Under the pieces are notes generated by a model that worked only from the letters and a program-made list of their open reading frames with translations, was not told where the DNA came from and ran no database searches. Position numbers and translations under genes: made by a program. A stretch of 64,000 nt of DNA from Pseudovibrio denitrificans JCM 12308 (GTDB lineage Bacteria; Pseudomonadota; Alphaproteobacteria; Rhizobiales; Stappiaceae), in assembly GCF_001310815.1 (NCBI RefSeq), contig NZ_BAZK01000001.1, positions 62,001-126,000 of the forward strand. The letters are read 5' to 3'. Shown here one piece after another: positions 1 through 64,000 of the stretch (positions within the stretch are counted from its first letter, which is position 1; every line of letters begins with the position of its first letter).

Positions 1-165
1 AGTTTCCTGAGTTTCGGGGGCAGCTGTTTTGTCGTGCCCATTTTCGCTGTCTGATACCTGCTCGTCTTCCGGCACATCAAACTCGACATTGTATCCAACT
101 TTGATTGCTTTCAGGACTTCATGTGCCCAGTTTTCGTGCTCTTGAGGGAGATCATTCTCAGGCAT
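1..165 (-). CDS. Small acidic protein, 3' part outside window
   Basis: An open frame begins at the ATG at 165 (minus strand) with a Shine-Dalgarno-like GGAG about 7 bases upstream, and runs off the window edge after 55 codons. The visible part starts MPENDLPQEHENWAHEV and becomes rich in Asp/Glu with a polar, probably disordered stretch after residue 35. No domain is recognised and no function is proposed. Its start faces a 346-base non-coding stretch. Confidence 0.5.
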   Translation of the reverse strand, partial: MPENDLPQEHENWAHEVLKAIKVGYNVEFDVPEDEQVSDSENGHDKTAAPETQET

Positions 166-511
166 TTGGAAACTCCGAAGTTCGGGGAAACTGCTGTTTC
201 ACACTCTAGTCGCGCTGCGCATAATTATGCGTTGCTGCACTTCGGATATGGGAAAATTCAAGTCTTTCGCTGAAAAATGCGTTGCTGATACTTGATTAAG
301 TTAAGGTAAGTTTAGATCCAGTGTGAATCTGTATTTGAGGCAAGATTTATATACGCAAATCAGAGCAGGCTTTAAATCAGGAGCTGATAGAAAAATGGTT
401 TTGCGTTGGTTTGCGTTGAAATGTGGACGCATTGCCCCGGAGAAGAGCCAACATTCCTGATAAATTGAATCAGGAATGTCATATAACTCATTGATATAGC
501 GCCTTATATAT
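166..511. other. Intergenic stretch, no convincing gene
   Basis: 346 bases between the partial gene at 1-165 and the oxidoreductase that ends at 512. It is AT-rich and holds a perfect 11-bp hairpin at 451-479 (listed separately). It also has several copies of the short word GCGTTG near 230, 280 and 403-418. A minus-strand open frame at 301-522 has a GTG start inside the preceding gene and no ribosome-binding site, so it is not accepted. Confidence 0.5.
451..479 (-). terminator. Perfect 11-bp hairpin after the oxidoreductase gene
   Basis: ACATTCCTGAT (451-461) and ATCAGGAATGT (469-479) are perfect reverse complements around a 7-base loop. It lies about 33 bases beyond the stop of the minus-strand oxidoreductase at 512, where the sugar-transport operon ends. 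There is no clear T-run, so it may be a 3'-end-stabilising hairpin rather than a textbook intrinsic terminator. Confidence 0.45.
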
Positions 512-1582
512 TCAATCTTCACCTAAGAATTTTTGCCCAACTTCAGCAAAAAGGTTCAGGTCGTTTGCTGCGTCGGTTAGCGTTGTTTTGTATGACGCTC
601 CGTCGGTGACTGCTTTGTAGAACGCATCGAGCTCAATGCGGAATGGATCCTCATAGGATGGGCCTATCACCTCTGTGATGGTCTGCTCATCGGTTGAGCG
701 GGTGATACTGAGCTGTGTCGGCAGGTTACGGATGTACGGTGTGTCATAGGTGGCGTGGTACCGTTCGCTCTGTGTGAGCACTTCGATGCCTGCATCAAAT
801 TCAGCAATATCGGAAATGACAGCTTCGTACATTGCTGTGAAGTGACCGTAGTCAAACAGGACCATGACCGTCTCACCGCCGTGCTGTTTGGCGTAGCTGA
901 CGGACTTTGGCAGGCCGAGCAACTCGCGCATGGCGGAGAAGCTGTGGGAGGACAGGCCCGTGAGCACCTGATAGGCGCGGAGCTGATCCTTTGTGGCGTC
1001 CTCTCCCATTATGTCCCGGAGCATGGCTGTAGTGCGTTGCTGACCGTCCACAATCACCTCTTGCGGTACATCCTTGCCTCGGACCACTGGTCGTGTCTGG
1101 CGGGTGAAGTATGGCGCTTCGCGGATGATGTCGCGGATACGGACGTGGCGGATGTTTTCTAGGTCTGGCATGCGCTCTTTCAGAGCCAGGAAGCTGCGGG
1201 AGTAACGGCGCATGTAGCCGACGAACACGACGCTGCTGCACTGCTTCTGTTCTTTCAGCAGTGCCGGAATCTGATGCTTGTTGAGGCAGACCGGCTTTTC
1301 GATGAAGACGTGCTTGCCAGCTTTCATGGCTTCGGTCAGCAGGTCTGCGTGCAGGTGATCAGGCGTCAGGATAAAAACAGCATCCAATGACGGATCGGCA
1401 ATCAGATCAGAGGCGGCTGCGTAGCGTTTCTCGACGTTGTAGCGCTGGCCCACATACTCCATCAGCTCCTCAGAAACATCGCTGATGGCTGCAATGGTGA
1501 AGCGTTGATCGTCAGCCAGCAATGGCAGGTGCATCAGCTGCGCGACTTCGCCCAGCCCAATAATTCCAACGGACAGTGACAT
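512..1582 (-). CDS. Gfo/Idh/MocA-family oxidoreductase
   Basis: 356 residues. The N-terminus reads VGIIGLGEVAQLMHLPLL, the Rossmann NAD(P)-binding start of the Gfo/Idh/MocA family. The family EKP motif follows in HVFIEKPVCL near residue 95, where the lysine normally contacts cofactor and substrate. Members oxidise or reduce hydroxyls of sugars and inositols, and the substrate cannot be read from sequence. It is the last gene of the minus-strand operon that starts at 8206, 11 bases after the isomerase gene. That placement suggests it acts on the sugar brought in by the ABC transporter. Confidence 0.85.
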   Translation of the reverse strand: MSLSVGIIGLGEVAQLMHLPLLADDQRFTIAAISDVSEELMEYVGQRYNVEKRYAAASDLIADPSLDAVFILTPDHLHADLLTEAMKAGKHVFIEKPVCLNKHQIPALLKEQKQCSSVVFVGYMRRYSRSFLALKERMPDLENIRHVRIRDIIREAPYFTRQTRPVVRGKDVPQEVIVDGQQRTTAMLRDIMGEDATKDQLRAYQVLTGLSSHSFSAMRELLGLPKSVSYAKQHGGETVMVLFDYGHFTAMYEAVISDIAEFDAGIEVLTQSERYHATYDTPYIRNLPTQLSITRSTDEQTITEVIGPSYEDPFRIELDAFYKAVTDGASYKTTLTDAANDLNLFAEVGQKFLGED

Positions 1583-1593
1583 TGTTGTTTTCC

Positions 1594-2451
1594 TTAGGCT
1601 TGGCTCATTGCAGCGATGTAGGAGTAATTGCGGCGGGCCAGTTCCAGCGGTGTTTCCGTTGCATCCTCTGCAACGTCCTGCTCCACAACAACTGGCCCCT
1701 GGAAATCCTTTGCCCGTAGGAAATCCATAACAGCCGCAATTTCAACGGCCCCTTCTGCAAGCGGACACATGACGCCAGCAGCCAGAGACTCCTGAACACT
1801 GATTTCGCCAGAAAGAACGCGGGCGCAGACATTTGGGTCCACGTTCTTCAGGTGCATATAGTCGATGCGATCCCAGACACGTTGCATATAGGCCAGAGGA
1901 TCCTGATCCCAGAACGCATGATGGCCGGTGTCGAGACACAGGTTCAGCGGGGTGTTTTTGAGCAGATCGTCGATCTGTGCTTCCAGTTCCACGCATGTGC
2001 CGATGTGTGGGTGGAAACTCAGCGCGATGCCGAAGGTTTCAGCCAGCATGGCATGGGCTTTGGTGAGGTCTGCATACATCTGCTGACGTGCGTCAGGTGT
2101 GATCATGCCCAGTTGGCCAGATGGGTAGACGTTGCTTTCGTCCATCACCACAAGATGCTTGGCACCCAGTGATGCCAGAAGCTCGCCCTGCGCCTGCATA
2201 TCCGCATGGAACTTGCCACTGGTTTCAATTAGAGAGAACGTGTGCACGTGGGTGGCACCGATCAGGGTCAGGTTGCGCTTTGCCAGCATGGCCTTCAGCT
2301 GGTCTGCGTCTTTTGGCAGGTATCCCAATGGCCCGAGCTCGGTCCCTCGGTAGCCTGCGCTTGCGACCTGATCTAAATATTCATCTGGCGTGTATGCGTT
2401 GCCAGTCGGGTAGCAAATTCCCCATGAACACGGTGCATTCCCAATCAACAT
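1594..2451 (-). CDS. Sugar phosphate isomerase/epimerase (IolE-like TIM barrel)
   Basis: 285 residues with the AP-endonuclease-2/xylose isomerase-like fold. It begins NAPCSWGICYP, as IolE-type and related epimerases do, and carries metal-ligand positions such as SFHPHIGT, CLDTGHHAFW and the late Glu in VVVEQDV. Likely a cytoplasmic metal-dependent isomerase, epimerase or dehydratase. IolE (inosose dehydratase) is the closest named relative that comes to mind, but no other iol gene is nearby, so the exact reaction is open. It lies 11 bases from each neighbour in the sugar operon. Confidence 0.8.
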   Translation of the reverse strand: MLIGNAPCSWGICYPTGNAYTPDEYLDQVASAGYRGTELGPLGYLPKDADQLKAMLAKRNLTLIGATHVHTFSLIETSGKFHADMQAQGELLASLGAKHLVVMDESNVYPSGQLGMITPDARQQMYADLTKAHAMLAETFGIALSFHPHIGTCVELEAQIDDLLKNTPLNLCLDTGHHAFWDQDPLAYMQRVWDRIDYMHLKNVDPNVCARVLSGEISVQESLAAGVMCPLAEGAVEIAAVMDFLRAKDFQGPVVVEQDVAEDATETPLELARRNYSYIAAMSQA

Positions 2452-2462
2452 GCCGTGCTGTC

Positions 2463-3887
2463 CTATTCCGTTTTTATGTATATTGGATTGGAAAGAGCCC
2501 GGATGATGGGCTGTTCCCGTATCTCTTCCTCAGACAATCCCAGAGGAAGTTTTTTGCCTTTGAAGGCTCCCAGAAACTCTTCAAGTAAATCCTGATGGTT
2601 CGCCTTGGCGACAATCTCGGCACGCAGGAACCCTGTTACCGGCTCATTGAAAGAGAGCTGCACTGTATCGCCGGAAATGAGCACTTCCTGACGGCATCCG
2701 CTCGCATCCACCCAACGCAACAGATCGCCATTGGCGCCCTCCACATGAACGGAGAAGCTTGCCGTATCTGCCGAGACCTCCTCGCCCATGCGGGCCATGC
2801 CGGAGGTGAGAGACAGGTGTGGGCCGTCCGGGCCTTCGGTCACGTAGCCTAGGCCTGCTTTCATGGCATCCAGAACGGCTTGTTCACTGAGCTCTTCCAG
2901 CCAGAGCACTGTTGTCGGGCGGGCCAGCACCAGCGGGCCTTCCGGCAGTAGCCTATCCGGCTGATGGAAGTCGCTGCCACCAATCAGCGAGACGCGGAGG
3001 CCATCACTCAGGCGTTTCTGGTAGCGGGCCAGAGAGACCCAGTTGTACATGAGCCATGCAGATTGCCAGACTTCCATGCAGTCGGTTTCCGGCAGCTCAT
3101 AGGTCCAGTCGATGGGCGGTTTATCATGGTTGATGGAGAACAGACCGCCGCGATCGTGGGCCGCTTTGGCGACGATATGGGCGTGGTCTGGCTGCGTCAT
3201 GCGGAAGTCGAGCCAGTCATCTATGCCGAACACATTGGCGTGGCCGACGGCTGTGGTGACTTCCATGCCGCGCACGAACACCAGATCCTCAGAGGACTGC
3301 GGATGGAAGTATCTGCGCTGGGTCGTGGTGTTGTGATCTGCAACTGCCAGAAAATCCAATCCCGCCTGTTTAGCAGCTGCATGGAGCAGCTCAGGTCCGC
3401 CGCGTGCATCGGAATGGAAGGTATGGCAGTGCAGATCTCCCTTGTACCACCCTGCCCCTTGTCGCACCGGATTTGGCGTGACGGGCTGTGGCGCAATCTT
3501 TCTGGGTGTCTGATCAAAGGAAATGGTGAGTTCTACATCCGCGCCGGTTTCCGGCACCTTGTAGAGGCCAAGGATGATTTGCCAGGTGCCCGGCTCTATC
3601 TTGCCATGCACGTAACCCGGTGTGGCGTCATCCAGTGCGATAAAGAAGCTGTCGCGGGCGCCCCCGCTCCAGCCACGAAACCCTGAGCTTGCCGGAAACG
3701 GCGTGATGTCAGGGTCAAGGCATCCAAGATCAATGATGCAATCTTCAGCCTTGGGGTATTCCAGTGACACGTCAAAGCGTGTCGTGCCTTCGGGCACCTC
3801 AAATTCCAGATAGAAGTACGGATCAGCTGCCTGATCCGCCTTCGTGATGTGCTTGTGGAGCTTGAGGTGGTCCAGCGTTTCACTCAT
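2463..3887 (-). CDS. PHP-domain metallohydrolase (CehA/McbA family)
   Basis: About 474 residues from the ATG at 3887, which overlaps the ATPase stop (ATGAGTGA). Longer upstream starts would run back into the ATPase gene. An N-terminal beta-rich region of about 150 residues precedes a PHP domain. HCHTFHSDARGG and VADHNTTTQ are PHP metal-binding motifs, followed by INHD and GGSDFH. CehA/McbA proteins hydrolyse phosphoesters or carbamates with a metal cluster. Here the operon suggests cleavage of a phosphorylated or esterified sugar, which is inference. No signal peptide is seen, so it is probably cytoplasmic. Confidence 0.75.
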   Translation of the reverse strand: MSETLDHLKLHKHITKADQAADPYFYLEFEVPEGTTRFDVSLEYPKAEDCIIDLGCLDPDITPFPASSGFRGWSGGARDSFFIALDDATPGYVHGKIEPGTWQIILGLYKVPETGADVELTISFDQTPRKIAPQPVTPNPVRQGAGWYKGDLHCHTFHSDARGGPELLHAAAKQAGLDFLAVADHNTTTQRRYFHPQSSEDLVFVRGMEVTTAVGHANVFGIDDWLDFRMTQPDHAHIVAKAAHDRGGLFSINHDKPPIDWTYELPETDCMEVWQSAWLMYNWVSLARYQKRLSDGLRVSLIGGSDFHQPDRLLPEGPLVLARPTTVLWLEELSEQAVLDAMKAGLGYVTEGPDGPHLSLTSGMARMGEEVSADTASFSVHVEGANGDLLRWVDASGCRQEVLISGDTVQLSFNEPVTGFLRAEIVAKANHQDLLEEFLGAFKGKKLPLGLSEEEIREQPIIRALSNPIYIKTE

Positions 3888-4980
3888 CATCAAGCGCCAG
3901 TCTGTTTCCGTCTGCATCAAACAGGGTGATGTGCTTGCTTGAGAAGCCAAGCGCCACGTCTTCGGTCAAAATGATGTCGTCATCGGTGAAGATACGGGCG
4001 GTGAAGCGAGCTGCATCAGGACGTTCAATGGTGACAAGCTTTTCGGCGCCCATGTTCTCGTTGGCAAACAGTTTGCCGCGCACCACGTTTTCCGCTTCTG
4101 CCGTTGCGCGCAAGTGTTCCGGACGCACACCCATGGTGATCTTCGGATTGACTGCGACGGCTTCTGCGAAGGAGCGCTGCATCGGGATATCCGCAACTTC
4201 CAGCCCCTCTGCGCGGACTTTGAGCACATTGTCAGCAACCATTGCTTCCACTGGCAGCAGGTTCATGGGCGGGTTGCCGACGAAGTTTGCCACGAATGTG
4301 GTTGCTGGCTTGCGGTAAATCTCCATCGGGGTAGCAAACTGTACGATACGGCCTTGATCCATCACGGCCACACGGGTTGCCAGCGCCATGGCTTCGGCCT
4401 GATCGTGGGTCACGTAGACGGAGGTCATGCCCATGCTGTGCTGCAGGTGATGCAGGAAGCCGCGGGCCTCCAGACGCAGTTTGGCGTCCAGATTGGAGAG
4501 TGGCTCGTCGAACAGATAGACCTGGCTTGGGTTGACCAGTGCGCGCGCCAGAGAGGTACGCTGCTGCTGACCACCGGAGATCTGGGCTGGCAAGCGATCC
4601 AGCAGGTGGCCGATTTTCAGCACGTCTGCCACTTCCTGTGCGCGTTCACCGCGTGTTGCCTCGTTCTCCCCGCGCACCTTGAGTGGGTACGAGATGTTGT
4701 CGGAGATGTTCATGTGCGGATAGAGGGCGTAGTCCTGAAACACCATGGAGATCTTACGATCACGCGGATGCAGGGCTGTGACGTCCCGATCGCCGATGTA
4801 AATGCGGCCTGAGGTTGGGGTTTCCAGGCCGGCGATCATGCGCAGGCTGGTGGTTTTGCCGCAACCGGATGGGCCGAGCAGGCAGATGAACTCGCCATCA
4901 TTGATCTCAAAAGTCGCGTTTGAGACAGCATTGAAGTCGCCGAAAGATTTGGTGACGTTTTGGAATGAAATAGAAGCCAT
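3880..4980 (-). CDS. ugpC: Sugar ABC transporter ATPase (UgpC/MsmK type)
   Basis: 366 residues. Walker A is GPSGCGKTT (about residue 37), the signature is SGGQQQRTSLARAL, and Walker B is YLFDEPLSNLDAKLR. A C-terminal MOP/OB-like regulatory extension (from about residue 240) is typical of CUT1 carbohydrate importers. It energises the two permeases encoded upstream (4995-6733). The stop overlaps the PHP-hydrolase start, consistent with translational coupling. The symbol reflects the family; the transported sugar need not be glycerol-3-phosphate. Confidence 0.88.
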   Translation of the reverse strand: MASISFQNVTKSFGDFNAVSNATFEINDGEFICLLGPSGCGKTTSLRMIAGLETPTSGRIYIGDRDVTALHPRDRKISMVFQDYALYPHMNISDNISYPLKVRGENEATRGERAQEVADVLKIGHLLDRLPAQISGGQQQRTSLARALVNPSQVYLFDEPLSNLDAKLRLEARGFLHHLQHSMGMTSVYVTHDQAEAMALATRVAVMDQGRIVQFATPMEIYRKPATTFVANFVGNPPMNLLPVEAMVADNVLKVRAEGLEVADIPMQRSFAEAVAVNPKITMGVRPEHLRATAEAENVVRGKLFANENMGAEKLVTIERPDAARFTARIFTDDDIILTEDVALGFSSKHITLFDADGNRLALDDE

Positions 4981-4994
4981 TTTTGTTCTTTCGA

Positions 4995-5825
4995 TTATGC
5001 CTTGATGCCGCCAAAGAACCGGAAACCGAACTTCCAGTTTACGAACAGATAGAGAGAGATGACCGGGAACGAGTAGATCAGCGCATAAGCTGCAAGCAGC
5101 GTCACGATTGGGGTGCCTGCTTCTGAATAGAAGGAGTAGATCGCGACAGAGGCTGGCATCAGCTCGTCAGAGCGCAGCAGGATGAACGGGATCAGGAAGC
5201 TGCCCCAGATGTTCACGAAGGCCCAGACCACCACAACCACGATGCCTGGACGGATGACTGGCAATGCCACATCGCGGAAGGCCTGCATGGAGGAGGCTCC
5301 GGCAACCATGGCGCTTTCCTCGTAGGATTTCGGGATACCATCGATGAAGTCGCGCAGGATAAACATGGCGGTTGGCAGCAGGCCACCTGCAAACACCAGA
5401 ATGACGGCGATGTGGGTGTCGATCAGGCCAAGGCTGGAGATGATCAGGAAGATCGGCACCATAGCCGCACTACCGGACACCACGGAGGAGAACAACAGCA
5501 GGATGTAGGTGATGCTCTTTTTGCCCGGCACGTCAGAACGAGACAGCGCGTAGGCAGCCAGTGTTGCGGAGATACCAACGAGAACAACACCGCCTACACT
5601 TTGAATGAAGGAGTTGAGCAGGCCGCGCATGGCGAACTTGTTTTCAAACACCGTGTAGAAGTTCTGCAGCGTGAAGACCGCCGGGATCTCAAGGCCAAGC
5701 TCTGCCCGCGCGTTAAATGGTGCGAACAGGAACCACAGCAGTGGCAAGGCAAATGCGATGCCGATTATGGCGGTGAGAACAGAGAAGCTGATGCGGGACA
5801 GCATTTGATGGAATGAGAGTGTCAT
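4995..5825 (-). CDS. Carbohydrate ABC transporter permease (UgpE/MalG type)
   Basis: 276 residues with about six hydrophobic segments. The EAA loop that contacts the ATPase is visible as SYEESAMVAGASSMQAFRDVALP. The start codon overlaps the stop of the preceding permease (TAATG at 5825), a sign of coupled translation. With the partner permease, the ATPase and the binding protein at 6848 it forms a CUT1 inner-membrane importer. Confidence 0.87.
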   Translation of the reverse strand: MTLSFHQMLSRISFSVLTAIIGIAFALPLLWFLFAPFNARAELGLEIPAVFTLQNFYTVFENKFAMRGLLNSFIQSVGGVVLVGISATLAAYALSRSDVPGKKSITYILLLFSSVVSGSAAMVPIFLIISSLGLIDTHIAVILVFAGGLLPTAMFILRDFIDGIPKSYEESAMVAGASSMQAFRDVALPVIRPGIVVVVVWAFVNIWGSFLIPFILLRSDELMPASVAIYSFYSEAGTPIVTLLAAYALIYSFPVISLYLFVNWKFGFRFFGGIKA

Positions 5826-6733
5826 TATGCTGTTCCTTTGTTCTTCTGCTTGGCGATGCGCAGATAAACAAGCGCGAAGGCCAGATTGATCAGCATGATC
5901 ACCACGCCCACGGCTGCGCCTTTACCGAACTCGAAGTCCTTGAAGGCCACACGGTAGGTGTAGATGGAGAGCAGCTCTGTGCGGTAGGACGGGCCACCGT
6001 TGGTGAGCAGGAACGGTGTGAACACGTTGAACGTCCACATGGTGATGAGGATCAGATCAGTGACCACATGGCCTTTGATCAGCGGCAGTGCAATGTCCTT
6101 GAACTTCTGGAAGGAGGTTGCGCCTGCAACGTCTGCAGCCTGGAAATAGCTTGGCGGAATGGAGGAGAACGCGGAGTTGAACAGCATCATAGAGAACGCT
6201 GCGCCGCGCCAGGTGTTGAAGAAGACGATCACCCAGAACGGATTTTCCAGCAGCCAGTCTCCGGGTTCCAGTCCCAGCGATGTGACCAGCATATTGAGCG
6301 TGCCATTGTCGTAATCAAGGAAGGCGAACCACGCAAAGCCGATGACCACTTCGGGCAGGATCCAAGCAACGATAACGGCGGATTCTGAGAAGACCTTCAC
6401 ATATTTAGGTGTGGACTGGAGCAGCCATGCGAGCACCATGCCGAGCAGCGCCTGCCCGACAAGAGCGGAGAGCAACACGAACTGGATGGTCAGGATGAGG
6501 GAGAAGCCGAACTGACCACGGGTGAAGAACGTGCTCATGTTGAACAGGGCTATGTAGTTATCAAACCCGACGAATTCAGGATTGAGCGCCGTTTTTCCGA
6601 GCAGAGTTCTGTTGGTGAAGGAGACAAAGATGACCCAGAAAAACGGGACAATCACAAACGCTCCGACAAGGGCTGCTGCAGGGGAGAAAAACAGCGCTCC
6701 CGCGCGCGCAGACAACAATGAGAAGTTCTTCAA
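5825..6733 (-). CDS. Sugar ABC transporter permease (UgpA/MalF type)
   Basis: 302 residues. It has an N-terminal membrane segment after a short cytoplasmic stretch, multiple later hydrophobic segments, and the EAA-loop sequence YFQAADVAGATSFQKFKDIALP. First permease of the CUT1 importer. It is separated from the upstream binding-protein gene by 114 bases holding two perfect hairpins, a common arrangement that lets the binding protein be made in excess over membrane subunits. Confidence 0.87.
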   Translation of the reverse strand: MKNFSLLSARAGALFFSPAAALVGAFVIVPFFWVIFVSFTNRTLLGKTALNPEFVGFDNYIALFNMSTFFTRGQFGFSLILTIQFVLLSALVGQALLGMVLAWLLQSTPKYVKVFSESAVIVAWILPEVVIGFAWFAFLDYDNGTLNMLVTSLGLEPGDWLLENPFWVIVFFNTWRGAAFSMMLFNSAFSSIPPSYFQAADVAGATSFQKFKDIALPLIKGHVVTDLILITMWTFNVFTPFLLTNGGPSYRTELLSIYTYRVAFKDFEFGKGAAVGVVIMLINLAFALVYLRIAKQKNKGTA

Positions 6734-6778
6734 ATTACACCTTCCCGGGAGGGAAACATTCTTCTTATTGGAAGATCA

Positions 6779-6833
6779 GAGGGCGCAGGAGCGCGCCCTC
6801 CCGGATACAACAGAGCGATGGATGCTCTGTTGT
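6779..6833 (-). terminator. Two perfect hairpins between binding protein and permeases
   Basis: Read on the minus strand, ACAACAGAGC/GCTCTGTTGT (6807-6833, 10 bp) is followed by GAGGGCGC/GCGCCCTC (6779-6800, 8 bp). Neither has a clean T-run, so they are better read as partial terminators or mRNA-stabilising structures. They would keep the binding-protein mRNA more abundant than the permease mRNA. Confidence 0.55.
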
Positions 6834-6847
6834 CCTTTTTCGGCTGA

Positions 6848-8206
6848 TTACAGCTTGCTGACTGTGTTTTCTTCGCCAACGATGGCGATCACGTCAGACT
6901 TGTACTGTGCCATTGCTTCTTCTGGAGTCTGTTCACCGGAAACAACCGCTTCCGTCATACGCTGAACTGCAACAGAAACTTTGTTGTAGTGAGCGTTGTT
7001 TGGACGCGCTGTGGTCAGAGGCAGAAGTGTCTGTGAGGTCTCTGTCAGGAAGTCAGAGTTCGGAATCCAGACATCATCACGAATACGAACGCGTGGGTTG
7101 ATGGCCTGGAAGGCATCAAGCTGCTCTTTGGAGTTCATATAGGACAGAAGTGCCCAGGACTCTTTTGGAGCTTTGGTGTTTGGATTGATCACAAAACCAG
7201 TACCACCAGACATGGTCACGAAGTCCTGACCACGGAAGCCCTTGCCCGGTTCCTGAGCTGGCATCTTCTTCCATGTCATGTTGACGTCACGGTCTTTGAC
7301 TTCAAACTCTGCGCCCGGCTTGGTAACTGAGCGATAGAACCAGTCGCCTTCCACCAACATGGCTGTTTTGCCATCGCGGAAGTTCGCAAAAGTGCGGTTG
7401 CGGCCATCACCGAGCAGCTGAGCGCGTTTGTCACCAAGCTTTTCGTCAATGTAGATGGTCTTGTACAGGTTCAGCGTATCCAGAATGCCTTGTGAGGACA
7501 CGATCCACTTGCCGTTGTCGTCCAGCATGCCTTCACCGGTACCGAGGATCGCCATCCAGTAGCCCTGCATGGTGGTTGCTTCGCCCATGGACACACCAGC
7601 GTTCAGCTGAAGTGGTGCGGACTTTGGCATCGCCTTTTTGATGGTGCGCGCGGCATCCAGAACGTCTTCCCATGACGTTGGCTGCCATGTGTCGGCATCA
7701 AGACCGGCCTGTGCGAAGATGTCTTTGCGCACGAAGATCATGCGGCTGTCGGTGCCCAGTGCGATACCGTAGGCTTTGCCGCCGTAGGACATCAGCTCTT
7801 TGGAGCCTTCAGAAATGTGGGACCACCCTTCCCAATTGTTCACTTCTGCGCCTGCAACATCTTCTAGTGGCTTCAGAAGACCTGCGTCCACGAAGTTTGG
7901 AATGAGGAAGCCATCAAACGAGGAAACGTCTGCACCTGCCCCGGTTGAGAAGTCCAATGCGAGCTGCTGGGTCAGCTGCTCATCTTTGCCTGCGAACTCC
8001 TTGAAGTTCACTGTCACGTCCTTTCCGGTGGCTTTCATCATCTTTTCGAAGCCAGGAATGACGCTTGTTTTCAGCCAGACAGCGGCTGCACTGTTCACGC
8101 CGCCTTCCACACAACGGCAAGTGATGGTTACGTCGGTTGCCATCGCTGGCCCAGCAAGCGCTGTGGCAGCTGCAAGACCCAATGCATAACTACGCAATTT
8201 ACTCAT
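6848..8206 (-). CDS. Sugar ABC transporter periplasmic binding protein
   Basis: 452 residues, family-1 extracellular solute-binding protein. A Sec signal peptide is clear (LRSYALGLAAATALAGPAMA, cleavage near residue 23). The mature part carries hallmarks of CUT1 binding proteins, e.g. KAYGIALGTDSRMIFVRKDI and AMLVEGDWFY. First gene of the operon running to 512. Two identical LacI-type operators lie upstream at 8284 and 8446, so expression is probably induced by its own substrate. The ligand is not evident. Confidence 0.88.
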   Translation of the reverse strand: MSKLRSYALGLAAATALAGPAMATDVTITCRCVEGGVNSAAAVWLKTSVIPGFEKMMKATGKDVTVNFKEFAGKDEQLTQQLALDFSTGAGADVSSFDGFLIPNFVDAGLLKPLEDVAGAEVNNWEGWSHISEGSKELMSYGGKAYGIALGTDSRMIFVRKDIFAQAGLDADTWQPTSWEDVLDAARTIKKAMPKSAPLQLNAGVSMGEATTMQGYWMAILGTGEGMLDDNGKWIVSSQGILDTLNLYKTIYIDEKLGDKRAQLLGDGRNRTFANFRDGKTAMLVEGDWFYRSVTKPGAEFEVKDRDVNMTWKKMPAQEPGKGFRGQDFVTMSGGTGFVINPNTKAPKESWALLSYMNSKEQLDAFQAINPRVRIRDDVWIPNSDFLTETSQTLLPLTTARPNNAHYNKVSVAVQRMTEAVVSGEQTPEEAMAQYKSDVIAIVGEENTVSKL

Positions 8207-8283
8207 CTAAAAAATCCCCCCAGGGCATCCTGTGTTGGTGTGCCTTGTCACTAATCATGAGAAATCGATCAGTGAAATTAGAA

Positions 8284-8297
8284 TGAACACGTTTTCA
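8284..8297. promoter_or_regulatory. LacI-type operator, binding-protein side
   Basis: TGAACACGTTTTCA, a near-palindrome with the central CG typical of LacI/GalR operators, 78 bases upstream of the binding-protein start. An identical 14-mer (16 identical bases with flanks) sits at 8446-8459 in front of the LacI gene. The two copies are 162 bases apart. Confidence 0.75.
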
Positions 8298-8445
8298 CTA
8301 TCCGTCAATACTATTGAAAAAATCAAGAGGATTCTGAAAATGGCTGAGAGCAGATATATTATATAAACGGCACAAAACTGTCATATTTTCGTCGTGCATA
8401 AAGATTGTTCGATTGACATCCTAGGGTTAGATACGGCATTAATAG

Positions 8446-8459
8446 TGAACACGTTTTCA
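8446..8459. promoter_or_regulatory. LacI-type operator, regulator side
   Basis: Second exact TGAACACGTTTTCA, 19 bases before the GTG start of the lacI-type gene at 8478. Its position over the regulator's own 5' region suggests autorepression. Paired with 8284-8297 it could support DNA looping over the divergent promoters. Confidence 0.75.
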
Positions 8460-8477
8460 CTTATCGAGTAATTTTGA

Positions 8478-9535
8478 GTGTCTGATCAATCAAGCATCCA
8501 AGAGGTCAAACGCCCGGAACGCGCTACGGCAGATACAGTTGCCAAGCTTGCCGGCGTTTCGCGAGTCGCTGTTTCACGCGCCTTCAACCCGCATGCCTCT
8601 TTGAAAAAGGAAAAGCGCGAACTGATTCTCAAAATCGCGAAGGATGTGGCTACACGCCGGACATGGCGGCGCGCGCTTTGGTGACACGGCGCTCGCATCT
8701 GGTGGGCGTGATCGTGCCGGATGTGTGCAGCCCCTGGGAATCGCAGGAGATTGATGCGCTGACCACCGCCCTGCAGGCGGAAGGGTTTGCAACACTGCTC
8801 TTCAAGACACGCACTGATCAGAGCATGGATGAGCGGTTGCTGACCTATATGAAGGGCTTCAATCTGGATAGCATCATTGCCTTTGCGGAGAACGTGACAC
8901 CGGACACCCTCGCCCATTCTCTGGGCCGCGCGGTGCCGATTTACGTGAGCTATTCTGAAGATGGCAGTCTGCCAAACCAGCCGAAGTCCACGTCTGTATT
9001 TGACCGGTTGATCGTGGACCAGAAAAACGGGATCGATCAGGCGGTTGCCTTGATGCAGGCTTATGGCTGCAAACGATTTGCCTATCTGGGCGGTACAACA
9101 ACTTCCCTAGCAAACACAGAGCGCGAGCGCGCCTTCAAATGCGTGATGAACGAGCGCGACCTGCCGGAGCCTCTGGTGCTGCAAGGCGATTATACCTATG
9201 AGAGCGCCCTCGCCTCCACGCTTGATCTGTTTCAGGTTGGTGAAGGTGTTGACGGCATCTTTTCAGCCAACGACGTTGGCGCCTTCGGGGTGATTGATGC
9301 ACTTCGCTTCAAGCTGGGCCTGCGGGTACCGGAAGATGTGAAAGTGGTCGGCTTCGATGACATCGCTCAGTCCGGATGGCTGAGCTACAACCTCACCACC
9401 GTGAAGATTGATCTGGAAGACCGTGTGCGTGCGCTTGTGCGCCTGATTTTGCGGCGCCTGAAAGACCCCAATGCCCCTGCCATGATCGAGACACTGCAGA
9501 CCCGCCTGATTGTGCGCGGTACTGTGGGCTCATAA
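8478..9535 (+). pseudogene. LacI-family regulator, frameshifted in this sequence
   Basis: Two overlapping frames together make one LacI/GalR regulator. The first (8478-8684) carries the helix-turn-helix ADTVAKLAGVSRVAVSRAF. The second (8663-9535) carries the sugar-binding domain. At GTGGCTACACG (8647-8657) one G appears missing; GTGGGCTACACG restores KDVGYTPDMAARAL, the expected hinge-helix region, and gives about 352 residues. It probably represses the divergent sugar-transport operon and itself through the two operators upstream. Whether the frameshift is real or a sequencing error cannot be settled here; many similar G/C-run losses in this window favour error. Confidence 0.8.
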
Positions 9536-9549
9536 GTAAGCAAAGAAAT

Positions 9550-11481
9550 ATGTCCCCAAATACTATTCACCTGATTTTCAAAACCCATCTGGATATCGGT
9601 TTCACTGATCATGCAGAGAAGGTTCGCCAGCGCTATCACAAGTACTTCCTGCCACAGGCGCTTGATACGGCAGAGCATTTCTACTTTGAAAATCCGCAGG
9701 ACCCCAAGTTTCGCTGGACCACCGGTGCATGGTTGATCTGGGACTATCTGAATGAGGCTGGTGCAGACGACGTCAAACGTCTGGAAGCTGCCATTGAAAA
9801 GGGCCTGATCCGCTGGCATGGCCTGCCGTTCACCACGCATTCTGAGCTGATGTCTCCGGCGCTGTTTGAGGCAGGTCTATCTTATTCCAAAGAGCTGGAT
9901 GAGCGGTTTGGGGTGCAGACTGTTGCAGCCAAGATGACGGATGTTCCGGGTCATACTCTGGGTATTGTGCCGTTGATGGCGAAAGCGGGCATCAAGTTCC
10001 TGCATCTTGGTGTAAACACCGCTTCCCCAACGCCGAAGCTGCCGGAGGTGTTCCGCTGGCAGGCGCCAACGGGTGAAGAGATTCTGGTGCTCTATCAAAA
10101 CTCTTATGGTGCGACGCAGTTCATTCCGGGTGTGGCTGATGGCCTGAGCTTTGCACATACGGAAGACAACATTGGCCCGCAGAACACTGGTCAGACCGTA
10201 AACGTCTACCGTGCCATGGAGCGGCAGTATCCGGATTATCGGATCAAGGCGGCGACATTGGATGAGTTCGCTGAGGTGCTGTGGCCACATCGCGAGAGTT
10301 TCCCGGTTGTGACGCAGGAAATCGGCGACAGCTGGATCCATGGTTCTGCGACTGATCCTGTAAAGTCGGCGCGCTACCGTGCTTTGCAGCGGGTTTACGA
10401 TCGTTTTACTGAAGACAAAATCACGCCGTCCCGTCTTTCCTTTGGCCGCAAGCTTTCCATGGTGGCGGAGCATACGTGCGGGGTCGACATCAAAACATAC
10501 TTGCGCGATGAGCAGGCGTGGAACCGGGATGACTTTGAAGCGGCGCGTGAGAACGATCCTCGCTTCCAGTATGCAGAAGCTTCCTGGCAGGAACAGCGCG
10601 CCTATTGTGATGATGCGATAGCGGCCCTTGATGCGGATGATCAGGCTGTTGCGAAAGCGGCGCTTAGCGAGGTGAGCAGTCCACTGCCGCATGTGGGGCC
10701 GTTTGAGATCGACAGCGAGGCTGAGTTTGGTGGCTGGACTATCAAGCTTGATCGGGACAGCGGCGCGATCAAACACCTCAAATCGCCAGATGGCAAAGAG
10801 CTGTTTGGGTTGGATGACAATCTGATCTCGTTTGCTCATGAGACCTATGATGCGGCGGATGTGAAAGCGCATATGGATGCTTACCTCACCCATGAGGAAG
10901 AGTGGGCTATTCTGGATCACATCAAGCCGGGGCTGGATAAAGCAGCAACTGCCGTTTCCAAGAGCCATCGCCCGATGTTTGAAGGACTGGCAATTGCGGA
11001 TGATCGGGCCATTTTGTCTTATGTGATGGCCTCTGATATTCCCGGTGCGATCCATAACATTCAGCTGGTTCTGAACGGGGAAAGCGACAAGCTGGAGATT
11101 ACGCTTCGGCTTTACGGCAAGATTGCCAACCGTATGCCAGAGGCAGGTTTCCTGCGGTTTGCACCGGATGGCGCCAAGAGCTGGCAGTTCAACAAGACCG
11201 GCTTCTGGGTGGATGCCCATGACGTGCCGGATATGAGCGGCGGTCAGTTGCAGGCGATCTTTGGTGCGAAGGCTGTCGCTGATCAGGAGATCCGCATTGC
11301 ACCGCTGGATACGCCGCTTGTGGCACCTGCTGAGTTGCCGTTTATGCCATTCCAGCATCAGGCACCGGCTTACAGTGAGGGTCTGCGGTTTAACATCTAC
11401 AACAACAAGTGGGGCACCAACTTCCCGATGTGGTGGGAAGGTGATTTCTGCGCTCGCTTTGTACTGGAACTGGGCGACTAG
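9550..11481 (+). CDS. DUF5054 / GH38-like glycosidase
   Basis: 643 residues. The start, IHLIFKTHLDIGFTDHA, resembles the HxD metal-binding strand of GH38 alpha-mannosidases. AKMTDVPGHTLGIVPLMAKAG and QEIGDSWIHG fit the catalytic (beta/alpha) domain, and a beta-rich C-terminal half follows. There is no signal peptide, so it is likely cytoplasmic. It starts 14 bases after the lacI-type gene and is probably co-transcribed. It may cleave an imported oligosaccharide or glycoside handled by the divergent ABC/oxidoreductase operon. The family is recognised from memory and the substrate is unknown. Confidence 0.72.
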   Translation: MSPNTIHLIFKTHLDIGFTDHAEKVRQRYHKYFLPQALDTAEHFYFENPQDPKFRWTTGAWLIWDYLNEAGADDVKRLEAAIEKGLIRWHGLPFTTHSELMSPALFEAGLSYSKELDERFGVQTVAAKMTDVPGHTLGIVPLMAKAGIKFLHLGVNTASPTPKLPEVFRWQAPTGEEILVLYQNSYGATQFIPGVADGLSFAHTEDNIGPQNTGQTVNVYRAMERQYPDYRIKAATLDEFAEVLWPHRESFPVVTQEIGDSWIHGSATDPVKSARYRALQRVYDRFTEDKITPSRLSFGRKLSMVAEHTCGVDIKTYLRDEQAWNRDDFEAARENDPRFQYAEASWQEQRAYCDDAIAALDADDQAVAKAALSEVSSPLPHVGPFEIDSEAEFGGWTIKLDRDSGAIKHLKSPDGKELFGLDDNLISFAHETYDAADVKAHMDAYLTHEEEWAILDHIKPGLDKAATAVSKSHRPMFEGLAIADDRAILSYVMASDIPGAIHNIQLVLNGESDKLEITLRLYGKIANRMPEAGFLRFAPDGAKSWQFNKTGFWVDAHDVPDMSGGQLQAIFGAKAVADQEIRIAPLDTPLVAPAELPFMPFQHQAPAYSEGLRFNIYNNKWGTNFPMWWEGDFCARFVLELGD

Positions 11482-11507
11482 CCCACTCCCTAGCCTGTTT
11501 ATCCAAC

Positions 11508-11543
11508 AAAAAAGCCAGCTCACGGCATTGGTCGTGAACTGGC
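11508..11543 (-). terminator. Intrinsic terminator of the dddB transcript
   Basis: Stem GCCAG-x-TCACG / CGTGA-x-CTGGC (11514-11543) with an 8-base loop and one mismatch. Read on the minus strand it is followed by six Ts (11508-11513). It lies 25 bases past the iron-alcohol-dehydrogenase stop and between convergent genes. Confidence 0.8.
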
Positions 11544-11568
11544 CTTTCGGGAGAGCGGGAATTTCAGC

Positions 11569-12765
11569 TTATTCAGCTGCGACTGACTCGCTGTCAGAGC
11601 CACGGGCATCCCACAGGCCCTGATAGATTTCGACCATTTCCGCAATGGTTGGAGTGATCGGGTTGTTGCCCGGAGATCCAGAGGCCAGCGCCTGCTCTGC
11701 CATAGTCTCGCAACGATCCATGAAGACCTGACGTTCAATACCAAACTCTTCCGGTGTTGGTACGGAGAGCTCATCATTGAGCGCACGCAGCTCGATCAGG
11801 AGCTTGCGGTTTGCCATGGCATCATCATCCTGCTCAGAGGCGAAACCGAGCGCGCGAGCTGCTTGCGCGTAACGCTCGGATGCTGCTGGAATGGAGAATG
11901 CGGTGACATCTGGCAACAGCATGGCGTTGGAGAGGCCGTGCGGCACATGGAAGAACGCGCCAATTGGACGGCTCATGCCATGAACGAGCGCAACAGAAGC
12001 GGCGGAGAATGCGACACCGGCCAGCGTTGAGCCGAGCATCATTTCCTCACGGGCTTTTTCGTTTGTGCCGTTGTGGTAGACCTCACGCAGGTTCGGGCCG
12101 ATCAGCTTGAGTGCTGCCAGAGCCTGACTGTCGCTGTATGGATTTGCCTTTTTACTGACGTAGGCTTCCAGTGCGTGGGTCATGGCATCGATGCCGGTGT
12201 CTGCGGTGATGCGTGGCGGTAGGCTCATGGTGAGTTTGTAGTCCACCAGCGCTGCAACAGGCATGAAGCCGATGCCAACGCACAGCATCTTCTCACCGCG
12301 CTCTTCATCGGTGATGATGGTGAAGCGGGTGACTTCGGTGCCGGTGCCGGCTGTGGTTGGCACTGCGATGACTGGCAGGCCCTGCTCTGTGACGTCTCTT
12401 GGGAAACGATAGTCCCGCATTTCGCCACCGAACTTTGCCAGAATCGAAATTGCCTTTGCGCTATCGATCGGGCTTCCACCGCCGAGGGCCACGATGCAGT
12501 CATAGCTGTCAGCTGTTGCCTTTTCCACACCCGGAAGGATGGAGGCAACGGTTGGCTCAGGCAGGGTATCAGCAAAAACATCGCTTTCGATGCCCTCAGC
12601 CTTGAGGCTGTCCTGAATAGATTCGGAGTATCCCAGCTGAACCATCATAGGGTCTGTGACGATGAGAGGCTTTTTGCAGCCGATTTTTGCCAGAACTGCA
12701 TGCAATTGGAGGCTGGCTCCCGCACCAACTTGCATGATGCGCGGCAGAATGATCTGAGATGTCAT
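11569..12765 (-). CDS. dddB: Iron-containing alcohol dehydrogenase (probable DddB)
   Basis: 398 residues, Fe-ADH family III. GGGSPIDSAKA binds NAD(P). DTGIDAMTHALEAY and HGMSRPIGAFFHVPHGLSNAMLLP supply the Asp/His iron ligands. In DMSP-catabolic clusters an enzyme of this family, DddB, oxidises 3-hydroxypropionate released after DddD action to malonate semialdehyde. Its place beside a BCCT carrier, a LysR regulator and a DddD homologue supports that role. It follows the transporter gene by 73 bases on the same strand. Family certain; DddB assignment is from context. Confidence 0.78.
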   Translation of the reverse strand: MTSQIILPRIMQVGAGASLQLHAVLAKIGCKKPLIVTDPMMVQLGYSESIQDSLKAEGIESDVFADTLPEPTVASILPGVEKATADSYDCIVALGGGSPIDSAKAISILAKFGGEMRDYRFPRDVTEQGLPVIAVPTTAGTGTEVTRFTIITDEERGEKMLCVGIGFMPVAALVDYKLTMSLPPRITADTGIDAMTHALEAYVSKKANPYSDSQALAALKLIGPNLREVYHNGTNEKAREEMMLGSTLAGVAFSAASVALVHGMSRPIGAFFHVPHGLSNAMLLPDVTAFSIPAASERYAQAARALGFASEQDDDAMANRKLLIELRALNDELSVPTPEEFGIERQVFMDRCETMAEQALASGSPGNNPITPTIAEMVEIYQGLWDARGSDSESVAAE

Positions 12766-12838
12766 TAGAATGAACCTTTAGTTGTGGTTGTCATCTGGGA
12801 TGCCGGGAACATCCCAGATGACTTAGGGGGCGAGCTTC

Positions 12839-14461
12839 TTACTCTGCCGGAGTTGCAGCGGAGGCTGCGCCGTCTGCGGAGTAGGAATGCTCTTCATCAT
12901 CGACGGTGGAAATGATTTCAGAGACCTCAAGGTGCAGTGACTTCAGCAGGCCCCACGTGGTGAGGATCAACACGAAGGAATACGGAAGTGCTGCAACGAT
13001 TGAGGCTGTCTGCAAGGCTCGCAGGCCACCTGCGAACAACAGCACCGCGGAAACTGCGCCAATGGAAAGGCCCCAGAAGATGCGGTAGCGGTTTGCAGGG
13101 TTCTCATCACCCATGGACAGAAGGGTACAGATGACGAGTGTTGCGGAGTCTGCAGAGGTGACGAAGTAGGTCACCAACAGGACGGTACACATGGCTGCAC
13201 CAAGGATGGTGAGCGTGGTGCCCAGGTTCATCAGCTCGATGGTGGTGTAAAGAGCTGACGTGATGTCCTTGTTCACTGCTTCAGTCACACCGCCAGCGCC
13301 GAACAGTTCCAGGAACATTGCGGTGTTGCCGAAGGTGGTGATCCAGAATGCGGAGAGCAGTGTTGGTGCCAGAAGTACGCCGAGCAGGAACTCTTTTACG
13401 GTGCGGCCTCTGGAGATGCGGGCAATGAAGATGCCTACGAATGGTGCCCACGCAATCCACCAGCCCCAGTAGAAGATGGTCCAGCCACCCTGCCAGCTGT
13501 TGTTTGGATCAGTTTCCACCCAGAAGCCAAGCGGGATGGCGTTGGTCAGGTAGTCACCCAGATTGGTTGCGAAAGAGCCAAGAATGTAAACGGTTGGGCC
13601 AAAGATGAGGAAGAACACAAGCATGACCATGGTCAGGTGCATGTTGAACTCACTCAGCAGCTTAATGCCCTTGTTCACGCCACTCAGAACGGACATGGTT
13701 GCCAGAACGGAGATGACAGCGATGATGATGATTTTGCTGGTGGTGCTGACTTCAATGCCGAACAGATAGTTCAGGCCGGTATTCATCTGCTGGGCTCCCA
13801 AACCAAGAGATGTAGCAATACCGAAGACGGTGCCAAACACTGCAAGCAGGTCGGCAGCGTGACCGATTGGGCCATAAATCTTTTCACCAAAAATCGGATA
13901 GAGCCCTGAACGAACGGACAGCGGCAGGCCCTTGCGATAGTGGAAATAAGCGAGACCTAGACCAGAGAGTGCAAACAGTGCCCAACCATGCAGTCCCCAG
14001 TGGAAAATACTAATACGCATTGCGATCTGGGCTGCCTCTACGGAACTCTCCTGCCCTTCTGCAATGAACGGATTACTTTGGAAGTGGTAAATTGGTTCTG
14101 CGATACTCCAGAACAAGATACCGATGCCGATGCCTGCTCCAAAAAGCATCGAAAACCAAGAAAAGAAGCTGTATTCCGGCTTCTCGTCATCCTTCCCCAA
14201 GCGGATGTTGCCATAGCGGCTCATGGTCATTGCAAAGGCAAGGAACAGGAAAAAGCTGACCAGGCCGATATAGTACCAAGATAGATTATCCGCGATGAAA
14301 CCTTTAGCTGAATTGTAAATCGAGCTAGCAGTTTCAGGAACCATTACAGTAAACAAAACAAACGCAACAACGAGTACAGTAGACCCGACGGCCATAACAG
14401 GATTAACACCTGTAAACAGGCCCTCCCCCGTCCTTCTTCCAGTATTGCTGTTATTATACAT
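12839..14461 (-). CDS. dddT: BCCT-family transporter (probable DddT, DMSP uptake)
   Basis: 540 residues with about 12 membrane segments. The BCCT signature region is WTIFYWGWWIAWAPFVGIF, and FGAGIGIGILFWSIAEP is a second family hallmark. BCCT carriers import betaine, choline, carnitine or the sulfonium analogue DMSP. Adjacency to dddD, dddB and a LysR regulator suggests DMSP. The start at 14461 faces the regulator gene across a 150-base AT-rich promoter region (14462-14611). Confidence 0.8.
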   Translation of the reverse strand: MYNNSNTGRRTGEGLFTGVNPVMAVGSTVLVVAFVLFTVMVPETASSIYNSAKGFIADNLSWYYIGLVSFFLFLAFAMTMSRYGNIRLGKDDEKPEYSFFSWFSMLFGAGIGIGILFWSIAEPIYHFQSNPFIAEGQESSVEAAQIAMRISIFHWGLHGWALFALSGLGLAYFHYRKGLPLSVRSGLYPIFGEKIYGPIGHAADLLAVFGTVFGIATSLGLGAQQMNTGLNYLFGIEVSTTSKIIIIAVISVLATMSVLSGVNKGIKLLSEFNMHLTMVMLVFFLIFGPTVYILGSFATNLGDYLTNAIPLGFWVETDPNNSWQGGWTIFYWGWWIAWAPFVGIFIARISRGRTVKEFLLGVLLAPTLLSAFWITTFGNTAMFLELFGAGGVTEAVNKDITSALYTTIELMNLGTTLTILGAAMCTVLLVTYFVTSADSATLVICTLLSMGDENPANRYRIFWGLSIGAVSAVLLFAGGLRALQTASIVAALPYSFVLILTTWGLLKSLHLEVSEIISTVDDEEHSYSADGAASAATPAE

Positions 14462-14611
14462 TTGTCCCCCTCAAGCTTTATTTTTGCTGTCCTGATTGAA
14501 GCTTGAATTTTTGCCGGAGGGTTAAATTGTTATCAATCAACAAAAAAAGACCCAATGATATAAAAATATTTATGAATAGTTTTACGTAGAATATGGAATT
14601 CTACCATACGA

Positions 14612-15516
14612 ATGGGAGAACCAAATGAAGAAGAATTTACCCCCGCTCAATTGGCTCAGGCATTTGAAGCGTCCGCGCGACATTTGAGCTTCACGCATGC
14701 CTCAACCGAGCTCAACCTTACGCAGGCTGCGATCAGTCACCAGATCAAGGGGCTGGAGTGTCAGCTGGGGTGTGTATTGTTTAAGCGTCTGCCACGTGGG
14801 TTGGAGTTGACAGACGCCGGGGCTGCCTATCTTCCTGCGGTTCATGAGTCCGTTGAGCGCTTGAAAGCGGCGACCGAAGAAATCTTCGGTCAGGGGCAAA
14901 ACAATCTGCTGACAGTGAAGATCAATATGGTGTTCTTTATGCGCTGGCTTGCGCCGCGTATGAAAGAGTTCCGCCGTTTGCATCCGAAGATCAATCTGCG
15001 CATCACCTCCAACATCTGGCTGGACAACAAGGAAAGCTCTGGCGATTGCGATATGGAAGTGCGGTATGGCCGGGGCAAGTGGCCGTCCCTGCAGTGTGAT
15101 CGGCTGACACGGATGAACTGTTTCCAGTCTGCAGCCCGTGCTACCTGGAGGAGAACGGGCCGCTCACCTCACCTAAGGATCTGCCAGACCACACGATTTT
15201 GCATGTGATCGGTTATCAGGAAGGTTGGGGCTACTGGCTGAAGCAAACCAAGCATAGTGATCTGGAGTTGGGCCAGAGCTATCAGTTTGATACCCTTGTA
15301 ACTGCATTGGAAATGGCCGCTCTGGGAGAAGGCGTTGCGCTGGGGAGAACCAGCCTTGTGGAAAATGCAATCAAGTCCGGACAGCTGGTTGCGCCGTTGG
15401 AACAAAGGGTTCCGACAGAAGAAGCGTTTTACCTCGTTTACTCCAATAACAGTCTTGAGCACCCCCATGCGGTGGCCTTCAGAAACTGGATTTTGAACGA
15501 GATACATGAAGGCTAA
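14612..15516 (+). pseudogene. dddR: LysR-family regulator (probable DddR), frameshifted
   Basis: Two frames (14612-15208 and 15199-15516) together form one LysR regulator of about 301 residues. The N-terminal wing-helix is intact (LTQAAISHQIKGLE). At ACACGGATGAACTG (15107-15120) one G seems lost; CGGGATGAA restores RLTRDELFPVCSP and reads on without a break into TILHVIGYQEGWGYW. It lies between the divergent BCCT gene and dddD, as DddR does in described DMSP clusters, and so probably senses DMSP or a breakdown product. Sequencing error is a likelier cause than decay. Confidence 0.75.
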
Positions 15517-15527
15517 ACAGCCTTTTT
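15509..15527 (+). terminator. Short hairpin with T-run at the end of the LysR gene
   Basis: AAGGCT (15509-15514), AAAC loop, AGCCTTTTT. The stem is only six base pairs and overlaps the stop codon of the regulator gene, so termination strength is uncertain. Confidence 0.45.
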
Positions 15528-15828
15528 GCCGGTAGCGGCCTATTTCAATCCAAAGATCAATTTTCGGGAATGGTGGAAGGAAATTCATCTTCCACCAGTC
15601 TTTCAGAGACCAGTGCAGTCAGTTCAGAATTAGTCGAGCTACAAATAATTTTATGTCTGCACCGAAATTTAAATTGCTGGTTTCTACGTATGTGCCTGCC
15701 TATTGTTTTTTCAATGAAATGACCCGCAGCTGCGAACCATTTCACTCATAACAATCTGAAATAAAAGACGAATTATGTCTGGAATAAACTGAGATCCGTT
15801 GATGGACGGTTTCTGAGGATGATGTTGC
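15517..15828. other. dddD upstream region
   Basis: 312 bases without a gene between the regulator and dddD. It holds the hairpin above, AT-rich sequence, the inverted repeat at 15715-15744, and a GAGGA ribosome-binding site at 15815-15819, nine bases before the dddD ATG. A long minus-strand frame that begins inside dddD and ends here has no family resemblance and is a shadow. Confidence 0.5.
15715..15744. promoter_or_regulatory. Inverted repeat upstream of dddD
   Basis: TGAAATG (15715-15721) and CATTTCA (15738-15744) are exact reverse complements, 16 bases apart, about 85 bases before the dddD start. Placement and dyad form suit a LysR-type activator site. The spacing is longer than the usual T-N11-A core, so this is a candidate only. 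Confidence 0.4.
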
Positions 15829-18327
15829 ATGGAAAAAAGACTTCCCCTTGAAGGTGTCAGAGTTGTCGACTTCGGTCAGCAAATTGCAGGTCCGGCTGTT
15901 GCCATGATCCTTGCGGATATGGGCGCAACCGTTATTCACGTTGATCCGCCTCAGGGGCCACAATGGGATCATCCAGCTAATGCGATTTTGAACCGCAATA
16001 AGAAATGCATCCGGCTGGACCTGAAGTCTGAGGATGGTTTGCAGCAGGCGTTTGAGCTGATCGCCAACGCTGATGTGGTGGTTGAGAGCTTCCGCCCTGG
16101 CAAAATGAAAGCACTTGGCGTTGATTTCGCTGCGCTGCGTGCTGAGCGCCCTGAACTGGTGACCCTTTCTGTGCCGGGTTTTGCCAGCAATGACGAACTG
16201 CGCCGTGAATGGAAAGCAACTGAAGCGATTGTTGCGGCCACGTCCGGTGCGTTTACCGATATGGGCTTCAACCGCGTGCTGATGGGGCTGAACCCTAGCT
16301 TCTCCCCGCTCCCACTCGGTTCTTCCTACGCCACCACCATGGCAGCAAGCTCTGTTGTTATGGCGCTGCTGGCCCGCGAAAAGACTGGCCGTGGTGACAC
16401 CATTGAGGTGCCGATTGCAGCAGCTCTGATGGAAGGCCTTTCTTACAACTCTGTTGTGATTGAAGGCATGCCAGAGCGCTACATGACCATGCGCGAGCAC
16501 GAAATTTCCCATCGCCGCGACAATGACATCGAGATGGACCTGTCCTACGAAGACCTGCAGGAATATCTCGATCCGTTCTACCGCACCTATGAGTGTGCGG
16601 ATGGCCGTTACTTCTATGCGGTTTGCCCGTCTCACAGAAACCATGCCCGCCGCTGTCTGCAGGCGCTTGGCATCTATGAGGAACTGTTGGCGGAAGGTTT
16701 GCCTGAAGTGAACGACCTGCACCTGCCAATCAAAGAGTGGGACGGTGAAACCTCCATAGGCGTTTATCCGCTGCCGAAGAAGTGGGCGGATATCATTTCA
16801 GCCAAAATGAAGAAGGTGTTCCTGACCAAAACTTCTGAGGAATGGGGCGTGATCTTTGGTGAAGGCCAGATTCCGGGCGCACCACACCGCACCACTCAGG
16901 AATGGGTGAACAGCGAACACACCAACACCTCCGGTCTGATCGTGGAAGTGAACGATCCAGAATACGGCATGATGAAGCAGCCGGGTCCAATCGTTTGGTT
17001 TGAAGAGATTGCTGACTATCTCCTCACTCCAAAAGCCCGTGAGAACGTGAGCTACGATGAGGCACTTGCAGCGCTGAAGGCAGTTGGCAACAACGATAAT
17101 CTGCCAGCCCCTTCTGCTCAGTCTGCCGACAAAGCTGGCTGGCTGAAAGACCTGCGCATTCTGGACCTGACCAACGTGATTGCAGGCCCGCATTCCACCG
17201 CATTCCTTGGCCGTTTTGGTGCTGAGGTGGTGAAGCTGGATCCAGTGACACCGCTTTATGACCCGCTCATCGGTACGCTCTTCACATTCCAGACCAACAT
17301 CGGCAAGAAGAGTGCTTTGGTGGACATCACCACCGGTGAAGGCCGTGAAGCATTTGAGCGTCTTGTGAAGTCGGTAGACCTTGTTGTGATCAACGCGCCA
17401 GATCGTCAGATGAAACCGCTGGGGCTGGATCATGACAGCTTGCAGGCGATCAATCCGGGCGTTCTGTTCTGCCGCCTTGACTGTCTGGGTGGCCCTAAGC
17501 CGGGTCCGAAGACCAACTACATTGGTTATGATGACATCATTCAGGCGAACAGCGGTATCATGAGCCGTTTCGGCGGTCCGGACACACCAGAGGAGCACGC
17601 GCACCTTGGTACGCTGGACGTGAACTGCGGCTTTGCAGCTGGTCTGGGTATGGCGCTGGCGCTTTACCACAAGCACAAGACCGGTGAGACCTCCCGTGCC
17701 CGTACGTCTCTGTCTGCTGTGACCAATCTGGCACAGGTGAAGTTTGCGTTTGATTATGAAGGTCGCGCTGCGTTTGACGAAGCCTCTGGTCGTGATGCGC
17801 TTGGCAACCACGCGCTTTCTCACTTCTACAAAGCCTCTGATGGCTGGCTGTTCATGGATGCTGAAGAGCATGAGCTTGCCAAGCTGGCAGGTGTGGAAGG
17901 TCTTGCTGGTGTTGATGAAGCCAACGACACCGCTGAGTTCCTTCGCGTTGCCTTTGCGCAGGACACTGCAGAGAGCTGGTGTGAGAAACTGAGAGCTGCG
18001 GATATTGCGGCAGCCCAGCCACTTGGCATCGAACACTTGCGTGATTCTTACACACGCACCGCTGATGGCACCGTTGGTATTGACCGCGGCAGCTATGCGT
18101 TCTCCACCTATGAGGACCATCCAAGTGGGCACCGTGTGACGCTGATTGATCACTACTCCATCCGTCCGGAAGAGGCTGCGATCAAGGCACTGCCAAGCAC
18201 GGAAGCTTACGGCAACTCCACCCGCGAAGTGCTGGCCAGCGTTGGTTACAGTGATGAGCAGGTGAGCGACATGATCGAGCGCCGCATTGCGGGCACCGGC
18301 TGGGGCAAAGAGTTCCTGCCGAGCTAA
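15829..18327 (+). CDS. dddD: DMSP CoA-transferase/lyase DddD (double class III CoA transferase)
   Basis: 832 residues, the length of known DddD proteins. Two CaiB/BaiF-type domains are fused: the first starts LEGVRVVDFGQQIAGP, the second LRILDLTNVIAGPHS near residue 445. The second contains LGTLDVNCGF, whose Asp597 matches the acyl-anhydride-forming Asp expected of class III transferases. The equivalent site in the first half reads LPLGSSYA and lacks Asp, as in DddD. DddD adds CoA to DMSP and releases dimethyl sulfide and 3-hydroxypropionyl-CoA. The neighbouring BCCT, Fe-ADH and LysR genes support the call. The main alternative is a carnitine/betaine CoA-transferase fusion. Confidence 0.82.
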   Translation: MEKRLPLEGVRVVDFGQQIAGPAVAMILADMGATVIHVDPPQGPQWDHPANAILNRNKKCIRLDLKSEDGLQQAFELIANADVVVESFRPGKMKALGVDFAALRAERPELVTLSVPGFASNDELRREWKATEAIVAATSGAFTDMGFNRVLMGLNPSFSPLPLGSSYATTMAASSVVMALLAREKTGRGDTIEVPIAAALMEGLSYNSVVIEGMPERYMTMREHEISHRRDNDIEMDLSYEDLQEYLDPFYRTYECADGRYFYAVCPSHRNHARRCLQALGIYEELLAEGLPEVNDLHLPIKEWDGETSIGVYPLPKKWADIISAKMKKVFLTKTSEEWGVIFGEGQIPGAPHRTTQEWVNSEHTNTSGLIVEVNDPEYGMMKQPGPIVWFEEIADYLLTPKARENVSYDEALAALKAVGNNDNLPAPSAQSADKAGWLKDLRILDLTNVIAGPHSTAFLGRFGAEVVKLDPVTPLYDPLIGTLFTFQTNIGKKSALVDITTGEGREAFERLVKSVDLVVINAPDRQMKPLGLDHDSLQAINPGVLFCRLDCLGGPKPGPKTNYIGYDDIIQANSGIMSRFGGPDTPEEHAHLGTLDVNCGFAAGLGMALALYHKHKTGETSRARTSLSAVTNLAQVKFAFDYEGRAAFDEASGRDALGNHALSHFYKASDGWLFMDAEEHELAKLAGVEGLAGVDEANDTAEFLRVAFAQDTAESWCEKLRAADIAAAQPLGIEHLRDSYTRTADGTVGIDRGSYAFSTYEDHPSGHRVTLIDHYSIRPEEAAIKALPSTEAYGNSTREVLASVGYSDEQVSDMIERRIAGTGWGKEFLPS

Positions 18328-18341
18328 CGATTACCCCCGAG

Positions 18342-18435
18342 GCCTCTCTCTTTCCTAGAACCAGAACCCACGGTTTGGAGAGAGGCTTTGAAAGAAACCC
18401 TCGCTGCCCGCTCAGGCCGTGAGGGTTTTCTTTTT
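18342..18435 (+). terminator. Tandem hairpins and T-tract after dddD
   Basis: Hairpin 1 is GCCTCTCTC (18342-18350) with GAGAGAGGC (18378-18386), a perfect 9 bp. Hairpin 2 is AAACCCTC (18395-18402) with GAGGGTTT (18421-18428), followed by TTCTTTTT. The second is a convincing intrinsic terminator for dddD, 70-100 bases past its stop. Confidence 0.8.
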
Positions 18436-18459
18436 ATATGCCTATGAGCTCTTATTTAT

Positions 18460-18504
18460 GCGTATCTTTATCCGAAAACCGGTTCCCACTTTTCGGAGAT
18501 ACGC
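18460..18504. repeat. Rhizobial-type REP palindrome
   Basis: GCGTATCT...AGATACGC encloses CCGAAAA...TTTTCGG around CCGGTTCCCAC. This composition is familiar from short palindromic repeats scattered through Rhizobiales genomes (recollection, not searched). It lies between the convergent dddD and norF ends and may also stabilise or terminate either transcript. Confidence 0.65.
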
Positions 18505-18505
18505 T

Positions 18506-18810
18506 CTATTGCATCAGACCAGCTGAAACAAAGGTGAGCAATCCGGCGCAGATGACTGTTATGGCGACGATCATGCTGGAGAGCATGGAAAGCCATGCGG
18601 GGCACCTGTTCAAGCCAGATATTGGGTGAGGATGATACGGGCTTTGAACAGGATCAGCGTGGCGATGATGAGCGGGCCGACATAAACCAGCAGGTCACTG
18701 TTGATCAGACTCAGGACATATCCCAGCACTGTGAGAGCGACCAGCACGATCCATGCTTTGAAGAGGTCATTCATGGGAACACTGCGGGATGCGGTTTTCT
18801 CGTTCTGCAT
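18506..18810 (-). CDS. norF: NorF-like small membrane protein, frameshifted near 3' end
   Basis: The ATG at 18810 has a GGGAG site and lies 2 bases after the norE stop. As given, the frame stops at 18610 after 66 residues (two membrane segments, LVALTVLGYVLSLI and LLVYVGPLIIATLILF). Where the sequence reads CTGGCTTG (18613-18620, minus strand), one extra G would continue the frame through LNRCPAWLSMLSSMIVAITV, a third membrane helix, to the TAG at 18506, about 101 residues. NorF accompanies NorE and is linked to nitric oxide reductase function. The continuation looks genuine, so a base-call loss is likely. Confidence 0.62.
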
Positions 18811-18812
18811 GA

Positions 18813-19424
18813 CTACACTCCCTGCCCCATGAGATAGAAGATTGGGAAGATGATCACCCAGATCAGATCCACCATGTGCCAGAAGGCCGTTCCCGATTCC
18901 AGATTGTCCTCCGTGGGCCACAACGCAATAATGCCAAGGATGATCAGGCCGAAGATGACATGGGCTAGGTGGAACCCTGTGACCAGATAGTAGAGCGTAT
19001 AGAATGTGTTGGTCTCAACATTGAGGCCGAGAGCGAGCTTTTCCTTATACTCATAGATCTTGAGCGCCATGAACACGACGCCCAAAGCCCCCGCACCCAG
19101 CAAGGACAGTCGTGCCTTTGCCACCTCTTTGACCTTGCCAAAGCGAACCGCAATGGCTGCGAACAGGCCGGAGGTGAGCAGGATGATTGTATTGAGGGTT
19201 GCCAGTGGCACATTCAGGTGGGTGCGAGCCTCGCGGTAGATCTCAACATTGAGCAGTTCATTGCCCGCAAACGCCCAGAGTGCGCCGCCGAATACGAGGA
19301 TTTCGCTGACAATCAGGATCCACATCATGGGATCGCCCGGCAGATTTTCTAGTGCCCATGGAGAGACTGGCTGGCGGTAGACCCGCTCTGAGTTCTCTTC
19401 TTCGTTCTGGCAGATCTCGTCCAT
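18813..19424 (-). CDS. norE: Cytochrome c oxidase subunit III-like protein NorE
   Basis: 203 residues with five hydrophobic helices and the subunit-III hallmark FHLAHVIFGL followed by AFWHMVDLIWVIIFPIFYLMGQG. The size fits NorE better than true CoxC. NorE is an accessory membrane protein of NorCB nitric oxide reductase. No norCBQD genes occur in this window, so the pair stands alone between dddD and a LysR gene. It could serve a reductase elsewhere or a terminal oxidase. Confidence 0.75.
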   Translation of the reverse strand: MDEICQNEEENSERVYRQPVSPWALENLPGDPMMWILIVSEILVFGGALWAFAGNELLNVEIYREARTHLNVPLATLNTIILLTSGLFAAIAVRFGKVKEVAKARLSLLGAGALGVVFMALKIYEYKEKLALGLNVETNTFYTLYYLVTGFHLAHVIFGLIILGIIALWPTEDNLESGTAFWHMVDLIWVIIFPIFYLMGQGV

Positions 19425-19516
19425 TACACCCTTCCAGCGGAAATTCCAGTTTTCTGCAGCTTAGAATGATTTGCAGCTGTCTTCCTTGTCCGAGCGCTAA
19501 CTGGGTGATTTCTCGG

Positions 19517-20440
19517 CTACTTGATGGGCTGGGCGATGGTCTCTTCCACCCAGCTTTGCCAGGAACTTACAAAGGAGCTGGCAAGGCGTGAGAGTGGGCG
19601 CTGGTGCGGCACCACGATGGAGTATCCGAACGGGACTGCGGGCTCAAACGGCAGAAAGACGATTTTTGAGGCATCTCCCCGGCTGCGCTGGTAACTGACG
19701 GCGCTGAGCACATCGACGATGGAGCAGATCTGGCCTGCCTCGACAAAATGGAACAGCGGCAGGAAGTATTGGGTGTCGATGCGAATGTTGAGGCGTGCAC
19801 CCTGAGCCTGAAACGCTGCCTTTGTGGCTTCATAAGTGGAATGGCTTGGTTGCAGCACCCCCATGGGCATACCGTCCAGATCCCTGGCCTGAATGACTTT
19901 CTTCTCTGCCAATGGTGATGATTTGGGAACGGCGCAGACGCAGGTGCACGGGATTGTGGTGTTGTGGAACAGCTTTTCCTGCTCTGAGCCGACAGCGGCA
20001 TCACAGAAGCCAACCTGAAAACTTTGGGCCGCGATGAGATTGAGGATCTGCGGTGAGCTGCGGGTTGCGAGGGTGACTTTCACCTGTGGTTTGTCCGCAG
20101 TGAACTGGCTGATGAACTCCGGCAGCAGATAGGAGGATGGGCCCGGCATGGCAACGATGCCCAGTGAGCCCTGCACCTGATCGCGCATGTTACCGAGGTT
20201 CTGTTCGACTGTTTTAAGGCGATCGAGAATGCCTGAGGCTTCCGAGAGTAGATAGTGAGCTTCGGGTACAGGAATCAGCCGCCGGCCTTCACGGATGAAC
20301 AGCGGCATATCCAGATCATCTTCCAGCGCTTTGAGCGAGGCGCTCACTGCAGGCTGGGTGCGATGAAGATTGCGCGCGGCATGGCTGACGGAGCCTGTTT
20401 TCATAATCTCGCGGAAAACCGCCAATTGCTGCAGATTCAT
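19517..20440 (-). CDS. LysR-family regulator of the TAXI-TRAP/oxidase operon
   Basis: 307 residues from the ATG at 20440 (GAGG upstream); an upstream in-frame extension to 20548 is unlikely. The helix-turn-helix region reads GSVSHAARNLHRTQPAVSASLKALE, and a periplasmic-binding-like effector domain follows. It is divergent from the TAXI binding protein at 20590 across 149 bases, the usual arrangement for a LysR protein controlling the neighbouring transport/catabolic operon. Confidence 0.82.
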   Translation of the reverse strand: MNLQQLAVFREIMKTGSVSHAARNLHRTQPAVSASLKALEDDLDMPLFIREGRRLIPVPEAHYLLSEASGILDRLKTVEQNLGNMRDQVQGSLGIVAMPGPSSYLLPEFISQFTADKPQVKVTLATRSSPQILNLIAAQSFQVGFCDAAVGSEQEKLFHNTTIPCTCVCAVPKSSPLAEKKVIQARDLDGMPMGVLQPSHSTYEATKAAFQAQGARLNIRIDTQYFLPLFHFVEAGQICSIVDVLSAVSYQRSRGDASKIVFLPFEPAVPFGYSIVVPHQRPLSRLASSFVSSWQSWVEETIAQPIK

Positions 20441-20589
20441 GCGCGCCTCAATACATAAACAAAATCTATCATAACCATAATATTTCGAATTTGCTTTTAT
20501 GCATAAGGCTACCCCACCATGACACAAATAATCAGAAATACGGATCATCTTTATTTGGGAACATCTACATTTGCTAGAGGGGGGATATC

Positions 20590-21600
20590 ATGGGATTTTT
20601 CAGTAAGTTCGCAGGTGTGGCACTGGCCTGCACAATGATGAGTGGGGCTGCGGTTGCGCAGGACATCAAGTTTTTCCGCATTGGCACGGGCGGTGCCGGC
20701 GGCACCTACTTCCCGATTGGCGGCATCATTGCCAACGCTATTTCCAACCCACCTGGCTCTCGTCCGTGTGATCAGGGCGGTAACTGCGGTGTGCCAAATC
20801 TGGTGGCGATTGCTCAGTCCACAAACGCGTCTGCACACAATGTGAATGCAATTCAGGCGGGTCAGATGGAAGCAGGACTGACTGGGGCAGCAACCCTGCA
20901 CTTTGCTTATCACGGTAGTGGCAAGTATGAGGGCAATGCCAAACCGGACCTGCGCGTGATTGCAAACCTTTATCCTGAGGATCTGCATCTTGTCCTGCCA
21001 AAAGGTGGTGAGTTGGCGAGCCTTGCAGACCTGAAGGGCAAACGTGTGGGCATTGCGCAGGCAGGGTCTGGTACTCAGATTGCTGTTGAGCTGATACTTG
21101 CGGACCACGGCGTCAACCGCGACAATATTGATGAAGCCGAGCTGAACAATGCACAAAGTGCAGAACGGACGGCGGATGGTCAGCTGGATGCATACTTTTA
21201 TGCAGCAGGTACTCCGGTTGCGGCGATGATCCAGTTAGACAACACCAAGGGCATGGATCTTTATTCCTTTACCGATGAAGAGGTCGCACAAGCCAACAAG
21301 ACTGTGCCCTACTACATTCCGTCCACCATTCCGGCTGGCACCTATCCGGGCGTGACGCATGACACCAACACGGTGGCGGTGAGCGGCATGTTTGTGACCA
21401 ATGCCAATATTGATGAGGAGTTGGTCTACGAGATCACCAAGGCGCTGTGGTCCAAAACAGCACGCAAACTGCTGGATAACGGCCATCCAAAGGGCAAGGT
21501 GATCACCATGAAGACCGCTCTGGACGGCATTGATGGCATTGGCGTGCCGCTACATCCAGGCGCTGAGCGCTTCTACAAGGAAGTTGGTCTGCTCGACTAA
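20590..21600 (+). CDS. TAXI-family TRAP transporter binding protein
   Basis: 336 residues. It has a signal peptide (FAGVALACTMMSGAAVAQ, cleavage near residue 24), then RIGTGGAGGTYFPIGGIIANAIS, the GTGG..GTYY-like start characteristic of TAXI receptors. A strong GGGGGG ribosome-binding site precedes the start. It delivers ligand in the periplasm to the fused TRAP permease downstream. TAXI proteins are best known with glutamate- or dicarboxylate-type ligands; the oxidase and racemase in the same operon fit an amino- or hydroxy-acid. Confidence 0.85.
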   Translation: MGFFSKFAGVALACTMMSGAAVAQDIKFFRIGTGGAGGTYFPIGGIIANAISNPPGSRPCDQGGNCGVPNLVAIAQSTNASAHNVNAIQAGQMEAGLTGAATLHFAYHGSGKYEGNAKPDLRVIANLYPEDLHLVLPKGGELASLADLKGKRVGIAQAGSGTQIAVELILADHGVNRDNIDEAELNNAQSAERTADGQLDAYFYAAGTPVAAMIQLDNTKGMDLYSFTDEEVAQANKTVPYYIPSTIPAGTYPGVTHDTNTVAVSGMFVTNANIDEELVYEITKALWSKTARKLLDNGHPKGKVITMKTALDGIDGIGVPLHPGAERFYKEVGLLD

Positions 21601-21763
21601 CAGCAGCAATACTCTGAGCAGCAGCGGGAGCTCTCTTCCGCTGCTGCTTGTTGCCACCGGTGGGTCTTCCTATGGTTTTGATGCGCGCCTTTTGCTTTTG
21701 AGCAATTGAGTGCTGCCTGCCATGTGCCACCGCATGACACATCCCCATATCCCGGAGGGTTTC

Positions 21764-23986
21764 ATGCCCCTGCAATCGCACCTTGATAACAAGGCTCTGG
21801 AAGAGCTGGAGAAAAAGTACGACTCGGCTCTGCACACCCGTGACAACGGACCTTTCCTGACCAAAGTGGTTTACTGGGCGACCATTGCTTATGCGCTCTA
21901 TCACTTCTGGACTGCAGGGTTTGGCACGCCGGTTGACTACGTTCACATGGGCATTCACCTTGCCGGGCTCTACTTCTTTATTTTCCTCGCTTTTCCGTTT
22001 TTCAAATCAGATGGGGCCTATGCCAATACGCCTGGCAAGTTTCTGAGCTTTGGCAATGTGCCGCTGTTTGACTGGGTGATCATGGTTCTGGCCATGATGG
22101 GCTCGCTTTATCTGTGGTTCAGCTGGCGCGGGTTTGATCTGTTCGGCTTCAATGTGTCCGAGCAAGCGTTGCGACAAGGCAATCCTGCCGGGCCAGACAT
22201 TTTCTTCGGGACGATCATAATCCTGTCAGTTCTGGAGATTGCACGGCGGACCATTGGCATTGTGTTGCCGCTGATCATTCTGGTGTTCATCGGGTATGCG
22301 CTGCTTGGGCCTTACATCCCAATCCAGATCCTGAAACATCCGGGCGTGGATTGGCGTCAGTTCGTCAACAACATGTACTTCCCGTTTGAAGGCATCTTTG
22401 GGGTGACGCTCTGGGTGGTCTCTACCGTTGTATTCCACTTCGTTCTGTTTGGTGTGGTGGCGCAGCGCATGGGGCTGGGGCAGTTCTTCGTCGACAACGC
22501 CATGATCCTTGCTGGCCGTTACACCGGCGGCCCGGCGAAGGTTTCCGTTGTTTCCTCTGCCTTCTTTGGCACGATTTCCGGTTCATCCATCGCCAATACG
22601 GTCTCAACCGGCTCTCTCACCATCCCGAACATGAAAAAGCTTGGCTATCCGGGCCACTTTGCGGGCGGTGTGGAAGCGGCTGCTAGTGCAGGCGGGCAGA
22701 TTACGCCTCCGATCATGGGCGCTGCGAGCTTCCTGATGGCCGAGTATCTGGAGGTTCCCTACACCACCATCGTGATTGCAGCGATCGTCCCTGCCCTGAT
22801 GCACTATATCGGCGTCATTTCCATCGTGCACTTCACTGCAAAACGCCTTGGGCTGGAAGCTTATCCTAAGGATCAGATTCCGCAGTTTGTGCAGGTCTGG
22901 CGTGAGGGCTGGTTCACCGTTCTACCGCTGATCGGGCTACTGGTGGTGCTGTTCTCAGGTTACTCGCCCAACATGGCAGCATTCATCGGCATCTCGCTGT
23001 GTATCGTGGTGGGCTTTTGCGCCATCGACAAGCCGCTCTCTCTTGCTGTGCCGTTGATGTTGCTTGGGTTTATCTTCTGGAAGGCCTCGCCTTACTCCGG
23101 CGAAGGGTTCTCTCCAACCATGGCTGGTGTTTTGGGTGCTCTGACCTTGCTCGGATGTTTGCATCGCAATGAGCGGCAGAGCTTCAAAGACCTGTTCGAC
23201 AGCTGTCACGTGGGTGTTCAGTATGCCTTGGCCGTTGGTGCTGCCTCTGCTGCGGTTGGGATTGTGGTTGGTGTGATCAACACCACCGGCGTTGGGTTCC
23301 GTCTGGGCTTTATGGTCACCAACGGAGCAGCTGATATGGCGGCTTCTCTGGCGCCGCTGCTGGACTGGACCTCTCTTGAGGTGTTCGAACAGTCTTCCAT
23401 TCAGCAGTTCCTGTCACTGGTGCTGATTGCCATTGCCTGTATCCTTATGGGTGCTGGCCTGCCAACAACAGCGCTTTACATCATGCTGGTGGCTGTAGCG
23501 CAACCTGCATTGGCACAGCTGGGCGTGCCTGCCCTCGCCACCCATATGTTCGTGCTCTATTACGGCGTTATCTCAGAGATCACGCCACCAGTGTGTGCCT
23601 CGGCCTATGCAGCGGCGGGGATTGCGGGCGCTAATCCGTTCCGGACCGGTGTGAATGCGTTCACGCTGGGGCTCGGCAAGCTGATGGTGCCGATGGTGTT
23701 TGTCTATGCACCGACCATGCTCATCGTGCTGCCAGAGTACTTCACGCTGATGTCGTTCCTACAAGTGACACTGACCTGTGCGCTGGGTGTGTTTGCCATT
23801 GCCACAGCGGTTTCGGGTTACTTCATTGCTCCGCTCAATGGCATCTGGCGTGTCCTGATGGCAATTGGTGGCCTGATGCTGGTAGCACCGAGCTTAGGTT
23901 CTGACATGGCCTCCCTTCTGGTGATCGCGCCTGTGCTGATCCAGCAGTTTGCCAGCCAGCGCACTTTGCAGGAAGCCACGCAATGA
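21764..23986 (+). CDS. TRAP transporter fused small/large permease (4TM/12TM)
   Basis: About 740 residues from the ATG at 21764, chosen for its GGAGG five bases upstream; the frame is open back to 21710. A DctQ-like first quarter is fused to a DctM-like domain with GTISGSSIANTVSTGSLTIPNMKKLGYPG and SAGGQITPPIMGAASFLMAEYL, the TAXI-type TRAP signatures. It imports the ligand with a sodium gradient (family knowledge). Its stop overlaps the start of the oxidase gene (ATGACA). Confidence 0.87.
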   Translation: MPLQSHLDNKALEELEKKYDSALHTRDNGPFLTKVVYWATIAYALYHFWTAGFGTPVDYVHMGIHLAGLYFFIFLAFPFFKSDGAYANTPGKFLSFGNVPLFDWVIMVLAMMGSLYLWFSWRGFDLFGFNVSEQALRQGNPAGPDIFFGTIIILSVLEIARRTIGIVLPLIILVFIGYALLGPYIPIQILKHPGVDWRQFVNNMYFPFEGIFGVTLWVVSTVVFHFVLFGVVAQRMGLGQFFVDNAMILAGRYTGGPAKVSVVSSAFFGTISGSSIANTVSTGSLTIPNMKKLGYPGHFAGGVEAAASAGGQITPPIMGAASFLMAEYLEVPYTTIVIAAIVPALMHYIGVISIVHFTAKRLGLEAYPKDQIPQFVQVWREGWFTVLPLIGLLVVLFSGYSPNMAAFIGISLCIVVGFCAIDKPLSLAVPLMLLGFIFWKASPYSGEGFSPTMAGVLGALTLLGCLHRNERQSFKDLFDSCHVGVQYALAVGAASAAVGIVVGVINTTGVGFRLGFMVTNGAADMAASLAPLLDWTSLEVFEQSSIQQFLSLVLIAIACILMGAGLPTTALYIMLVAVAQPALAQLGVPALATHMFVLYYGVISEITPPVCASAYAAAGIAGANPFRTGVNAFTLGLGKLMVPMVFVYAPTMLIVLPEYFTLMSFLQVTLTCALGVFAIATAVSGYFIAPLNGIWRVLMAIGGLMLVAPSLGSDMASLLVIAPVLIQQFASQRTLQEATQ

Positions 23987-25223
23987 CAGCCTCTGATGTA
24001 ACTATTCTGGGTGCCGGCCTTGTCGGCATCTGCTCTGCACTGTCACTGGCTGAAAAAGGCTTTCGCGTGCACATGGTTGACCGGGATGCTCCCGGTCAGG
24101 CCACCTCTGCGGGGAATGCGGGCATTATCTCTCCGTGGTCTGTGGTGCCTCAATCCATGCCGGGGATCTGGAAGAAGGTGCCGGGCTGGTTGCTGGACCC
24201 ACAAGGACCGGTGAGCATCAAACCAAGCTATTTGCCGCGTGTGTCGCTCTGGGGGCTGCGGTTTCTTTATGAAGGGCGGCAAGAGCGCATTCAGCCGATC
24301 AGCGATGCCATGTTTGCGCTCAATCATGACTGTGTGGAGCTTTACCGGCATCATCTGGCTGGCACTGGCCATGACCATCTGTTGCAGGACAGTTGGTATG
24401 TGCATGCCTTCCGCGATGCTTCACAGGTCAACCTGTCGTCGCCTGATTATGCTATGCGCAAGGCGGTTGGGGCGGAGATTGAGCAGATTGGAGCGGCTGA
24501 GCTGCGTAAGCTGGAACCATCCCTCACCCACGACTTTGAGGCTGCGGTTTTGATCAAAGGGCAAGCGCGGGCCGTATCTCCCGGCAAGATCGGCGAAGTG
24601 CTTGCAGAAAAGCTTTTGGCCATGGGCGGAATCATTGAGCGGGCCAAGGTGCTCAAGATCAGTCCGCAAGAGGACGGCAGCTGGACCTATGTGACTGAGC
24701 AAGGTGAGCACTCTACGCCCAAGCTTGTGCTTTCCATGGGGGTTTGGTCTGCGGAGCTTTTGAAGCCTCTCGGGATCAAGATTCCAATGGAAGCGGAACG
24801 CGGGTATCACGTTTCCTTTGATAATCCGGGCGTTTCTCTGTGCCATTCCGTGATGGACATGGACATGAAGTTCGTCGCCTCATCCATGGAAGACGCGATC
24901 AGGGTTGCGGGAACAGCTGAGTTTGCCGGACTGGACGCGCCGATTAATCAGAAACGACTGGATGCCTTGGTTGCCCTTGCGAGCAAGCTGCTACCGGATC
25001 TGAATACAACACAGATCAGTACATGGTCTGGTCAGCGGCCCAGCCTGCCAGACAGTTTGCCGTGCATTGGGCAGATCGATGGTTTTCAGAACCTCATCGG
25101 CGCCTTTGGACACAGCCACTACGGCTGATGATGGCTCCAAAAACCGGACGCTTGGTTGCAGACCTTGTTGCCGGACTTACCCCAAACATCGACATGTCAC
25201 CTTACCATGTGACGCGCTACTGA
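23983..25223 (+). CDS. FAD-dependent amino-acid oxidase (DadA-like), frameshifted near 3' end
   Basis: It begins DVTILGAGLVGICSALSLAEKG, an FAD Rossmann motif of the DadA/DAO family, and ends as given at 25128 after FGHSHYG. One C missing at 25125 (GGCTGATG for GGCCTGATG) would continue LMMAPKTGRLVADLVAGL to the stop at 25223, giving about 413 residues, a normal DadA length. That C-terminal segment is conserved in the family, so the break is probably a base-call loss. It likely oxidises a D-amino acid or related acid delivered by the TRAP system. The start overlaps the permease stop. Confidence 0.8.
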
Positions 25224-25233
25224 AGGAAAATCT

Positions 25234-25959
25234 ATGACCATTCATAGTGGTGGCCAGAACATCTGCGGCGTTTCAATCGGCGTTCTTTCTCTAGAGAGCT
25301 ATTTCCCGAAGCCTCCGGGGCACATCAAGAACCCCTCCAGCCTGCCATTTACGACGACCTATGAGATCCTTCATGGTTTGACCGTGCAGAAGCTGCTGGC
25401 TGATCCCTCTCCTGAGCTGCTGGAGCCGATTATCAGCGCGGCAAAGCGGCTGGAGGATCAGGGCGTGCACGCAATCACCGGATCCTGCGGGTTTCTGGCG
25501 ATCTTTCAAAAGGAGATTGCTGAGGCGGTTTCCATCCCTGTGTTTGTGTCATCTCTCATTCAGGTGCCACTCGCCTATCACATGACCAAGGCTCCTGTTG
25601 GCGTTATTACGGCCTCGGCATCTTCTTTAACGGACAAGCATCTGGAAGGTGTTGGTGCCTTTGATGTGCCGATTGTGGTGCAAGGGCTGGATGAGGCGCC
25701 GGAGTTCTCCTCTGTGATCCTGCGCGGCGAGCGCACGCAGATGGATCTGGGCAAAGTGACGGGCGAGCTGTTGGCTGCTGCTGAAAGCATGGTGGAGCGC
25801 TCGCCAGAGATTGGTGCGATCGTGCTGGAATGCACTGACCTGCCACCTTATGCGCATCAGCTGCAAGCCAAGGTCAACCGGCCTGTGTTTGACATCATCA
25901 CCCTAGCGAGCATGGTTCACGCTACATCCCACCGCATGGCTTTCCCCGGCTTCATCTAG
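25234..25959 (+). CDS. Aspartate/glutamate racemase-family protein
   Basis: 241 residues with an AAGGA site upstream. The two Cys motifs of the family are visible: ITGSCGFLAIF near residue 86 and VLECTDLPPYAHQ near residue 198. They act as the acid/base pair in PLP-independent amino-acid racemases. It is the last gene of the TRAP/DadA operon and could convert an L-acid to the D-form used by the oxidase, or be a hydantoin-racemase-like enzyme. Its last 8 bases overlap the end of the convergent giant gene. Confidence 0.75.
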   Translation: MTIHSGGQNICGVSIGVLSLESYFPKPPGHIKNPSSLPFTTTYEILHGLTVQKLLADPSPELLEPIISAAKRLEDQGVHAITGSCGFLAIFQKEIAEAVSIPVFVSSLIQVPLAYHMTKAPVGVITASASSLTDKHLEGVGAFDVPIVVQGLDEAPEFSSVILRGERTQMDLGKVTGELLAAAESMVERSPEIGAIVLECTDLPPYAHQLQAKVNRPVFDIITLASMVHATSHRMAFPGFI

Positions 25960-28114
25960 CCTCTTCCAACTGCCTTTCATAGGACGGGAGTGGCGGATCA
26001 ATATCATCGGTGCAGAGGTAGAGATCCTGCAGGTTGAGCAAGGGCATCGGATTTTCCGTCAGGTTGGACATGATGTTGAGCGCGAAGGTTAGTGTGGCGT
26101 TGTTGCAGGAGGGTTTGTGCGTCTCAGCCCAAGCTGTGATGGACTTGGCAAGGTTCTTGATGATGTTCCCCTTCGGCTTGCCTTTCGTGGTTATGGTGAT
26201 CGGGGTTGGCGGCAGAAGTGCAATTGGCAGATCAATCGGCTCTTCAGTCAGTCCCTCAGCCAGGTGATAGGCATAACCGATGTTGAGCTGGAGAGTAACA
26301 TCCCCGACGAACTCGCCTTTGAACAGCTTGCAAAACAGATTGTTCAGATGCTGTGTCAGGCTGCATTTGCTCGGCTCTCCCTTCGGTTCATCCAGCCATG
26401 CGATGTTAAGCGGCTGATAGCTGGAGAGTGTTGGGTGGAACGGGTTTTTGAAGGTGGCTGTCGGCGTTTTAAAGACAAAGCCCTCGTTGATCTTGCCAAA
26501 GATGTAGTTATTTCGGGTCATGTACATGGAGGCGATGGCATCCTGTCGGGCCAGTACCTGCATCCCCGGTAGGATCACCTGCCGGTCACTGATGGACTGC
26601 GCGATATCCTGCGTTAGGTACGTGATCTTCTTCTTTTTCTCCTGCGTGTAATAGTAGGTGTAGGTTTTCTTGCCCTTTTCGCAGGCATTTGAGGCCAGAT
26701 GGCTGGTCCACTCAGGAATTTCGACAGAGGGTTCTCCAGTGAGGCCTTTGAGATTGTTGCAGTCTTCTAAAATGAGTTTGACCACCCATCGATCTGCTGT
26801 GTCTTCATTGTTTGAGGTGTATGCCTGATTTTCCTCCAGAATGCTGAACTTGTAGCTCTCAGCCCCTTCCTTTGTTGCCGGGGCCGCCAGCATGCTCAGA
26901 TTTCCAGCAGCCGTGGCTGCTTTTATGATGTCCTCATTGATCTTGATGATCGCAGATAGGACACTGGCAGCATCTTCGATGGCCGCATCGTCCTGTCTTG
27001 CCGCGCTGATGACAGGCACGTGTTGGTCCAGAATGGCGGAGAGATTGCTTGCAACGGAAATGAACTGGGCGAGCTCTGCGAAGGCATCAAGGAAGCCTGC
27101 GAGTTCGTTTGCAGGTTTGTCTTTGATGTTGAACTGAATCTGGCCGTGGGCTTTGTCCTGTAAGTAGTGAAAGTTCAGGCCGTAAGTGTACTCATAATCC
27201 CATCTGGTGATTTTGCTCAGCTGCGTGGCCTTCTTATCAAAGGCTGGGCCAGCTTGGGAGACCATCCTCGGAGTTTCGGGGAAGCTGCGCAGCAAGATTG
27301 GCAGTTTGAAGGAGCCGAGAGACTTTTCCAGCACCGGCGTGTCTTCGGCTGTAATTGGCGACAACCAGCTGGACGCCTTATAGCCCTCGATGTTTTTGAC
27401 AGGACTGATCTGGTGTTCCAGAGCCGTGACCTTGTAGCAAAGATCCAGACAGAGGCACTCTGTGGTCTCTCCCAGTTTCTCAGAGGCTTCCAATAGGAAT
27501 GTGAGGGGTTGCTCTTCGCCCTGCTCAAGCTTCAGTTTTGGCGAGGTCAAGGAGATCAGGCTGGCGAGCGTCTTGCTGGTTGTAGAGCTTGCTTTTTCCT
27601 CAGCATGCGGCGGGCAGTTTTTGATGCTGTTGAGGTTTATGTTGCCGCAAAGCTGCGGTGTTTCCTCATTTCCTTGCAATGGGATGCTGGCGGTTACATC
27701 CGCACCAAAGGAGATGGCTGCTTGTGTGGTGTAGAGGTTGGAGAGCTCATTCAGTAGAGACTGGCGGAAGGTTTCCTGCGCTGAGGCCAGGCGGGTGCTC
27801 GCTCCGTCCTGATAGATCGGTGCGAGCATGTTAGCCGTGATCCCGGCAAGGCTTTCTTTCTGATCTGCCAGTTGCTCCATAAAGCCGGTGGGTTTCGGCG
27901 TTCCATTTTTTACTGCCTGAGACTGCAGATGATGATCGATGAACAGGATGGAAGATGAGTACTTTGGCGAGAGCAGACCGTCGAAGAAGTCGAAGTATTG
28001 CTTGAGCCACACATCCATTTCTACGTTGGAGAATGTGCTTTTGACTGGTGTGCCCGTGAACTTACCCGTTTGAGTCGAAGTCCTCAAGACTGGTGTACGG
28101 ATAGATGGAGGCAC
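25952..28114 (-). CDS. Giant LysM-associated protein, C-terminal piece (unknown function)
   Basis: A 720-residue open frame whose only early start is a GTG at 28114 without a ribosome-binding site, lying 53 bases inside the previous frame. Removing one G from the GGG at 28065-28067 would fuse the upstream frame ...TSLEDFDSNG directly to KFTGTPVKSTFSNVEMDVW. This is probably the C-terminal half of the preceding protein (about 1316 residues joined). The piece is mixed alpha/beta, acidic and polar, with no signal peptide, no membrane segment and no recognised motif. Function unknown. Confidence 0.6.
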   Translation of the reverse strand: MPPSIRTPVLRTSTQTGKFTGTPVKSTFSNVEMDVWLKQYFDFFDGLLSPKYSSSILFIDHHLQSQAVKNGTPKPTGFMEQLADQKESLAGITANMLAPIYQDGASTRLASAQETFRQSLLNELSNLYTTQAAISFGADVTASIPLQGNEETPQLCGNINLNSIKNCPPHAEEKASSTTSKTLASLISLTSPKLKLEQGEEQPLTFLLEASEKLGETTECLCLDLCYKVTALEHQISPVKNIEGYKASSWLSPITAEDTPVLEKSLGSFKLPILLRSFPETPRMVSQAGPAFDKKATQLSKITRWDYEYTYGLNFHYLQDKAHGQIQFNIKDKPANELAGFLDAFAELAQFISVASNLSAILDQHVPVISAARQDDAAIEDAASVLSAIIKINEDIIKAATAAGNLSMLAAPATKEGAESYKFSILEENQAYTSNNEDTADRWVVKLILEDCNNLKGLTGEPSVEIPEWTSHLASNACEKGKKTYTYYYTQEKKKKITYLTQDIAQSISDRQVILPGMQVLARQDAIASMYMTRNNYIFGKINEGFVFKTPTATFKNPFHPTLSSYQPLNIAWLDEPKGEPSKCSLTQHLNNLFCKLFKGEFVGDVTLQLNIGYAYHLAEGLTEEPIDLPIALLPPTPITITTKGKPKGNIIKNLAKSITAWAETHKPSCNNATLTFALNIMSNLTENPMPLLNLQDLYLCTDDIDPPLPSYERQLEEAR

Positions 28115-29903
28115 TGCGGGAGATCAGTGTGTTACTGACTGGCAGTGCCGCGTAGAGTTCAGGATGGCACTCATCAGTGATGCGGAACGAGATTGGATCA
28201 CCCTCCTGGCGCCCTACTCTGACTGCCCAAGTGGCGTTGGAAGCGAGGCCCGCAGATGGGGCATAGCGATTGATGCCGGACGCGACCATGATCTGGAAGT
28301 CTGGCCCCTGAATGGCTTTGGCGACGTTTCCCGCGAACTCTGCAAGGATATCTGGTTTGGGCTTCTTAGGCTCTTTGTCAGACCGTTTTGGCGCGGATAC
28401 ATTGGTTTTAATCGCGACTGTATTTGCTACTGAACGGGCCAGAGGATCTGCTGCATAGTCTCCAACCGCGATGCCATGGGTGCGTTTGAAGATGAGCTTT
28501 GTCACCAGCTCAAAGACCTGATCAGTACGGACATCCGAAAGCGCTGTTGTGACTGGAAGTTTCAGGGATGGAATGGTGAATTTTGGGTCTGTTTCGTTCC
28601 CGTCCGCAGCACTGTGTTTTTGAAGGAACTTTTGAATGTGCTGCCACCAGCCAATGAGCTGCTTCAGTTCGCCATCTGTCAGCGTATAGTTCTCGCTCAC
28701 CAGTGAGGTGTCGACCTCCACAGCAAACCCGTTGGGGTCGTCAAACTGAGTCAGCATATCTTCCACGATGACCAGAGCTGAACGTGCACGTTGCTGGGCA
28801 ATGGAAGGGTTCTGACCCTTTTGCGGAATGAAGGGGCTGGTATCGAAACTGAAAGAGACCATGAGCGTGAAGGTCTTTTCAGGATTTTTGCTCATGGCAA
28901 CAGTCCAACTAGCAGATGTGGAGGGCCATTGGGAGAGCGGGATGATCTGGTCTGTATACCCTTGCAGTGCGGGCTTGTTGCTGAGCTTTCCGGCTGGATC
29001 AGCGTAATCATCCAGCGAGGAAAGAATGGTGTTGCCGTAATAATCGTTCCAGCCGAGTTTGGTTTGCAGCAGTTTGCCGTTTGCAATGTAGGGATTGAGC
29101 GGCTTGTCCTTTCCCTTGTCTTTCACAAGACCGAGATAAGAAATTGCGCCATGATACTGCTCTGCATCGCCAGTTGATGCTTCCAGTACATATCTGACTT
29201 TGTTTTCATCCGGTGATGTGGACTTGCCGGAGGCACCGATGGGAAGCCCCATATTGCTCGATTTAAAGTCCTGATTTTCGGTCACCTGATAAGCCAGCAG
29301 GCTGTAATTGTTGAGAAGCAGAGCCTTGGCGTAGTCCGAGCCGGTGCCACCTGATGGGACCGGCTGCGGTTTGGCTCGCTTTGCGTTGAGGGCCTGAACA
29401 CCGGGATGTTCACCCGGCTGCACCGACAGTGGGCCCGCATGGGTGGTGAGGGTCTGACCTGCTACCAGAAGGTTCTCCTGTTCCGCATTACTGACCGCGA
29501 CCACAATCGGCTCTGTGCCGAAGTACTCTGCAATTTTCTTCAGGTCCGTCAGTTTGATCAGATCGTTGCTGAGGGTTTTCGCAGCAATGGTCAGTTCAAT
29601 GGCAGGTAATCGCAACGGAGTGCCTGCGGGCAGGTTTTCGTCTTTCAGGCCCGGGTTGATCTGCTTGAGTTGATCGACGGTCGTGCCAAAGCGCAGGGCA
29701 ATGCTGGCAAAGGAGGCTCCAGGCCTACTGGTGCCTTGTGGGACCATGTAAGTACCCTGCTCTATGAGGATTGTTTTGCCCTTGGCCAGCTCGATCTCAG
29801 TGCTATCCAACGACAGAGTGTTGGCGATGAGTGCGTTGAGGTTGGAGTGATAGAGCCGAGCGATGCTTTCCAGTGTATCGCCCTGTTGCACGGTATGCTC
29901 CAC
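28062..29903 (-). CDS. LysM-repeat protein of the giant cluster (unknown function)
   Basis: About 613 residues. The preferred start is the GTG at 29903 with AAAGGG six bases upstream; a TTG at 29906 is the alternative. It opens with a LysM repeat (EHTVQQGDTLESIARLYHSN), then a second, degenerate one (ASFASIALRFGTTVDQLKQINPG) and a third near residue 120 (DLKKIAEYFGTEP). Stacked LysM-like modules normally bind N-acetylglucosamine-containing glycans or act as scaffolding repeats. No signal peptide is seen, so a periplasmic role is not obvious. The end is out of frame with the next piece (see 25952-28114). Confidence 0.65.
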   Translation of the reverse strand: MEHTVQQGDTLESIARLYHSNLNALIANTLSLDSTEIELAKGKTILIEQGTYMVPQGTSRPGASFASIALRFGTTVDQLKQINPGLKDENLPAGTPLRLPAIELTIAAKTLSNDLIKLTDLKKIAEYFGTEPIVVAVSNAEQENLLVAGQTLTTHAGPLSVQPGEHPGVQALNAKRAKPQPVPSGGTGSDYAKALLLNNYSLLAYQVTENQDFKSSNMGLPIGASGKSTSPDENKVRYVLEASTGDAEQYHGAISYLGLVKDKGKDKPLNPYIANGKLLQTKLGWNDYYGNTILSSLDDYADPAGKLSNKPALQGYTDQIIPLSQWPSTSASWTVAMSKNPEKTFTLMVSFSFDTSPFIPQKGQNPSIAQQRARSALVIVEDMLTQFDDPNGFAVEVDTSLVSENYTLTDGELKQLIGWWQHIQKFLQKHSAADGNETDPKFTIPSLKLPVTTALSDVRTDQVFELVTKLIFKRTHGIAVGDYAADPLARSVANTVAIKTNVSAPKRSDKEPKKPKPDILAEFAGNVAKAIQGPDFQIMVASGINRYAPSAGLASNATWAVRVGRQEGDPISFRITDECHPELYAALPVSNTLISRSASIYPYTSLEDFDSNG

Positions 29904-29926
29904 CAACTGCCCTTTGGCCGAAGCTG

Positions 29927-30973
29927 TCAGTGAGGCTCAGAACTTGCCAATGGCTGTGCTGTTGCAAGGCCGTTGATATAGGGATGCAGGTGTTGCTGGT
30001 CCTCGTGAATGATCACAAGCGTTAGTGTGGCCTCACCCTTTTCGTTGAAGATGCTTGACGGAAGGCCTGCCTTTCCATCATCAGCGGTGTAGTAGAGGTA
30101 GAACCCACCCGAGTTGGTGATACCTGCTTCCCACAGCAGTTTCACAAGGTTCATCGGCGTGTTGAGCAGCGTTGGGCCTGTGGTTTGCATGCTCTCTTGG
30201 AGGAAAAGCTCGCCGCCCGGGTTTGTGACGGTAGAAAGGTTCGTCTGCGAGATGCCGAAAGTGACGTTGCTGCCGCCCTCTCCAACAAAATGGGTTCCAC
30301 TGCTTTGAGAGCCTGTGGTGCAGCCCAGGGTGATGGACGTAAAGCTGTGGTCATCAGGCAGCGATTGCAGCATACGCTCCAGCACTACAGTGCCGGATGA
30401 GCTGACACCGTTCAGTTCATAGGTTGTTTTCAGCGCATTGTCTGATGCCCCGTTAGCTTCATTGCCCGACTTCTTGTGCTGTTGAGGCAGTTTTTTGATG
30501 GAGAACTCGATGGTTGATGTCCAGCCGAAGTTCACCAGTGGTGTTTTGATTGTCTTACCAGTGGCCGCATCCTGAGCGGCCTGCTCGACGATCATGTGCG
30601 GTGGTAGCGCATCACCATCCTGCGCTCCCAGTGCTGTCAATGCTCCTGAGAGTGTCCAGAGGCGTAGGTACTGGGAGTTGGATTTCTGTGTGCTGGAGCT
30701 GGAAGGAACCGGGATTGGCTCTGCGCTCTGCCAATTGATGTAATGCGGGATTGGGAATGCGCTTGGCTGCTGATCAACGCTTGCAAGCAGTGAAAGTTGG
30801 CAAGGTCCAGCTGGCAGATACCCTTTTGCACCGCATTTGATGATCGCCTCAATGCGCTCGTAGTCTTTGCTGGGTTTCTCTTCATCCTTCGGCACTACCA
30901 CCGGATACTTCAGCGGGTTTGTGTCGTTGCCGAGTGTGATCCAATCGGCATTCTCAGGCTTGCCGAGCAGCAT
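29927..30973 (-). CDS. Giant-cluster protein piece (unknown function)
   Basis: A 348-residue frame starting at an ATG without a ribosome-binding site, inside the previous frame. The frame is open upstream of that ATG (...HPTPLTTSFS-MLLGKPENADW). Adding one C to the CCCC at 31003-31006 joins it to the preceding piece as ALSGQQIP-HPTPLTTSFSMLL. It is therefore probably internal to a protein of about 2590 residues starting at 37691. It ends at 29927 in SSEPH; a shift just before the stop could in principle also continue it into the LysM gene. No recognised domain. Confidence 0.55.
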   Translation of the reverse strand: MLLGKPENADWITLGNDTNPLKYPVVVPKDEEKPSKDYERIEAIIKCGAKGYLPAGPCQLSLLASVDQQPSAFPIPHYINWQSAEPIPVPSSSSTQKSNSQYLRLWTLSGALTALGAQDGDALPPHMIVEQAAQDAATGKTIKTPLVNFGWTSTIEFSIKKLPQQHKKSGNEANGASDNALKTTYELNGVSSSGTVVLERMLQSLPDDHSFTSITLGCTTGSQSSGTHFVGEGGSNVTFGISQTNLSTVTNPGGELFLQESMQTTGPTLLNTPMNLVKLLWEAGITNSGGFYLYYTADDGKAGLPSSIFNEKGEATLTLVIIHEDQQHLHPYINGLATAQPLASSEPH

Positions 30974-33660
30974 GGAGAAAGAGGTGGTGAGCGGTGTTGG
31001 ATGGGGATCTGCTGTCCTGAAAGCGCGAACAGGCCAGCTTCTGCAGGCAGTGTGAGTTTTCCGGCCTCATCTTTTTCAACCCACATGCCCTCTTTCAGCG
31101 GCGTGATGCCTTCTTTTAGCGATGCGATGTTTTTTGTGGGCAGACGCATGCCGTGGAAGTAATAGCGCGATGCCATCCCAGACAGATGGGTTATGCCGCC
31201 TGTACGCTGCACTTCTTTGATGAGTTCGCCTACACAGAACTGCGGCAGATGCGCAATGCTGAGGCTGCTTGTAGAGCCGCTGGTAGGCACGACGAACAGA
31301 TCTGTGATGGTTCCATTTGCTGGCAGAGCGAGTGCTTCGGCTTTTGTCTCAAACTTCTGAGCGACTGAAGAGAGCGTATCGGTGTCGCCTGTCTTATGTG
31401 TGAACTCAGGCAGTTGCAATGTTGTGCCGGCAACCAGCAGTTTTGGTTGGCTGGGGATTGAGCTGTTGGTGCTCAGCTCGTCCAGTGAAACACCCAAAGC
31501 CTTGGCCACGGAACAGAAGGTTTCACTGCCTGAGGTGATGTGGGTAGTTTTGGTGCCATCAGATGCTGTGTAAGTGATCTTCGCACCATTGATCAGCAGA
31601 CCTGCGACATCTTTGTTCTTGCAGATGAGATCAGCGACGTTGACCACTGCGTTGAGCTGGTTCTTTTCAGCAAGCTGCTTGAGGGTTTTGCCCGCAGGCA
31701 CCACCAATGATGCGGTTGGGATTGTGAGCTCAACGTTGCTTGTCAGCGGGTGAGTTCCGTTGGTCTTGAAGAGATCCGCCAGCGTGTAACCGGTTCCCCC
31801 TTTGCCTTTCACCCAAGCCACGATGCCATCTGGCGTTTCGCCTGAAACAAGCAGATAGTTGAAGTCGCGCAAACCATCCAGAAGACTTTGCATCATCTGC
31901 TTCATGATCAGCATGAAGTAGTTCTGATAAATGTATGATGCAATTGATATTTGCGCGTTTTCTGGTGTAGTTTCAGATGGATCTTTCCCGCTTTCTTTTT
32001 CCACCTGAACCGCTAGCTGGTTAAAGTAATTTGTTAAGTCCTGCAGATAGTTGGAGCTGATTGTGTTGAACTCGGCAAAGCTATAGGAAAGTGTGGTTTT
32101 ATCGCCTACTTTCAGCGCTAAGCTGAGGTCCGGTACCATTGGGAAGTAAGTGGCCTGTGCCTCTCCAGTCCTTGCTGGCACCGCAATATCCAGCTGGAAC
32201 TGTTGCTGAAGGAACTTCGAGATATCGCTTTCGGTGAGCGCATCAGGTGAGGTTTCCAGAGTGCTCAGAGTGTCCAGGATGGAGTTGATCTCAACCGCGC
32301 TGGTGGGGTGACTATCGACTTCTTTCGCCGTCACCTCTTCATCACCCATCGTGGCTGCAATCAGCCAACGTGTGGTCATCTTTGCCAGAGCTTCAAAGGC
32401 AGTGTCCGGGTGCGTACCAGAGGCTTTCTCGAAGTGCTCGGTGTCCTGTGGTTTTGCTGGTGCTGGCGCTTCAATGAACAGATTGGCCACATAACACGGC
32501 AGTTGTGGTGGACGGCCCTGCGCTACTGGCGACCAGTTTTCATCTTTGGCCAGCGTCAAGCCGTAGCCCAGATGGATCTCCAAACGGTTCTTTGATGGAT
32601 CTGAGGCCGCTCTCAGATTGGCCCAGTTGAACTCTATGGGCTCCGCTTCATAGCCAGCTGGTGACATTGGGAAACGACTGTAAAGAGCCAGACGCTCTGC
32701 CAGAGGTAACGCTAGCAGACCTTCGTGACTTGCTGGATGATCCAGCCACGGTGCATTTTTCGGGTTCTGGAGCGTGCCTAATGTGAAAGTGGTGTGCACA
32801 TGGGCGGAGAAGCTGAAGCTTACTTTGATGGTGAACAGACCAAGATCGATGCTTGCAGAGGCGCTGACGTCCACTTTGGCCGCGATGGTGATCGGGATTG
32901 GTTCATAGGACGCAAGCTTAATCTGAGCGCTGACCTCGATCCTGATGTTCACAGAAGCTTTGATGATGGCGAAATCAATAGAGCCGTAGAGTTTGCCGAT
33001 AATGCCAAAGGTACCGGTGAGCGAGAAGAAGTATTCCTCCTGCAAGGACAAGGCGTTGCTGCTGTCGGTGTGTTTGTCATGATACGCATTCCATTTGGCC
33101 AGAATGCCTTGCAGGATACCGAAAGCCGTGAGACTGAAACCTGCTTTCAAAATGCCCATTTCAAAGGACTTCCCGAGCCCCAGCTGTGCTCCGAAACCGA
33201 AAACCAGATTGGGATTAAAAAATCCATTTTTCGATACAGGTAGACCCTTCACTGAAGCAGCAGGTAACTTGCCGAAGTAGAACCCACCACCGCCCTTGAC
33301 CGGGATGCCCGGAGGCACGATGGCCTCAACGGAAAAAGACTGCGAGAAATTGTTGTTCCATGGAAAGCCCACATCGATCTGGAAGTCTCCGTTGGTGTAG
33401 ACCTCAATGCCAAACGTGGGCAGTGTGATGGTAACGGCCCCCACATCAATGCGGCGCATAATCTCCGGCAGTTGGATGGAGGCGGAGAACTTGCCGAGCC
33501 CTTCTGAGACTTTCTTGTAGATCACCTGAAAGTCGAGGCCGGAGAATACTTTGGCCGCTTTGCCGTTGCACGCGATGTGTAGAGCGTAGAGACTGGGGTC
33601 GGTCAGAACAACCTGCAGCGTGAACGCATACTGGCTCCACCCTTCTCCAACTCTCCCCAA
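30910..33660 (-). CDS. Giant-cluster protein, central beta-rich piece with LysM-like end
   Basis: A 916-residue frame. Residues about 1-330 are beta-rich and repetitive with Gly-rich turns (IEVYTNGDFQIDVGFPWNN, VKGGGGFYFGKLP, FGFGAQLGLGKSFEMGILKAG). From memory this resembles the bacterial/fungal DUF6603 family; unverified. The last third holds degenerate LysM-like repeats (SETFCSVAKALGVSLDEL; TLSSVAQKFETKAEAL). The TTG start lies inside the previous frame. One G added at the GGG at 33640-33642 would join ELEK to GWSQYAFTLQVVLTD. The final 40 residues are Ser/Arg/His-rich, as expected for an out-of-frame tail. Confidence 0.6.
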   Translation of the reverse strand: MGRVGEGWSQYAFTLQVVLTDPSLYALHIACNGKAAKVFSGLDFQVIYKKVSEGLGKFSASIQLPEIMRRIDVGAVTITLPTFGIEVYTNGDFQIDVGFPWNNNFSQSFSVEAIVPPGIPVKGGGGFYFGKLPAASVKGLPVSKNGFFNPNLVFGFGAQLGLGKSFEMGILKAGFSLTAFGILQGILAKWNAYHDKHTDSSNALSLQEEYFFSLTGTFGIIGKLYGSIDFAIIKASVNIRIEVSAQIKLASYEPIPITIAAKVDVSASASIDLGLFTIKVSFSFSAHVHTTFTLGTLQNPKNAPWLDHPASHEGLLALPLAERLALYSRFPMSPAGYEAEPIEFNWANLRAASDPSKNRLEIHLGYGLTLAKDENWSPVAQGRPPQLPCYVANLFIEAPAPAKPQDTEHFEKASGTHPDTAFEALAKMTTRWLIAATMGDEEVTAKEVDSHPTSAVEINSILDTLSTLETSPDALTESDISKFLQQQFQLDIAVPARTGEAQATYFPMVPDLSLALKVGDKTTLSYSFAEFNTISSNYLQDLTNYFNQLAVQVEKESGKDPSETTPENAQISIASYIYQNYFMLIMKQMMQSLLDGLRDFNYLLVSGETPDGIVAWVKGKGGTGYTLADLFKTNGTHPLTSNVELTIPTASLVVPAGKTLKQLAEKNQLNAVVNVADLICKNKDVAGLLINGAKITYTASDGTKTTHITSGSETFCSVAKALGVSLDELSTNSSIPSQPKLLVAGTTLQLPEFTHKTGDTDTLSSVAQKFETKAEALALPANGTITDLFVVPTSGSTSSLSIAHLPQFCVGELIKEVQRTGGITHLSGMASRYYFHGMRLPTKNIASLKEGITPLKEGMWVEKDEAGKLTLPAEAGLFALSGQQIPIQHRSPPLSPCCSASLRMPIGSHSATTQTR

Positions 33661-36600
33661 TGCTCCTGTCCAAGCTCTTTACTGGAGTCGATACGCAAAA
33701 CACCAAAATCTGTGGCAAACAGCCAGTTGATGTTTCCATCGAAGCCAATACTCGGGATTTTGTCTGCGGATGGCTCATGAAGGCAGCCAAGAATATCAAC
33801 GGCTTGCTGCACCGTATTGACTTGCTGCAGCCCTTTGACATTCACATGCTGACCACCTGCCAGGAGCCTCAGATCCAGATACTTGTTTCCTGCTCCACCG
33901 GGGCTTGGGGTTGTTGAGGGTTTATCGGCGCGCCACTTCGGTTTCGCACTTTTTTCCAAACTGTGAACCGGCCAAAGGAAATCACCATCCAACTCGACCC
34001 AGACACCAGAATTCCTATTATAACTCAGAGAGATACCTCTAACTGAGGCAAATACCAGATCGATAGGTCCAATATCAATCTTGAAGCACACTGTTTCGTT
34101 CTTGAGATCCCAGGTGAGTTCAAGGTCGGAGAGCTTCACGTCATTGAGCAGGTCGAAAGGTGCTGCAAGACCAAATCTGGCGCCTGTCATCCATTCGACA
34201 AAGGTTTCAACCATGCCCCCAAGAGTGGTTGCCTGCGTGAACTTTATCGTAGCTATCTGTTTCTCATCGACCTCAGCACTCAAAGCGCCCCATTGAATGC
34301 CAAAGGAGGACTTCTTTTTTCCATATTGGTAGAAGACTGTCAGATCGATTTTGTTCCAGACAATATCAGCGGTCAGCAAAGCATATTGGTTGTTGTTGGA
34401 AGCCTTCTCAAAGCGAGGAAGTGAATGAGCTGGTTCCAGAAAAACGATCTCATCCTGTTCGTTCAGCACGGGAATGCCGGCGTTATTGATGGGTAGCAGC
34501 AGTTCGTTGCCACCAGAGTTGCCGATCTTTGCGGTGAAGGTGACGTTTTCAGGCAGCCAGCTGACTTTTTTCTTGCCTTTATTTGAAAAGTTGACTGTGC
34601 CGCCAAACTCGTAGCTGGAAGCGGTTTTTCCGCTACCCGTTGAGAACGTAATATTCAGGCCTGTAACATCCAGATCGAACTTGTCGGTTGCCCAGCCACT
34701 GCCGAGATAGGCTGCAATGATCTGGCTGATCTTTATGGGCGTGTCGCCCTGCTCTCCTGTAAACGTCCAGAGATGGTTTTGTGTGTCGAAGGTTGCTGAG
34801 ACATTCACAGGCACCGCCTTTACGCGCGGTAGCCCCTCAAACAGCATTGTGGAGGCTTTTATGGTGCCAGTGGTGTTGTTTCCGATGCCTTTGACATCGA
34901 TGTAGATGTCCTTCAGCTCAAAGTTTGCCGGGGCCAGTGAGATCGTCCAACCTTCCAGATCCACCCCAGCCTGTACCGAGTATGTGCTGTTGTTTTTGCT
35001 CTGTCCTGGGGTGTACTCCAGAGACAGGTTCGCGATATCAGCGTCCACATTGAGGTGATAGCCTTTTGGCAACAGCGCATCGACAAGGTCTTCGACCGGT
35101 AAGCTTGGTCCTTCCGGGTTCAGCGTTGCGGTGACTGTGGTTTGCGGATAGGTGGCGGAAACATCAAGCGTTGGTGGGTTATCACTCGTGCCGATCACGG
35201 CTTGTGTCGAGGCGACCCAACTGACCTTGCGACTTCCTGTCGGCTGCTGTGCGGTTACATCAAAGCTCAGATCCTTGATGCTTAGTCCTCCAAACAGGTC
35301 CCATTCCTTGTTATCTTTCAGAGAGATCTGGAAACTCTCGATGGTCTTCTTGGTTGAATCGTAGTTGAAGCGCAGTCCGTCGATGTTTAGCTGGTTCAGA
35401 TCAGCGAGTTCTGACGGGATTGAGTTGGCGAAATTCATTCCACCTATGAGACTGAACACCGCATTCAGCGATGGCGTGGCTTCGTTGGCGAACGCCCCCT
35501 GCACCACCATTTTGTTGCTGGCAGAGCTTGGGAAGTTCATCTGGAACGGAACCAGCGTTTCACCAAGTTCTACCGAGGTTTGCACGCCACCAGTCAGTCT
35601 TGCGCCATTGCTGGAGAACTCTGCAAACAGGCCGGTGTTCTCAAGTACAAACCATTCCACACCGGGCAGCGAAAGCTTTTGCAGGTCAACTTCCAAGCGG
35701 ACCTTGTAGTTTTGGCCAGCCTTCTTCGTGGCACGGCCTACGCTGGAGACGGTGAGCGTGACCGTGAGTTCAGTGCCTAGAAAATCGGAGGTTTTGCCCC
35801 TAACGATGATCTGGCTGAGCTTCTTTGCCTGATAGACAGACTTGATGGAGACCGGATCCTTTGCCGAGCCTATATTGAGAGCGCCGCCCCCTAAGATGCT
35901 CGTGAGGAACTGATGAAACGGGCCATCTTTCACAATATTCGGGATCAATGATAGCTTGCCGTCCTTCGTAGCCTCCTGAAGCGTTTTCTGCAGTTTGCTC
36001 AAATCGGAGAAGATGCTGCCTGCCATTTTGACAAGGGTAAATCTGGCGGCAAGAAAGCCGAGTGTTTGTAGGAGTTTATCGTTTTGCGGGGCGGTGTAGT
36101 ACTGTTTGAGGCCGTCAAAGTACTCGAAGTACTCGCTTTTTCCGGATCTGAACTGTGTGGTGATCTCAGCAATCGATTGGGCGAGCTCGTTTGGCGGCAT
36201 GGAGGCTTTGAAGCCCTCCTGAAACGCTGAAAGTCCCAAAGCAATCTGGTTCTTGGAAAGATCGAGCAGCGCTGCGGTTGTTGGTGATGTGCTGCTGGCT
36301 GCCTTTCCGCTGCCATTTCCAAATGTGCTGGGATACGGGTTTACTGTGAAATCAGTCAGCTTGAAGAATGACTTGCCCAGATTTACCGCCAGGTTGGAGG
36401 CCTTGGTGCCTTGCAGAACGCCGGGCAATGTGGCTACGGCATACAGATGGTTGATCGCTTCCGGCGGCAAGCCTTGCAGTGTGGTGACGACAGTTGAGCC
36501 GGGCTTCAGTTTGCTCAGGAACGCTTTACCAGCCACGCCAGATAGATCCTTGTTCAAGTAGATCCCAGTGTCTGAGCCTGAGGTGTTTCGGAAGAGTTGC

Positions 36601-37691
36601 TGCGCTTTGCAGTAGGCATTCACATTCTTTGTCAGCTCATCTAGATAGTTGGCAGTGCTCTGATTAGACGCGGGTTTTTCCGGGAAATAGTGCCCCAGTG
36701 TTTCCCATGTGGAGTCGGAGAGATCGTCCAGAATAGCGATGACAACTGTCTTTTTTGAGAAGGCCTTTTGCTTTTGCAGCAACGTGGCAGCAGCGATCAG
36801 CTCAAAGGCGATCCCTTCTGCACTGCCTACCAGAGAGGTTTTGTCTCTTGAGGAGCTGGGCAAGCTGGCAACGGGAAAAAACTCAATGTCGTTTTGCGCT
36901 GACTTTCCAATGGCATTTGTGATGTTTTGAGCAGCACTTAGCGCCTTTTTATTGACCTTCGGGATTTTCTGAAGCGCTGTCCAGTTGGGTTTGGCGGACA
37001 GATCCTGTTTGAAGCTGCGATAGGCGAACTGATTGCCTTGCAGGACGAGCTGGTCATCCAGGTTTATGGAGCGTTTCAGGCCTGGAAGGATGATTTTTGA
37101 GTTGCTTGTGCTGTTTTCGGCTGTCCAGAGATAGGGTTGCAGCAGGACGAAGTAATCGCACTTTACGGCTATTGCGATGCTTGTGTTGTCGATGTTGGGA
37201 ATGTCACCACCGCCGCACAGGCAGAGAGGCATTTTGCCGGTCAGGCCGCGCACCTGGCGATGGGTGATCTCGCCAACGGTTGTTTCCTCATAAGCGAAGA
37301 ACGTTATTGTGATGCCGTTTAATGTGTATGGGGCGCGGGTTGCCGGGTCAAAACCGGGGAGCAGTTCGGCAAGTTTTTGCAGCAGTGTTTTCTGGGCGCT
37401 GTTGTAGATCAGCTCGACATCTATCTGAAATCCAAGGGAAATCATTGAGCGGAGTATGTTGATTGTGTTTGCGACACTGCCGGACCGCTCATCTTGCCAA
37501 GCAAAATATCGCAGCTTCTTGCCCTTCAGAACTCTTGTGAGTTTAGCGATGATACTGCTGGAGAGTGAGGTGTTCAGGTCATCGGCAGCTGACATAAACT
37601 GCTGGATCAGGCTGGTGAGATCGGACGACAGGGCTTCGTCCTGCGGCAGGACGGCGGGCTCGAAGGGTTCGATTGGGCTGTGCTCGTTCAT
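33603..37691 (-). CDS. Giant-cluster protein, N-terminal 1362-residue piece (unknown function)
   Basis: This is the real start of the giant gene: ATG at 37691 with AGGA just upstream, 32 bases after the 229-residue protein. Residues about 1-450 look globular alpha/beta (KLRYFAWQDERSGSVANTINI; IVVAI-type core strands such as KTVVIAILDDL). From about 560 to the end it is a long run of amphipathic beta strands alternating polar and hydrophobic residues, with repeated LDVTGLNITF / VDLEGWTISLAPANFELKDI-like units. This suggests an elongated beta structure. There is no signal peptide or membrane helix. Function unknown; the last about 13 residues appear out of frame. Confidence 0.65.
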   Translation of the reverse strand: MNEHSPIEPFEPAVLPQDEALSSDLTSLIQQFMSAADDLNTSLSSSIIAKLTRVLKGKKLRYFAWQDERSGSVANTINILRSMISLGFQIDVELIYNSAQKTLLQKLAELLPGFDPATRAPYTLNGITITFFAYEETTVGEITHRQVRGLTGKMPLCLCGGGDIPNIDNTSIAIAVKCDYFVLLQPYLWTAENSTSNSKIILPGLKRSINLDDQLVLQGNQFAYRSFKQDLSAKPNWTALQKIPKVNKKALSAAQNITNAIGKSAQNDIEFFPVASLPSSSRDKTSLVGSAEGIAFELIAAATLLQKQKAFSKKTVVIAILDDLSDSTWETLGHYFPEKPASNQSTANYLDELTKNVNAYCKAQQLFRNTSGSDTGIYLNKDLSGVAGKAFLSKLKPGSTVVTTLQGLPPEAINHLYAVATLPGVLQGTKASNLAVNLGKSFFKLTDFTVNPYPSTFGNGSGKAASSTSPTTAALLDLSKNQIALGLSAFQEGFKASMPPNELAQSIAEITTQFRSGKSEYFEYFDGLKQYYTAPQNDKLLQTLGFLAARFTLVKMAGSIFSDLSKLQKTLQEATKDGKLSLIPNIVKDGPFHQFLTSILGGGALNIGSAKDPVSIKSVYQAKKLSQIIVRGKTSDFLGTELTVTLTVSSVGRATKKAGQNYKVRLEVDLQKLSLPGVEWFVLENTGLFAEFSSNGARLTGGVQTSVELGETLVPFQMNFPSSASNKMVVQGAFANEATPSLNAVFSLIGGMNFANSIPSELADLNQLNIDGLRFNYDSTKKTIESFQISLKDNKEWDLFGGLSIKDLSFDVTAQQPTGSRKVSWVASTQAVIGTSDNPPTLDVSATYPQTTVTATLNPEGPSLPVEDLVDALLPKGYHLNVDADIANLSLEYTPGQSKNNSTYSVQAGVDLEGWTISLAPANFELKDIYIDVKGIGNNTTGTIKASTMLFEGLPRVKAVPVNVSATFDTQNHLWTFTGEQGDTPIKISQIIAAYLGSGWATDKFDLDVTGLNITFSTGSGKTASSYEFGGTVNFSNKGKKKVSWLPENVTFTAKIGNSGGNELLLPINNAGIPVLNEQDEIVFLEPAHSLPRFEKASNNNQYALLTADIVWNKIDLTVFYQYGKKKSSFGIQWGALSAEVDEKQIATIKFTQATTLGGMVETFVEWMTGARFGLAAPFDLLNDVKLSDLELTWDLKNETVCFKIDIGPIDLVFASVRGISLSYNRNSGVWVELDGDFLWPVHSLEKSAKPKWRADKPSTTPSPGGAGNKYLDLRLLAGGQHVNVKGLQQVNTVQQAVDILGCLHEPSADKIPSIGFDGNINWLFATDFGVLRIDSSKELGQEHWGELEKGGASMRSRCRLF

Positions 37692-37723
37692 CTTCCTGCA
37701 CCACTGATGGTTGACGTTTCAGG

Positions 37724-38413
37724 CTATTTCTTTGCGGGTGTTTTGCAGTTTTCGGGCGGCTCGTTGTTGTAGACCGCGTACCAGGCCAGACCTGTGGTCT
37801 CATCAGAGCTTTTGCTGTTCTCATCAGGCTCAGAGAACAGGTAGAAGGACGTGGCACCGCTTGGTGGGATCTTGGCGAGGCCGAGGAACTTCAGGGCGAT
37901 CTCGTTGAGAACAAACATATATTGCTTCTTCGGATCGCTCTCATGATTGTTGGGGTTTTCCGTATAGAGCAGCTGGATTGGGCCGTAGGACATGGACAGA
38001 ACGTTCTGCAGGCTGATGAGAGATGCACTATTGGAAGAGCCCGGCATATGGATGGCGCTCTGGGATTTGTAGGTGTCGCCAGTGGAGTCTGGTGACCAAG
38101 CGAGCAGGAAATCTGCGGAAAGGCCCAGTTTGCCTGCAAGGTCGCCTGCGGTACCTAGGCTGACTTCGAACTGCAAAGCGTTCCAGTCTTTTGAGAGGCC
38201 TTGCTGGTTTGCGTTGGTGATCACGTCCAGATAGCCAAGAGAGGCGGGCGTTTTGTCTGAACTGGTTGAGCTGACAAAACCTTTCAACTGCAAAGGCATA
38301 GTATCGACCAAGCTGCTGCTGCGCGGAGTGCTGTTCTTGGTATCGAAGGTCAGCTGATCACTGACCCAGATGATCTTTTGGCTTTCATAGGGATTGGTTT
38401 GAGAGAAGCTCAT
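37724..38413 (-). CDS. 229-residue protein of the giant cluster (unknown function)
   Basis: It starts at the ATG at 38413, overlapping the stop of the 992-residue gene (ATGA), so translation is probably coupled. It begins MSFSQTNPYESQKIIWVSDQL and is mixed beta with Gly/Ser turns (LTFDTKN, FEVSLGTAGDLAGKLGLS). No signal peptide, membrane segment or recognised motif. Its position between two very large genes suggests an adaptor or chaperone-sized partner, but that is only inference from size and order. Confidence 0.65.
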   Translation of the reverse strand: MSFSQTNPYESQKIIWVSDQLTFDTKNSTPRSSSLVDTMPLQLKGFVSSTSSDKTPASLGYLDVITNANQQGLSKDWNALQFEVSLGTAGDLAGKLGLSADFLLAWSPDSTGDTYKSQSAIHMPGSSNSASLISLQNVLSMSYGPIQLLYTENPNNHESDPKKQYMFVLNEIALKFLGLAKIPPSGATSFYLFSEPDENSKSSDETTGLAWYAVYNNEPPENCKTPAKK

Positions 38414-41388
38414 TTGAAGGGATAGATTGCCAAAGCCAAGGCCTGTCTGGTTGATATCTGCTCCTTCTCGGCTCCATAGGAGAACAGATCAACCTGCTGC
38501 TTTTTATCGGCTTTCAGGATTGCAAAGTCTAGAAAGCCAGTAAATACGAAGCGGATAAGTGGTTCGGTTTGGGCTTTCTGTTCCTTGTCGTGACCAGAAA
38601 TGGTGTTCATTCTGGCGGAGGTAAACTCGGTTTGCTGGAGGATGTTGTTGTTGACTTTAAAGCGGTAGGGCTGCGGGGCGGCCATGGTGTAGGATGGGTG
38701 GCCGTTGTTGTCCTGATAGCTGGCTTTCATGATCAGGGATTTGTACTGGCTGCCCTTGGGCTTTGCTTTGCCTGCGGGGATAACCGGCTGCGAGCTGATG
38801 ACTTCACTGCCGAAGACCTTGTTTAGGGAGAGCTGAGCGAAGGAGGAGAACTTCTTGATGGCAGAGTTTTCAAAAAGCACCTTCAGCGAGAGCAGGATGA
38901 AATCGTAGGTGCGGTTTGATGAGGGAACAACTGGCTCCGGGCTTGCCGCCCCCTTTGGCACCAAGAGGTCGGGGTCCTCGTAGTAAATCAAGCCAAACAC
39001 TGAGCTTTGCTTCTTTATTGCAATCTTCTCACCATCTGTCCCAGTCTTGATCTGGTTGATGCGGATGGCGAGGTGGTGGGCATAAAATTTTGCCGGATCA
39101 CGCACGCCAGCGACGATACCAGCGAGTTGCTCAGGTGGTGATTTGATACGCGCGCGTAGCATAAGCACGCCGGTCCAGTTGGGATCGGCGGCCAGTTGAT
39201 TGAAGTCTTCGAAGTACTCTGTCGCGGGATTATCTTGTGCGGCCTTGAAGTAGTCCTGCAACCAGGAGGAGACGTTGACCAGCTGGGCCGGATTTGGTGT
39301 GGCGTCTCGGTTTGTTGTTGGAGCGGCGAAGGTTTCCTTTTGGGTCCATTTTTGTGGGTTGGAGATCAGGTTGTCTTTGGGATCACCCTTTGGATCGTAG
39401 AGTGGACCTCGAATACCTTTAATGATCAATATGTTGGCGTAGTCGCCGAAGTCAGGAGAGTTGCCGACATCGGCTTCGATCAGCCAATCTTCGATATTGA
39501 GAGTATTGAGGAATGTTGTCCCCGCCTCTCCCAGCTCTGACGGATTTGCCGCAACCAGAAAAAGCTGATTGGTTTGAAAGGCTTCTATCAGCTTTGGGCT
39601 GAGTTCCTTGAATGCGAACTCAGAACTTGTCGGCGTTTTGATCTGCGCAAGTTTGACTTCTTTCCAGTGGTTTGCGTCTGTTGGTGATTGCAGCGTTGCT
39701 ATGACGCCGAGCGGGGTCGTTAAGGTGGCTTCAGCTTCTGTGTCTTGCACCTCAGATATGTTGGTGTTGGATTGACCGCTGGTAAGTGCTGCGATCACCT
39801 TTCGCCGTGTCGGGGCAATGATGCTCTTTTCGAAGAGCGCCACATCGCATTGGGAGTACGTGGGATCGCCCTCATCCGTACCGCTATACGGGAACATGGG
39901 GAACGCTAGCGTATCATCCGGAGGCAAGGTGTAGGCAGGGCTAACAGTGCCCAGCAAGCTTTTGTTTTCCTGCCAGATTTCATCATCGTACCCATGCAGG
40001 GCACTGCCGTGGGGCTGGGCGACATATGTGATTGGATCCCCTATACTCTCCACAGCAGACCCGGCTGGAAAGACCTCCACATAGGATGTCTTGTAGCTTC
40101 CTTTCAGAGGTGCCCCTTTGGGGGCTGGGCGGCCAGTTGGGGAGGATTTAGGCAAGGGGAAGACGGGGGCATAAGCGGGCTGGTTTGGGATGAAACGCAG
40201 GCGTGCGCCAGATGCGAGATCTTCATCATTCCCCGGCACCTCCAGAAACTCGGTTCCGCCGAGGCCGCACATGATGCGGGCCTTGGTTGTTCCCTGTCCG
40301 GCTGGGGCGCAGACGAGGAAATCTCCCTGCGGACTGGCGATAAAGCTATGAAGTGTCGAGGGTTCTTCATAGCTGGGTGTGAGGATTAGGCCTGCCGGAT
40401 TGCCTGTGCTTTCAAAGCTATCCCCGGTGATGGCTGTCAGGGCAACAGTGGCGCCATAGGTGGTTCGGTAGAAGCTGTTGAGGGTTGGGCCTTGACCCGT
40501 TTCAGCCTCCGGGCGGAAGTAGAAAGCGCAGCGGTTGGGATCGCTGCGGTTATGGGTGGGATAGTTGTTCAACGCATCGGTGACGTCCACCACCAGCCGC
40601 ATAGGGAGCGGTTCGCGCTCGCCGTTGTCGCCAGTTCCCAAGGCAAAGCGCTGGCCATTGAGGCCGGTTTTGGTGTTGGGATCGCTTGCAACCCATTGAA
40701 AACCCAAATTCCATTGATCGTGCAGCGCGTCCCGCTCAAAATCAGCATCAAAGACGATGGCCCCGCGATCTGGGCCAGAACAGCGGATGTCGGCCTTGCT
40801 TACGGACCCTGTGTCGGGGCTCAGATATCCCCCCAGTTGAATGGCGGCTTCTGAGAGCTGCAAATTCTCTTCATCCTCGGAGACCTTGATATAGGCGGCG
40901 GAGTAGAACTCGATGGTGAGGTTTGGGGCGAGCGGGTAAGACAGGCTGCTTGTTGTCTCGGTACCAGCGGTGTTGATGGAGAAAAACGCTGGGCGTTGGT
41001 GCTGGTAGCCTTCGGGAATGGGAAGCGGTGTAGAGGCTCTGGGTAGCCACATGAAACCGCGTGGGATGCGCATAGCTTCAAGGTATTCATGCAAACCGGA
41101 AACCAATGTTTGCTGCTGATCTTTTTTATGATCGCAGTCCAATGGATCCGGGCAGTAGATGAATGAACCTGAATAAGCTTTGTTGGTGAGTGCGTCTTTT
41201 AGCGAGATGCGTTTGGGAAGTTTTACTTTGCGCAAAGCTATCTTACTGACGACAAAAGCGAAACCACCTGCATTATCGCCCGTATTTGGCGCCAGATAGA
41301 GGCCTTTGCAGGCCTGTTGTTCAAAGTCCATTGCGCAACTCCCAAAAGCCTTGTCCATTACGGTGTTAAGGACAGAAATCGGGAGCAT
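38410..41388 (-). CDS. 992-residue first protein of the giant cluster (unknown function)
   Basis: First gene of the minus-strand block. The annotated ATG is at 41388; an ATG at 41331 (MDFEQQACKGLYLAP) has a better-placed GGGAG seven bases upstream and may be the true start (973 residues). The sequence is beta-rich and polar with many Pro/Gly turns. Segments such as LVVDVTDALNNYPTHN and LNGQRFALGTGDNG recall jelly-roll or carbohydrate-binding modules, but none is identified. No signal peptide or membrane helix. It is translationally coupled to the 229-residue gene that follows. Confidence 0.65.
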   Translation of the reverse strand: MLPISVLNTVMDKAFGSCAMDFEQQACKGLYLAPNTGDNAGGFAFVVSKIALRKVKLPKRISLKDALTNKAYSGSFIYCPDPLDCDHKKDQQQTLVSGLHEYLEAMRIPRGFMWLPRASTPLPIPEGYQHQRPAFFSINTAGTETTSSLSYPLAPNLTIEFYSAAYIKVSEDEENLQLSEAAIQLGGYLSPDTGSVSKADIRCSGPDRGAIVFDADFERDALHDQWNLGFQWVASDPNTKTGLNGQRFALGTGDNGEREPLPMRLVVDVTDALNNYPTHNRSDPNRCAFYFRPEAETGQGPTLNSFYRTTYGATVALTAITGDSFESTGNPAGLILTPSYEEPSTLHSFIASPQGDFLVCAPAGQGTTKARIMCGLGGTEFLEVPGNDEDLASGARLRFIPNQPAYAPVFPLPKSSPTGRPAPKGAPLKGSYKTSYVEVFPAGSAVESIGDPITYVAQPHGSALHGYDDEIWQENKSLLGTVSPAYTLPPDDTLAFPMFPYSGTDEGDPTYSQCDVALFEKSIIAPTRRKVIAALTSGQSNTNISEVQDTEAEATLTTPLGVIATLQSPTDANHWKEVKLAQIKTPTSSEFAFKELSPKLIEAFQTNQLFLVAANPSELGEAGTTFLNTLNIEDWLIEADVGNSPDFGDYANILIIKGIRGPLYDPKGDPKDNLISNPQKWTQKETFAAPTTNRDATPNPAQLVNVSSWLQDYFKAAQDNPATEYFEDFNQLAADPNWTGVLMLRARIKSPPEQLAGIVAGVRDPAKFYAHHLAIRINQIKTGTDGEKIAIKKQSSVFGLIYYEDPDLLVPKGAASPEPVVPSSNRTYDFILLSLKVLFENSAIKKFSSFAQLSLNKVFGSEVISSQPVIPAGKAKPKGSQYKSLIMKASYQDNNGHPSYTMAAPQPYRFKVNNNILQQTEFTSARMNTISGHDKEQKAQTEPLIRFVFTGFLDFAILKADKKQQVDLFSYGAEKEQISTRQALALAIYPFK

Positions 41389-41554
41389 TGCCCCACGCGT
41401 TTAAGGGGAACATGGAGCGCGGTCAGCTTTCAAACTGTGACAATTGACGGTTCACAGTGTGAGCTGAAGAGGTTTCATGAGTTGGGCAAAATCATTTCTC
41501 ACAAAATGAATGGGCGCTGATTTATTTGAAGAAACGGGATCAACAGATGCGCAG

Positions 41555-41576
41555 CTCACATTTTGTGTTTTGTGAG
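41555..41576. promoter_or_regulatory. Inverted repeat CTCACA-N10-TGTGAG before the giant cluster
   Basis: CTCACA (41555-41560) and TGTGAG (41571-41576) flank ATTTTGTGTT-type AT-rich sequence. A second partial TCACA/TGTGAG pair is at 41453-41463. The half-site TGTGA resembles CRP/FNR-class half-sites, but the 10-base spacing is not the classical 6, so identification stays open. Confidence 0.35.
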
Positions 41577-41664
41577 GTGAAGAATGATCAGGCTGGCGTT
41601 TGCGTTGCTATGTGCGCAACTTGCGTTGATCTGCGTTTTTTACGTTTTTTCTGCGCTGAAATGC

Positions 41665-41700
41665 AAAAGGCGGATCCAGATCACTCCGGGCCCGCCTTTC
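41665..41700 (-). terminator. Intrinsic terminator of the molybdenum-hydroxylase operon
   Basis: Minus strand: AAAGGCGG ... CCGCCTTTT with the stem closing around GCCCGGAGTGATCTGGAT, beginning 17 bases past the stop at 41717 and ending in TTTT. The 8-bp stem with T4 suits rho-independent termination. Confidence 0.65.
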
Positions 41701-41716
41701 CTGATTGTTTTGGCTA

Positions 41717-43903
41717 TTAAGCGAAGGTGACGCCAGCCTTGTTCATTGGTAACTCGGTCACACGTGGGCCCTTTGCGGCGATGGCGTTTGCCAGTGCCGG
41801 AGCGGATGGTGGTGTGCCCGGTTCACCGACACCGGTTGGTGCTTCGGTGGAGAGAACAATGTGGGTTTCGATCTCACCGATATCCCCGATGCGGAGTGGC
41901 TCGTAGTCCGGGAAGTTTTGTTGGATAACTTCTCCGTCCTCCAGCGTGATCTCATCGCGCATGGCGTGGCCGAGGCCGTAGCCGATGCCACCTTCCATCT
42001 GTGCCTTGATCACGTCCGGGTTAACCGGGATGCCGCAATCGACAGCGCAGGTGACTTTTTCGATCTTCACGCCGTTTTCAGTATCGCCGGAAATCTCGAC
42101 CACTTCGGCTACATAGCTACCAAAGGATTTGTGTACCGCGACACCCTGGGCGCGACCGTTTTCAGCATTGCCCCAGCCCGCTTTTTCAGCGGCTAGTTTC
42201 AGAACGCCGGTCAGGCGTTTTTGATCTGCCGTGTCGCCAGCCAGATGCGCGAGGCGGAACTCGACCGGATCACGGCCAGCGGCAACGGCTGCAGCGTCCA
42301 TCATGCTTTCCATCACATAAGCGGTGTGGGTGTGGCCCACGGAGCGCCACCAGAGCACGGTTGTTGCTGGTTTGATGTCTGTCAGACCGGCGAACATGCC
42401 TGGGATGGAGTACGGCGTTGGTGTGACACCCTCTACGGAGAGGTGATCGACACCATCATGAACGGAGAACGCCTCAAACGGTGTGCCCTTAGAGATGGAC
42501 TGGCCTGCGACGCGGTGATCCCAGCCGACGATGTTGCCATCAGCATCCAGACCCACACGGACTTTGTGTGCGAAGGCCGGACGGTAGTAGCCGCCGGTGA
42601 TGTCATCTTCGCGGGACCAGACCAGTTTCACCGGACGGGTGCGATCGGTCATGACGAAGGCCAGTGCGGCTTCCACCTGATAATCAACCGTTGGTGTTGC
42701 GCGGCGACCGAAAGAGCCACCTGCGAACATGGTTTTGATCTGCACTTTTTCCATTGGCAGCTGGAAGATCTGAGCCAGAGCTGCGTGCGGTGATGTTGGC
42801 ATTTGGGCACCATCATGCAGGATCACGCCGCCATCTTCCGTCGCTTCAATGGTGCAGGTCAGCGGTTCCATTGGCGCATGAGCCAGCAGAGGGAAGTAGA
42901 AGGTCTCTTCCACCACCTTGTCGGCTTTGTCGATGGCACCGGCAATTTCAGCCTGATCGTTTTTGGTCAGGTTGTATTCCGGCGCCGTGTTTACTGCGGC
43001 CATCAGCTCTTTATAGACATCTTCAGAACTGCGGCGTTCAGCGGCGGTATTGTCGAAGGTGACGTCCAGCGCTTCGCGGGCCTGCAGAGCTGCCCATGTG
43101 TTTTCGGCATAAACCGCAACACCTGCCTTGTTTGGCAGAGTGGCTGCACGGATGAAGCCTTTGACGTCCTTGGCTGTGCTGTCATCAAAGGAAGCGACCG
43201 TACCACCGCGGCGGGTTGGGCGCTTGATGACCACGACCATCTGATTGTCGAGCTGCATGTCCATGGCGTACATGGCCGTGCCGTTGATCTTTGGTGGCGT
43301 GTCCTTACGGCGGACATTGGCGTTGCCGATCAGCTTGAACTCGGATGGATCTTTCAGGCGTGGTTCTTCAGGCGCTGTCAGCGTGCTTGCGGCAGCAACG
43401 AACTCACCAATCGGCGCTTTGTTGCCTGCTCCAGAGATCACACCATCTTCCAGCGTGAGCTGTGCGACCGGCACATCCCATGCATGAGAGGCAGCCTGAA
43501 GCAGAACTTCACGGGCTGCGGCGCCTGCTTTGCGGTACTGCTGGAAGCTGTTGAACATGGCGGTAGAGCCGCCGGTGCCCTGAATAGGACCAAACGCGGT
43601 GTTGTTGTAAAGCTTCGGGTTGGACGGTGCGAACTCATACTCAATCGCATCCATGCTGACGCCCAGCTCTTCGGCAATCAGGGTGGTGAGGCCGGTTGCC
43701 GGTCCCTGCCCTTTTTCGAAGTGCTTGACGATGGCGGTGACGGTGCCATCAGCTGCAATCTTCACAAACGGGTTGAGCATGGTGGTCTCAGCTGCACTGC
43801 CAGCGGCCATGGCGCCGGATGGAGCAACACCGATAACGAGAACGGCTGCGGTAGATGCTGCTGCGCCTTTGAGGAAGCCACGACGAGAGGTCAAAACGCT
43901 CAT
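41717..43903 (-). CDS. Molybdenum hydroxylase large subunit (IorB/aldehyde dehydrogenase-like), Tat-exported
   Basis: 728 residues from the ATG at 43903 with GGAGG upstream; the frame runs further back through the small-subunit gene. The N-terminus TSRRGFLKGAAASTAAVLVIG is a twin-arginine signal, so the enzyme acts in the periplasm. MoCo-binding features include FAGGSFGRRATPTVDYQVEAA and GVGEPGTPPSAPALANAI with the catalytic-type Glu. It resembles isoquinoline 1-oxidoreductase beta subunits, which hydroxylate N-heterocycles or oxidise aldehydes; the substrate is unknown. It is one base downstream of its 2Fe-2S partner. The cytochrome subunit often found with such enzymes is absent here. Confidence 0.83.
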   Translation of the reverse strand: MSVLTSRRGFLKGAAASTAAVLVIGVAPSGAMAAGSAAETTMLNPFVKIAADGTVTAIVKHFEKGQGPATGLTTLIAEELGVSMDAIEYEFAPSNPKLYNNTAFGPIQGTGGSTAMFNSFQQYRKAGAAAREVLLQAASHAWDVPVAQLTLEDGVISGAGNKAPIGEFVAAASTLTAPEEPRLKDPSEFKLIGNANVRRKDTPPKINGTAMYAMDMQLDNQMVVVIKRPTRRGGTVASFDDSTAKDVKGFIRAATLPNKAGVAVYAENTWAALQAREALDVTFDNTAAERRSSEDVYKELMAAVNTAPEYNLTKNDQAEIAGAIDKADKVVEETFYFPLLAHAPMEPLTCTIEATEDGGVILHDGAQMPTSPHAALAQIFQLPMEKVQIKTMFAGGSFGRRATPTVDYQVEAALAFVMTDRTRPVKLVWSREDDITGGYYRPAFAHKVRVGLDADGNIVGWDHRVAGQSISKGTPFEAFSVHDGVDHLSVEGVTPTPYSIPGMFAGLTDIKPATTVLWWRSVGHTHTAYVMESMMDAAAVAAGRDPVEFRLAHLAGDTADQKRLTGVLKLAAEKAGWGNAENGRAQGVAVHKSFGSYVAEVVEISGDTENGVKIEKVTCAVDCGIPVNPDVIKAQMEGGIGYGLGHAMRDEITLEDGEVIQQNFPDYEPLRIGDIGEIETHIVLSTEAPTGVGEPGTPPSAPALANAIAAKGPRVTELPMNKAGVTFA

Positions 43904-43904
43904 A

Positions 43905-44366
43905 TCAAGCCTCCATGATTTCTGATGCACGAACGATGGCAGCGCGGATGCGCTGGTAGGTGGCGCAGCGGCAGGCGTTGCCATCCATGTAATCGTCAAT
44001 TTCTTCCAGTGTTGGCTTGGCGTTTTCGCTGAGAAGACCAACGGCGGACATGATCTGGCCGGATTGGCAGTAACCGCACTGAACCACATCAAGTTCTGTC
44101 CAGGCCTGCTGAACAGCCTGGGCCGGGGTGGACTTCAGGCCTTCGATTGTGGTGATCTCTGCGTCTTCAACATCTTCAATAAAGGTTTGGCAGGAGCGAA
44201 CCGGTTCGCCATCCATGTGAACGGTGCACGCCCCGCAAGAGGCAACACCACACCCGAATTTTGTGCCGGTGAGCTTGAGTTCGTCGCGGATCACCCAAAG
44301 AAGCGGGGTGCCCGGTTCGGCTTCAACACTATGAGTCTGGCCATTGAGTTTTAAAGAAATTGCCAT
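43905..44366 (-). CDS. (2Fe-2S) small subunit of molybdenum hydroxylase (IorA-like)
   Basis: 153 residues from the ATG at 44366 with AAGGA upstream. The plant-type 2Fe-2S motif is GCGVASCGACTVHMDG and the second cluster motif is CGYCQSGQIM with later NACRCATYQRI. It passes electrons from the molybdopterin subunit encoded next. It has no signal of its own and is presumably exported with the Tat-tagged large subunit. Divergent from an AraC-type regulator. Confidence 0.87.
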   Translation of the reverse strand: MAISLKLNGQTHSVEAEPGTPLLWVIRDELKLTGTKFGCGVASCGACTVHMDGEPVRSCQTFIEDVEDAEITTIEGLKSTPAQAVQQAWTELDVVQCGYCQSGQIMSAVGLLSENAKPTLEEIDDYMDGNACRCATYQRIRAAIVRASEIMEA

Positions 44367-44535
44367 CAAAAAATTTCCTTTTTTGATCCGTAGCGGTTGG
44401 CTGGGTTCAGCAATAATCTCAGGCACTTTTGAATGGGGCAGTGTTATGTGCGCGTGCGCTTTTTCTGCTTTTTACGCCTGAAACGAATGATCGGTATTAA
44501 TCCCTAGCATCGGCTCTGTTGGCTTTCATTAGCGG

Positions 44536-44586
44536 ATCACGCCAAAATAGTGCCAAATCACGCCAAAGTACTGCCATTTCGCGCCA
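44536..44586. promoter_or_regulatory. Helically phased GCCA array between iorAB-like genes and AraC gene
   Basis: Three tandem units start at 44536, 44557 and 44578 (21-base period), each carrying TCACGCCA or TCGCGCCA. Five GCCA boxes begin at 44541, 44552, 44562, 44573 and 44583, spaced 11, 10, 11 and 10 bases, i.e. one per helical turn on one DNA face. The array lies in the 298-base divergent region and is probably the binding site of the adjacent AraC-family regulator. The rest of that region shows no other clear element. Confidence 0.6.
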
Positions 44587-44664
44587 CTATTGAATTTAGC
44601 ACTGGCCTAGCTGGCAAAATTTCGAGATGAAAGAGTGGCAACAATCAATAAGACCGAGCCGGAC

Positions 44665-45660
44665 ATGACGAAACACGCACACCTTTACCCTGGCGCTGCC
44701 ATGATGGCGCAAGTGATCCAATATCTTGATCTGCCTGTGGACCGGGTGATGCGTCGTGCCGGCGTTTCCATTGAGCAGCTTGGTCCTACGGCCAAGGGCA
44801 TCACCCAGGCGCAGTATTTCGCACTTTGGGAGGCTCTTTATCAGGAATATGGCGGCAATGATCTTGCAGTAAAGCTGGGCAGCACGGTCAAGCAAGGCTC
44901 GTTTGTGCCGCACCTGTTTGCGTTTTCCTGCAGCCCTAACATTGAGGAAGGCGTGAAGCGTCTGGCGCTGTTCAAGCCGCTGATTGCGCCTATCCGATTG
45001 GAGGTGGAGCGGACGGACAGTACGGTCTCCATCCTGTTCACCTCCAGTGATCCGAGCGAGCCGTTTCCTGAAATTCTGGCGCAGTTTGAGATTATCTATT
45101 TCACCAATTGCAGCCGCACCTTTACTGGCGAGCCGATTGTGCCGCTGAGTGTGGGTGGTCCGGTGGGTAAGCTGGACTGGTCTGCGGTTGAGGCTGAGTG
45201 CGGCGTGAAAGCCACCCCTGCTCCCGTTGCCCACATCACCCTTTCACTGGAGGACGCGACCCGCCCGCTGATCACGCAGATGGAGGGCATGTGGGATACA
45301 TTTGAGGATGGTTTGCGCCAGAAGCTGAAAAGCTCTGGTTCGTCTGACGAAATGTCCCGCCGTGTGAAGAACGCGCTGCTGGAAAGTCTGCCTGCGGGGC
45401 AAAACACGATTGAAGTCATCAGCCAGCGCCTGAATGCCAGCAAGCGGACGTTGCAGCGCAAGCTGAAGGAAGAAGGCAAGAGCTTTCAGGATATCCTGAG
45501 CGAGACCCGCTCTGAGCTCTCCCAGCACTATCTGGTGCGCAGTGATCTGAGTATTCCAGAGATTTCCTATCTGCTGGGCTACAAAGATACGGGTTCGTTT
45601 TTCCGGGCGTTTCAGAGCTGGACAGGCAAGACGCCGATGGAAGTGCGCGGGATCGCCTGA
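44665..45660 (+). CDS. AraC-family regulator (PF12625-type N-terminal domain)
   Basis: About 331 residues from the ATG at 44665; a GTG at 44635 is an alternative and neither has a strong ribosome-binding site. The N-terminal about 200 residues match the arabinose-binding-like domain of the OruR/ArgR-type AraC subgroup. The C-terminal double helix-turn-helix shows VISQRLNASKRTLQRKLKEEG and IPEISYLLGYKDTGSFFRAFQSWTG. Divergent from the molybdenum-hydroxylase genes, it is the probable activator at the GCCA array. Confidence 0.82.
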   Translation: MTKHAHLYPGAAMMAQVIQYLDLPVDRVMRRAGVSIEQLGPTAKGITQAQYFALWEALYQEYGGNDLAVKLGSTVKQGSFVPHLFAFSCSPNIEEGVKRLALFKPLIAPIRLEVERTDSTVSILFTSSDPSEPFPEILAQFEIIYFTNCSRTFTGEPIVPLSVGGPVGKLDWSAVEAECGVKATPAPVAHITLSLEDATRPLITQMEGMWDTFEDGLRQKLKSSGSSDEMSRRVKNALLESLPAGQNTIEVISQRLNASKRTLQRKLKEEGKSFQDILSETRSELSQHYLVRSDLSIPEISYLLGYKDTGSFFRAFQSWTGKTPMEVRGIA

Positions 45661-45723
45661 GGCCAATCCGCACAGGGGTTGTAAGGAAAGCCTCGTGAAA
45701 CCTTAGGCTGTTAAGAGCCTGCC

Positions 45724-46250
45724 ATGGCTATCTTATTCGTATTTTCAGGGCTGCCGGGCGTTGGAAAGACAACACTGGCAAAGGCTCTGGCACCCCGCCT
45801 TCAGGCTGTTCATCTTCGTATCGATTCCATCGAGGCTGCGCTCAAGACCTCGGTTCTCGCCATTTCACCTGCGGAAGACGCCGGGTATGTGGTGGCAGCA
45901 GCCATTGCCAAAGATAATCTACTCCTTGGCAACAACGTGATTGCAGACGCGGTGAACCCGATTGAGATCACCCGCAACATCTGGATGGAAGCCGCGCTGG
46001 GCGCCAAAGTGAAAGCCATGAATATTGAGGTGATCTGCTCAGATGAGGCGGAGCACAAGACACGCGTTGAGAACCGGCCCAACGACATTTCTGCGATGAC
46101 CTTGCCCACCTGGGATGCGGTGAAGCGGCGGCGTTATGAGCCTGGAAGAAGCACCGGCTTGTGATTGATACCTTTGAAAAACCGGTCGACGACAGTGTTG
46201 ACGAGATTGTAGAAGCCTTCAGCCAACTGGTGCGCTACGGCTCTTACTAG
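45724..46250 (+). CDS. Small AAA/kinase-like P-loop ATPase, frameshifted near 3' end
   Basis: It starts MAILFVFSGLPGVGKTTLA, a P-loop (GLPGVGKT) of zeta-toxin/chloramphenicol-phosphotransferase-like kinases, with a lid-region VENRPNDISAM. The frame as given stops at 46164. One C missing at 46141-46142 (GAGCCTGG for GAGCCCTGG) would continue WKKHRLVIDTFEKPVDDSVDE to the TAG at 46250, about 175 residues. Likely phosphorylates a small molecule; the substrate is unknown. Convergent with a LysR gene 9 bases away. Confidence 0.68.
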
Positions 46251-46259
46251 GAGCTGTTC

Positions 46260-47163
46260 CTAAGAAAACTGCCGGAGTTGGGGCCGGATCCTACTGATGC
46301 AGGCTTCCAGAAACAGGCGTGCGATGCGGGACTGGTTTTCTTTACCGGTGTGCATGGCGTGCAGGTCGATTTCCGGGAATGTCCAGTCCGACAGAACTTC
46401 CACTAAAGCACGTTTTGCCAAGGCGTCCTGACAGAGGATGGATGGCAGCTCCCCTATCCCCAAACCTGCCTTGATGGCAGATTGCATGGCTGCGTAATCG
46501 TTGATGCCGATTTCCGGGGTGAACCTGATCACCCGTTCCTCATTTTTGCGGCTCAGACTCCAGGACACTTCAGGCTTTTGCCAGAAGCCAAACCCGATCA
46601 GCGCGTGTTCCGGCAGCTTATCGGGATGATCCGGCACACCATGCTCGGCAATGTAGGTGGGCGATGCCACCAGCACATGGCGGTAGGTGGCCAGTTTGGT
46701 GAGGGTCAGGCCAGAATCTGGTTTGGGACCGACACGGAACGACAGATCCACATCATCCTCGATAAAATCAAGATTGCGCTCTGAAACAATCATCTGCACG
46801 CGGACTTCAGGGTATTGCAGGCGGAACTGGCCGATGACGGGGATGAAGAGCGCTTCGGCCAGATTGGGCGGGATCGTCACTTTCAAATCGCCCGACAAAG
46901 CGACTGGCGTTGCTCGACCACTCTATCAGCGGCTCTGAAAGCTCCAGACCCGGCAGGCAGGTTTTGTAGAACTGCTCACCAATCTCGGTCAGACGCATGC
47001 GACGCGTGGTGCGTTCCAGCAGTTTGGTGCCAAGCTGCGCTTCCAGCTCCGAGACTTTGCGACTTACCGTAGAAAGAGGCACCCGCAAGTTCTTTGCAGC
47101 GGCAGAAAAGCTGCCTGCTTTGGCGACTTCTGCAAAGATGGCGATGGCATTCAGATCCTGCAT
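46260..47163 (-). pseudogene. LysR-family regulator, frameshifted in this sequence
   Basis: N-terminal frame from the ATG at 47163: MQDLNAIAIFAEVAKAGSF, with helix-turn-helix SFSAAAKNLRVPLSTVSRKVSELE. The effector domain lies in another frame (to 46260, from GDLKVTIPPNLAEALF). The shift falls around 46896-46930. Either one T is extra, or (better in family terms) two bases are missing, giving a VEQRQSLLSGDLKV-type linker. About 300 residues when joined. Divergent from the VOC/NmrA pair, which it probably controls. Confidence 0.72.
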
Positions 47164-47265
47164 TATATTCCTGTATTTGAAAATATGCTTTCCAATTGAG
47201 GTGATACTACCAAATAGACAAGAATAGTAAAATAGTTCCACTCACAGAATGAAAGGACTTATGAG

Positions 47266-47625
47266 ATGGAACATCAGGATAAATCCATCAATTACATTGA
47301 GTTTCCTCTGCTCAAGACTGAGGAGACCAAGAGCTTTTACGGCTCCGTGTTTGGCTGGCTCTTTGAGGATTGGGGGCCGAACTACATCAGCTTTTCAGGT
47401 GCCGGTGTTGAAGGCGGGTTTAACGGCGAAAGCGGCACTCCGGTTCAGGCACCCGGCGTGCTGGTGGTGCTTTATGCAAAGGATCTTGCTGGCACTTTGG
47501 CAACAGTGCGCGAGGCTGGCGGGAAGATCCTTCAGGAGATCTATTCCTTCCCCGGTGGGCAGCGGTTTCACTTTGCTGATCCCAATGGCAATGAACTGGC
47601 CGTTTGGACGGAGGCATCGTCATGA
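47266..47625 (+). CDS. VOC-superfamily (glyoxalase-like) protein
   Basis: 119 residues, one VOC domain: YIEFPLLKTEETKSFYGSVFGW at the start and FHFADPNGNELAVW at the end, both typical of glyoxalase/bleomycin-resistance folds. Members bind a metal and a small molecule; the specific reaction is not readable. Its stop overlaps the start of the NmrA-like gene (TCATGA), so the two are translationally coupled, possibly in detoxification of a reactive compound. Confidence 0.8.
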   Translation: MEHQDKSINYIEFPLLKTEETKSFYGSVFGWLFEDWGPNYISFSGAGVEGGFNGESGTPVQAPGVLVVLYAKDLAGTLATVREAGGKILQEIYSFPGGQRFHFADPNGNELAVWTEASS

Positions 47626-48497
47626 GCAACAGCGTTTTAGTTACCGGCGCCAATGGCACCATTGGCTCACATCTGCTCAGAGTGTTGCGGTCCACCCCGT
47701 GGGACGTGCGGGCACTCATTCGCAGTGCTGAGAATGAACGGTTGGTCACCTCGCTGGGCGCGCAGGCTTATTACGGTGACTTTATGGATCAGGCTTCGCT
47801 TGGTGAGGCGATGACCGGCGTGGACACGCTGGTGCTGATTACCTCGGCCAATCCTGATGCAGCGGTACAGGCATCCAATGCTTTGCGAGCGGTCAAAGAC
47901 TGCGGCGTGCGCAAGGTGGTGCGCATTTCAGCAATCAAAGCGGCTCCCGATGGGCCGACGGCCAACACGGTGCTTCACGGGGAAACTGAACAGGAGATCA
48001 TCAGGTCTGGTCTGGACTATGTGATCCTGCGGCCTAACCTTTTCATGCAGAACATGTTTCTGGCCGCTCAAACCATATCTGAGCAAGACAGTTTCTTCTT
48101 TGGAACGGGAGACGCTCAGATGGGGATGGTTGATACGCGTGATGTGGCTGAATGCGCGGCGCAGTGTGTGCTTAGCAATCAGTTCGATGGAAACATTTAT
48201 GAAGTGACGGGACCTCAAAGCCTCTCATACTTTGATGTGGCGCAGGCGTTAAGTGCGGAGCTGAACCGCGCCATTTCTTATGTTCCAGTTTCACCGCAGG
48301 ATGTTTACGAGGGTATCGTTGGTGCCGGGTGGGATGAATGGATCGCCGGGATCTCGCGGGATTATGCGCAGGCCTATCGCAGTGGCTGGGGCGATTTTAC
48401 CACGGATACGGTAGAGCAGATGTGCGGGCACCCGCCGCGGGGCATAGACCGGTTCATCCGGGAAGTGTTGTGCGCACAGTCGGCTTTGAGTGTTTAG
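47622..48497 (+). CDS. NmrA-like NAD(P)-binding protein
   Basis: 291 residues from the ATG at 47622 overlapping the VOC stop. SVLVTGANGTIGSHLLRVL is the dinucleotide-binding GxxGxxG motif of atypical short-chain reductases (NmrA/QOR2 type). YVILRPNLFMQNM and GMVDTRDVAE are family features; NmrA-like members often lack the catalytic YxxxK. It probably acts as a quinone- or redox-linked oxidoreductase with its VOC partner. Controlled, by position, by the divergent LysR. Confidence 0.8.
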   Translation: MSNSVLVTGANGTIGSHLLRVLRSTPWDVRALIRSAENERLVTSLGAQAYYGDFMDQASLGEAMTGVDTLVLITSANPDAAVQASNALRAVKDCGVRKVVRISAIKAAPDGPTANTVLHGETEQEIIRSGLDYVILRPNLFMQNMFLAAQTISEQDSFFFGTGDAQMGMVDTRDVAECAAQCVLSNQFDGNIYEVTGPQSLSYFDVAQALSAELNRAISYVPVSPQDVYEGIVGAGWDEWIAGISRDYAQAYRSGWGDFTTDTVEQMCGHPPRGIDRFIREVLCAQSALSV

Positions 48498-48566
48498 CGT
48501 CTGACACAAGCCAGCTCGCCAGCACTTCTCCATTTACCTTGGCATTGTAACAGCCTATGCGGTTTC

Positions 48567-48588
48567 TTCAGGCACAATTCAGTTTCAT
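48567..48588. promoter_or_regulatory. TTCAG direct repeat, candidate response-regulator box 1
   Basis: TTCAG at 48567 and 48578 (11-base period), followed by TTTCAT. It lies 66 bases before the response-regulator start. The same layout recurs at 50641-50662, sharing TTCAGG-x-A-xxx-TTCAG-x-TTC-x-T. OmpR-family regulators bind such 11-base tandem repeats, so autoregulation is likely. Confidence 0.6.
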
Positions 48589-48654
48589 GTTTTTTGTAGA
48601 TGTGAAAGAGTTGAGGCAATTACAGGGTGCACATTACCGTGCTGGAAGGAACAC

Positions 48655-49323
48655 ATGCGCGTATTGCTGGTTGAGGACGAGCGGCTGATCGCCGACGCAA
48701 TCAAAGCGTTTCTGGAACGTCATGAATTTATAGTGGACTGGGTCGATGATGGTCTTTTGGCAGAAGACGCTCTGAGAACCGGAGAGTTCGACCTGGTTAT
48801 TCTGGATCTGGGGTTGCCCGGTCAGGATGGTCTGGAGTTTTTGCGCGCTGTGCGCGATGACAAGGCGGACGTGCCGATTTTGATCCTGTCCGCGCGGGAG
48901 ACCACCAAGAACCGTATTGATGGCCTCAATCTGGGCGCCGATGATTATCTGACCAAGCCTTTTGACATGGAAGAGCTGCTGGCCCGCTGCCGTGCGCTGG
49001 TGCGCCGTTCTGTGGGGCGCACGCGCATGTTGTTGCAGCATGGTGCGTTGACGCTGGATCTGGACCAGAAGAAAGCCTGTTACAACGGGGCGGAGGTGGT
49101 GCTGCAGCCCCTTGCCTTCCGCCTGCTGACCATCCTTTTGGAGCGGCGAGGCCGTGTGGTTTCCAAGTCTGATCTCATGGAAAAGCTTTATGGCTGGGAA
49201 GAGAATGCGGAGAGCAATGTGCTTGAGGTTTATGTCTCGCAGATCCGCCGTAAAACCACGTCCAAGCTGATCCGGACCATCCGCGGTGTGGGCTATATCG
49301 TTGATGAGGACATACCGGCATGA
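48655..49323 (+). CDS. OmpR-family response regulator
   Basis: 222 residues with AAGGA before the ATG. The receiver domain has the acidic pocket VEDE and phospho-Asp in DLVILDLGLPG (about residue 51), switch Lys in DDYLTKPF. The C-terminal winged helix includes VLEVYVSQIRRKT and RTIRGVGYIV. Its stop overlaps the kinase start (ATGA). QseB/PmrA-like in overall appearance. Likely targets are its own promoter and the ferric-reductase-like gene downstream, both preceded by matching TTCAG repeats. Confidence 0.9.
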   Translation: MRVLLVEDERLIADAIKAFLERHEFIVDWVDDGLLAEDALRTGEFDLVILDLGLPGQDGLEFLRAVRDDKADVPILILSARETTKNRIDGLNLGADDYLTKPFDMEELLARCRALVRRSVGRTRMLLQHGALTLDLDQKKACYNGAEVVLQPLAFRLLTILLERRGRVVSKSDLMEKLYGWEENAESNVLEVYVSQIRRKTTSKLIRTIRGVGYIVDEDIPA

Positions 49324-50630
49324 AACTTTCCTCCATCCGCAGTCGCATCCTCGTCTTTCTGATCCCGCTTTTGTTTGTGGTCTGGGGCGTCTTTTCTGCC
49401 ATTGTCTATAATTTGACAGAGGAAGAGCTTTACGAGACCCATGATGCGCAGGCCTTTCAGCTTGTCAGCGCGATTGCGCAGCTGGAGGGGGACGCCATTT
49501 CTCCTAATCTTCTGGATGATCATCATGAACTGAATGATTACTTCGTGATCATCCGCGATGGAGACGGCAACGACATTTACAGATCATCCGACAAAGTAGA
49601 GTTGCCCAAATACCTGAGGCCCGGTGGGCAGGAAATCGAGTACGATGGTGACAGCTGGGTGGTCTGGAGTTTTCCGGGACTAAAGACCGACAAGCAGTAC
49701 ATTATCGGCGTCGTGTTTGATGAGGCCCTTGAGCTTGCAGACCAGACGGTCGCCACGGTTTCCATTCCGCTGGCACTGGTGCTGGTTTTTTCCATTATTG
49801 CGACGGTGTTTATCGTCAAACGGGGTCTACGCCCCCTCACCGCGCTTTCTGAAACTCTGGCAGAACGAGAGCCGGAGAACCTTGGCAAAATCACCGCTGA
49901 GAAGCAGGCGGATGAGCTTGTGCCGATTGTGGACTCGCTGAATATGCTGTTTGACCGGATTGAAGAGTATCTGGCCCGGGAACAACGGTTCATTGATGAT
50001 GCGGCCCATGAGATCCGAACACCGCTGACGGTGGTGAAAGCGCAGTGTCAGGTGATTGAGCGGGACAAGCTGGATGAACCGACCAAGCTGCGGTTTGACA
50101 ACATCATTGAGGGTGTTGACCGTGCCACCCATCTGGCGGCCAAGCTGCTGGAACACGCGCGGGCGGGTCAGGATGCGAAAGAACTGAAAAAACAGGATCT
50201 GCTGCCGGTGCTTCAGGAAAGCCTTGCCCAGCAAGCTCATGCTGCCCATGACAAGAACGTGGAGCTTCAGCTGCTTCAGTCCGAACACGTGGAAGCTGTT
50301 GTTGACCCTGAGGATCTGGCGGCTGTGCTGAACAACCTGATCGGCAACGCCATCCGCCATACACCAAATGACGGGCAAGTGATTGTGGTGCTGGACCGCA
50401 CTGAAGACCATATTCAGCTGAGTGTGGAAGACAGTGGACCGGGCGTTCCAGAAGACTACCGTGAGAAGGTGTTTGAGCGGTTCTTCCGCATGCCGGGGCA
50501 GTCCAGCTCCGGGGCCGGTCTTGGCCTTTCCATTACGCAAACTCTGTGTCGCCGCAATGGGATCGAGATCTCCCTTGGCAAGAGTGAACGCCTTGGCGGG
50601 GCACGTTTTGTGCTCAAGCTGAAAAAGTAG
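49320..50630 (+). CDS. Sensor histidine kinase
   Basis: 436 residues. Two membrane helices (about residues 12-35 and 150-170) enclose a periplasmic sensor region rich in Asp/Glu (LLDDHHELNDYF), which could favour cation sensing. HAMP, then the H-box FIDDAAHEIRTPLTVVKAQ, N-box NNLIGNAIRHTPND, and G-boxes DSGPGVPED and GAGLGLSI. It phosphorylates the response regulator encoded just upstream. The signal is not identified. Confidence 0.9.
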   Translation: MKLSSIRSRILVFLIPLLFVVWGVFSAIVYNLTEEELYETHDAQAFQLVSAIAQLEGDAISPNLLDDHHELNDYFVIIRDGDGNDIYRSSDKVELPKYLRPGGQEIEYDGDSWVVWSFPGLKTDKQYIIGVVFDEALELADQTVATVSIPLALVLVFSIIATVFIVKRGLRPLTALSETLAEREPENLGKITAEKQADELVPIVDSLNMLFDRIEEYLAREQRFIDDAAHEIRTPLTVVKAQCQVIERDKLDEPTKLRFDNIIEGVDRATHLAAKLLEHARAGQDAKELKKQDLLPVLQESLAQQAHAAHDKNVELQLLQSEHVEAVVDPEDLAAVLNNLIGNAIRHTPNDGQVIVVLDRTEDHIQLSVEDSGPGVPEDYREKVFERFFRMPGQSSSGAGLGLSITQTLCRRNGIEISLGKSERLGGARFVLKLKK

Positions 50631-50640
50631 TGTCGCAAAC

Positions 50641-50662
50641 TTCAGGTAGGTTTCAGCTTCCT
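50641..50662. promoter_or_regulatory. TTCAG direct repeat, candidate response-regulator box 2
   Basis: TTCAG at 50641 and 50652 (11-base period), then CTTCCT; a close match to 48567-48588. It lies 10 bases past the kinase stop and upstream of the structured segment and the ferric-reductase-like gene. This suggests a separate promoter for that gene under the same two-component system. Confidence 0.6.
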
Positions 50663-50676
50663 AGTGATTTTAGGGG

Positions 50677-50806
50677 GTGCACTCAGAAAGAAACCTACTC
50701 CGAGGCTGCGTTTACAAACAACGGCGGAGTTTTTGGGCTATGAAAGGTGCGTGATGTCCCCCAACGATATCAGTCATCTTTCATAGTTCGTTTCTTCTGA
50801 GTGCGC
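50677..50806 (+). ncRNA. Candidate structured RNA (three-way junction) or MITE-like element
   Basis: Outer stem: 50679-50694 (GCACTCAG...GAAAC) pairs with 50790-50804 (GTTTC...CTGAGTGC) with one bulged A, about 15 bp extendable by 2. Inside are ACTCCG/CGGAGT (50697-50702 with 50725-50730) and a long hairpin, CTATGAAAG/CTTTCATAG (50738-50746 with 50778-50786), extended by GTG/CAT and TGAT/ATCA. This makes a closed three-way junction of about 130 bases in the 204-base gap before the ferric-reductase-like gene. It could be a regulatory leader, a small RNA, or a small inverted-repeat element; no target duplication is obvious. Confidence 0.5.
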
Positions 50807-50834
50807 ATCGTCAATACAGATCGAGCGTACCCGA

Positions 50835-52154
50835 ATGAAACCCTTTGGCCTCTTCTTCATCTTTGCCAGTATCCTGCCTCCCCTGATGATCTTCTCTCAG
50901 TTTGGCGGTCAGGTTGAGTATGGTGTTTTGCTGAGCCAGTACCTTGGCATGGTCTCCCTGATCTTCATGGGACTTTTGCAGGTGATGGCCACACGCATGA
51001 AAGGTGTTGAGGCTGTGTTTGGGCCGCTCGACCGGGTTTATGTGCTGCACAAATGGCTGGCCATTCTGGCAATCGCAGCTGCTTTTCTTCATGACAGCAT
51101 TGATGCAGATGCGATTTCCAAGGGTGGTGAGACGGATGGATTGGCCAAAGAGCTGGGTGAGATTGGCTTTTACGGCATTCTGATCCTGGGCCTTGGTTCT
51201 CTGGCGACGTTTATTCCCTATAACATCTGGCGCTGGACCCACCGTTTGATCGGCATCTTCTTTGCCCTTGCTGCCGCGCACTACCTGATGATCCCGAATG
51301 TGTTTTCGTGGAGTGATCCGGTGGGACTTTATGTGGCTGGCTTCTGTTTTGCCGGTATCGCGTCCTTCGCTTACCTGACCTACAAAGGCATGGTCGGTCG
51401 CACCAAGACCTATGAGGTGGAAGACGTGCAGATTTACGGGCGCATCACCAGTGTGACCCTGAAGCCGGAAGGCAAGCCCATTTCTCACGATGCAGGACAA
51501 TTTGCCTACGTTTCCTTTGATCAGGCTGGCATGGGCGAAGTGCACCCTTACACGATTGCCTCAGCACCGCGCGAAGATGGCAAGATCCGGTTCTGTATCT
51601 CCGCGCTGGGCGATTACACCTCCCGTGTTCACCAGCTTCAGGTTGGCACCAAAGCGCAGCTCAGCAAAGGGTATGGCGGGTTCCGTAAGATGGCATCAAA
51701 CCGGGATCAGATCTGGATTGCTGGTGGTGTAGGCATCACCCCATTCCTTGCCTGGGCGCAGACGTTGACGGGTGAAGAGACCGGCCAGATCTACCTTTAC
51801 TACGGCGTGCGTAACCGGCTTGAGAGCCCGTTTGAGGAAGAACTGGAAGAGCTGCAAAACCGTCTGCCGAACCTGCACATCCAGTGGTTTGAGTCGGACA
51901 TGGGTGAGTACATCGACGGGCGGTTGCTGAAAATTCTGCAGGGTAGTTACTTCGATGTGATGCCGATCGCGTTCTGTGGCCCGGAAGTGATGCGCAAGAC
52001 CCTGATGCGCGATCTGAAAGCGCTGAACTACCCGTTACGCCAGTTCCATTATGAGGAGTTTCAGATGCGCTCCGGCCTTGGTTTTAGAAAGCTTTTCAGA
52101 TTTCTGTTTGAGCGCCTCACTCAGTATTCTGGAAAGTTCGCCCCGGCCAAGTAA
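50835..52154 (+). CDS. Ferric-reductase-like transmembrane flavoprotein
   Basis: 439 residues. The N-terminal half has about six membrane helices with paired His (VLHKWLAILAIAAAFLHD; WTHRLIGIFFALAAAHYL) suited to two hemes, as in ferric reductase-like domains. The C-terminal half is an FNR module: HPYTIASAP binds FAD, and IAGGVGITPFLAW plus AFCGPEVM bind NAD(P)H. It moves electrons from cytosolic NAD(P)H across the inner membrane; the acceptor (Fe3+, or another) is unknown. Ends at a strong terminator. Confidence 0.83.
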   Translation: MKPFGLFFIFASILPPLMIFSQFGGQVEYGVLLSQYLGMVSLIFMGLLQVMATRMKGVEAVFGPLDRVYVLHKWLAILAIAAAFLHDSIDADAISKGGETDGLAKELGEIGFYGILILGLGSLATFIPYNIWRWTHRLIGIFFALAAAHYLMIPNVFSWSDPVGLYVAGFCFAGIASFAYLTYKGMVGRTKTYEVEDVQIYGRITSVTLKPEGKPISHDAGQFAYVSFDQAGMGEVHPYTIASAPREDGKIRFCISALGDYTSRVHQLQVGTKAQLSKGYGGFRKMASNRDQIWIAGGVGITPFLAWAQTLTGEETGQIYLYYGVRNRLESPFEEELEELQNRLPNLHIQWFESDMGEYIDGRLLKILQGSYFDVMPIAFCGPEVMRKTLMRDLKALNYPLRQFHYEEFQMRSGLGFRKLFRFLFERLTQYSGKFAPAK

Positions 52155-52171
52155 CCTTGGCCATCCTAGAG

Positions 52172-52208
52172 GATAGCTGCACTGTCTGCCGGTGCAGCTA
52201 TCTTTTTT
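52172..52208 (+). terminator. Strong intrinsic terminator after the flavoprotein gene
   Basis: GATAGCTGCAC (52172-52182) pairs perfectly with GTGCAGCTATC (52192-52202), followed by TTTTTT. It starts 18 bases beyond the stop at 52154. Confidence 0.92.
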
Positions 52209-52334
52209 GTGGTGCCTGCCCCCTTCGAAAGGTTTAGGACTGAAGGGATCAATGAAATTAAATCAATATATTAATTGAGCTCCGGAGGGTTCAATCAGAC
52301 CAATAATTCCTACTGGTTTTTAGGACATTGGCTT

Positions 52335-53207
52335 ATGACAAAACTTGCCTCCCGCTCGATCTCTACAGATGTTCCTGCCCCATCTGATGACCGCCGGTCA
52401 AAAAATCCGATTGTCTGTTACGAAGTGGACCACCTGCCCGCTTTTGATGCCGAGCTTTATCAGCAGGCAAAAGAGAGCCTAGAAAAGGTGGATGAGGTTG
52501 TTGTACCACCGCGTGATGGGGGCCATTTTCATGTGCCAGCCGGGCATTTTTTCCGCATTGTGAGTGTTGAAGGCCCGCAGGTAGGTGATCTGAACCTCTG
52601 GAACGCCAATGACCTGAACGAGCGCTTCTTCAGCGGTAAAACTCGCCAGCTGCATGCTTCTCACCTTTCCACGGGTGATCGCCTTTGGAGCAACATGCCT
52701 TATCTACGCCCGATGGCGACGATCACACAGGATACTCTGGACTGGTATGGCTGGGATGAAGATGGCGCTGGCGTTCATGATGTGATTGGCACGCGCTGTG
52801 ATCCTTACACCAACCACATGCTCAAGAACGTGGATTATAACCACTGCTGCCATTCCAATCTGACCCGCGCTCTGGCCGATGCGCGCGGGCTGTCTCTGGA
52901 TGGCGCTGAGCCGCATGTGCATGATGTGATGAACGTGTTCATGTGCACCGGCTTCACCCGTGACACGCATCAGTATTTCATGAAGGCGAGCCCGGTGCGG
53001 CCGGGTGACTTCATCGAGTTCTTTGCCGAGATTGATCTCTTGGGTGCGCTTTCCACCTGTCCGGGCGGGGACTGTGGCAGCAGCCATTCCGATGACAAGA
53101 CACCATGCTACCCGCTTCTGGTGGAAATTTTCAAACCAGCAGACGGCTCATTGAAAGGTTGGTCACCTGCCAAACGCAGCGGATATGCTGGTGGGCACAA
53201 GGCCTAA
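52335..53207 (+). CDS. DUF1989 / urea carboxylase-associated family protein
   Basis: 290 residues from the ATG at 52335; an in-frame TTG at 52275 is less likely. GHFFRIVSVEGPQVGDLNLWN, GTRCDPYTNHML and HCCHSNLTRAL are hallmarks of the DUF1989 family found beside urea carboxylase or in amino-acid/urea nitrogen metabolism. Metal-binding Cys/His/Asp residues cluster in the second half (CPGGDCGSSHSD). No urea carboxylase is nearby, so the role here is unclear. Its own transcript is likely, since a terminator precedes it. Confidence 0.75.
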   Translation: MTKLASRSISTDVPAPSDDRRSKNPIVCYEVDHLPAFDAELYQQAKESLEKVDEVVVPPRDGGHFHVPAGHFFRIVSVEGPQVGDLNLWNANDLNERFFSGKTRQLHASHLSTGDRLWSNMPYLRPMATITQDTLDWYGWDEDGAGVHDVIGTRCDPYTNHMLKNVDYNHCCHSNLTRALADARGLSLDGAEPHVHDVMNVFMCTGFTRDTHQYFMKASPVRPGDFIEFFAEIDLLGALSTCPGGDCGSSHSDDKTPCYPLLVEIFKPADGSLKGWSPAKRSGYAGGHKA

Positions 53208-53238
53208 CTGAACCTGACGAGACTGGTGTAGTCTGGGC

Positions 53239-54225
53239 TCATGGGATGAGGACAGCTGCACCGGATAGTCTGCCGTGGCGCAGGTCTTCCAGAGCCGTGT
53301 TGGCCTCCTCCAATTTGTAAGGAATGCAGTGGGTTTTCACGCCCGCTTGTTTGGCGATGGGGAAGAACTCCAGTGCATCTTCTCTGGTGAGATTGGCAAC
53401 GGAGACAACTTCGCGTTCTTCCCATAGCAATGAGTATGGCATTTGCGGGATGTCGCTCATGTGGATGCCACCACAGACGATCCGTCCACCTTTACGCAGT
53501 GCTTTGAGCGCAGCTGGAACGAGCGCTCCGACCGGGGCGAAGATGATGGCGGCATCCAGCTTTGTAGGTGGGTCGTCTTCAGAGCTTCCGGCCCATGTGG
53601 CACCCAGCTCTCGCGCGAAGTCCTGCGCTTGTGTGTCACCGCTTCTGGTGAAGGCATAGACCTCCCGACCCTGCCAGATGCAGATTTGCGCGATGATATG
53701 GGCGGCGGCACCAAAACCGTAGATGCCGATCTTCCTGCCCTCGCCTGCTTTCTCCAGTGATCTCCAGCCGATCAATCCGGCGCATAGCAAAGGGGCGAGC
53801 GCGACCGGGTCGGCGTCTTCATCCAGCTCAAATGCATAGTGACGATCAGCGATGGTGTGCGTGGCAAAGCCTCCGTCCCGGGTGTAGCCTGTGAAGATGG
53901 GGTGATCGCAAAGGTTCTCCTGATGGTTCTGGCAGAACGAGCAACAGCCACAGGTGTGCCCGAGCCACGGAATGCCTACTCTCACTCCCGGTTTCAGATC
54001 GCTGACACCTGCCCCACAGGCTTTCACTCTGCCGACAATTTCATGGCCGGGGATCAGTGGGAGTTTGGGGTGTTTGAGATCGCCATCAACCACATGCAGG
54101 TCCGTCCGGCATACGGCACAGGCCTCTATCTCAACGAGGATTTCACCAGCTTGCGGTGTGGGTGGGGCATCGCGCTGTTGCAGGGTGAGCGGTTTTCCGA
54201 TCTCAGTCAGGACCATGGCTTTCAC
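53239..54225 (-). CDS. Zinc-dependent alcohol dehydrogenase
   Basis: 328 residues, medium-chain dehydrogenase. Catalytic zinc: CAVCRTDLHVVDG and PGHEIVGRV. Structural zinc: CGCCSFCQNHQENLC. The cofactor motif GIYGFGAAAH is a variant of GxGxxG. It resembles AdhA/YjgB-type broad-range alcohol dehydrogenases. Convergent with the DUF1989 gene, 31 bases apart, and faces a 289-base gap upstream with no other gene. Confidence 0.85.
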   Translation of the reverse strand: MKAMVLTEIGKPLTLQQRDAPPTPQAGEILVEIEACAVCRTDLHVVDGDLKHPKLPLIPGHEIVGRVKACGAGVSDLKPGVRVGIPWLGHTCGCCSFCQNHQENLCDHPIFTGYTRDGGFATHTIADRHYAFELDEDADPVALAPLLCAGLIGWRSLEKAGEGRKIGIYGFGAAAHIIAQICIWQGREVYAFTRSGDTQAQDFARELGATWAGSSEDDPPTKLDAAIIFAPVGALVPAALKALRKGGRIVCGGIHMSDIPQMPYSLLWEEREVVSVANLTREDALEFFPIAKQAGVKTHCIPYKLEEANTALEDLRHGRLSGAAVLIP

Positions 54226-54526
54226 GCGGCATTCTCCTTTTCGCTCATGGCGATGATTGAGACCAGATTACACGGTCTTGGCTCATGAAAATCCTGTGAT
54301 CTGAGTGGGGTTACTTTTGGCGTGCCGTGACGGTCGAAAATAGATCAATAATAAGAGAAAACCGAACCATTTATCACAACGCATATTTCATGAAGGTCCG
54401 TCATAACGGTCTGGTGCGCGTGTGCGCGATGTTTGTTGGAGTGGAGTCCCGCGGAGATGCCGGATGCGTCTGAACGTGGGTTTTCCTGTTTGATGTCTCT
54501 CATACGATAGCTGAGTGAAACCTCCG

Positions 54527-57286
54527 ATGCCTGAACCAGAAACCACCAGTACCCCGACTGAAACCACAACCAGTCCCGATCAACCTGAAGGCCTGATGAC
54601 CCCGACGGAGGCATCCTGGGCGCAGCAGATGTATGCGTTATTCGGTGAAACTTTCCCGAGCCTAGAGGTCGCTTTTGATATCGTTTTTGATGCGCAACGT
54701 GAAAAAAGTGAAAGAGAAATCGAAGAAGCCAGATCCCGGATGGATGAGTCCGATCGACGGGAAGCTGAAGCTGAAGTCAGACGAAATGCTGCCTTCATGA
54801 TGACACTTGACGATATTGCACGCACTGAAGAGCTGGAAAGCGAGATGGAACAGCTCACAGCCAATCCTTTAGAGGCTGTTGACCTTCCTGACTCCCCCGA
54901 TTTGTCGTTACAGAGTGTGATAGTCAAACAGATTGCGGCTCTGAAGCATAAAAGAGAAACTCTGTTTGCTGACATCAGAGTATTTCATAATTTAGATTCA
55001 GAAAAAGATGCCTTCACTTCTGCTTACAAGATCATCGGCGTCCTTTTAGAAAAAGCAGACATCCAACGAGGCGTTTATAATTTTGCGGGCTGCGAAGTGA
55101 CCCTGGATGAAGTGGATCGCAAGCTCGATGACATGAAAACTCTTTTGAAAGATGCACAATCCAACCGTGCAATCGCTGTCTCCAGCGAAGATGAAGCGAT
55201 GATTGATGTAGATGTCAGATCAATCAGGGAAATCATATACGAGCTGGAGGATGCTGGATACACCGGATTAGCCACACAATTATTGATCAACATGAACCAA
55301 AATCAGGATTCGGTGACAAGGCACGATGATCCCCGCTGGACTGATCTCATGTCTGATGCAGCTGCCTGTAAAGCAACGTTACCAGAGCTTCGCACTATAA
55401 CCAGACAAATTGAAACGCTTTGCGAAAGCATGTCCGCAGGTGCTCCGACAACGGCCGCCTCAGATACACTCGATGACCTGCACGATTTCCAAACAGATAC
55501 ATCTCGCAATGTGACTTCAACTCTTCGGTTGGTTACCGCCCTGAAGACAACTGCGCACCGACGTGAAATGTGGATCAAAAATCAGGAATGGGCCAAAACA
55601 GACTTAGATGAACGCACCACCAAATACAGAAAGCAGTTGGAAAAGTTCATTGTCTTTGACGAAGACAAGCAGGTGGTGACGAAAGAAAGTAAATCAGAAG
55701 CTCGTGCACGTGCTGTTGAAACAGACGGGCTGGACAAAGATATTATGGCGCAGGTTGCCAAAAGACCTAAGGGTAAAAAAGTAAAAGTAGTTCCTCGATC
55801 AACCATCGATAGTCTGTTGGAGTCATTTGAGTTTCTCGATGAGTTACGCAGTTCTGGTGTAGCTGGTATTGAATCCATTGCCCTTGAAGAGTTCATCAAA
55901 GCAGAAGACATATTGGAAGGTATTAACACCAATCCAACAGGGTATGATGACCTTCAAACACGAACTCAGAAAATTCTAGATAAGGTCGCTAACACCAAAA
56001 CTGGCAAGAAGGCGATCTATTACATCGAAGCTAAAATGAACCTTGAAGAAGATGTTCGTATCCTGCGAGAGAAAGCTCCAAGTATGAATATCAACAAGGC
56101 GCTAGGCCAATGCAACAAGTTAGAAGGGACTCGACTTGAACCGCTGTTAAAGCAGCTGGAAGCTGCTGTTGGTTTCAAAGAGGTCTTCGAAAAGAAACTT
56201 GAGCCAGTTGATAAGATTTTCAAGCAAATTCCGGAGTTACTTGCCAAGTTAGGAGCTGCTCGCCCCGAGCTTGCTAAGAAGTTCAAAAAGGTTTGGCTAC
56301 CCAAGCATGAGAAAGTCTATCACGGTGAGTTGGAAATGGAGCTGAAGAACGCAAAAGTCACCGCTCATAACGCCAACACCGTAGATGACGTCAAAGACGC
56401 GATAACCCAGGTAAACACAGTCAAAGCTAAAGCTGACAAGTATGTGCAGGAGTTGAAAGAGCGCATTTCGCATCTTGATGAGGATGTTGATGGACCTCGC
56501 ACCACACCTGAGCAGGATGAGTTTTTCGAAAAGATCGAAGCGGACTACAAAGAAGGTGTTCAGCTGGAGATTGACCGGAAGCTCGCCAAAAGCAAGTTCA
56601 ATGAAACGTCTCGTCCGATGAGGGATGAGTTGGAAATGCTCACGGCGAAGGCCAAGAGCTGGAAAGGTGCCAAAGCAGCTTTAAAAGGCTTCCCACGCAT
56701 TGATACGGCCAACTATGACCCGACCCGTTTCAAGGATCTGCTGGCAGAAGTGAAACTTCTGGAACAGGAATGTGCGGTGAACTCTTCCTATGAAGAGAAC
56801 ATGGGCCGGTTGAACGAGCTGAAAGGCATGTATGATGCCATGCGCGGTGAGCTGACCGGCTTCCGAGAGGACATCGCCAAGGACGTTGTGAAAGCCACCG
56901 AGAAGGCCATTGCTCGCATGGAGACAGCGAAGACCTTTGCTGAAGGTGGTTTTATCACCGGTGTGGCTGGCAAGCAGGACGCTGGCGAAAACATCGTGGA
57001 TACCAGCACTTTGAAGCGGTTCGCTGCGTGCGTTACCAAGCCGATCATACCTGGTGATTTGCGGGCGCAAGCGCAGATCATCGGCGATAAAAAGAAGTCG
57101 CTTGAGGAACGCAAGAAGGCACGCGAAGAAGCTTTGCGCATTGTGCGGCCTTTGCTGGCGCGTCTGGATGGGGACAAGGCGATCAAGCTGTACCGCCGCC
57201 ATCCATTCGGTTTGGATAATGACGTCAATGTCTTGCGGCCTGTTCTGGTGCAGCTGGAAGTTAAACTGCTGACGCTGGCAGCGTAG
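54527..57286 (+). CDS. Large coiled-coil protein, possible secreted effector (unknown function)
   Basis: 919 residues from the ATG at 54527; a GTG at 54515 is possible and neither has a clear ribosome-binding site. A Thr/Pro/Ser-rich tail (residues 1-35) is followed by almost pure helix and coiled coil (SEREIEEARSRMDESDRREAEAEV-like heptads). There is no signal peptide or membrane segment. The first about 700 codons look more AT-rich and Lys/Asp-heavy than the neighbours; the last about 215, ending KLYRRHPFGLDNDVNV, look like ordinary local DNA. This layout (disordered N-terminus, helical body, conserved-looking C-terminus) is seen in secreted effectors and structural rods; neither is proved. 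Confidence 0.6.
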   Translation: MPEPETTSTPTETTTSPDQPEGLMTPTEASWAQQMYALFGETFPSLEVAFDIVFDAQREKSEREIEEARSRMDESDRREAEAEVRRNAAFMMTLDDIARTEELESEMEQLTANPLEAVDLPDSPDLSLQSVIVKQIAALKHKRETLFADIRVFHNLDSEKDAFTSAYKIIGVLLEKADIQRGVYNFAGCEVTLDEVDRKLDDMKTLLKDAQSNRAIAVSSEDEAMIDVDVRSIREIIYELEDAGYTGLATQLLINMNQNQDSVTRHDDPRWTDLMSDAAACKATLPELRTITRQIETLCESMSAGAPTTAASDTLDDLHDFQTDTSRNVTSTLRLVTALKTTAHRREMWIKNQEWAKTDLDERTTKYRKQLEKFIVFDEDKQVVTKESKSEARARAVETDGLDKDIMAQVAKRPKGKKVKVVPRSTIDSLLESFEFLDELRSSGVAGIESIALEEFIKAEDILEGINTNPTGYDDLQTRTQKILDKVANTKTGKKAIYYIEAKMNLEEDVRILREKAPSMNINKALGQCNKLEGTRLEPLLKQLEAAVGFKEVFEKKLEPVDKIFKQIPELLAKLGAARPELAKKFKKVWLPKHEKVYHGELEMELKNAKVTAHNANTVDDVKDAITQVNTVKAKADKYVQELKERISHLDEDVDGPRTTPEQDEFFEKIEADYKEGVQLEIDRKLAKSKFNETSRPMRDELEMLTAKAKSWKGAKAALKGFPRIDTANYDPTRFKDLLAEVKLLEQECAVNSSYEENMGRLNELKGMYDAMRGELTGFREDIAKDVVKATEKAIARMETAKTFAEGGFITGVAGKQDAGENIVDTSTLKRFAACVTKPIIPGDLRAQAQIIGDKKKSLEERKKAREEALRIVRPLLARLDGDKAIKLYRRHPFGLDNDVNVLRPVLVQLEVKLLTLAA

Positions 57287-57423
57287 AAACGCACTGCTTT
57301 TGCGGTTTCTGGATGAGGTCGCAGAAGCACGCACTCACAACCCTGAAGTGTTATTTGCATTTATACTCAGCAGGTTATCCATGAGATATATGCAGAGTGC
57401 GAAATAGTCCTTTTCCTTGCCCA

Positions 57424-57507
57424 TTTAGTCTGCTAGGTACCGGCTTGCTCAGCAATGAGTGCCGGTCGCAGCCTACCCGGCAACAGCGAAAACAAGGACT
57501 AAACCTT
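57424..57507 (+). promoter_or_regulatory. Structured queC leader, candidate riboswitch
   Basis: TTTAGTC (57424-57430) pairs perfectly with GACTAAA (57497-57503). Nested within are TAGG/CCTA (57434 with 57472), ACCGGC/GCCGGT (57439-57444 with 57461-57466) and CTC/GAG. The 3' arm of the closing stem covers the last bases of the AAGGA ribosome-binding site (57494-57498) of queC. An RNA that hides its start signal in front of queuosine-precursor genes is what a preQ1 (or preQ0) riboswitch would look like. It does not visibly match the preQ1-I or preQ1-II consensus I remember. Confidence 0.5.
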
Positions 57508-58206
57508 ATGAAGACTATCGTAATCTGCTCCGGCGGATTGGATTCGGTCACGCTTGCCTACAAGGTTGCGCGTGAACACGAATTGCTTGGCCTCGTCTCT
57601 TTTGACTATGGTCAGCGGCACAAGAAAGAGCTGGATTATGCGGCGCATGCTGCAAAACAGCTGGGTGTGCCGCATCATATTCTGGACATGAGCCAGATTG
57701 GAGCGCATTTGAGCGGCTCCGCTCTTACAGATGATGTTGATGTTCCTGACGGGCACTATGCCGAAGAGAACATGAAGGTCACTGTGGTTCCCAACCGAAA
57801 CGCAATCATGCTGTCCATTGGCTTTGGCATTGCGGCTGCGCAGCAGGCCGATGCTGTGGCTGCGGCGGTGCACGGGGGTGATCACTTCATCTACCCGGAC
57901 TGTCGCCCAGGCTTCATCAAAAGCTTTGAAGCCATGCAGAAGCTGGCTTTGGACGGCTATGCCAATGTGAGCCTTTACACGCCATTTGTAGAAATTTCCA
58001 AAGGTGCCATCGTTGCTGAAGGTGCCCGGATCAACGTGCCGTTTGAGGACACGTGGTCCTGCTACAAAGGCGGAGAGAAACACTGCGGGCGGTGCGGCAC
58101 CTGTGTTGAACGGCGAGAAGCCTTTGACCTTGCGGGTGTTGAGGACCCAACAGACTACGCGGATCCGGACTACTGGAAATCCGCGGTGGAACGAGCGGAA
58201 CCATAA
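57508..58206 (+). CDS. queC: 7-cyano-7-deazaguanine synthase QueC
   Basis: 232 residues from the ATG at 57508; the frame is open upstream to 57397. The PP-loop is CSGGLDSVTLAYK and the zinc site is CYKGGEKHCGRCGTC near the C-terminus, both QueC signatures. It converts 7-carboxy-7-deazaguanine to preQ0 using ATP and ammonia. First gene of queC-D-E-F; its stop and the queD start share a base (TAATG). Preceded by a structured leader that can mask its ribosome-binding site. Confidence 0.93.
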   Translation: MKTIVICSGGLDSVTLAYKVAREHELLGLVSFDYGQRHKKELDYAAHAAKQLGVPHHILDMSQIGAHLSGSALTDDVDVPDGHYAEENMKVTVVPNRNAIMLSIGFGIAAAQQADAVAAAVHGGDHFIYPDCRPGFIKSFEAMQKLALDGYANVSLYTPFVEISKGAIVAEGARINVPFEDTWSCYKGGEKHCGRCGTCVERREAFDLAGVEDPTDYADPDYWKSAVERAEP

Positions 58207-58562
58207 TGTACAAAATCACAAAGGAATTTCACTTCTCGGCTTCGCACCAACTCTGCGAAATGCCGGAGGGACATCCTTGCGCGCGTCTGCATGGGCACAA
58301 CTACATTGTGGTGGTTGAGCTCGCCAGCGAGTTTCTCAATGAATACGGCTTCGTGGTGGACTTTACTGAGCTGAAACCGCTCAAGCGTTTCATTGATGAT
58401 GAGCTGGATCACCGGCACCTGAACGAGGTGTTCGGGCATGATCAGGTGACTTCCGAGTTTCTAGCCAAGACCATTTACGAGTTCTGTAAAGGCCACTGGA
58501 CGGAGACCTGCGCAGTACGTGTGAGTGAAACTCCAAAAACGTGGGCGGAATACCGACCATGA
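58206..58562 (+). CDS. queD: 6-carboxytetrahydropterin synthase QueD
   Basis: 118 residues. Zinc-ligand histidines and the catalytic Cys appear in [24 protein letters not shown], with DHRHLNEVF later, as in QueD/PTPS-I. It makes 6-carboxy-5,6,7,8-tetrahydropterin from dihydroneopterin triphosphate. Overlaps queC at its start and queE at its end (CCATGA), so the genes are translationally coupled. Confidence 0.92.
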
Positions 58563-59281
58563 GCAAACTCAGTATCAGCGAGATCTTTGGACCAACCATT
58601 CAGGGCGAAGGCGCGTTGATTGGCGAGCCAACCGTTTTTGTGCGGGCTGGTGGCTGTGACTATCGATGCAGCTGGTGTGACACGCTGCATGCGGTGGACA
58701 GTGCCTATCGTCATACCTGGGACCAGATGGACAGTGAGGACGTTTGGAAGAAGGTTGAGGAGCTTTCCTGCGGTCAACCGATCACCGTTTCTCTTTCTGG
58801 CGGCAATCCTGCCATTCAGGACTTCTCAAAGCTGATCGCGCTTGGCAAAGCCAAAGGCTACAAGTTCGCAATTGAGACGCAAGGGTCTGTTGCGCGGGAC
58901 TGGTTTGCGGATCTGGATACGCTGGTGCTGAGCCCTAAGCCACCTTCTTCTGGTGAGATCGTGAACTGGGACAAGTTCGACGCTTGTCTGGATGCTGCGC
59001 TCAACACCGCCACCTGTGTGATCAAAGTGGTGGTGTTTGATGACGTGGACTACGACTGGGCCAAAGACGTTAGTGAGCGCTACCCTTACCTGCCGATGTA
59101 CCTGCAGCCGGGCAACCATACCCCTCCTCCGCCTGAAGATGATGATGCGACCATCGACATGGACGGCATCATGGACCGTATGCACTGGCTGGTGGACAAA
59201 ACTGTTTCCGATCAATGGTTCAAGCCACGCATTCTGCCGCAGCTGCATGTGCTGCTGTGGGGCAACAAGCGCGGCGTTTAA
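58559..59281 (+). CDS. queE: 7-carboxy-7-deazaguanine synthase QueE
   Basis: 240 residues from the ATG at 58559, which overlaps the queD stop. Radical-SAM cluster [10 protein letters not shown] (Cx3Cx2C), preceded by [20 protein letters not shown], diagnostic for QueE. It rearranges carboxytetrahydropterin to 7-carboxy-7-deazaguanine. The position fits the pathway order D to E to C. Confidence 0.93.
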
Positions 59282-59321
59282 CGCATAATCCTTTGAACCG
59301 ACAAATGAGTTCGAGAGAGCA

Positions 59322-59789
59322 ATGAGCAAAGACGATATCTATAAAAATCTGACCATGCTGGGCGGTGACACTGTTCAGCCGCAGTCCCCTGAGGAAGCTG
59401 TTCTGGAAAAGGTTCCGAACCCTCAGCAGGGTACGCCTTATGCGATCCGCTTTACTGCGCCGGAGTTCACCTCCCTGTGCCCGATCACCAACCAGCCTGA
59501 TTTTGCGCATCTGGTGATTGATTATGTGCCAGACCAGTGGCTGGTTGAGAGCAAGTCTCTGAAACTGTTCCTGACATCCTTCCGCAACCACGGTGCGTTC
59601 CACGAAGACTGCACCGTTTCCATCGGAAAACGTCTGGTGGACACGTTGAACCCGATCTGGCTGCGCATTGGCGGTTATTGGTATCCGCGCGGTGGTATTC
59701 CGATTGATGTGTTCTACCAGACCGGTGAAGAGCCAAAAGGTGTCTGGATTCCAGAACAGGGCGTGCCGACGTATCGCGGTCGCGGCTAA
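59322..59789 (+). CDS. queF: NADPH-dependent preQ0 reductase QueF
   Basis: 155 residues, the unimodular QueF form. The catalytic Cys lies in [14 protein letters not shown], and the NADPH-side motif [21 protein letters not shown] follows. It reduces the nitrile of preQ0 to preQ1, the base inserted into tRNA by Tgt. Last gene of the queCDEF cluster, 40 bases after queE. Confidence 0.93.
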
Positions 59790-59892
59790 ATAATTTGGTG
59801 CGGCGTCTTCTTATCTAGCGAGGCGGCGCATACAGTATCAGTTGGGGTTGCGAAAAGGCTGCCAACCCTAACTTTGCTTTTTCTGATCAGCC

Positions 59893-60000
59893 TTAGAGCA
59901 TGCCTGCGTTCATTCATATTCACGCCTCACGCTCTAACATTTTTATTTTGAGCGAATTCTTGTCGTTTGATTAAGTTTAATCAAACGGAACGCGCTCTAA
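59893..60000. repeat. Palindromic intergenic repeat between queF and rbsK ends
   Basis: TTAGAGC (59893-59899) and GCTCTAA (59931-59937) flank the first part. CGTTTGATTAA-GT-TTAATCAAACG (59964-59987) is a perfect 11-bp palindrome, and GCGCTCTAAG ends the unit and overlaps the rbsK stop. The repeated GCTCTAA ends suggest a small dispersed repeat. It sits between convergent genes and may also act as a bidirectional terminator. The preceding part of the gap (59790-59892) shows nothing clear. Confidence 0.55.
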
Positions 60001-60914
60001 GCGCCCATCAGGGCTTCAACTTCAGCCAGTGTTGGTGCAGATGTGGCTGCGCCGTGTTTGGTGGTGGAGAGCGCGCCGCAAGCAGCAGCGAAGCGGACAG
60101 CTTCTGCCAGAGTTTTACCGCCAGCCAACGCATAGGCCAGACCGCCGTTGAAGCAATCACCGGCTGCCACAGTGTCGATCGCGTTCACCTTGAACGGCTC
60201 TACGAACCCTTCACTCTCACCGTCCTTGAAATAGACGCCGCGTGCGCCCAGTTTCACAACAGCCGCAGCAACGCCCTGCTCTCTCAGCAGGTTCGCCGCA
60301 TGGGCAGCTTCTTCTGCGTTTGTTGGACGGAAGCCGGTGAGGATTTCGGTTTCAGTCTCGTTTGGCGTGACAACATCCACGTTCTGCAGAAAACCTTCCG
60401 GCAGGCCATGAACTGGTGCCGGAGCTGGGTCAAAGATCACCTTACCGCCAGAGGCACGAACCTTCTTTGCCGCGCTCTGGCAGGTTTCGACCGGGATCTC
60501 CAGCTGCATGAGCATGATCTTAGCGGTTTCCAGCACGTCAGAAGAGCGGTCCAGATCACTTTCATCAACGGCCAGATTTGCGCCTCCGATGACGATGATG
60601 CTGTTTTCAGAGTTTGCGTCTACGCCGATGACTGCGATGCCGGTGCCGTGGGTCTCATCCAGATGCACATGCTCGGTTGAAACACCCATATCTGCCAGAT
60701 GCTGGGCCGCGATATCACCAAAGCCATCCTTGCCGATGCGACCTACGAGCTTTGCGTCGCCACCTAGTTTTGATGCAGCCACAGCCTGATTGCAGCCCTT
60801 GCCGCCCAGGTTGATGGCATAGCTGTGTCCATGCAGCGTTTCGCCGGGCTGAGGCAAGCGGTCAGAACGGGTTGTGATATCAACATTGATGGAACCGACA
60901 ATGGCGATGGACAT
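59997..60914 (-). CDS. rbsK: Ribokinase RbsK
   Basis: 305 residues, PfkB family. GKGCNQAVAASKLGG is the N-terminal PfkB signature and DTVAAGDCFNGGLAYAL holds the catalytic Asp and anion hole. It phosphorylates ribose (or a related sugar) to the 5-phosphate. Last gene of the minus-strand rbsA-C-B-R-K operon, 9 bases after the LacI-type regulator. The stop codon lies within a palindromic repeat. Confidence 0.88.
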   Translation of the reverse strand: MSIAIVGSINVDITTRSDRLPQPGETLHGHSYAINLGGKGCNQAVAASKLGGDAKLVGRIGKDGFGDIAAQHLADMGVSTEHVHLDETHGTGIAVIGVDANSENSIIVIGGANLAVDESDLDRSSDVLETAKIMLMQLEIPVETCQSAAKKVRASGGKVIFDPAPAPVHGLPEGFLQNVDVVTPNETETEILTGFRPTNAEEAAHAANLLREQGVAAAVVKLGARGVYFKDGESEGFVEPFKVNAIDTVAAGDCFNGGLAYALAGGKTLAEAVRFAAACGALSTTKHGAATSAPTLAEVEALMGA

Positions 60915-60923
60915 GAGTTATTC

Positions 60924-61919
60924 CTAGTTAATAACGGAGCTGCGGACGACGAGTTCTGGCACCAGTTTGATCACGGGTGGCATCTCTGTCTTCTCTTCCA
61001 GATGATTGATCAGCGCTTCTGCAGCGCTCAGCCCAAGCTCGAAGCTGGGCTGTTTGATGGTGGTCAGCGTTGGCGCCATGTAGGAGGCATACTCCACGTC
61101 ATCATATCCGATAACGGAGATGTCTTCGGGAATGCGCAGACCGTGTTCCTGAATGGCCCGGTAGGCGCCCATGGCCATGAGGTCGTTGAAGGCGAAGATG
61201 GCTTCTGGCTGGCTGTCCGCTTCGAGAATTTGCTTCATGCCTTCATAACCGCCGGATGCGGTGAGAAGACCAGCAGATTGCCACTTTTCTTCCACGGGCA
61301 GGCCTGCTGCTTCCATGGCCGTTTTATAGCCTTTGTAACGCTCAATAGAGCGTGGGTGATCCTGCGGCCCCATGAGGCAGCCGATTTTGGTCAGGCCGCG
61401 TTTGATCAGGTGTTCTGTTGCCAGTTTGCCGCCGAGAACGGAGTCATCCTGTAGCGTACAGGCATTTGGATGCGGGGCGGAATCCAGAATGGCTTTTGGT
61501 AGTTTGCCCAGTCTGCTGAGCTGCTCGTAAAGAGCCGGATCTGTTTTGGTGGTCATCACCATGAGGGCATCAATGCGGCGCTGAAGCAAGGTGTTGAGAT
61601 TTGCCAGCTGCCTGTCGGACTGATGCCCTGAGTTACACAGGATGAGACTGAAATTGTGTTGGTAGCAGCCCTCTTCCACGCCGCGCACAACATCCGCGAA
61701 GAATGGGTTGGAGCTGCTGGAGACCAACATGCCGATGATGTTGGTGCGTTTAACCTTGAGCGCGCGGGCCATCATACTTGGCTGGAAACCAAGGGACTGG
61801 ATGGCTTCCTCCACTTTTTGCTTGGTCAGGGGAGCAACATAGCGTGTCTCGTTGATCACGTGAGACACTGTAGATGCGGAGACCCCCGCAGCCTGTGCAA
61901 CATCCTTGATACTGACCAT
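60924..61919 (-). CDS. rbsR: LacI-family regulator (probable RbsR)
   Basis: 331 residues. The helix-turn-helix opens the protein (SIKDVAQAAGVSASTVSHVIN), followed by hinge LGFQPSMMARALKVKRT and a type-I periplasmic-binding-like sugar domain. It is intact, unlike the LacI at 8478. Encoded between rbsB and rbsK, the usual partner set for ribose, so it probably represses this operon. No operator identical to those at 8284/8446 was found here. Confidence 0.82.
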   Translation of the reverse strand: MVSIKDVAQAAGVSASTVSHVINETRYVAPLTKQKVEEAIQSLGFQPSMMARALKVKRTNIIGMLVSSSSNPFFADVVRGVEEGCYQHNFSLILCNSGHQSDRQLANLNTLLQRRIDALMVMTTKTDPALYEQLSRLGKLPKAILDSAPHPNACTLQDDSVLGGKLATEHLIKRGLTKIGCLMGPQDHPRSIERYKGYKTAMEAAGLPVEEKWQSAGLLTASGGYEGMKQILEADSQPEAIFAFNDLMAMGAYRAIQEHGLRIPEDISVIGYDDVEYASYMAPTLTTIKQPSFELGLSAAEALINHLEEKTEMPPVIKLVPELVVRSSVIN

Positions 61920-61988
61920 TTCCGCTCCGGTTCAAAGAGTCGGGCCTGGCGCTTACGCCAAACCCGATTTTATTCAGATTACTTGCAC

Positions 61989-62870
61989 TTACTTGGTTAC
62001 AAGTTTCAGCGCAACTGGAGTGTACGCGTCGACTTTTTCACCTTTAAGGACTTTATCCGCAGTGTCTACGCCGATGGAACCGATCATGCCAGCCTGCTGA
62101 GCAACAGTTGCCAGCATTGCGCCTTCTTCAACAGCTTTTACGCCGTCGTCGGTGCCGTCGAAGCCAACGACGATGATGTCGCGGTTTGCAGCTTCAATCG
62201 CTTTGATTGCGCCCAGAGCCATTTCATCATTGTGTGCGAACACTGCATCGATTTCTGGCTGTGCCTGCAGGATGTTTTCCATCACGTTCAGGCCTTTGGT
62301 GCGGTCAAAGTCAGCTGGCTGAACTGCAACCAGTTCGATGCCGGATGCGCCGTGCATTGCTTTTTTGAAGCCTGTGCCACGGTCACGTGCTGCAGAAGTA
62401 CCTGGAACACCTTCCAGCTCAACGATTTTGCCGCTACCGCGCAGGGTTTCAACGATCAGCTCACCAGCCATTTCACCGCCGAGGATGTTGTCAGACGCAA
62501 CGTGGGAAACCACTTTACCGCGTGCGGCGCCACGGTCGAGGGTAACAACCGGAACATCCTTGCGGTTTGCAGCACGGATGGAGCTGGAAACTGCATCAGA
62601 GTCAGTTGGGTTGATCATCAGCAGAGCAACGTTTTTGCTGAGAACGTCTTCTACGTTTGCCAGCTCTTTAGCCGGATCGTTCTGGCTGTCGAGAACAACG
62701 ATTTTGTAGCCAAGCTCATTTGCGCGAGCTTCTGCACCTTCTTTCAGGGTCACAAAGAACGGATTGTTCAGTGTGGACACGACCAGAGCCAATGTGTCCT
62801 GTGCCATGGAAACTGCTGTGGAGCCGAGAAGAAGAGCAGCACCTGCTGCCAAACTCACTAGTTTTTTCAT
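61989..62870 (-). CDS. rbsB: Ribose-type ABC binding protein RbsB
   Basis: 293 residues from the ATG at 62870, chosen because GGGAGG lies six bases upstream and the protein then begins with a clean signal peptide, [19 protein letters not shown]. The mature part ([35 protein letters not shown]) is typical of family-4 (RbsB-like) receptors. It delivers the sugar to RbsC/RbsA. Rib-type ligand by operon context; a related pentose or AI-2-like sugar is not excluded. Confidence 0.88.
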
Positions 62871-62899
62871 AGAAACCTCCCGAGGTTCAGTTTGTTTGC

Positions 62900-63843
62900 T
62901 CACGCGTTTGATTTGCCACGGCTGTCGACGACAACCGCCAGAAGGATAACCGCACCTTTTGCGATCATCTGGTAGTAGGATGAAACATCCATAATATTCA
63001 GTGCGTTATTCAACACACCGATGATAAGGCACCAATAATGGTGCCGAAGATCCGGCCTTTGCCGCCAGCGAGGCTGGTGCCACCAAGAACCACCGCTGCA
63101 ATCGCGTCGAGCTCGTAACCAAGACCAGCTGTTGGCTGTGCAGATTCAAGACGTGCTGTCAGGATGATGCCTGCCAGTGCTGCGAGCGCACCGCTGAGGG
63201 CGTAGACAAGAATTTTGACTTTTTTGACGTTGATGCCAGACAGGCGCGCCACGTTCTCATTGCCGCCAATGGCGTAAACGTAACGACCGAAACGGGTCTG
63301 GCTGAGGATGAACCAGCAGATCGCAAAGATAACGACCATCAGGATCACCGGGTTCGGAATACCGAAGATGTAACCGCCGCCAAACTGGTAAAAGCTTTCA
63401 GCCACATCAAAGTAGCCGGTGGAGATTGGGCGACCTTGTGTATAGACCAGCGTCGCGCCGCGGATCATGGTCATGCCGACCAGAGTTGCGATGAATGGCT
63501 GGACGTTGAAGTAGCTGATGATCACACCGCTGGTGGCACCAAGGCCCGCACCCACCATGATGGTGATGAACAGCGCGATCACAAGCGGTGTATCCATGCC
63601 GATAAGGCTTGCGCAGATCGCGCCTGCGAAGGCCAGAATGGAGCCAACCGCCAGATCGATGCCCGCTGTCAGGATCACGAAGGTCATGCCCATGGCGATA
63701 ACGGCGTTGATCGAGGTTTGACGCAGGATGTTGAGCATGTTGTCAACGCCGAGGAAGTTGGCGTTGGCGAAGGACACTGCGGCCATCAGGATAATCAGGC
63801 CAATCAGAGACTTATTTTCACTGATAAAGTCGTTGAGCTTCAT
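62900..63843 (-). CDS. rbsC: Ribose-type ABC permease RbsC, frameshifted near 3' end
   Basis: Membrane permease of the RbsC/AraH family, with [19 protein letters not shown] just before the break. As given the frame ends at 63010. One C missing near 63030-63037 (GCCTTATC for GCCCTTATC) would continue [20 protein letters not shown] to the TGA at 62900, about 314 residues, the usual RbsC length. The restored tail is family-typical, so a base-call loss is the likely cause. It overlaps nothing but lies 5 bases from the rbsA stop. Confidence 0.83.
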
Positions 63844-63848
63844 CTGTT

Positions 63849-64000
63849 TTACCCGTTTGTTTGGCCTGCAACGGCGCAGCGCATAATGTTTTCTTGTGTG
63901 GCTTCGTCTCTGTCGAACGATCCGGTCAGCTTGCCGCTGGACAAGACGAGGATGCGATCAGAGATGCCCAGAAGCTCTGGCATGTCGGAGGAGATCAGCA
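63849..64000 (-). CDS. rbsA: Ribose-type ABC ATPase RbsA, C-terminal end only
   Basis: The last 49 codons of a minus-strand gene that begins beyond the window. It reads [21 protein letters not shown] and ends with [14 protein letters not shown]. The S-S-(D/E)-x-P-E-L switch region and the SDR(I)-VL-G segment are those of RbsA/MglA sugar ATPases. It ends 5 bases before the rbsC start. Confidence 0.85.

What the first reader, a model, noticed from the sequence alone, without database searches (positions are those of the whole stretch)
25952..41388. 15.4-kb block of giant beta-rich, LysM-containing proteins with no recognised function
Seen: seven same-strand frames with tight spacing (ATGA overlap at 38410-38413, 32-base gap at 37691), no signal peptides or membrane helices, long amphipathic beta-strand runs, and at least five LysM-like repeats (in 30910-33660 and 28062-29903). 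They occur in no pathway I can name. Inference: one expression unit encoding a very large, probably elongated assembly, possibly a glycan-binding or scaffold structure. One piece recalls DUF6603 proteins, from memory only.
Basis: partly seen in the sequence, partly recalled or inferred. Interest (0 to 1): 0.85.

Follow-up and report, generated by a model that had tools for sequence, protein, structure and literature searches.

The report
Two-gene giant system with enzyme slot
What looked like seven genes is a broken copy of two neighbouring genes, one for a protein of about 1,200 residues and one for a giant of about 3,900, that travel together across very different bacteria next to different enzymes; the pair matches nothing described in the libraries searched and may carry an enzyme used against other organisms.

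Summary
The seven frames are real, but they are pieces of two genes. In the 8 other Pseudovibrio genomes found with the locus, frames 38410-41388 and 37724-38413 are one gene (AB, about 1,200 aa) and the other five are one gene (C, about 3,920-3,980 codons). The window copy carries five frame-breaking short deletions, but such deletions are as dense outside the block, so they look like noise or strain-wide wear, not local decay. Relatives show purifying selection (dN/dS about 0.1).

AB and C form an undescribed, mobile two-gene system. Separate searches with AB and with C hit the same 8 of 72,556 plasmids (Azospirillum, Mycetohabitans, Nostoc, Paenibacillus, Tistrella, Lysinibacillus, Embleya). 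C has an amphipathic beta core and LysM repeats; neither has a family over cut-off beyond LysM. Beside or fused to C lies a changing enzyme: metallo-beta-lactamase-fold, EEP nuclease-like, or, in Pseudovibrio, an N-terminal domain that recurs in a 26,327-residue Streptomyces protein encoded among type VII secretion genes.

Best reading: a giant carrier with an exchangeable enzyme for conflict or host interaction (0.4). DUF6603 is at most a remote relative.

The parts
37724..41331 (-). Gene AB (about 1,200 aa in intact relatives), here split into frames 38410-41388 (992 aa, probable true start at 41331) and 37724-38413 (229 aa)
   Evidence: Single open frame of 1196-1235 codons (stop to stop) in 8 of 8 other Pseudovibrio genomes with the locus; no Pfam, NCBIfam or PHROG match of the two frames
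25952..37691 (-). Gene C (open frame of 3923-3979 codons in relatives), here split into frames 33603-37691, 30910-33660, 29927-30973, 28062-29906, 25952-28114
   Evidence: Single ORF in 8 of 8 other Pseudovibrio genomes with the locus; dN/dS 0.088-0.119 in the 11 of 21 pairs that could be computed
35892..37691 (-). N-terminal domain of C (residues 1-600), candidate enzyme module; shared with Azospirillum B510 C, Mycetohabitans RBRH_RS15290 and a giant Streptomyces protein
   Evidence: reading as a glycosyltransferase-B-like fold is by eye only
32587..33998 (-). Conserved core of C (profile A2; motif TNGDFxIDxGFPxNxxFxRSF...GxGGFYFG), across a frame break
   Evidence: matches at G000:C1:94587-95627 and 95693-95998, that is window minus 62000; amphipathic strand signal in the relative
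29604..29720 (-). LysM motif (best Pfam stretch, residues 63-101 of frame 28062-29906)
   Evidence: Pfam LysM E 5.6e-16 for the frame
31327..31380 (-). weak LysM-like motif (residues 761-778 of frame 30910-33660), below Pfam cut-off
   Evidence: E 0.029, 14.8 bits

Best explanation
AB and C are the two structural proteins of an undescribed, horizontally moving system. C builds a very large, partly amphipathic-beta assembly with LysM glycan-binding motifs, AB is its constant partner, and an enzyme (fused to the N terminus of C in Pseudovibrio, or encoded beside AB and C elsewhere) is carried as cargo. The most likely use is conflict or host interaction: the complex leaves the cell by a route not encoded beside it, holds on to a glycan surface by LysM, and brings the enzyme to another organism. 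Shown: the two-gene structure, joint occurrence, selection, change of the adjacent enzyme between lineages, and intact catalytic motifs in the MBL- and EEP-type enzymes examined. Inferred: that AB and C form one complex, that the enzyme is cargo, that the complex leaves the cell, and its target.
For: AB and C occur together: an AB query and two core queries each hit the same 8 of 72,556 plasmid records; both are in the same 9 of 16 Pseudovibrio genomes; 17 of 17 loci taken for trees, chosen because they hold the core, also hold AB; in one relative (G037) AB and the core are one ORF. The AB and core trees share their well supported groups. The adjacent enzyme changes: MBL-fold in G020, G829, Tistrella, G482, G595 and Embleya (the last by motif only); EEP-like in G032, A. 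lipoferum, Nostoc and G188; the shared N-terminal domain in Pseudovibrio, Azospirillum B510 and Mycetohabitans. H-x-D-x-D-H, PHHG and GDAT are kept in 8 of 8 MBL-type proteins examined (the two of G595 were not), and GD[FW]N and SDH in 4 of 4 EEP-type. The N-terminal domain recurs in a 26,327-residue Streptomyces protein whose gene lies between genes annotated AAWKG family and type VII secretion system-associated (tblastn E 4e-6; profile E 3.9e-19 among 23 sequences, best of 20 shuffles 0.41, the score coming mainly from two stretches of about 60 residues). dN/dS about 0.1.
Against: No secretion, lysis or immunity gene was noticed among the ORFs flanking AB and C in Pseudovibrio (no dedicated search was made). 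The enzyme type follows the tree with few changes (5 changes over 5 groups, least possible 4), so it is not hypervariable as in classical polymorphic toxins. No enzyme was recognised beside AB and C in Lysinibacillus and G037 (ORFs scanned) or L040 (one ORF scanned); the neighbours of G025 were not scanned. Of 7 EEP/MBL proteins scanned, 2 pass Pfam's cut-offs, 4 are below and 1 (Tistrella) has no Pfam match. The Mycetohabitans version of the N-terminal domain finds only itself among plasmids. No fold could be predicted. No PDB relative for AB or core and none better than E 0.17 for the N-terminal domain.
Confidence: 0.4

Rival explanations
1. Glycan-binding scaffold or surface fibre: C is a long beta structure that binds peptidoglycan or chitin by LysM, and the neighbouring enzymes act on the bound material.
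For: LysM in C of several lineages, with several copies in G188 C; amphipathic strand signal; companion proteins with LamG (Nostoc) or a sub-threshold FN3 match (Tistrella).
Against: No signal peptide evident in C or AB (hydropathy of one relative); the MBL-fold and EEP families are, from general knowledge, phosphoester hydrolases rather than glycan enzymes; the N-terminal domain recurs in a protein encoded among type VII secretion genes.
Confidence: 0.2
2. Intracellular defence against phages or plasmids: the giant proteins sense the invader and the exchangeable nuclease-like enzyme is the effector.
For: One G020 MBL protein matches PADLOC LmuA (E 2.5e-14) and RTasMBL (4.3e-12), the Tistrella one weakly (RTasMBL 2.4e-5); Tistrella MBL weakly matches an anti-phage MBL model (19.4 bits, cut-off 220); the A. 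lipoferum locus lies next to a type III-B CRISPR operon; carried on plasmids, in Lysinibacillus near an integrase.
Against: AB and C match no PADLOC model; LysM is odd for a cytosolic sensor; the EEP protein of G188 begins like a secreted protein (by eye); MBL similarity may only reflect a large fold family.
Confidence: 0.15
3. A lipid- or polymer-conducting groove: the alternating strands form a long hollow or grooved beta structure of the AsmA/TamB or bridge-like lipid transfer type (recalled families), and the enzymes modify the load.
For: Period-2 hydrophobic pattern over about 1,000 residues.
Against: No membrane anchor or signal evident; no such family in the Pfam scans; sporadic mobile distribution is unlike a housekeeping lipid carrier.
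Confidence: 0.1
4. Decaying or artefactual locus without function.
For: The window copy is broken at several places.
Against: Short deletions are as dense outside the block (0.35 per kb, intergenic sequence included) as inside (0.32); 8 of 8 other Pseudovibrio copies are open throughout; dN/dS about 0.1.
Confidence: 0.03

Closest known systems
DUF6603 proteins (PF20248)
   Same: Also giant (open frames of 1565-3518 codons in 8 of 398 genomes); one neighbourhood (L107) has an MBL-like small ORF upstream (by eye); an 89-column stretch resembles the end of the C core (hhalign 59%, E 9.3e-5).
   Different: No match of the PF20248 model to the pieces scanned here; among the ORFs listed in 4 DUF6603 neighbourhoods no AB, core, LysM or N-terminal-domain model matched.
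Polymorphic toxin systems (Zhang et al. 2012, PMC3482391; passages seen)
   Same: Very large carrier proteins with exchangeable enzyme modules; Hint-like companion genes in Tistrella, G829 and G020 (Pfam Hint below cut-off); one module shared with a protein encoded among type VII secretion genes.
   Different: Enzyme is N-terminal or a separate gene, not a C-terminal tip; no immunity gene recognised; no known trafficking domain; the enzyme changes rarely.
Tc toxins and extracellular contractile injection systems (recalled)
   Same: Giant multi-gene assemblies without signal peptides that carry enzymes; LysM occurs in eCIS-associated toxins (PMC11297309, passages). The LysM stretch of frame 28062-29906 also weakly matches Pfam Phage_tail_X (18.6 bits, cut-off 22) and a PHROG named baseplate hub (E 1.8e-4).
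   Different: Apart from that LysM stretch, no sheath, tube, baseplate, RHS/YD or TcA-type family matched the window frames.
Lamassu LmuA and RT-associated MBL effectors
   Same: MBL-fold enzyme beside a large partner; PADLOC matches for the G020 enzyme.
   Different: AB and C match no PADLOC model.

Membership tests
DUF6603 (PF20248) | match to the Pfam model over its cut-off | tested here: not met
   no match in own genome or in the Pfam scans of window frames and distant relatives; the model does work in 8 of 398 genomes
DUF6603 (PF20248) | remote profile similarity | tested here: inconclusive
   hhalign 59% / E 9.3e-5 over 89 columns against A2, 10% against A5; AB 0.1%
Polymorphic toxin | exchangeable toxin or enzyme domain on a conserved carrier | tested here: inconclusive
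   three enzyme types in the neighbourhood of AB and C, but few changes on the tree
Polymorphic toxin | adjacent immunity gene | tested here: inconclusive
   none noticed; in the window and L013 the flanking genes are metabolic; no dedicated search, and unknown immunity families would be missed
Polymorphic toxin | known export route or trafficking domain | tested here: not met
   no such domain in the window frames by Pfam, NCBIfam, PHROGs
Tc toxin / eCIS | homology to TcA/TcB/TcC, sheath, tube or baseplate proteins | tested here: not met
   no family over cut-off beyond LysM; only the LysM stretch weakly matches Phage_tail_X and a baseplate-hub PHROG
LysM protein | LysM over Pfam cut-off | tested here: met
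   58.7 bits in frame 28062-29906, cut-off 20.9
Known anti-phage defence system | PADLOC model match of the core components | tested here: not met
   0 families for an intact AB and an intact C
Any family | three-dimensional fold | not testable with these tools

The most novel reading that the evidence does not exclude
AB and C are a new class of two-component giant delivery particle, spread by horizontal transfer through Pseudomonadota, Actinomycetota, Cyanobacteriota and Bacillota, in which a protein of about 3,900 residues with a hollow amphipathic beta core and LysM anchors carries an exchangeable enzyme (MBL-fold, EEP-type, or the Pseudovibrio N-terminal domain) to a target organism, independent of known secretion and injection systems.
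Probability: 0.25. Interest if true: 0.92.

Novelty: categorically new. Interest (0 to 1): 0.7.

Why it matters
A conserved pair of giant proteins that recurs in four bacterial phyla, travels with changing hydrolase-type enzymes and has no family over cut-off beyond LysM points to an unrecognised molecular system. If it is a carrier for enzymes, it would be a new delivery principle in bacteria several of which live with marine animals, fungi or plants. It is directly testable in culturable Pseudovibrio strains that have an intact copy.

Tried and rejected
Local decay: rejected, since short deletions against the closest relative are as frequent outside the block (17 in the other 48.6 kb) as inside (5 in 15.4 kb), and relatives are intact and under selection.

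Programmed frameshifting at the junctions: rejected, since 8 of 8 other copies are open through them.

AB and C core as duplicates of one family: hhalign found nothing (probability 0.1-0.2%).

Phage origin: no PHROG family beyond matches at the LysM stretches and chance-level ones; no match of a core query in 50,697 phage records; one IMG/VR contig (L040) holds AB and the core, beside a recombinase-like ORF (by eye).

Tie to the flanking metabolic genes: partly rejected. The racemase-like gene at 88-100% identity is in 6 of 16 Pseudovibrio genomes, not in G005, G008 or G014, which carry AB and C. The flanks of G003, G005 and G008 differ from the window's, but G003 and G005 keep window genes from 48.7 kb on (G005 several, up to 60.9 kb) on one side, so the site is partly shared.

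Fold recognition by sequence against the PDB: nothing for core or AB; for the N-terminal domain only matches of E 0.17 and worse; none for one EEP and one MBL protein.

Print: DUF6603 in 0 papers; no paper seen in the listings of searches that describes the pair. Passages of PMC3806328, PMC4811931, PMC3482391, PMC11297309 and PMC11261895 were seen by word search only; none was read whole. Subscription papers are mostly not held.

Rows dropped: of 8 DUF6603 loci 6 are in A9; L103 had been read on the wrong strand and L099 matched with the same score and range as L098. Left out of the trees: G025 (short AB) and the Tistrella-like G482, G595 and G685. In G595 AB was not identified (an antisense ORF hid it in the listing).
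Full report
WHAT IS IN THE WINDOW. The window is Pseudovibrio: its closest named relatives are Pseudovibrio records and it lies at G000:C1:62001-126000 of a 6.05-Mb draft. The seven minus-strand frames are present as described. A search with frame 30910-33660 against 61 genomes (own plus 60 relatives) found 13 with a match, the own one included; in the 8 others of the genus it lies in one open frame of 3923-3979 codons. I call the two genes AB and C. The window frames break because of five short deletions relative to G009 (90.8% identical over 15.6 kb). Across the aligned window there are 22 such deletions, 5 in the block (0.32 per kb) and 17 outside (0.35 per kb, intergenic sequence included), against 5 short insertions. 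They are not concentrated in homopolymers. The breaks are therefore not special to this locus; sequencing noise is likely but not proven. In intact relatives dN/dS is 0.075-0.122 for AB (10 of 21 pairs) and 0.088-0.119 for C (11 of 21 pairs); the other pairs are saturated, and several of those counted have dS above 1.

ANATOMY. The window frames have no Pfam, NCBIfam or PHROG family over cut-off except LysM (weak matches at the LysM stretch include Phage_tail_X and a baseplate-hub PHROG). An intact AB and C have no PADLOC family, and profiles of AB and of the core find no PDB sequence. In an intact Pseudovibrio C (L013, 3942 aa) residues 1-600 align with the N termini of Azospirillum sp. B510 C and Mycetohabitans RBRH_RS15290 (23% and 28% identity); residues 640-1700 carry a strong alternating hydrophobic pattern (18.0% of windows, shuffles 7.0%, z 6.7) and contain the core shared by the 14 rows of A2; LysM motifs follow at about 2060-2150 and 2670 (weak with a home-made model; the window frame for the latter has clear Pfam LysM). 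AB shows no such pattern and no profile similarity to the core. No signal peptide or membrane helix is evident (hydropathy only).

A MOBILE TWO-GENE SYSTEM. The core query hits 8 of 72,556 plasmid records: Azospirillum sp. B510, A. lipoferum, Mycetohabitans rhizoxinica, Embleya, Nostoc carneum, Paenibacillus sp. 37, Tistrella mobilis and Lysinibacillus fusiformis; a second core query and an AB query hit exactly the same 8. A core query has no match in 50,697 phage records. One IMG/VR contig carries both (L040). Sampling: family 13 of 87 genomes (9 of 16 Pseudovibrio), class 4 of 385, phylum 3 of 398, own genome included in each. In Pseudovibrio AB and C are in the same 9 of 16 genomes. C is split into two ORFs in Mycetohabitans, Paenibacillus, Tistrella and G829 and, by position, in L040; AB is fused to the core in G037. 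Trees of 17 rows each (core: bootstrap and SH-aLRT; AB: quick, SH-aLRT only) agree on the supported groups: Tistrella with G829, Embleya with G020, these four together; Paenibacillus with L040; the Pseudovibrio rows. Embleya (Actinomycetota) groups with G020 (same family as Pseudovibrio) with 97/94 in the core tree and 100 in the AB tree, and the two Azospirillum species carry very different versions, so transfer between distant hosts is the simplest reading. Several deep branches are unsupported, and A. lipoferum, G037 and Lysinibacillus are very long.

THE ENZYME BESIDE C. An EEP-type protein lies between AB and C in G032, A. lipoferum and Nostoc, and before AB, with a signal-like start, in G188. 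One or two MBL-fold proteins lie between AB and C in Tistrella, G829, G020, Embleya and G482, and before C in G595. By Pfam only G032 EEP (35.1 bits, cut-off 24.5) and one G020 MBL (23.1, cut-off 22.7) of 7 proteins scanned pass; four are below the cut-off; Tistrella's has no Pfam match and is assigned through similarity to G020's (E 3.2e-9), those of G829, G482 and G595 through Tistrella's and G020's, Embleya's by motif. GD[FW]N and SDH are kept in 4 of 4 EEP-type and H-x-D-x-D-H, GDAT and PHHG in 8 of 8 MBL-type proteins examined. Pseudovibrio, Azospirillum B510 and Mycetohabitans have the N-terminal domain instead. Paenibacillus has a NARROW LEAF 1 protease relative upstream of AB (Pfam Nal1_C 31.7 bits, cut-off 26.1; PDB E 1.4e-5). 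No enzyme was recognised in Lysinibacillus or G037; in L040 one small ORF that looks L,D-transpeptidase-like by eye has no meaningful Pfam match; G025's neighbours were not scanned. On the core tree MBL is one group (100/100), the N-terminal domain one group (59/95), EEP scattered (3 changes): the enzyme changes, but seldom.

WHAT THE PSEUDOVIBRIO DOMAIN IS. Against the plasmid collection the Azospirillum version hits only itself and one Streptomyces plasmid (E 4e-6); the Mycetohabitans version hits only itself. The Streptomyces match lies in a CDS for 26,327 residues (266539-345522), between genes annotated AAWKG family and type VII secretion system-associated. The domain profile A3 hits that protein at E 3.9e-19 among 23 sequences, with the best of 20 shuffled ones at 0.41; the score comes mainly from profile columns 391-455 and 503-562. 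To my eye the N-terminal helix-strand start and the LPxVLEGxxxxNLxxxLGxPFF stretch look like a GT-B glycosyltransferase, and a stretch before it in the Streptomyces protein like an ADP-ribosyltransferase; no database supports either, so both are leads only.

HOW IT MOST LIKELY WORKS. A two-part giant assembly with glycan-binding LysM motifs that carries a changing enzyme fits conflict or host interaction best (0.4). Export is the weakest step: nothing noticed beside the genes in Pseudovibrio encodes it. A scaffold or surface function (0.2), an intracellular defence system (0.15) and a lipid- or polymer-conducting groove (0.1) remain open; details are in the rivals.

COMPARISON WITH KNOWN FAMILIES. 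The family itself is found in 8 of 398 genomes as open frames of 1565-3518 codons. A profile of six of them aligns with the end of the C core over 89 columns (59%, E 9.3e-5), only 10% with the longer A5, and 0.1% with AB. Among the ORFs listed in 4 DUF6603 neighbourhoods no AB, core, LysM or N-terminal-domain model matched. It may be a remote cousin, not the family. Polymorphic toxins, Tc toxins and contractile injection systems are similar in idea, but their defining parts were not found. 'Categorically new' refers to the gene system, which matches no described system in the libraries and papers searched; its mechanism is not shown.

Noticed in passing
L094-L096 (NZ_CP108391.1 266539-345522): A single annotated Streptomyces plasmid CDS for 26,327 residues, 'hypothetical protein', near type VII secretion-associated genes; one segment is homologous to the N-terminal domain of Pseudovibrio C.
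   Followed up: partly
window 1-64000: Short deletions against the closest relative outnumber short insertions 22 to 5 across the window, so frame breaks elsewhere in this assembly should be read with care.
   Followed up: yes
L106-L109: DUF6603 genes sit in their own clusters; by eye L108 and L109 share similar downstream ORFs (about 680-700, 320-345 and at least 300 aa), and L107 has an MBL-like small ORF upstream.
   Followed up: partly
L034 4453-8430, L036 4810-7971, L024 1557-6506, L038 2489-8497, L059 2005-3303: Companion proteins, some with LamG or FN3-like repeats, near AB; those of Nostoc, Tistrella, G020 and G188 match each other in their C-terminal parts and the Embleya one looks alike by eye.
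   Followed up: partly
L039 25349-32798: The A. lipoferum copy lies next to a type III-B (Cmr) CRISPR operon and has transposase genes on both sides.
   Followed up: no
L032 5024-5956 and L058 1752-2690: Two proteins of about 310 aa near the Azospirillum B510 and G188 loci look like glycoside hydrolases by eye; Pfam finds nothing.
   Followed up: no
window 25952-25959: The 3' end of C overlaps by 8 bases the end of a convergent gene (25234-25959, NF005679 over cut-off, racemase-like by weaker matches).
   Followed up: no
Pseudovibrio literature: PMC4811931 (passage) reports Rhs proteins of Pseudovibrio with structural similarity to Tc toxins near orphan vgrG genes; whether they matter for AB and C was not examined.
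   Followed up: no
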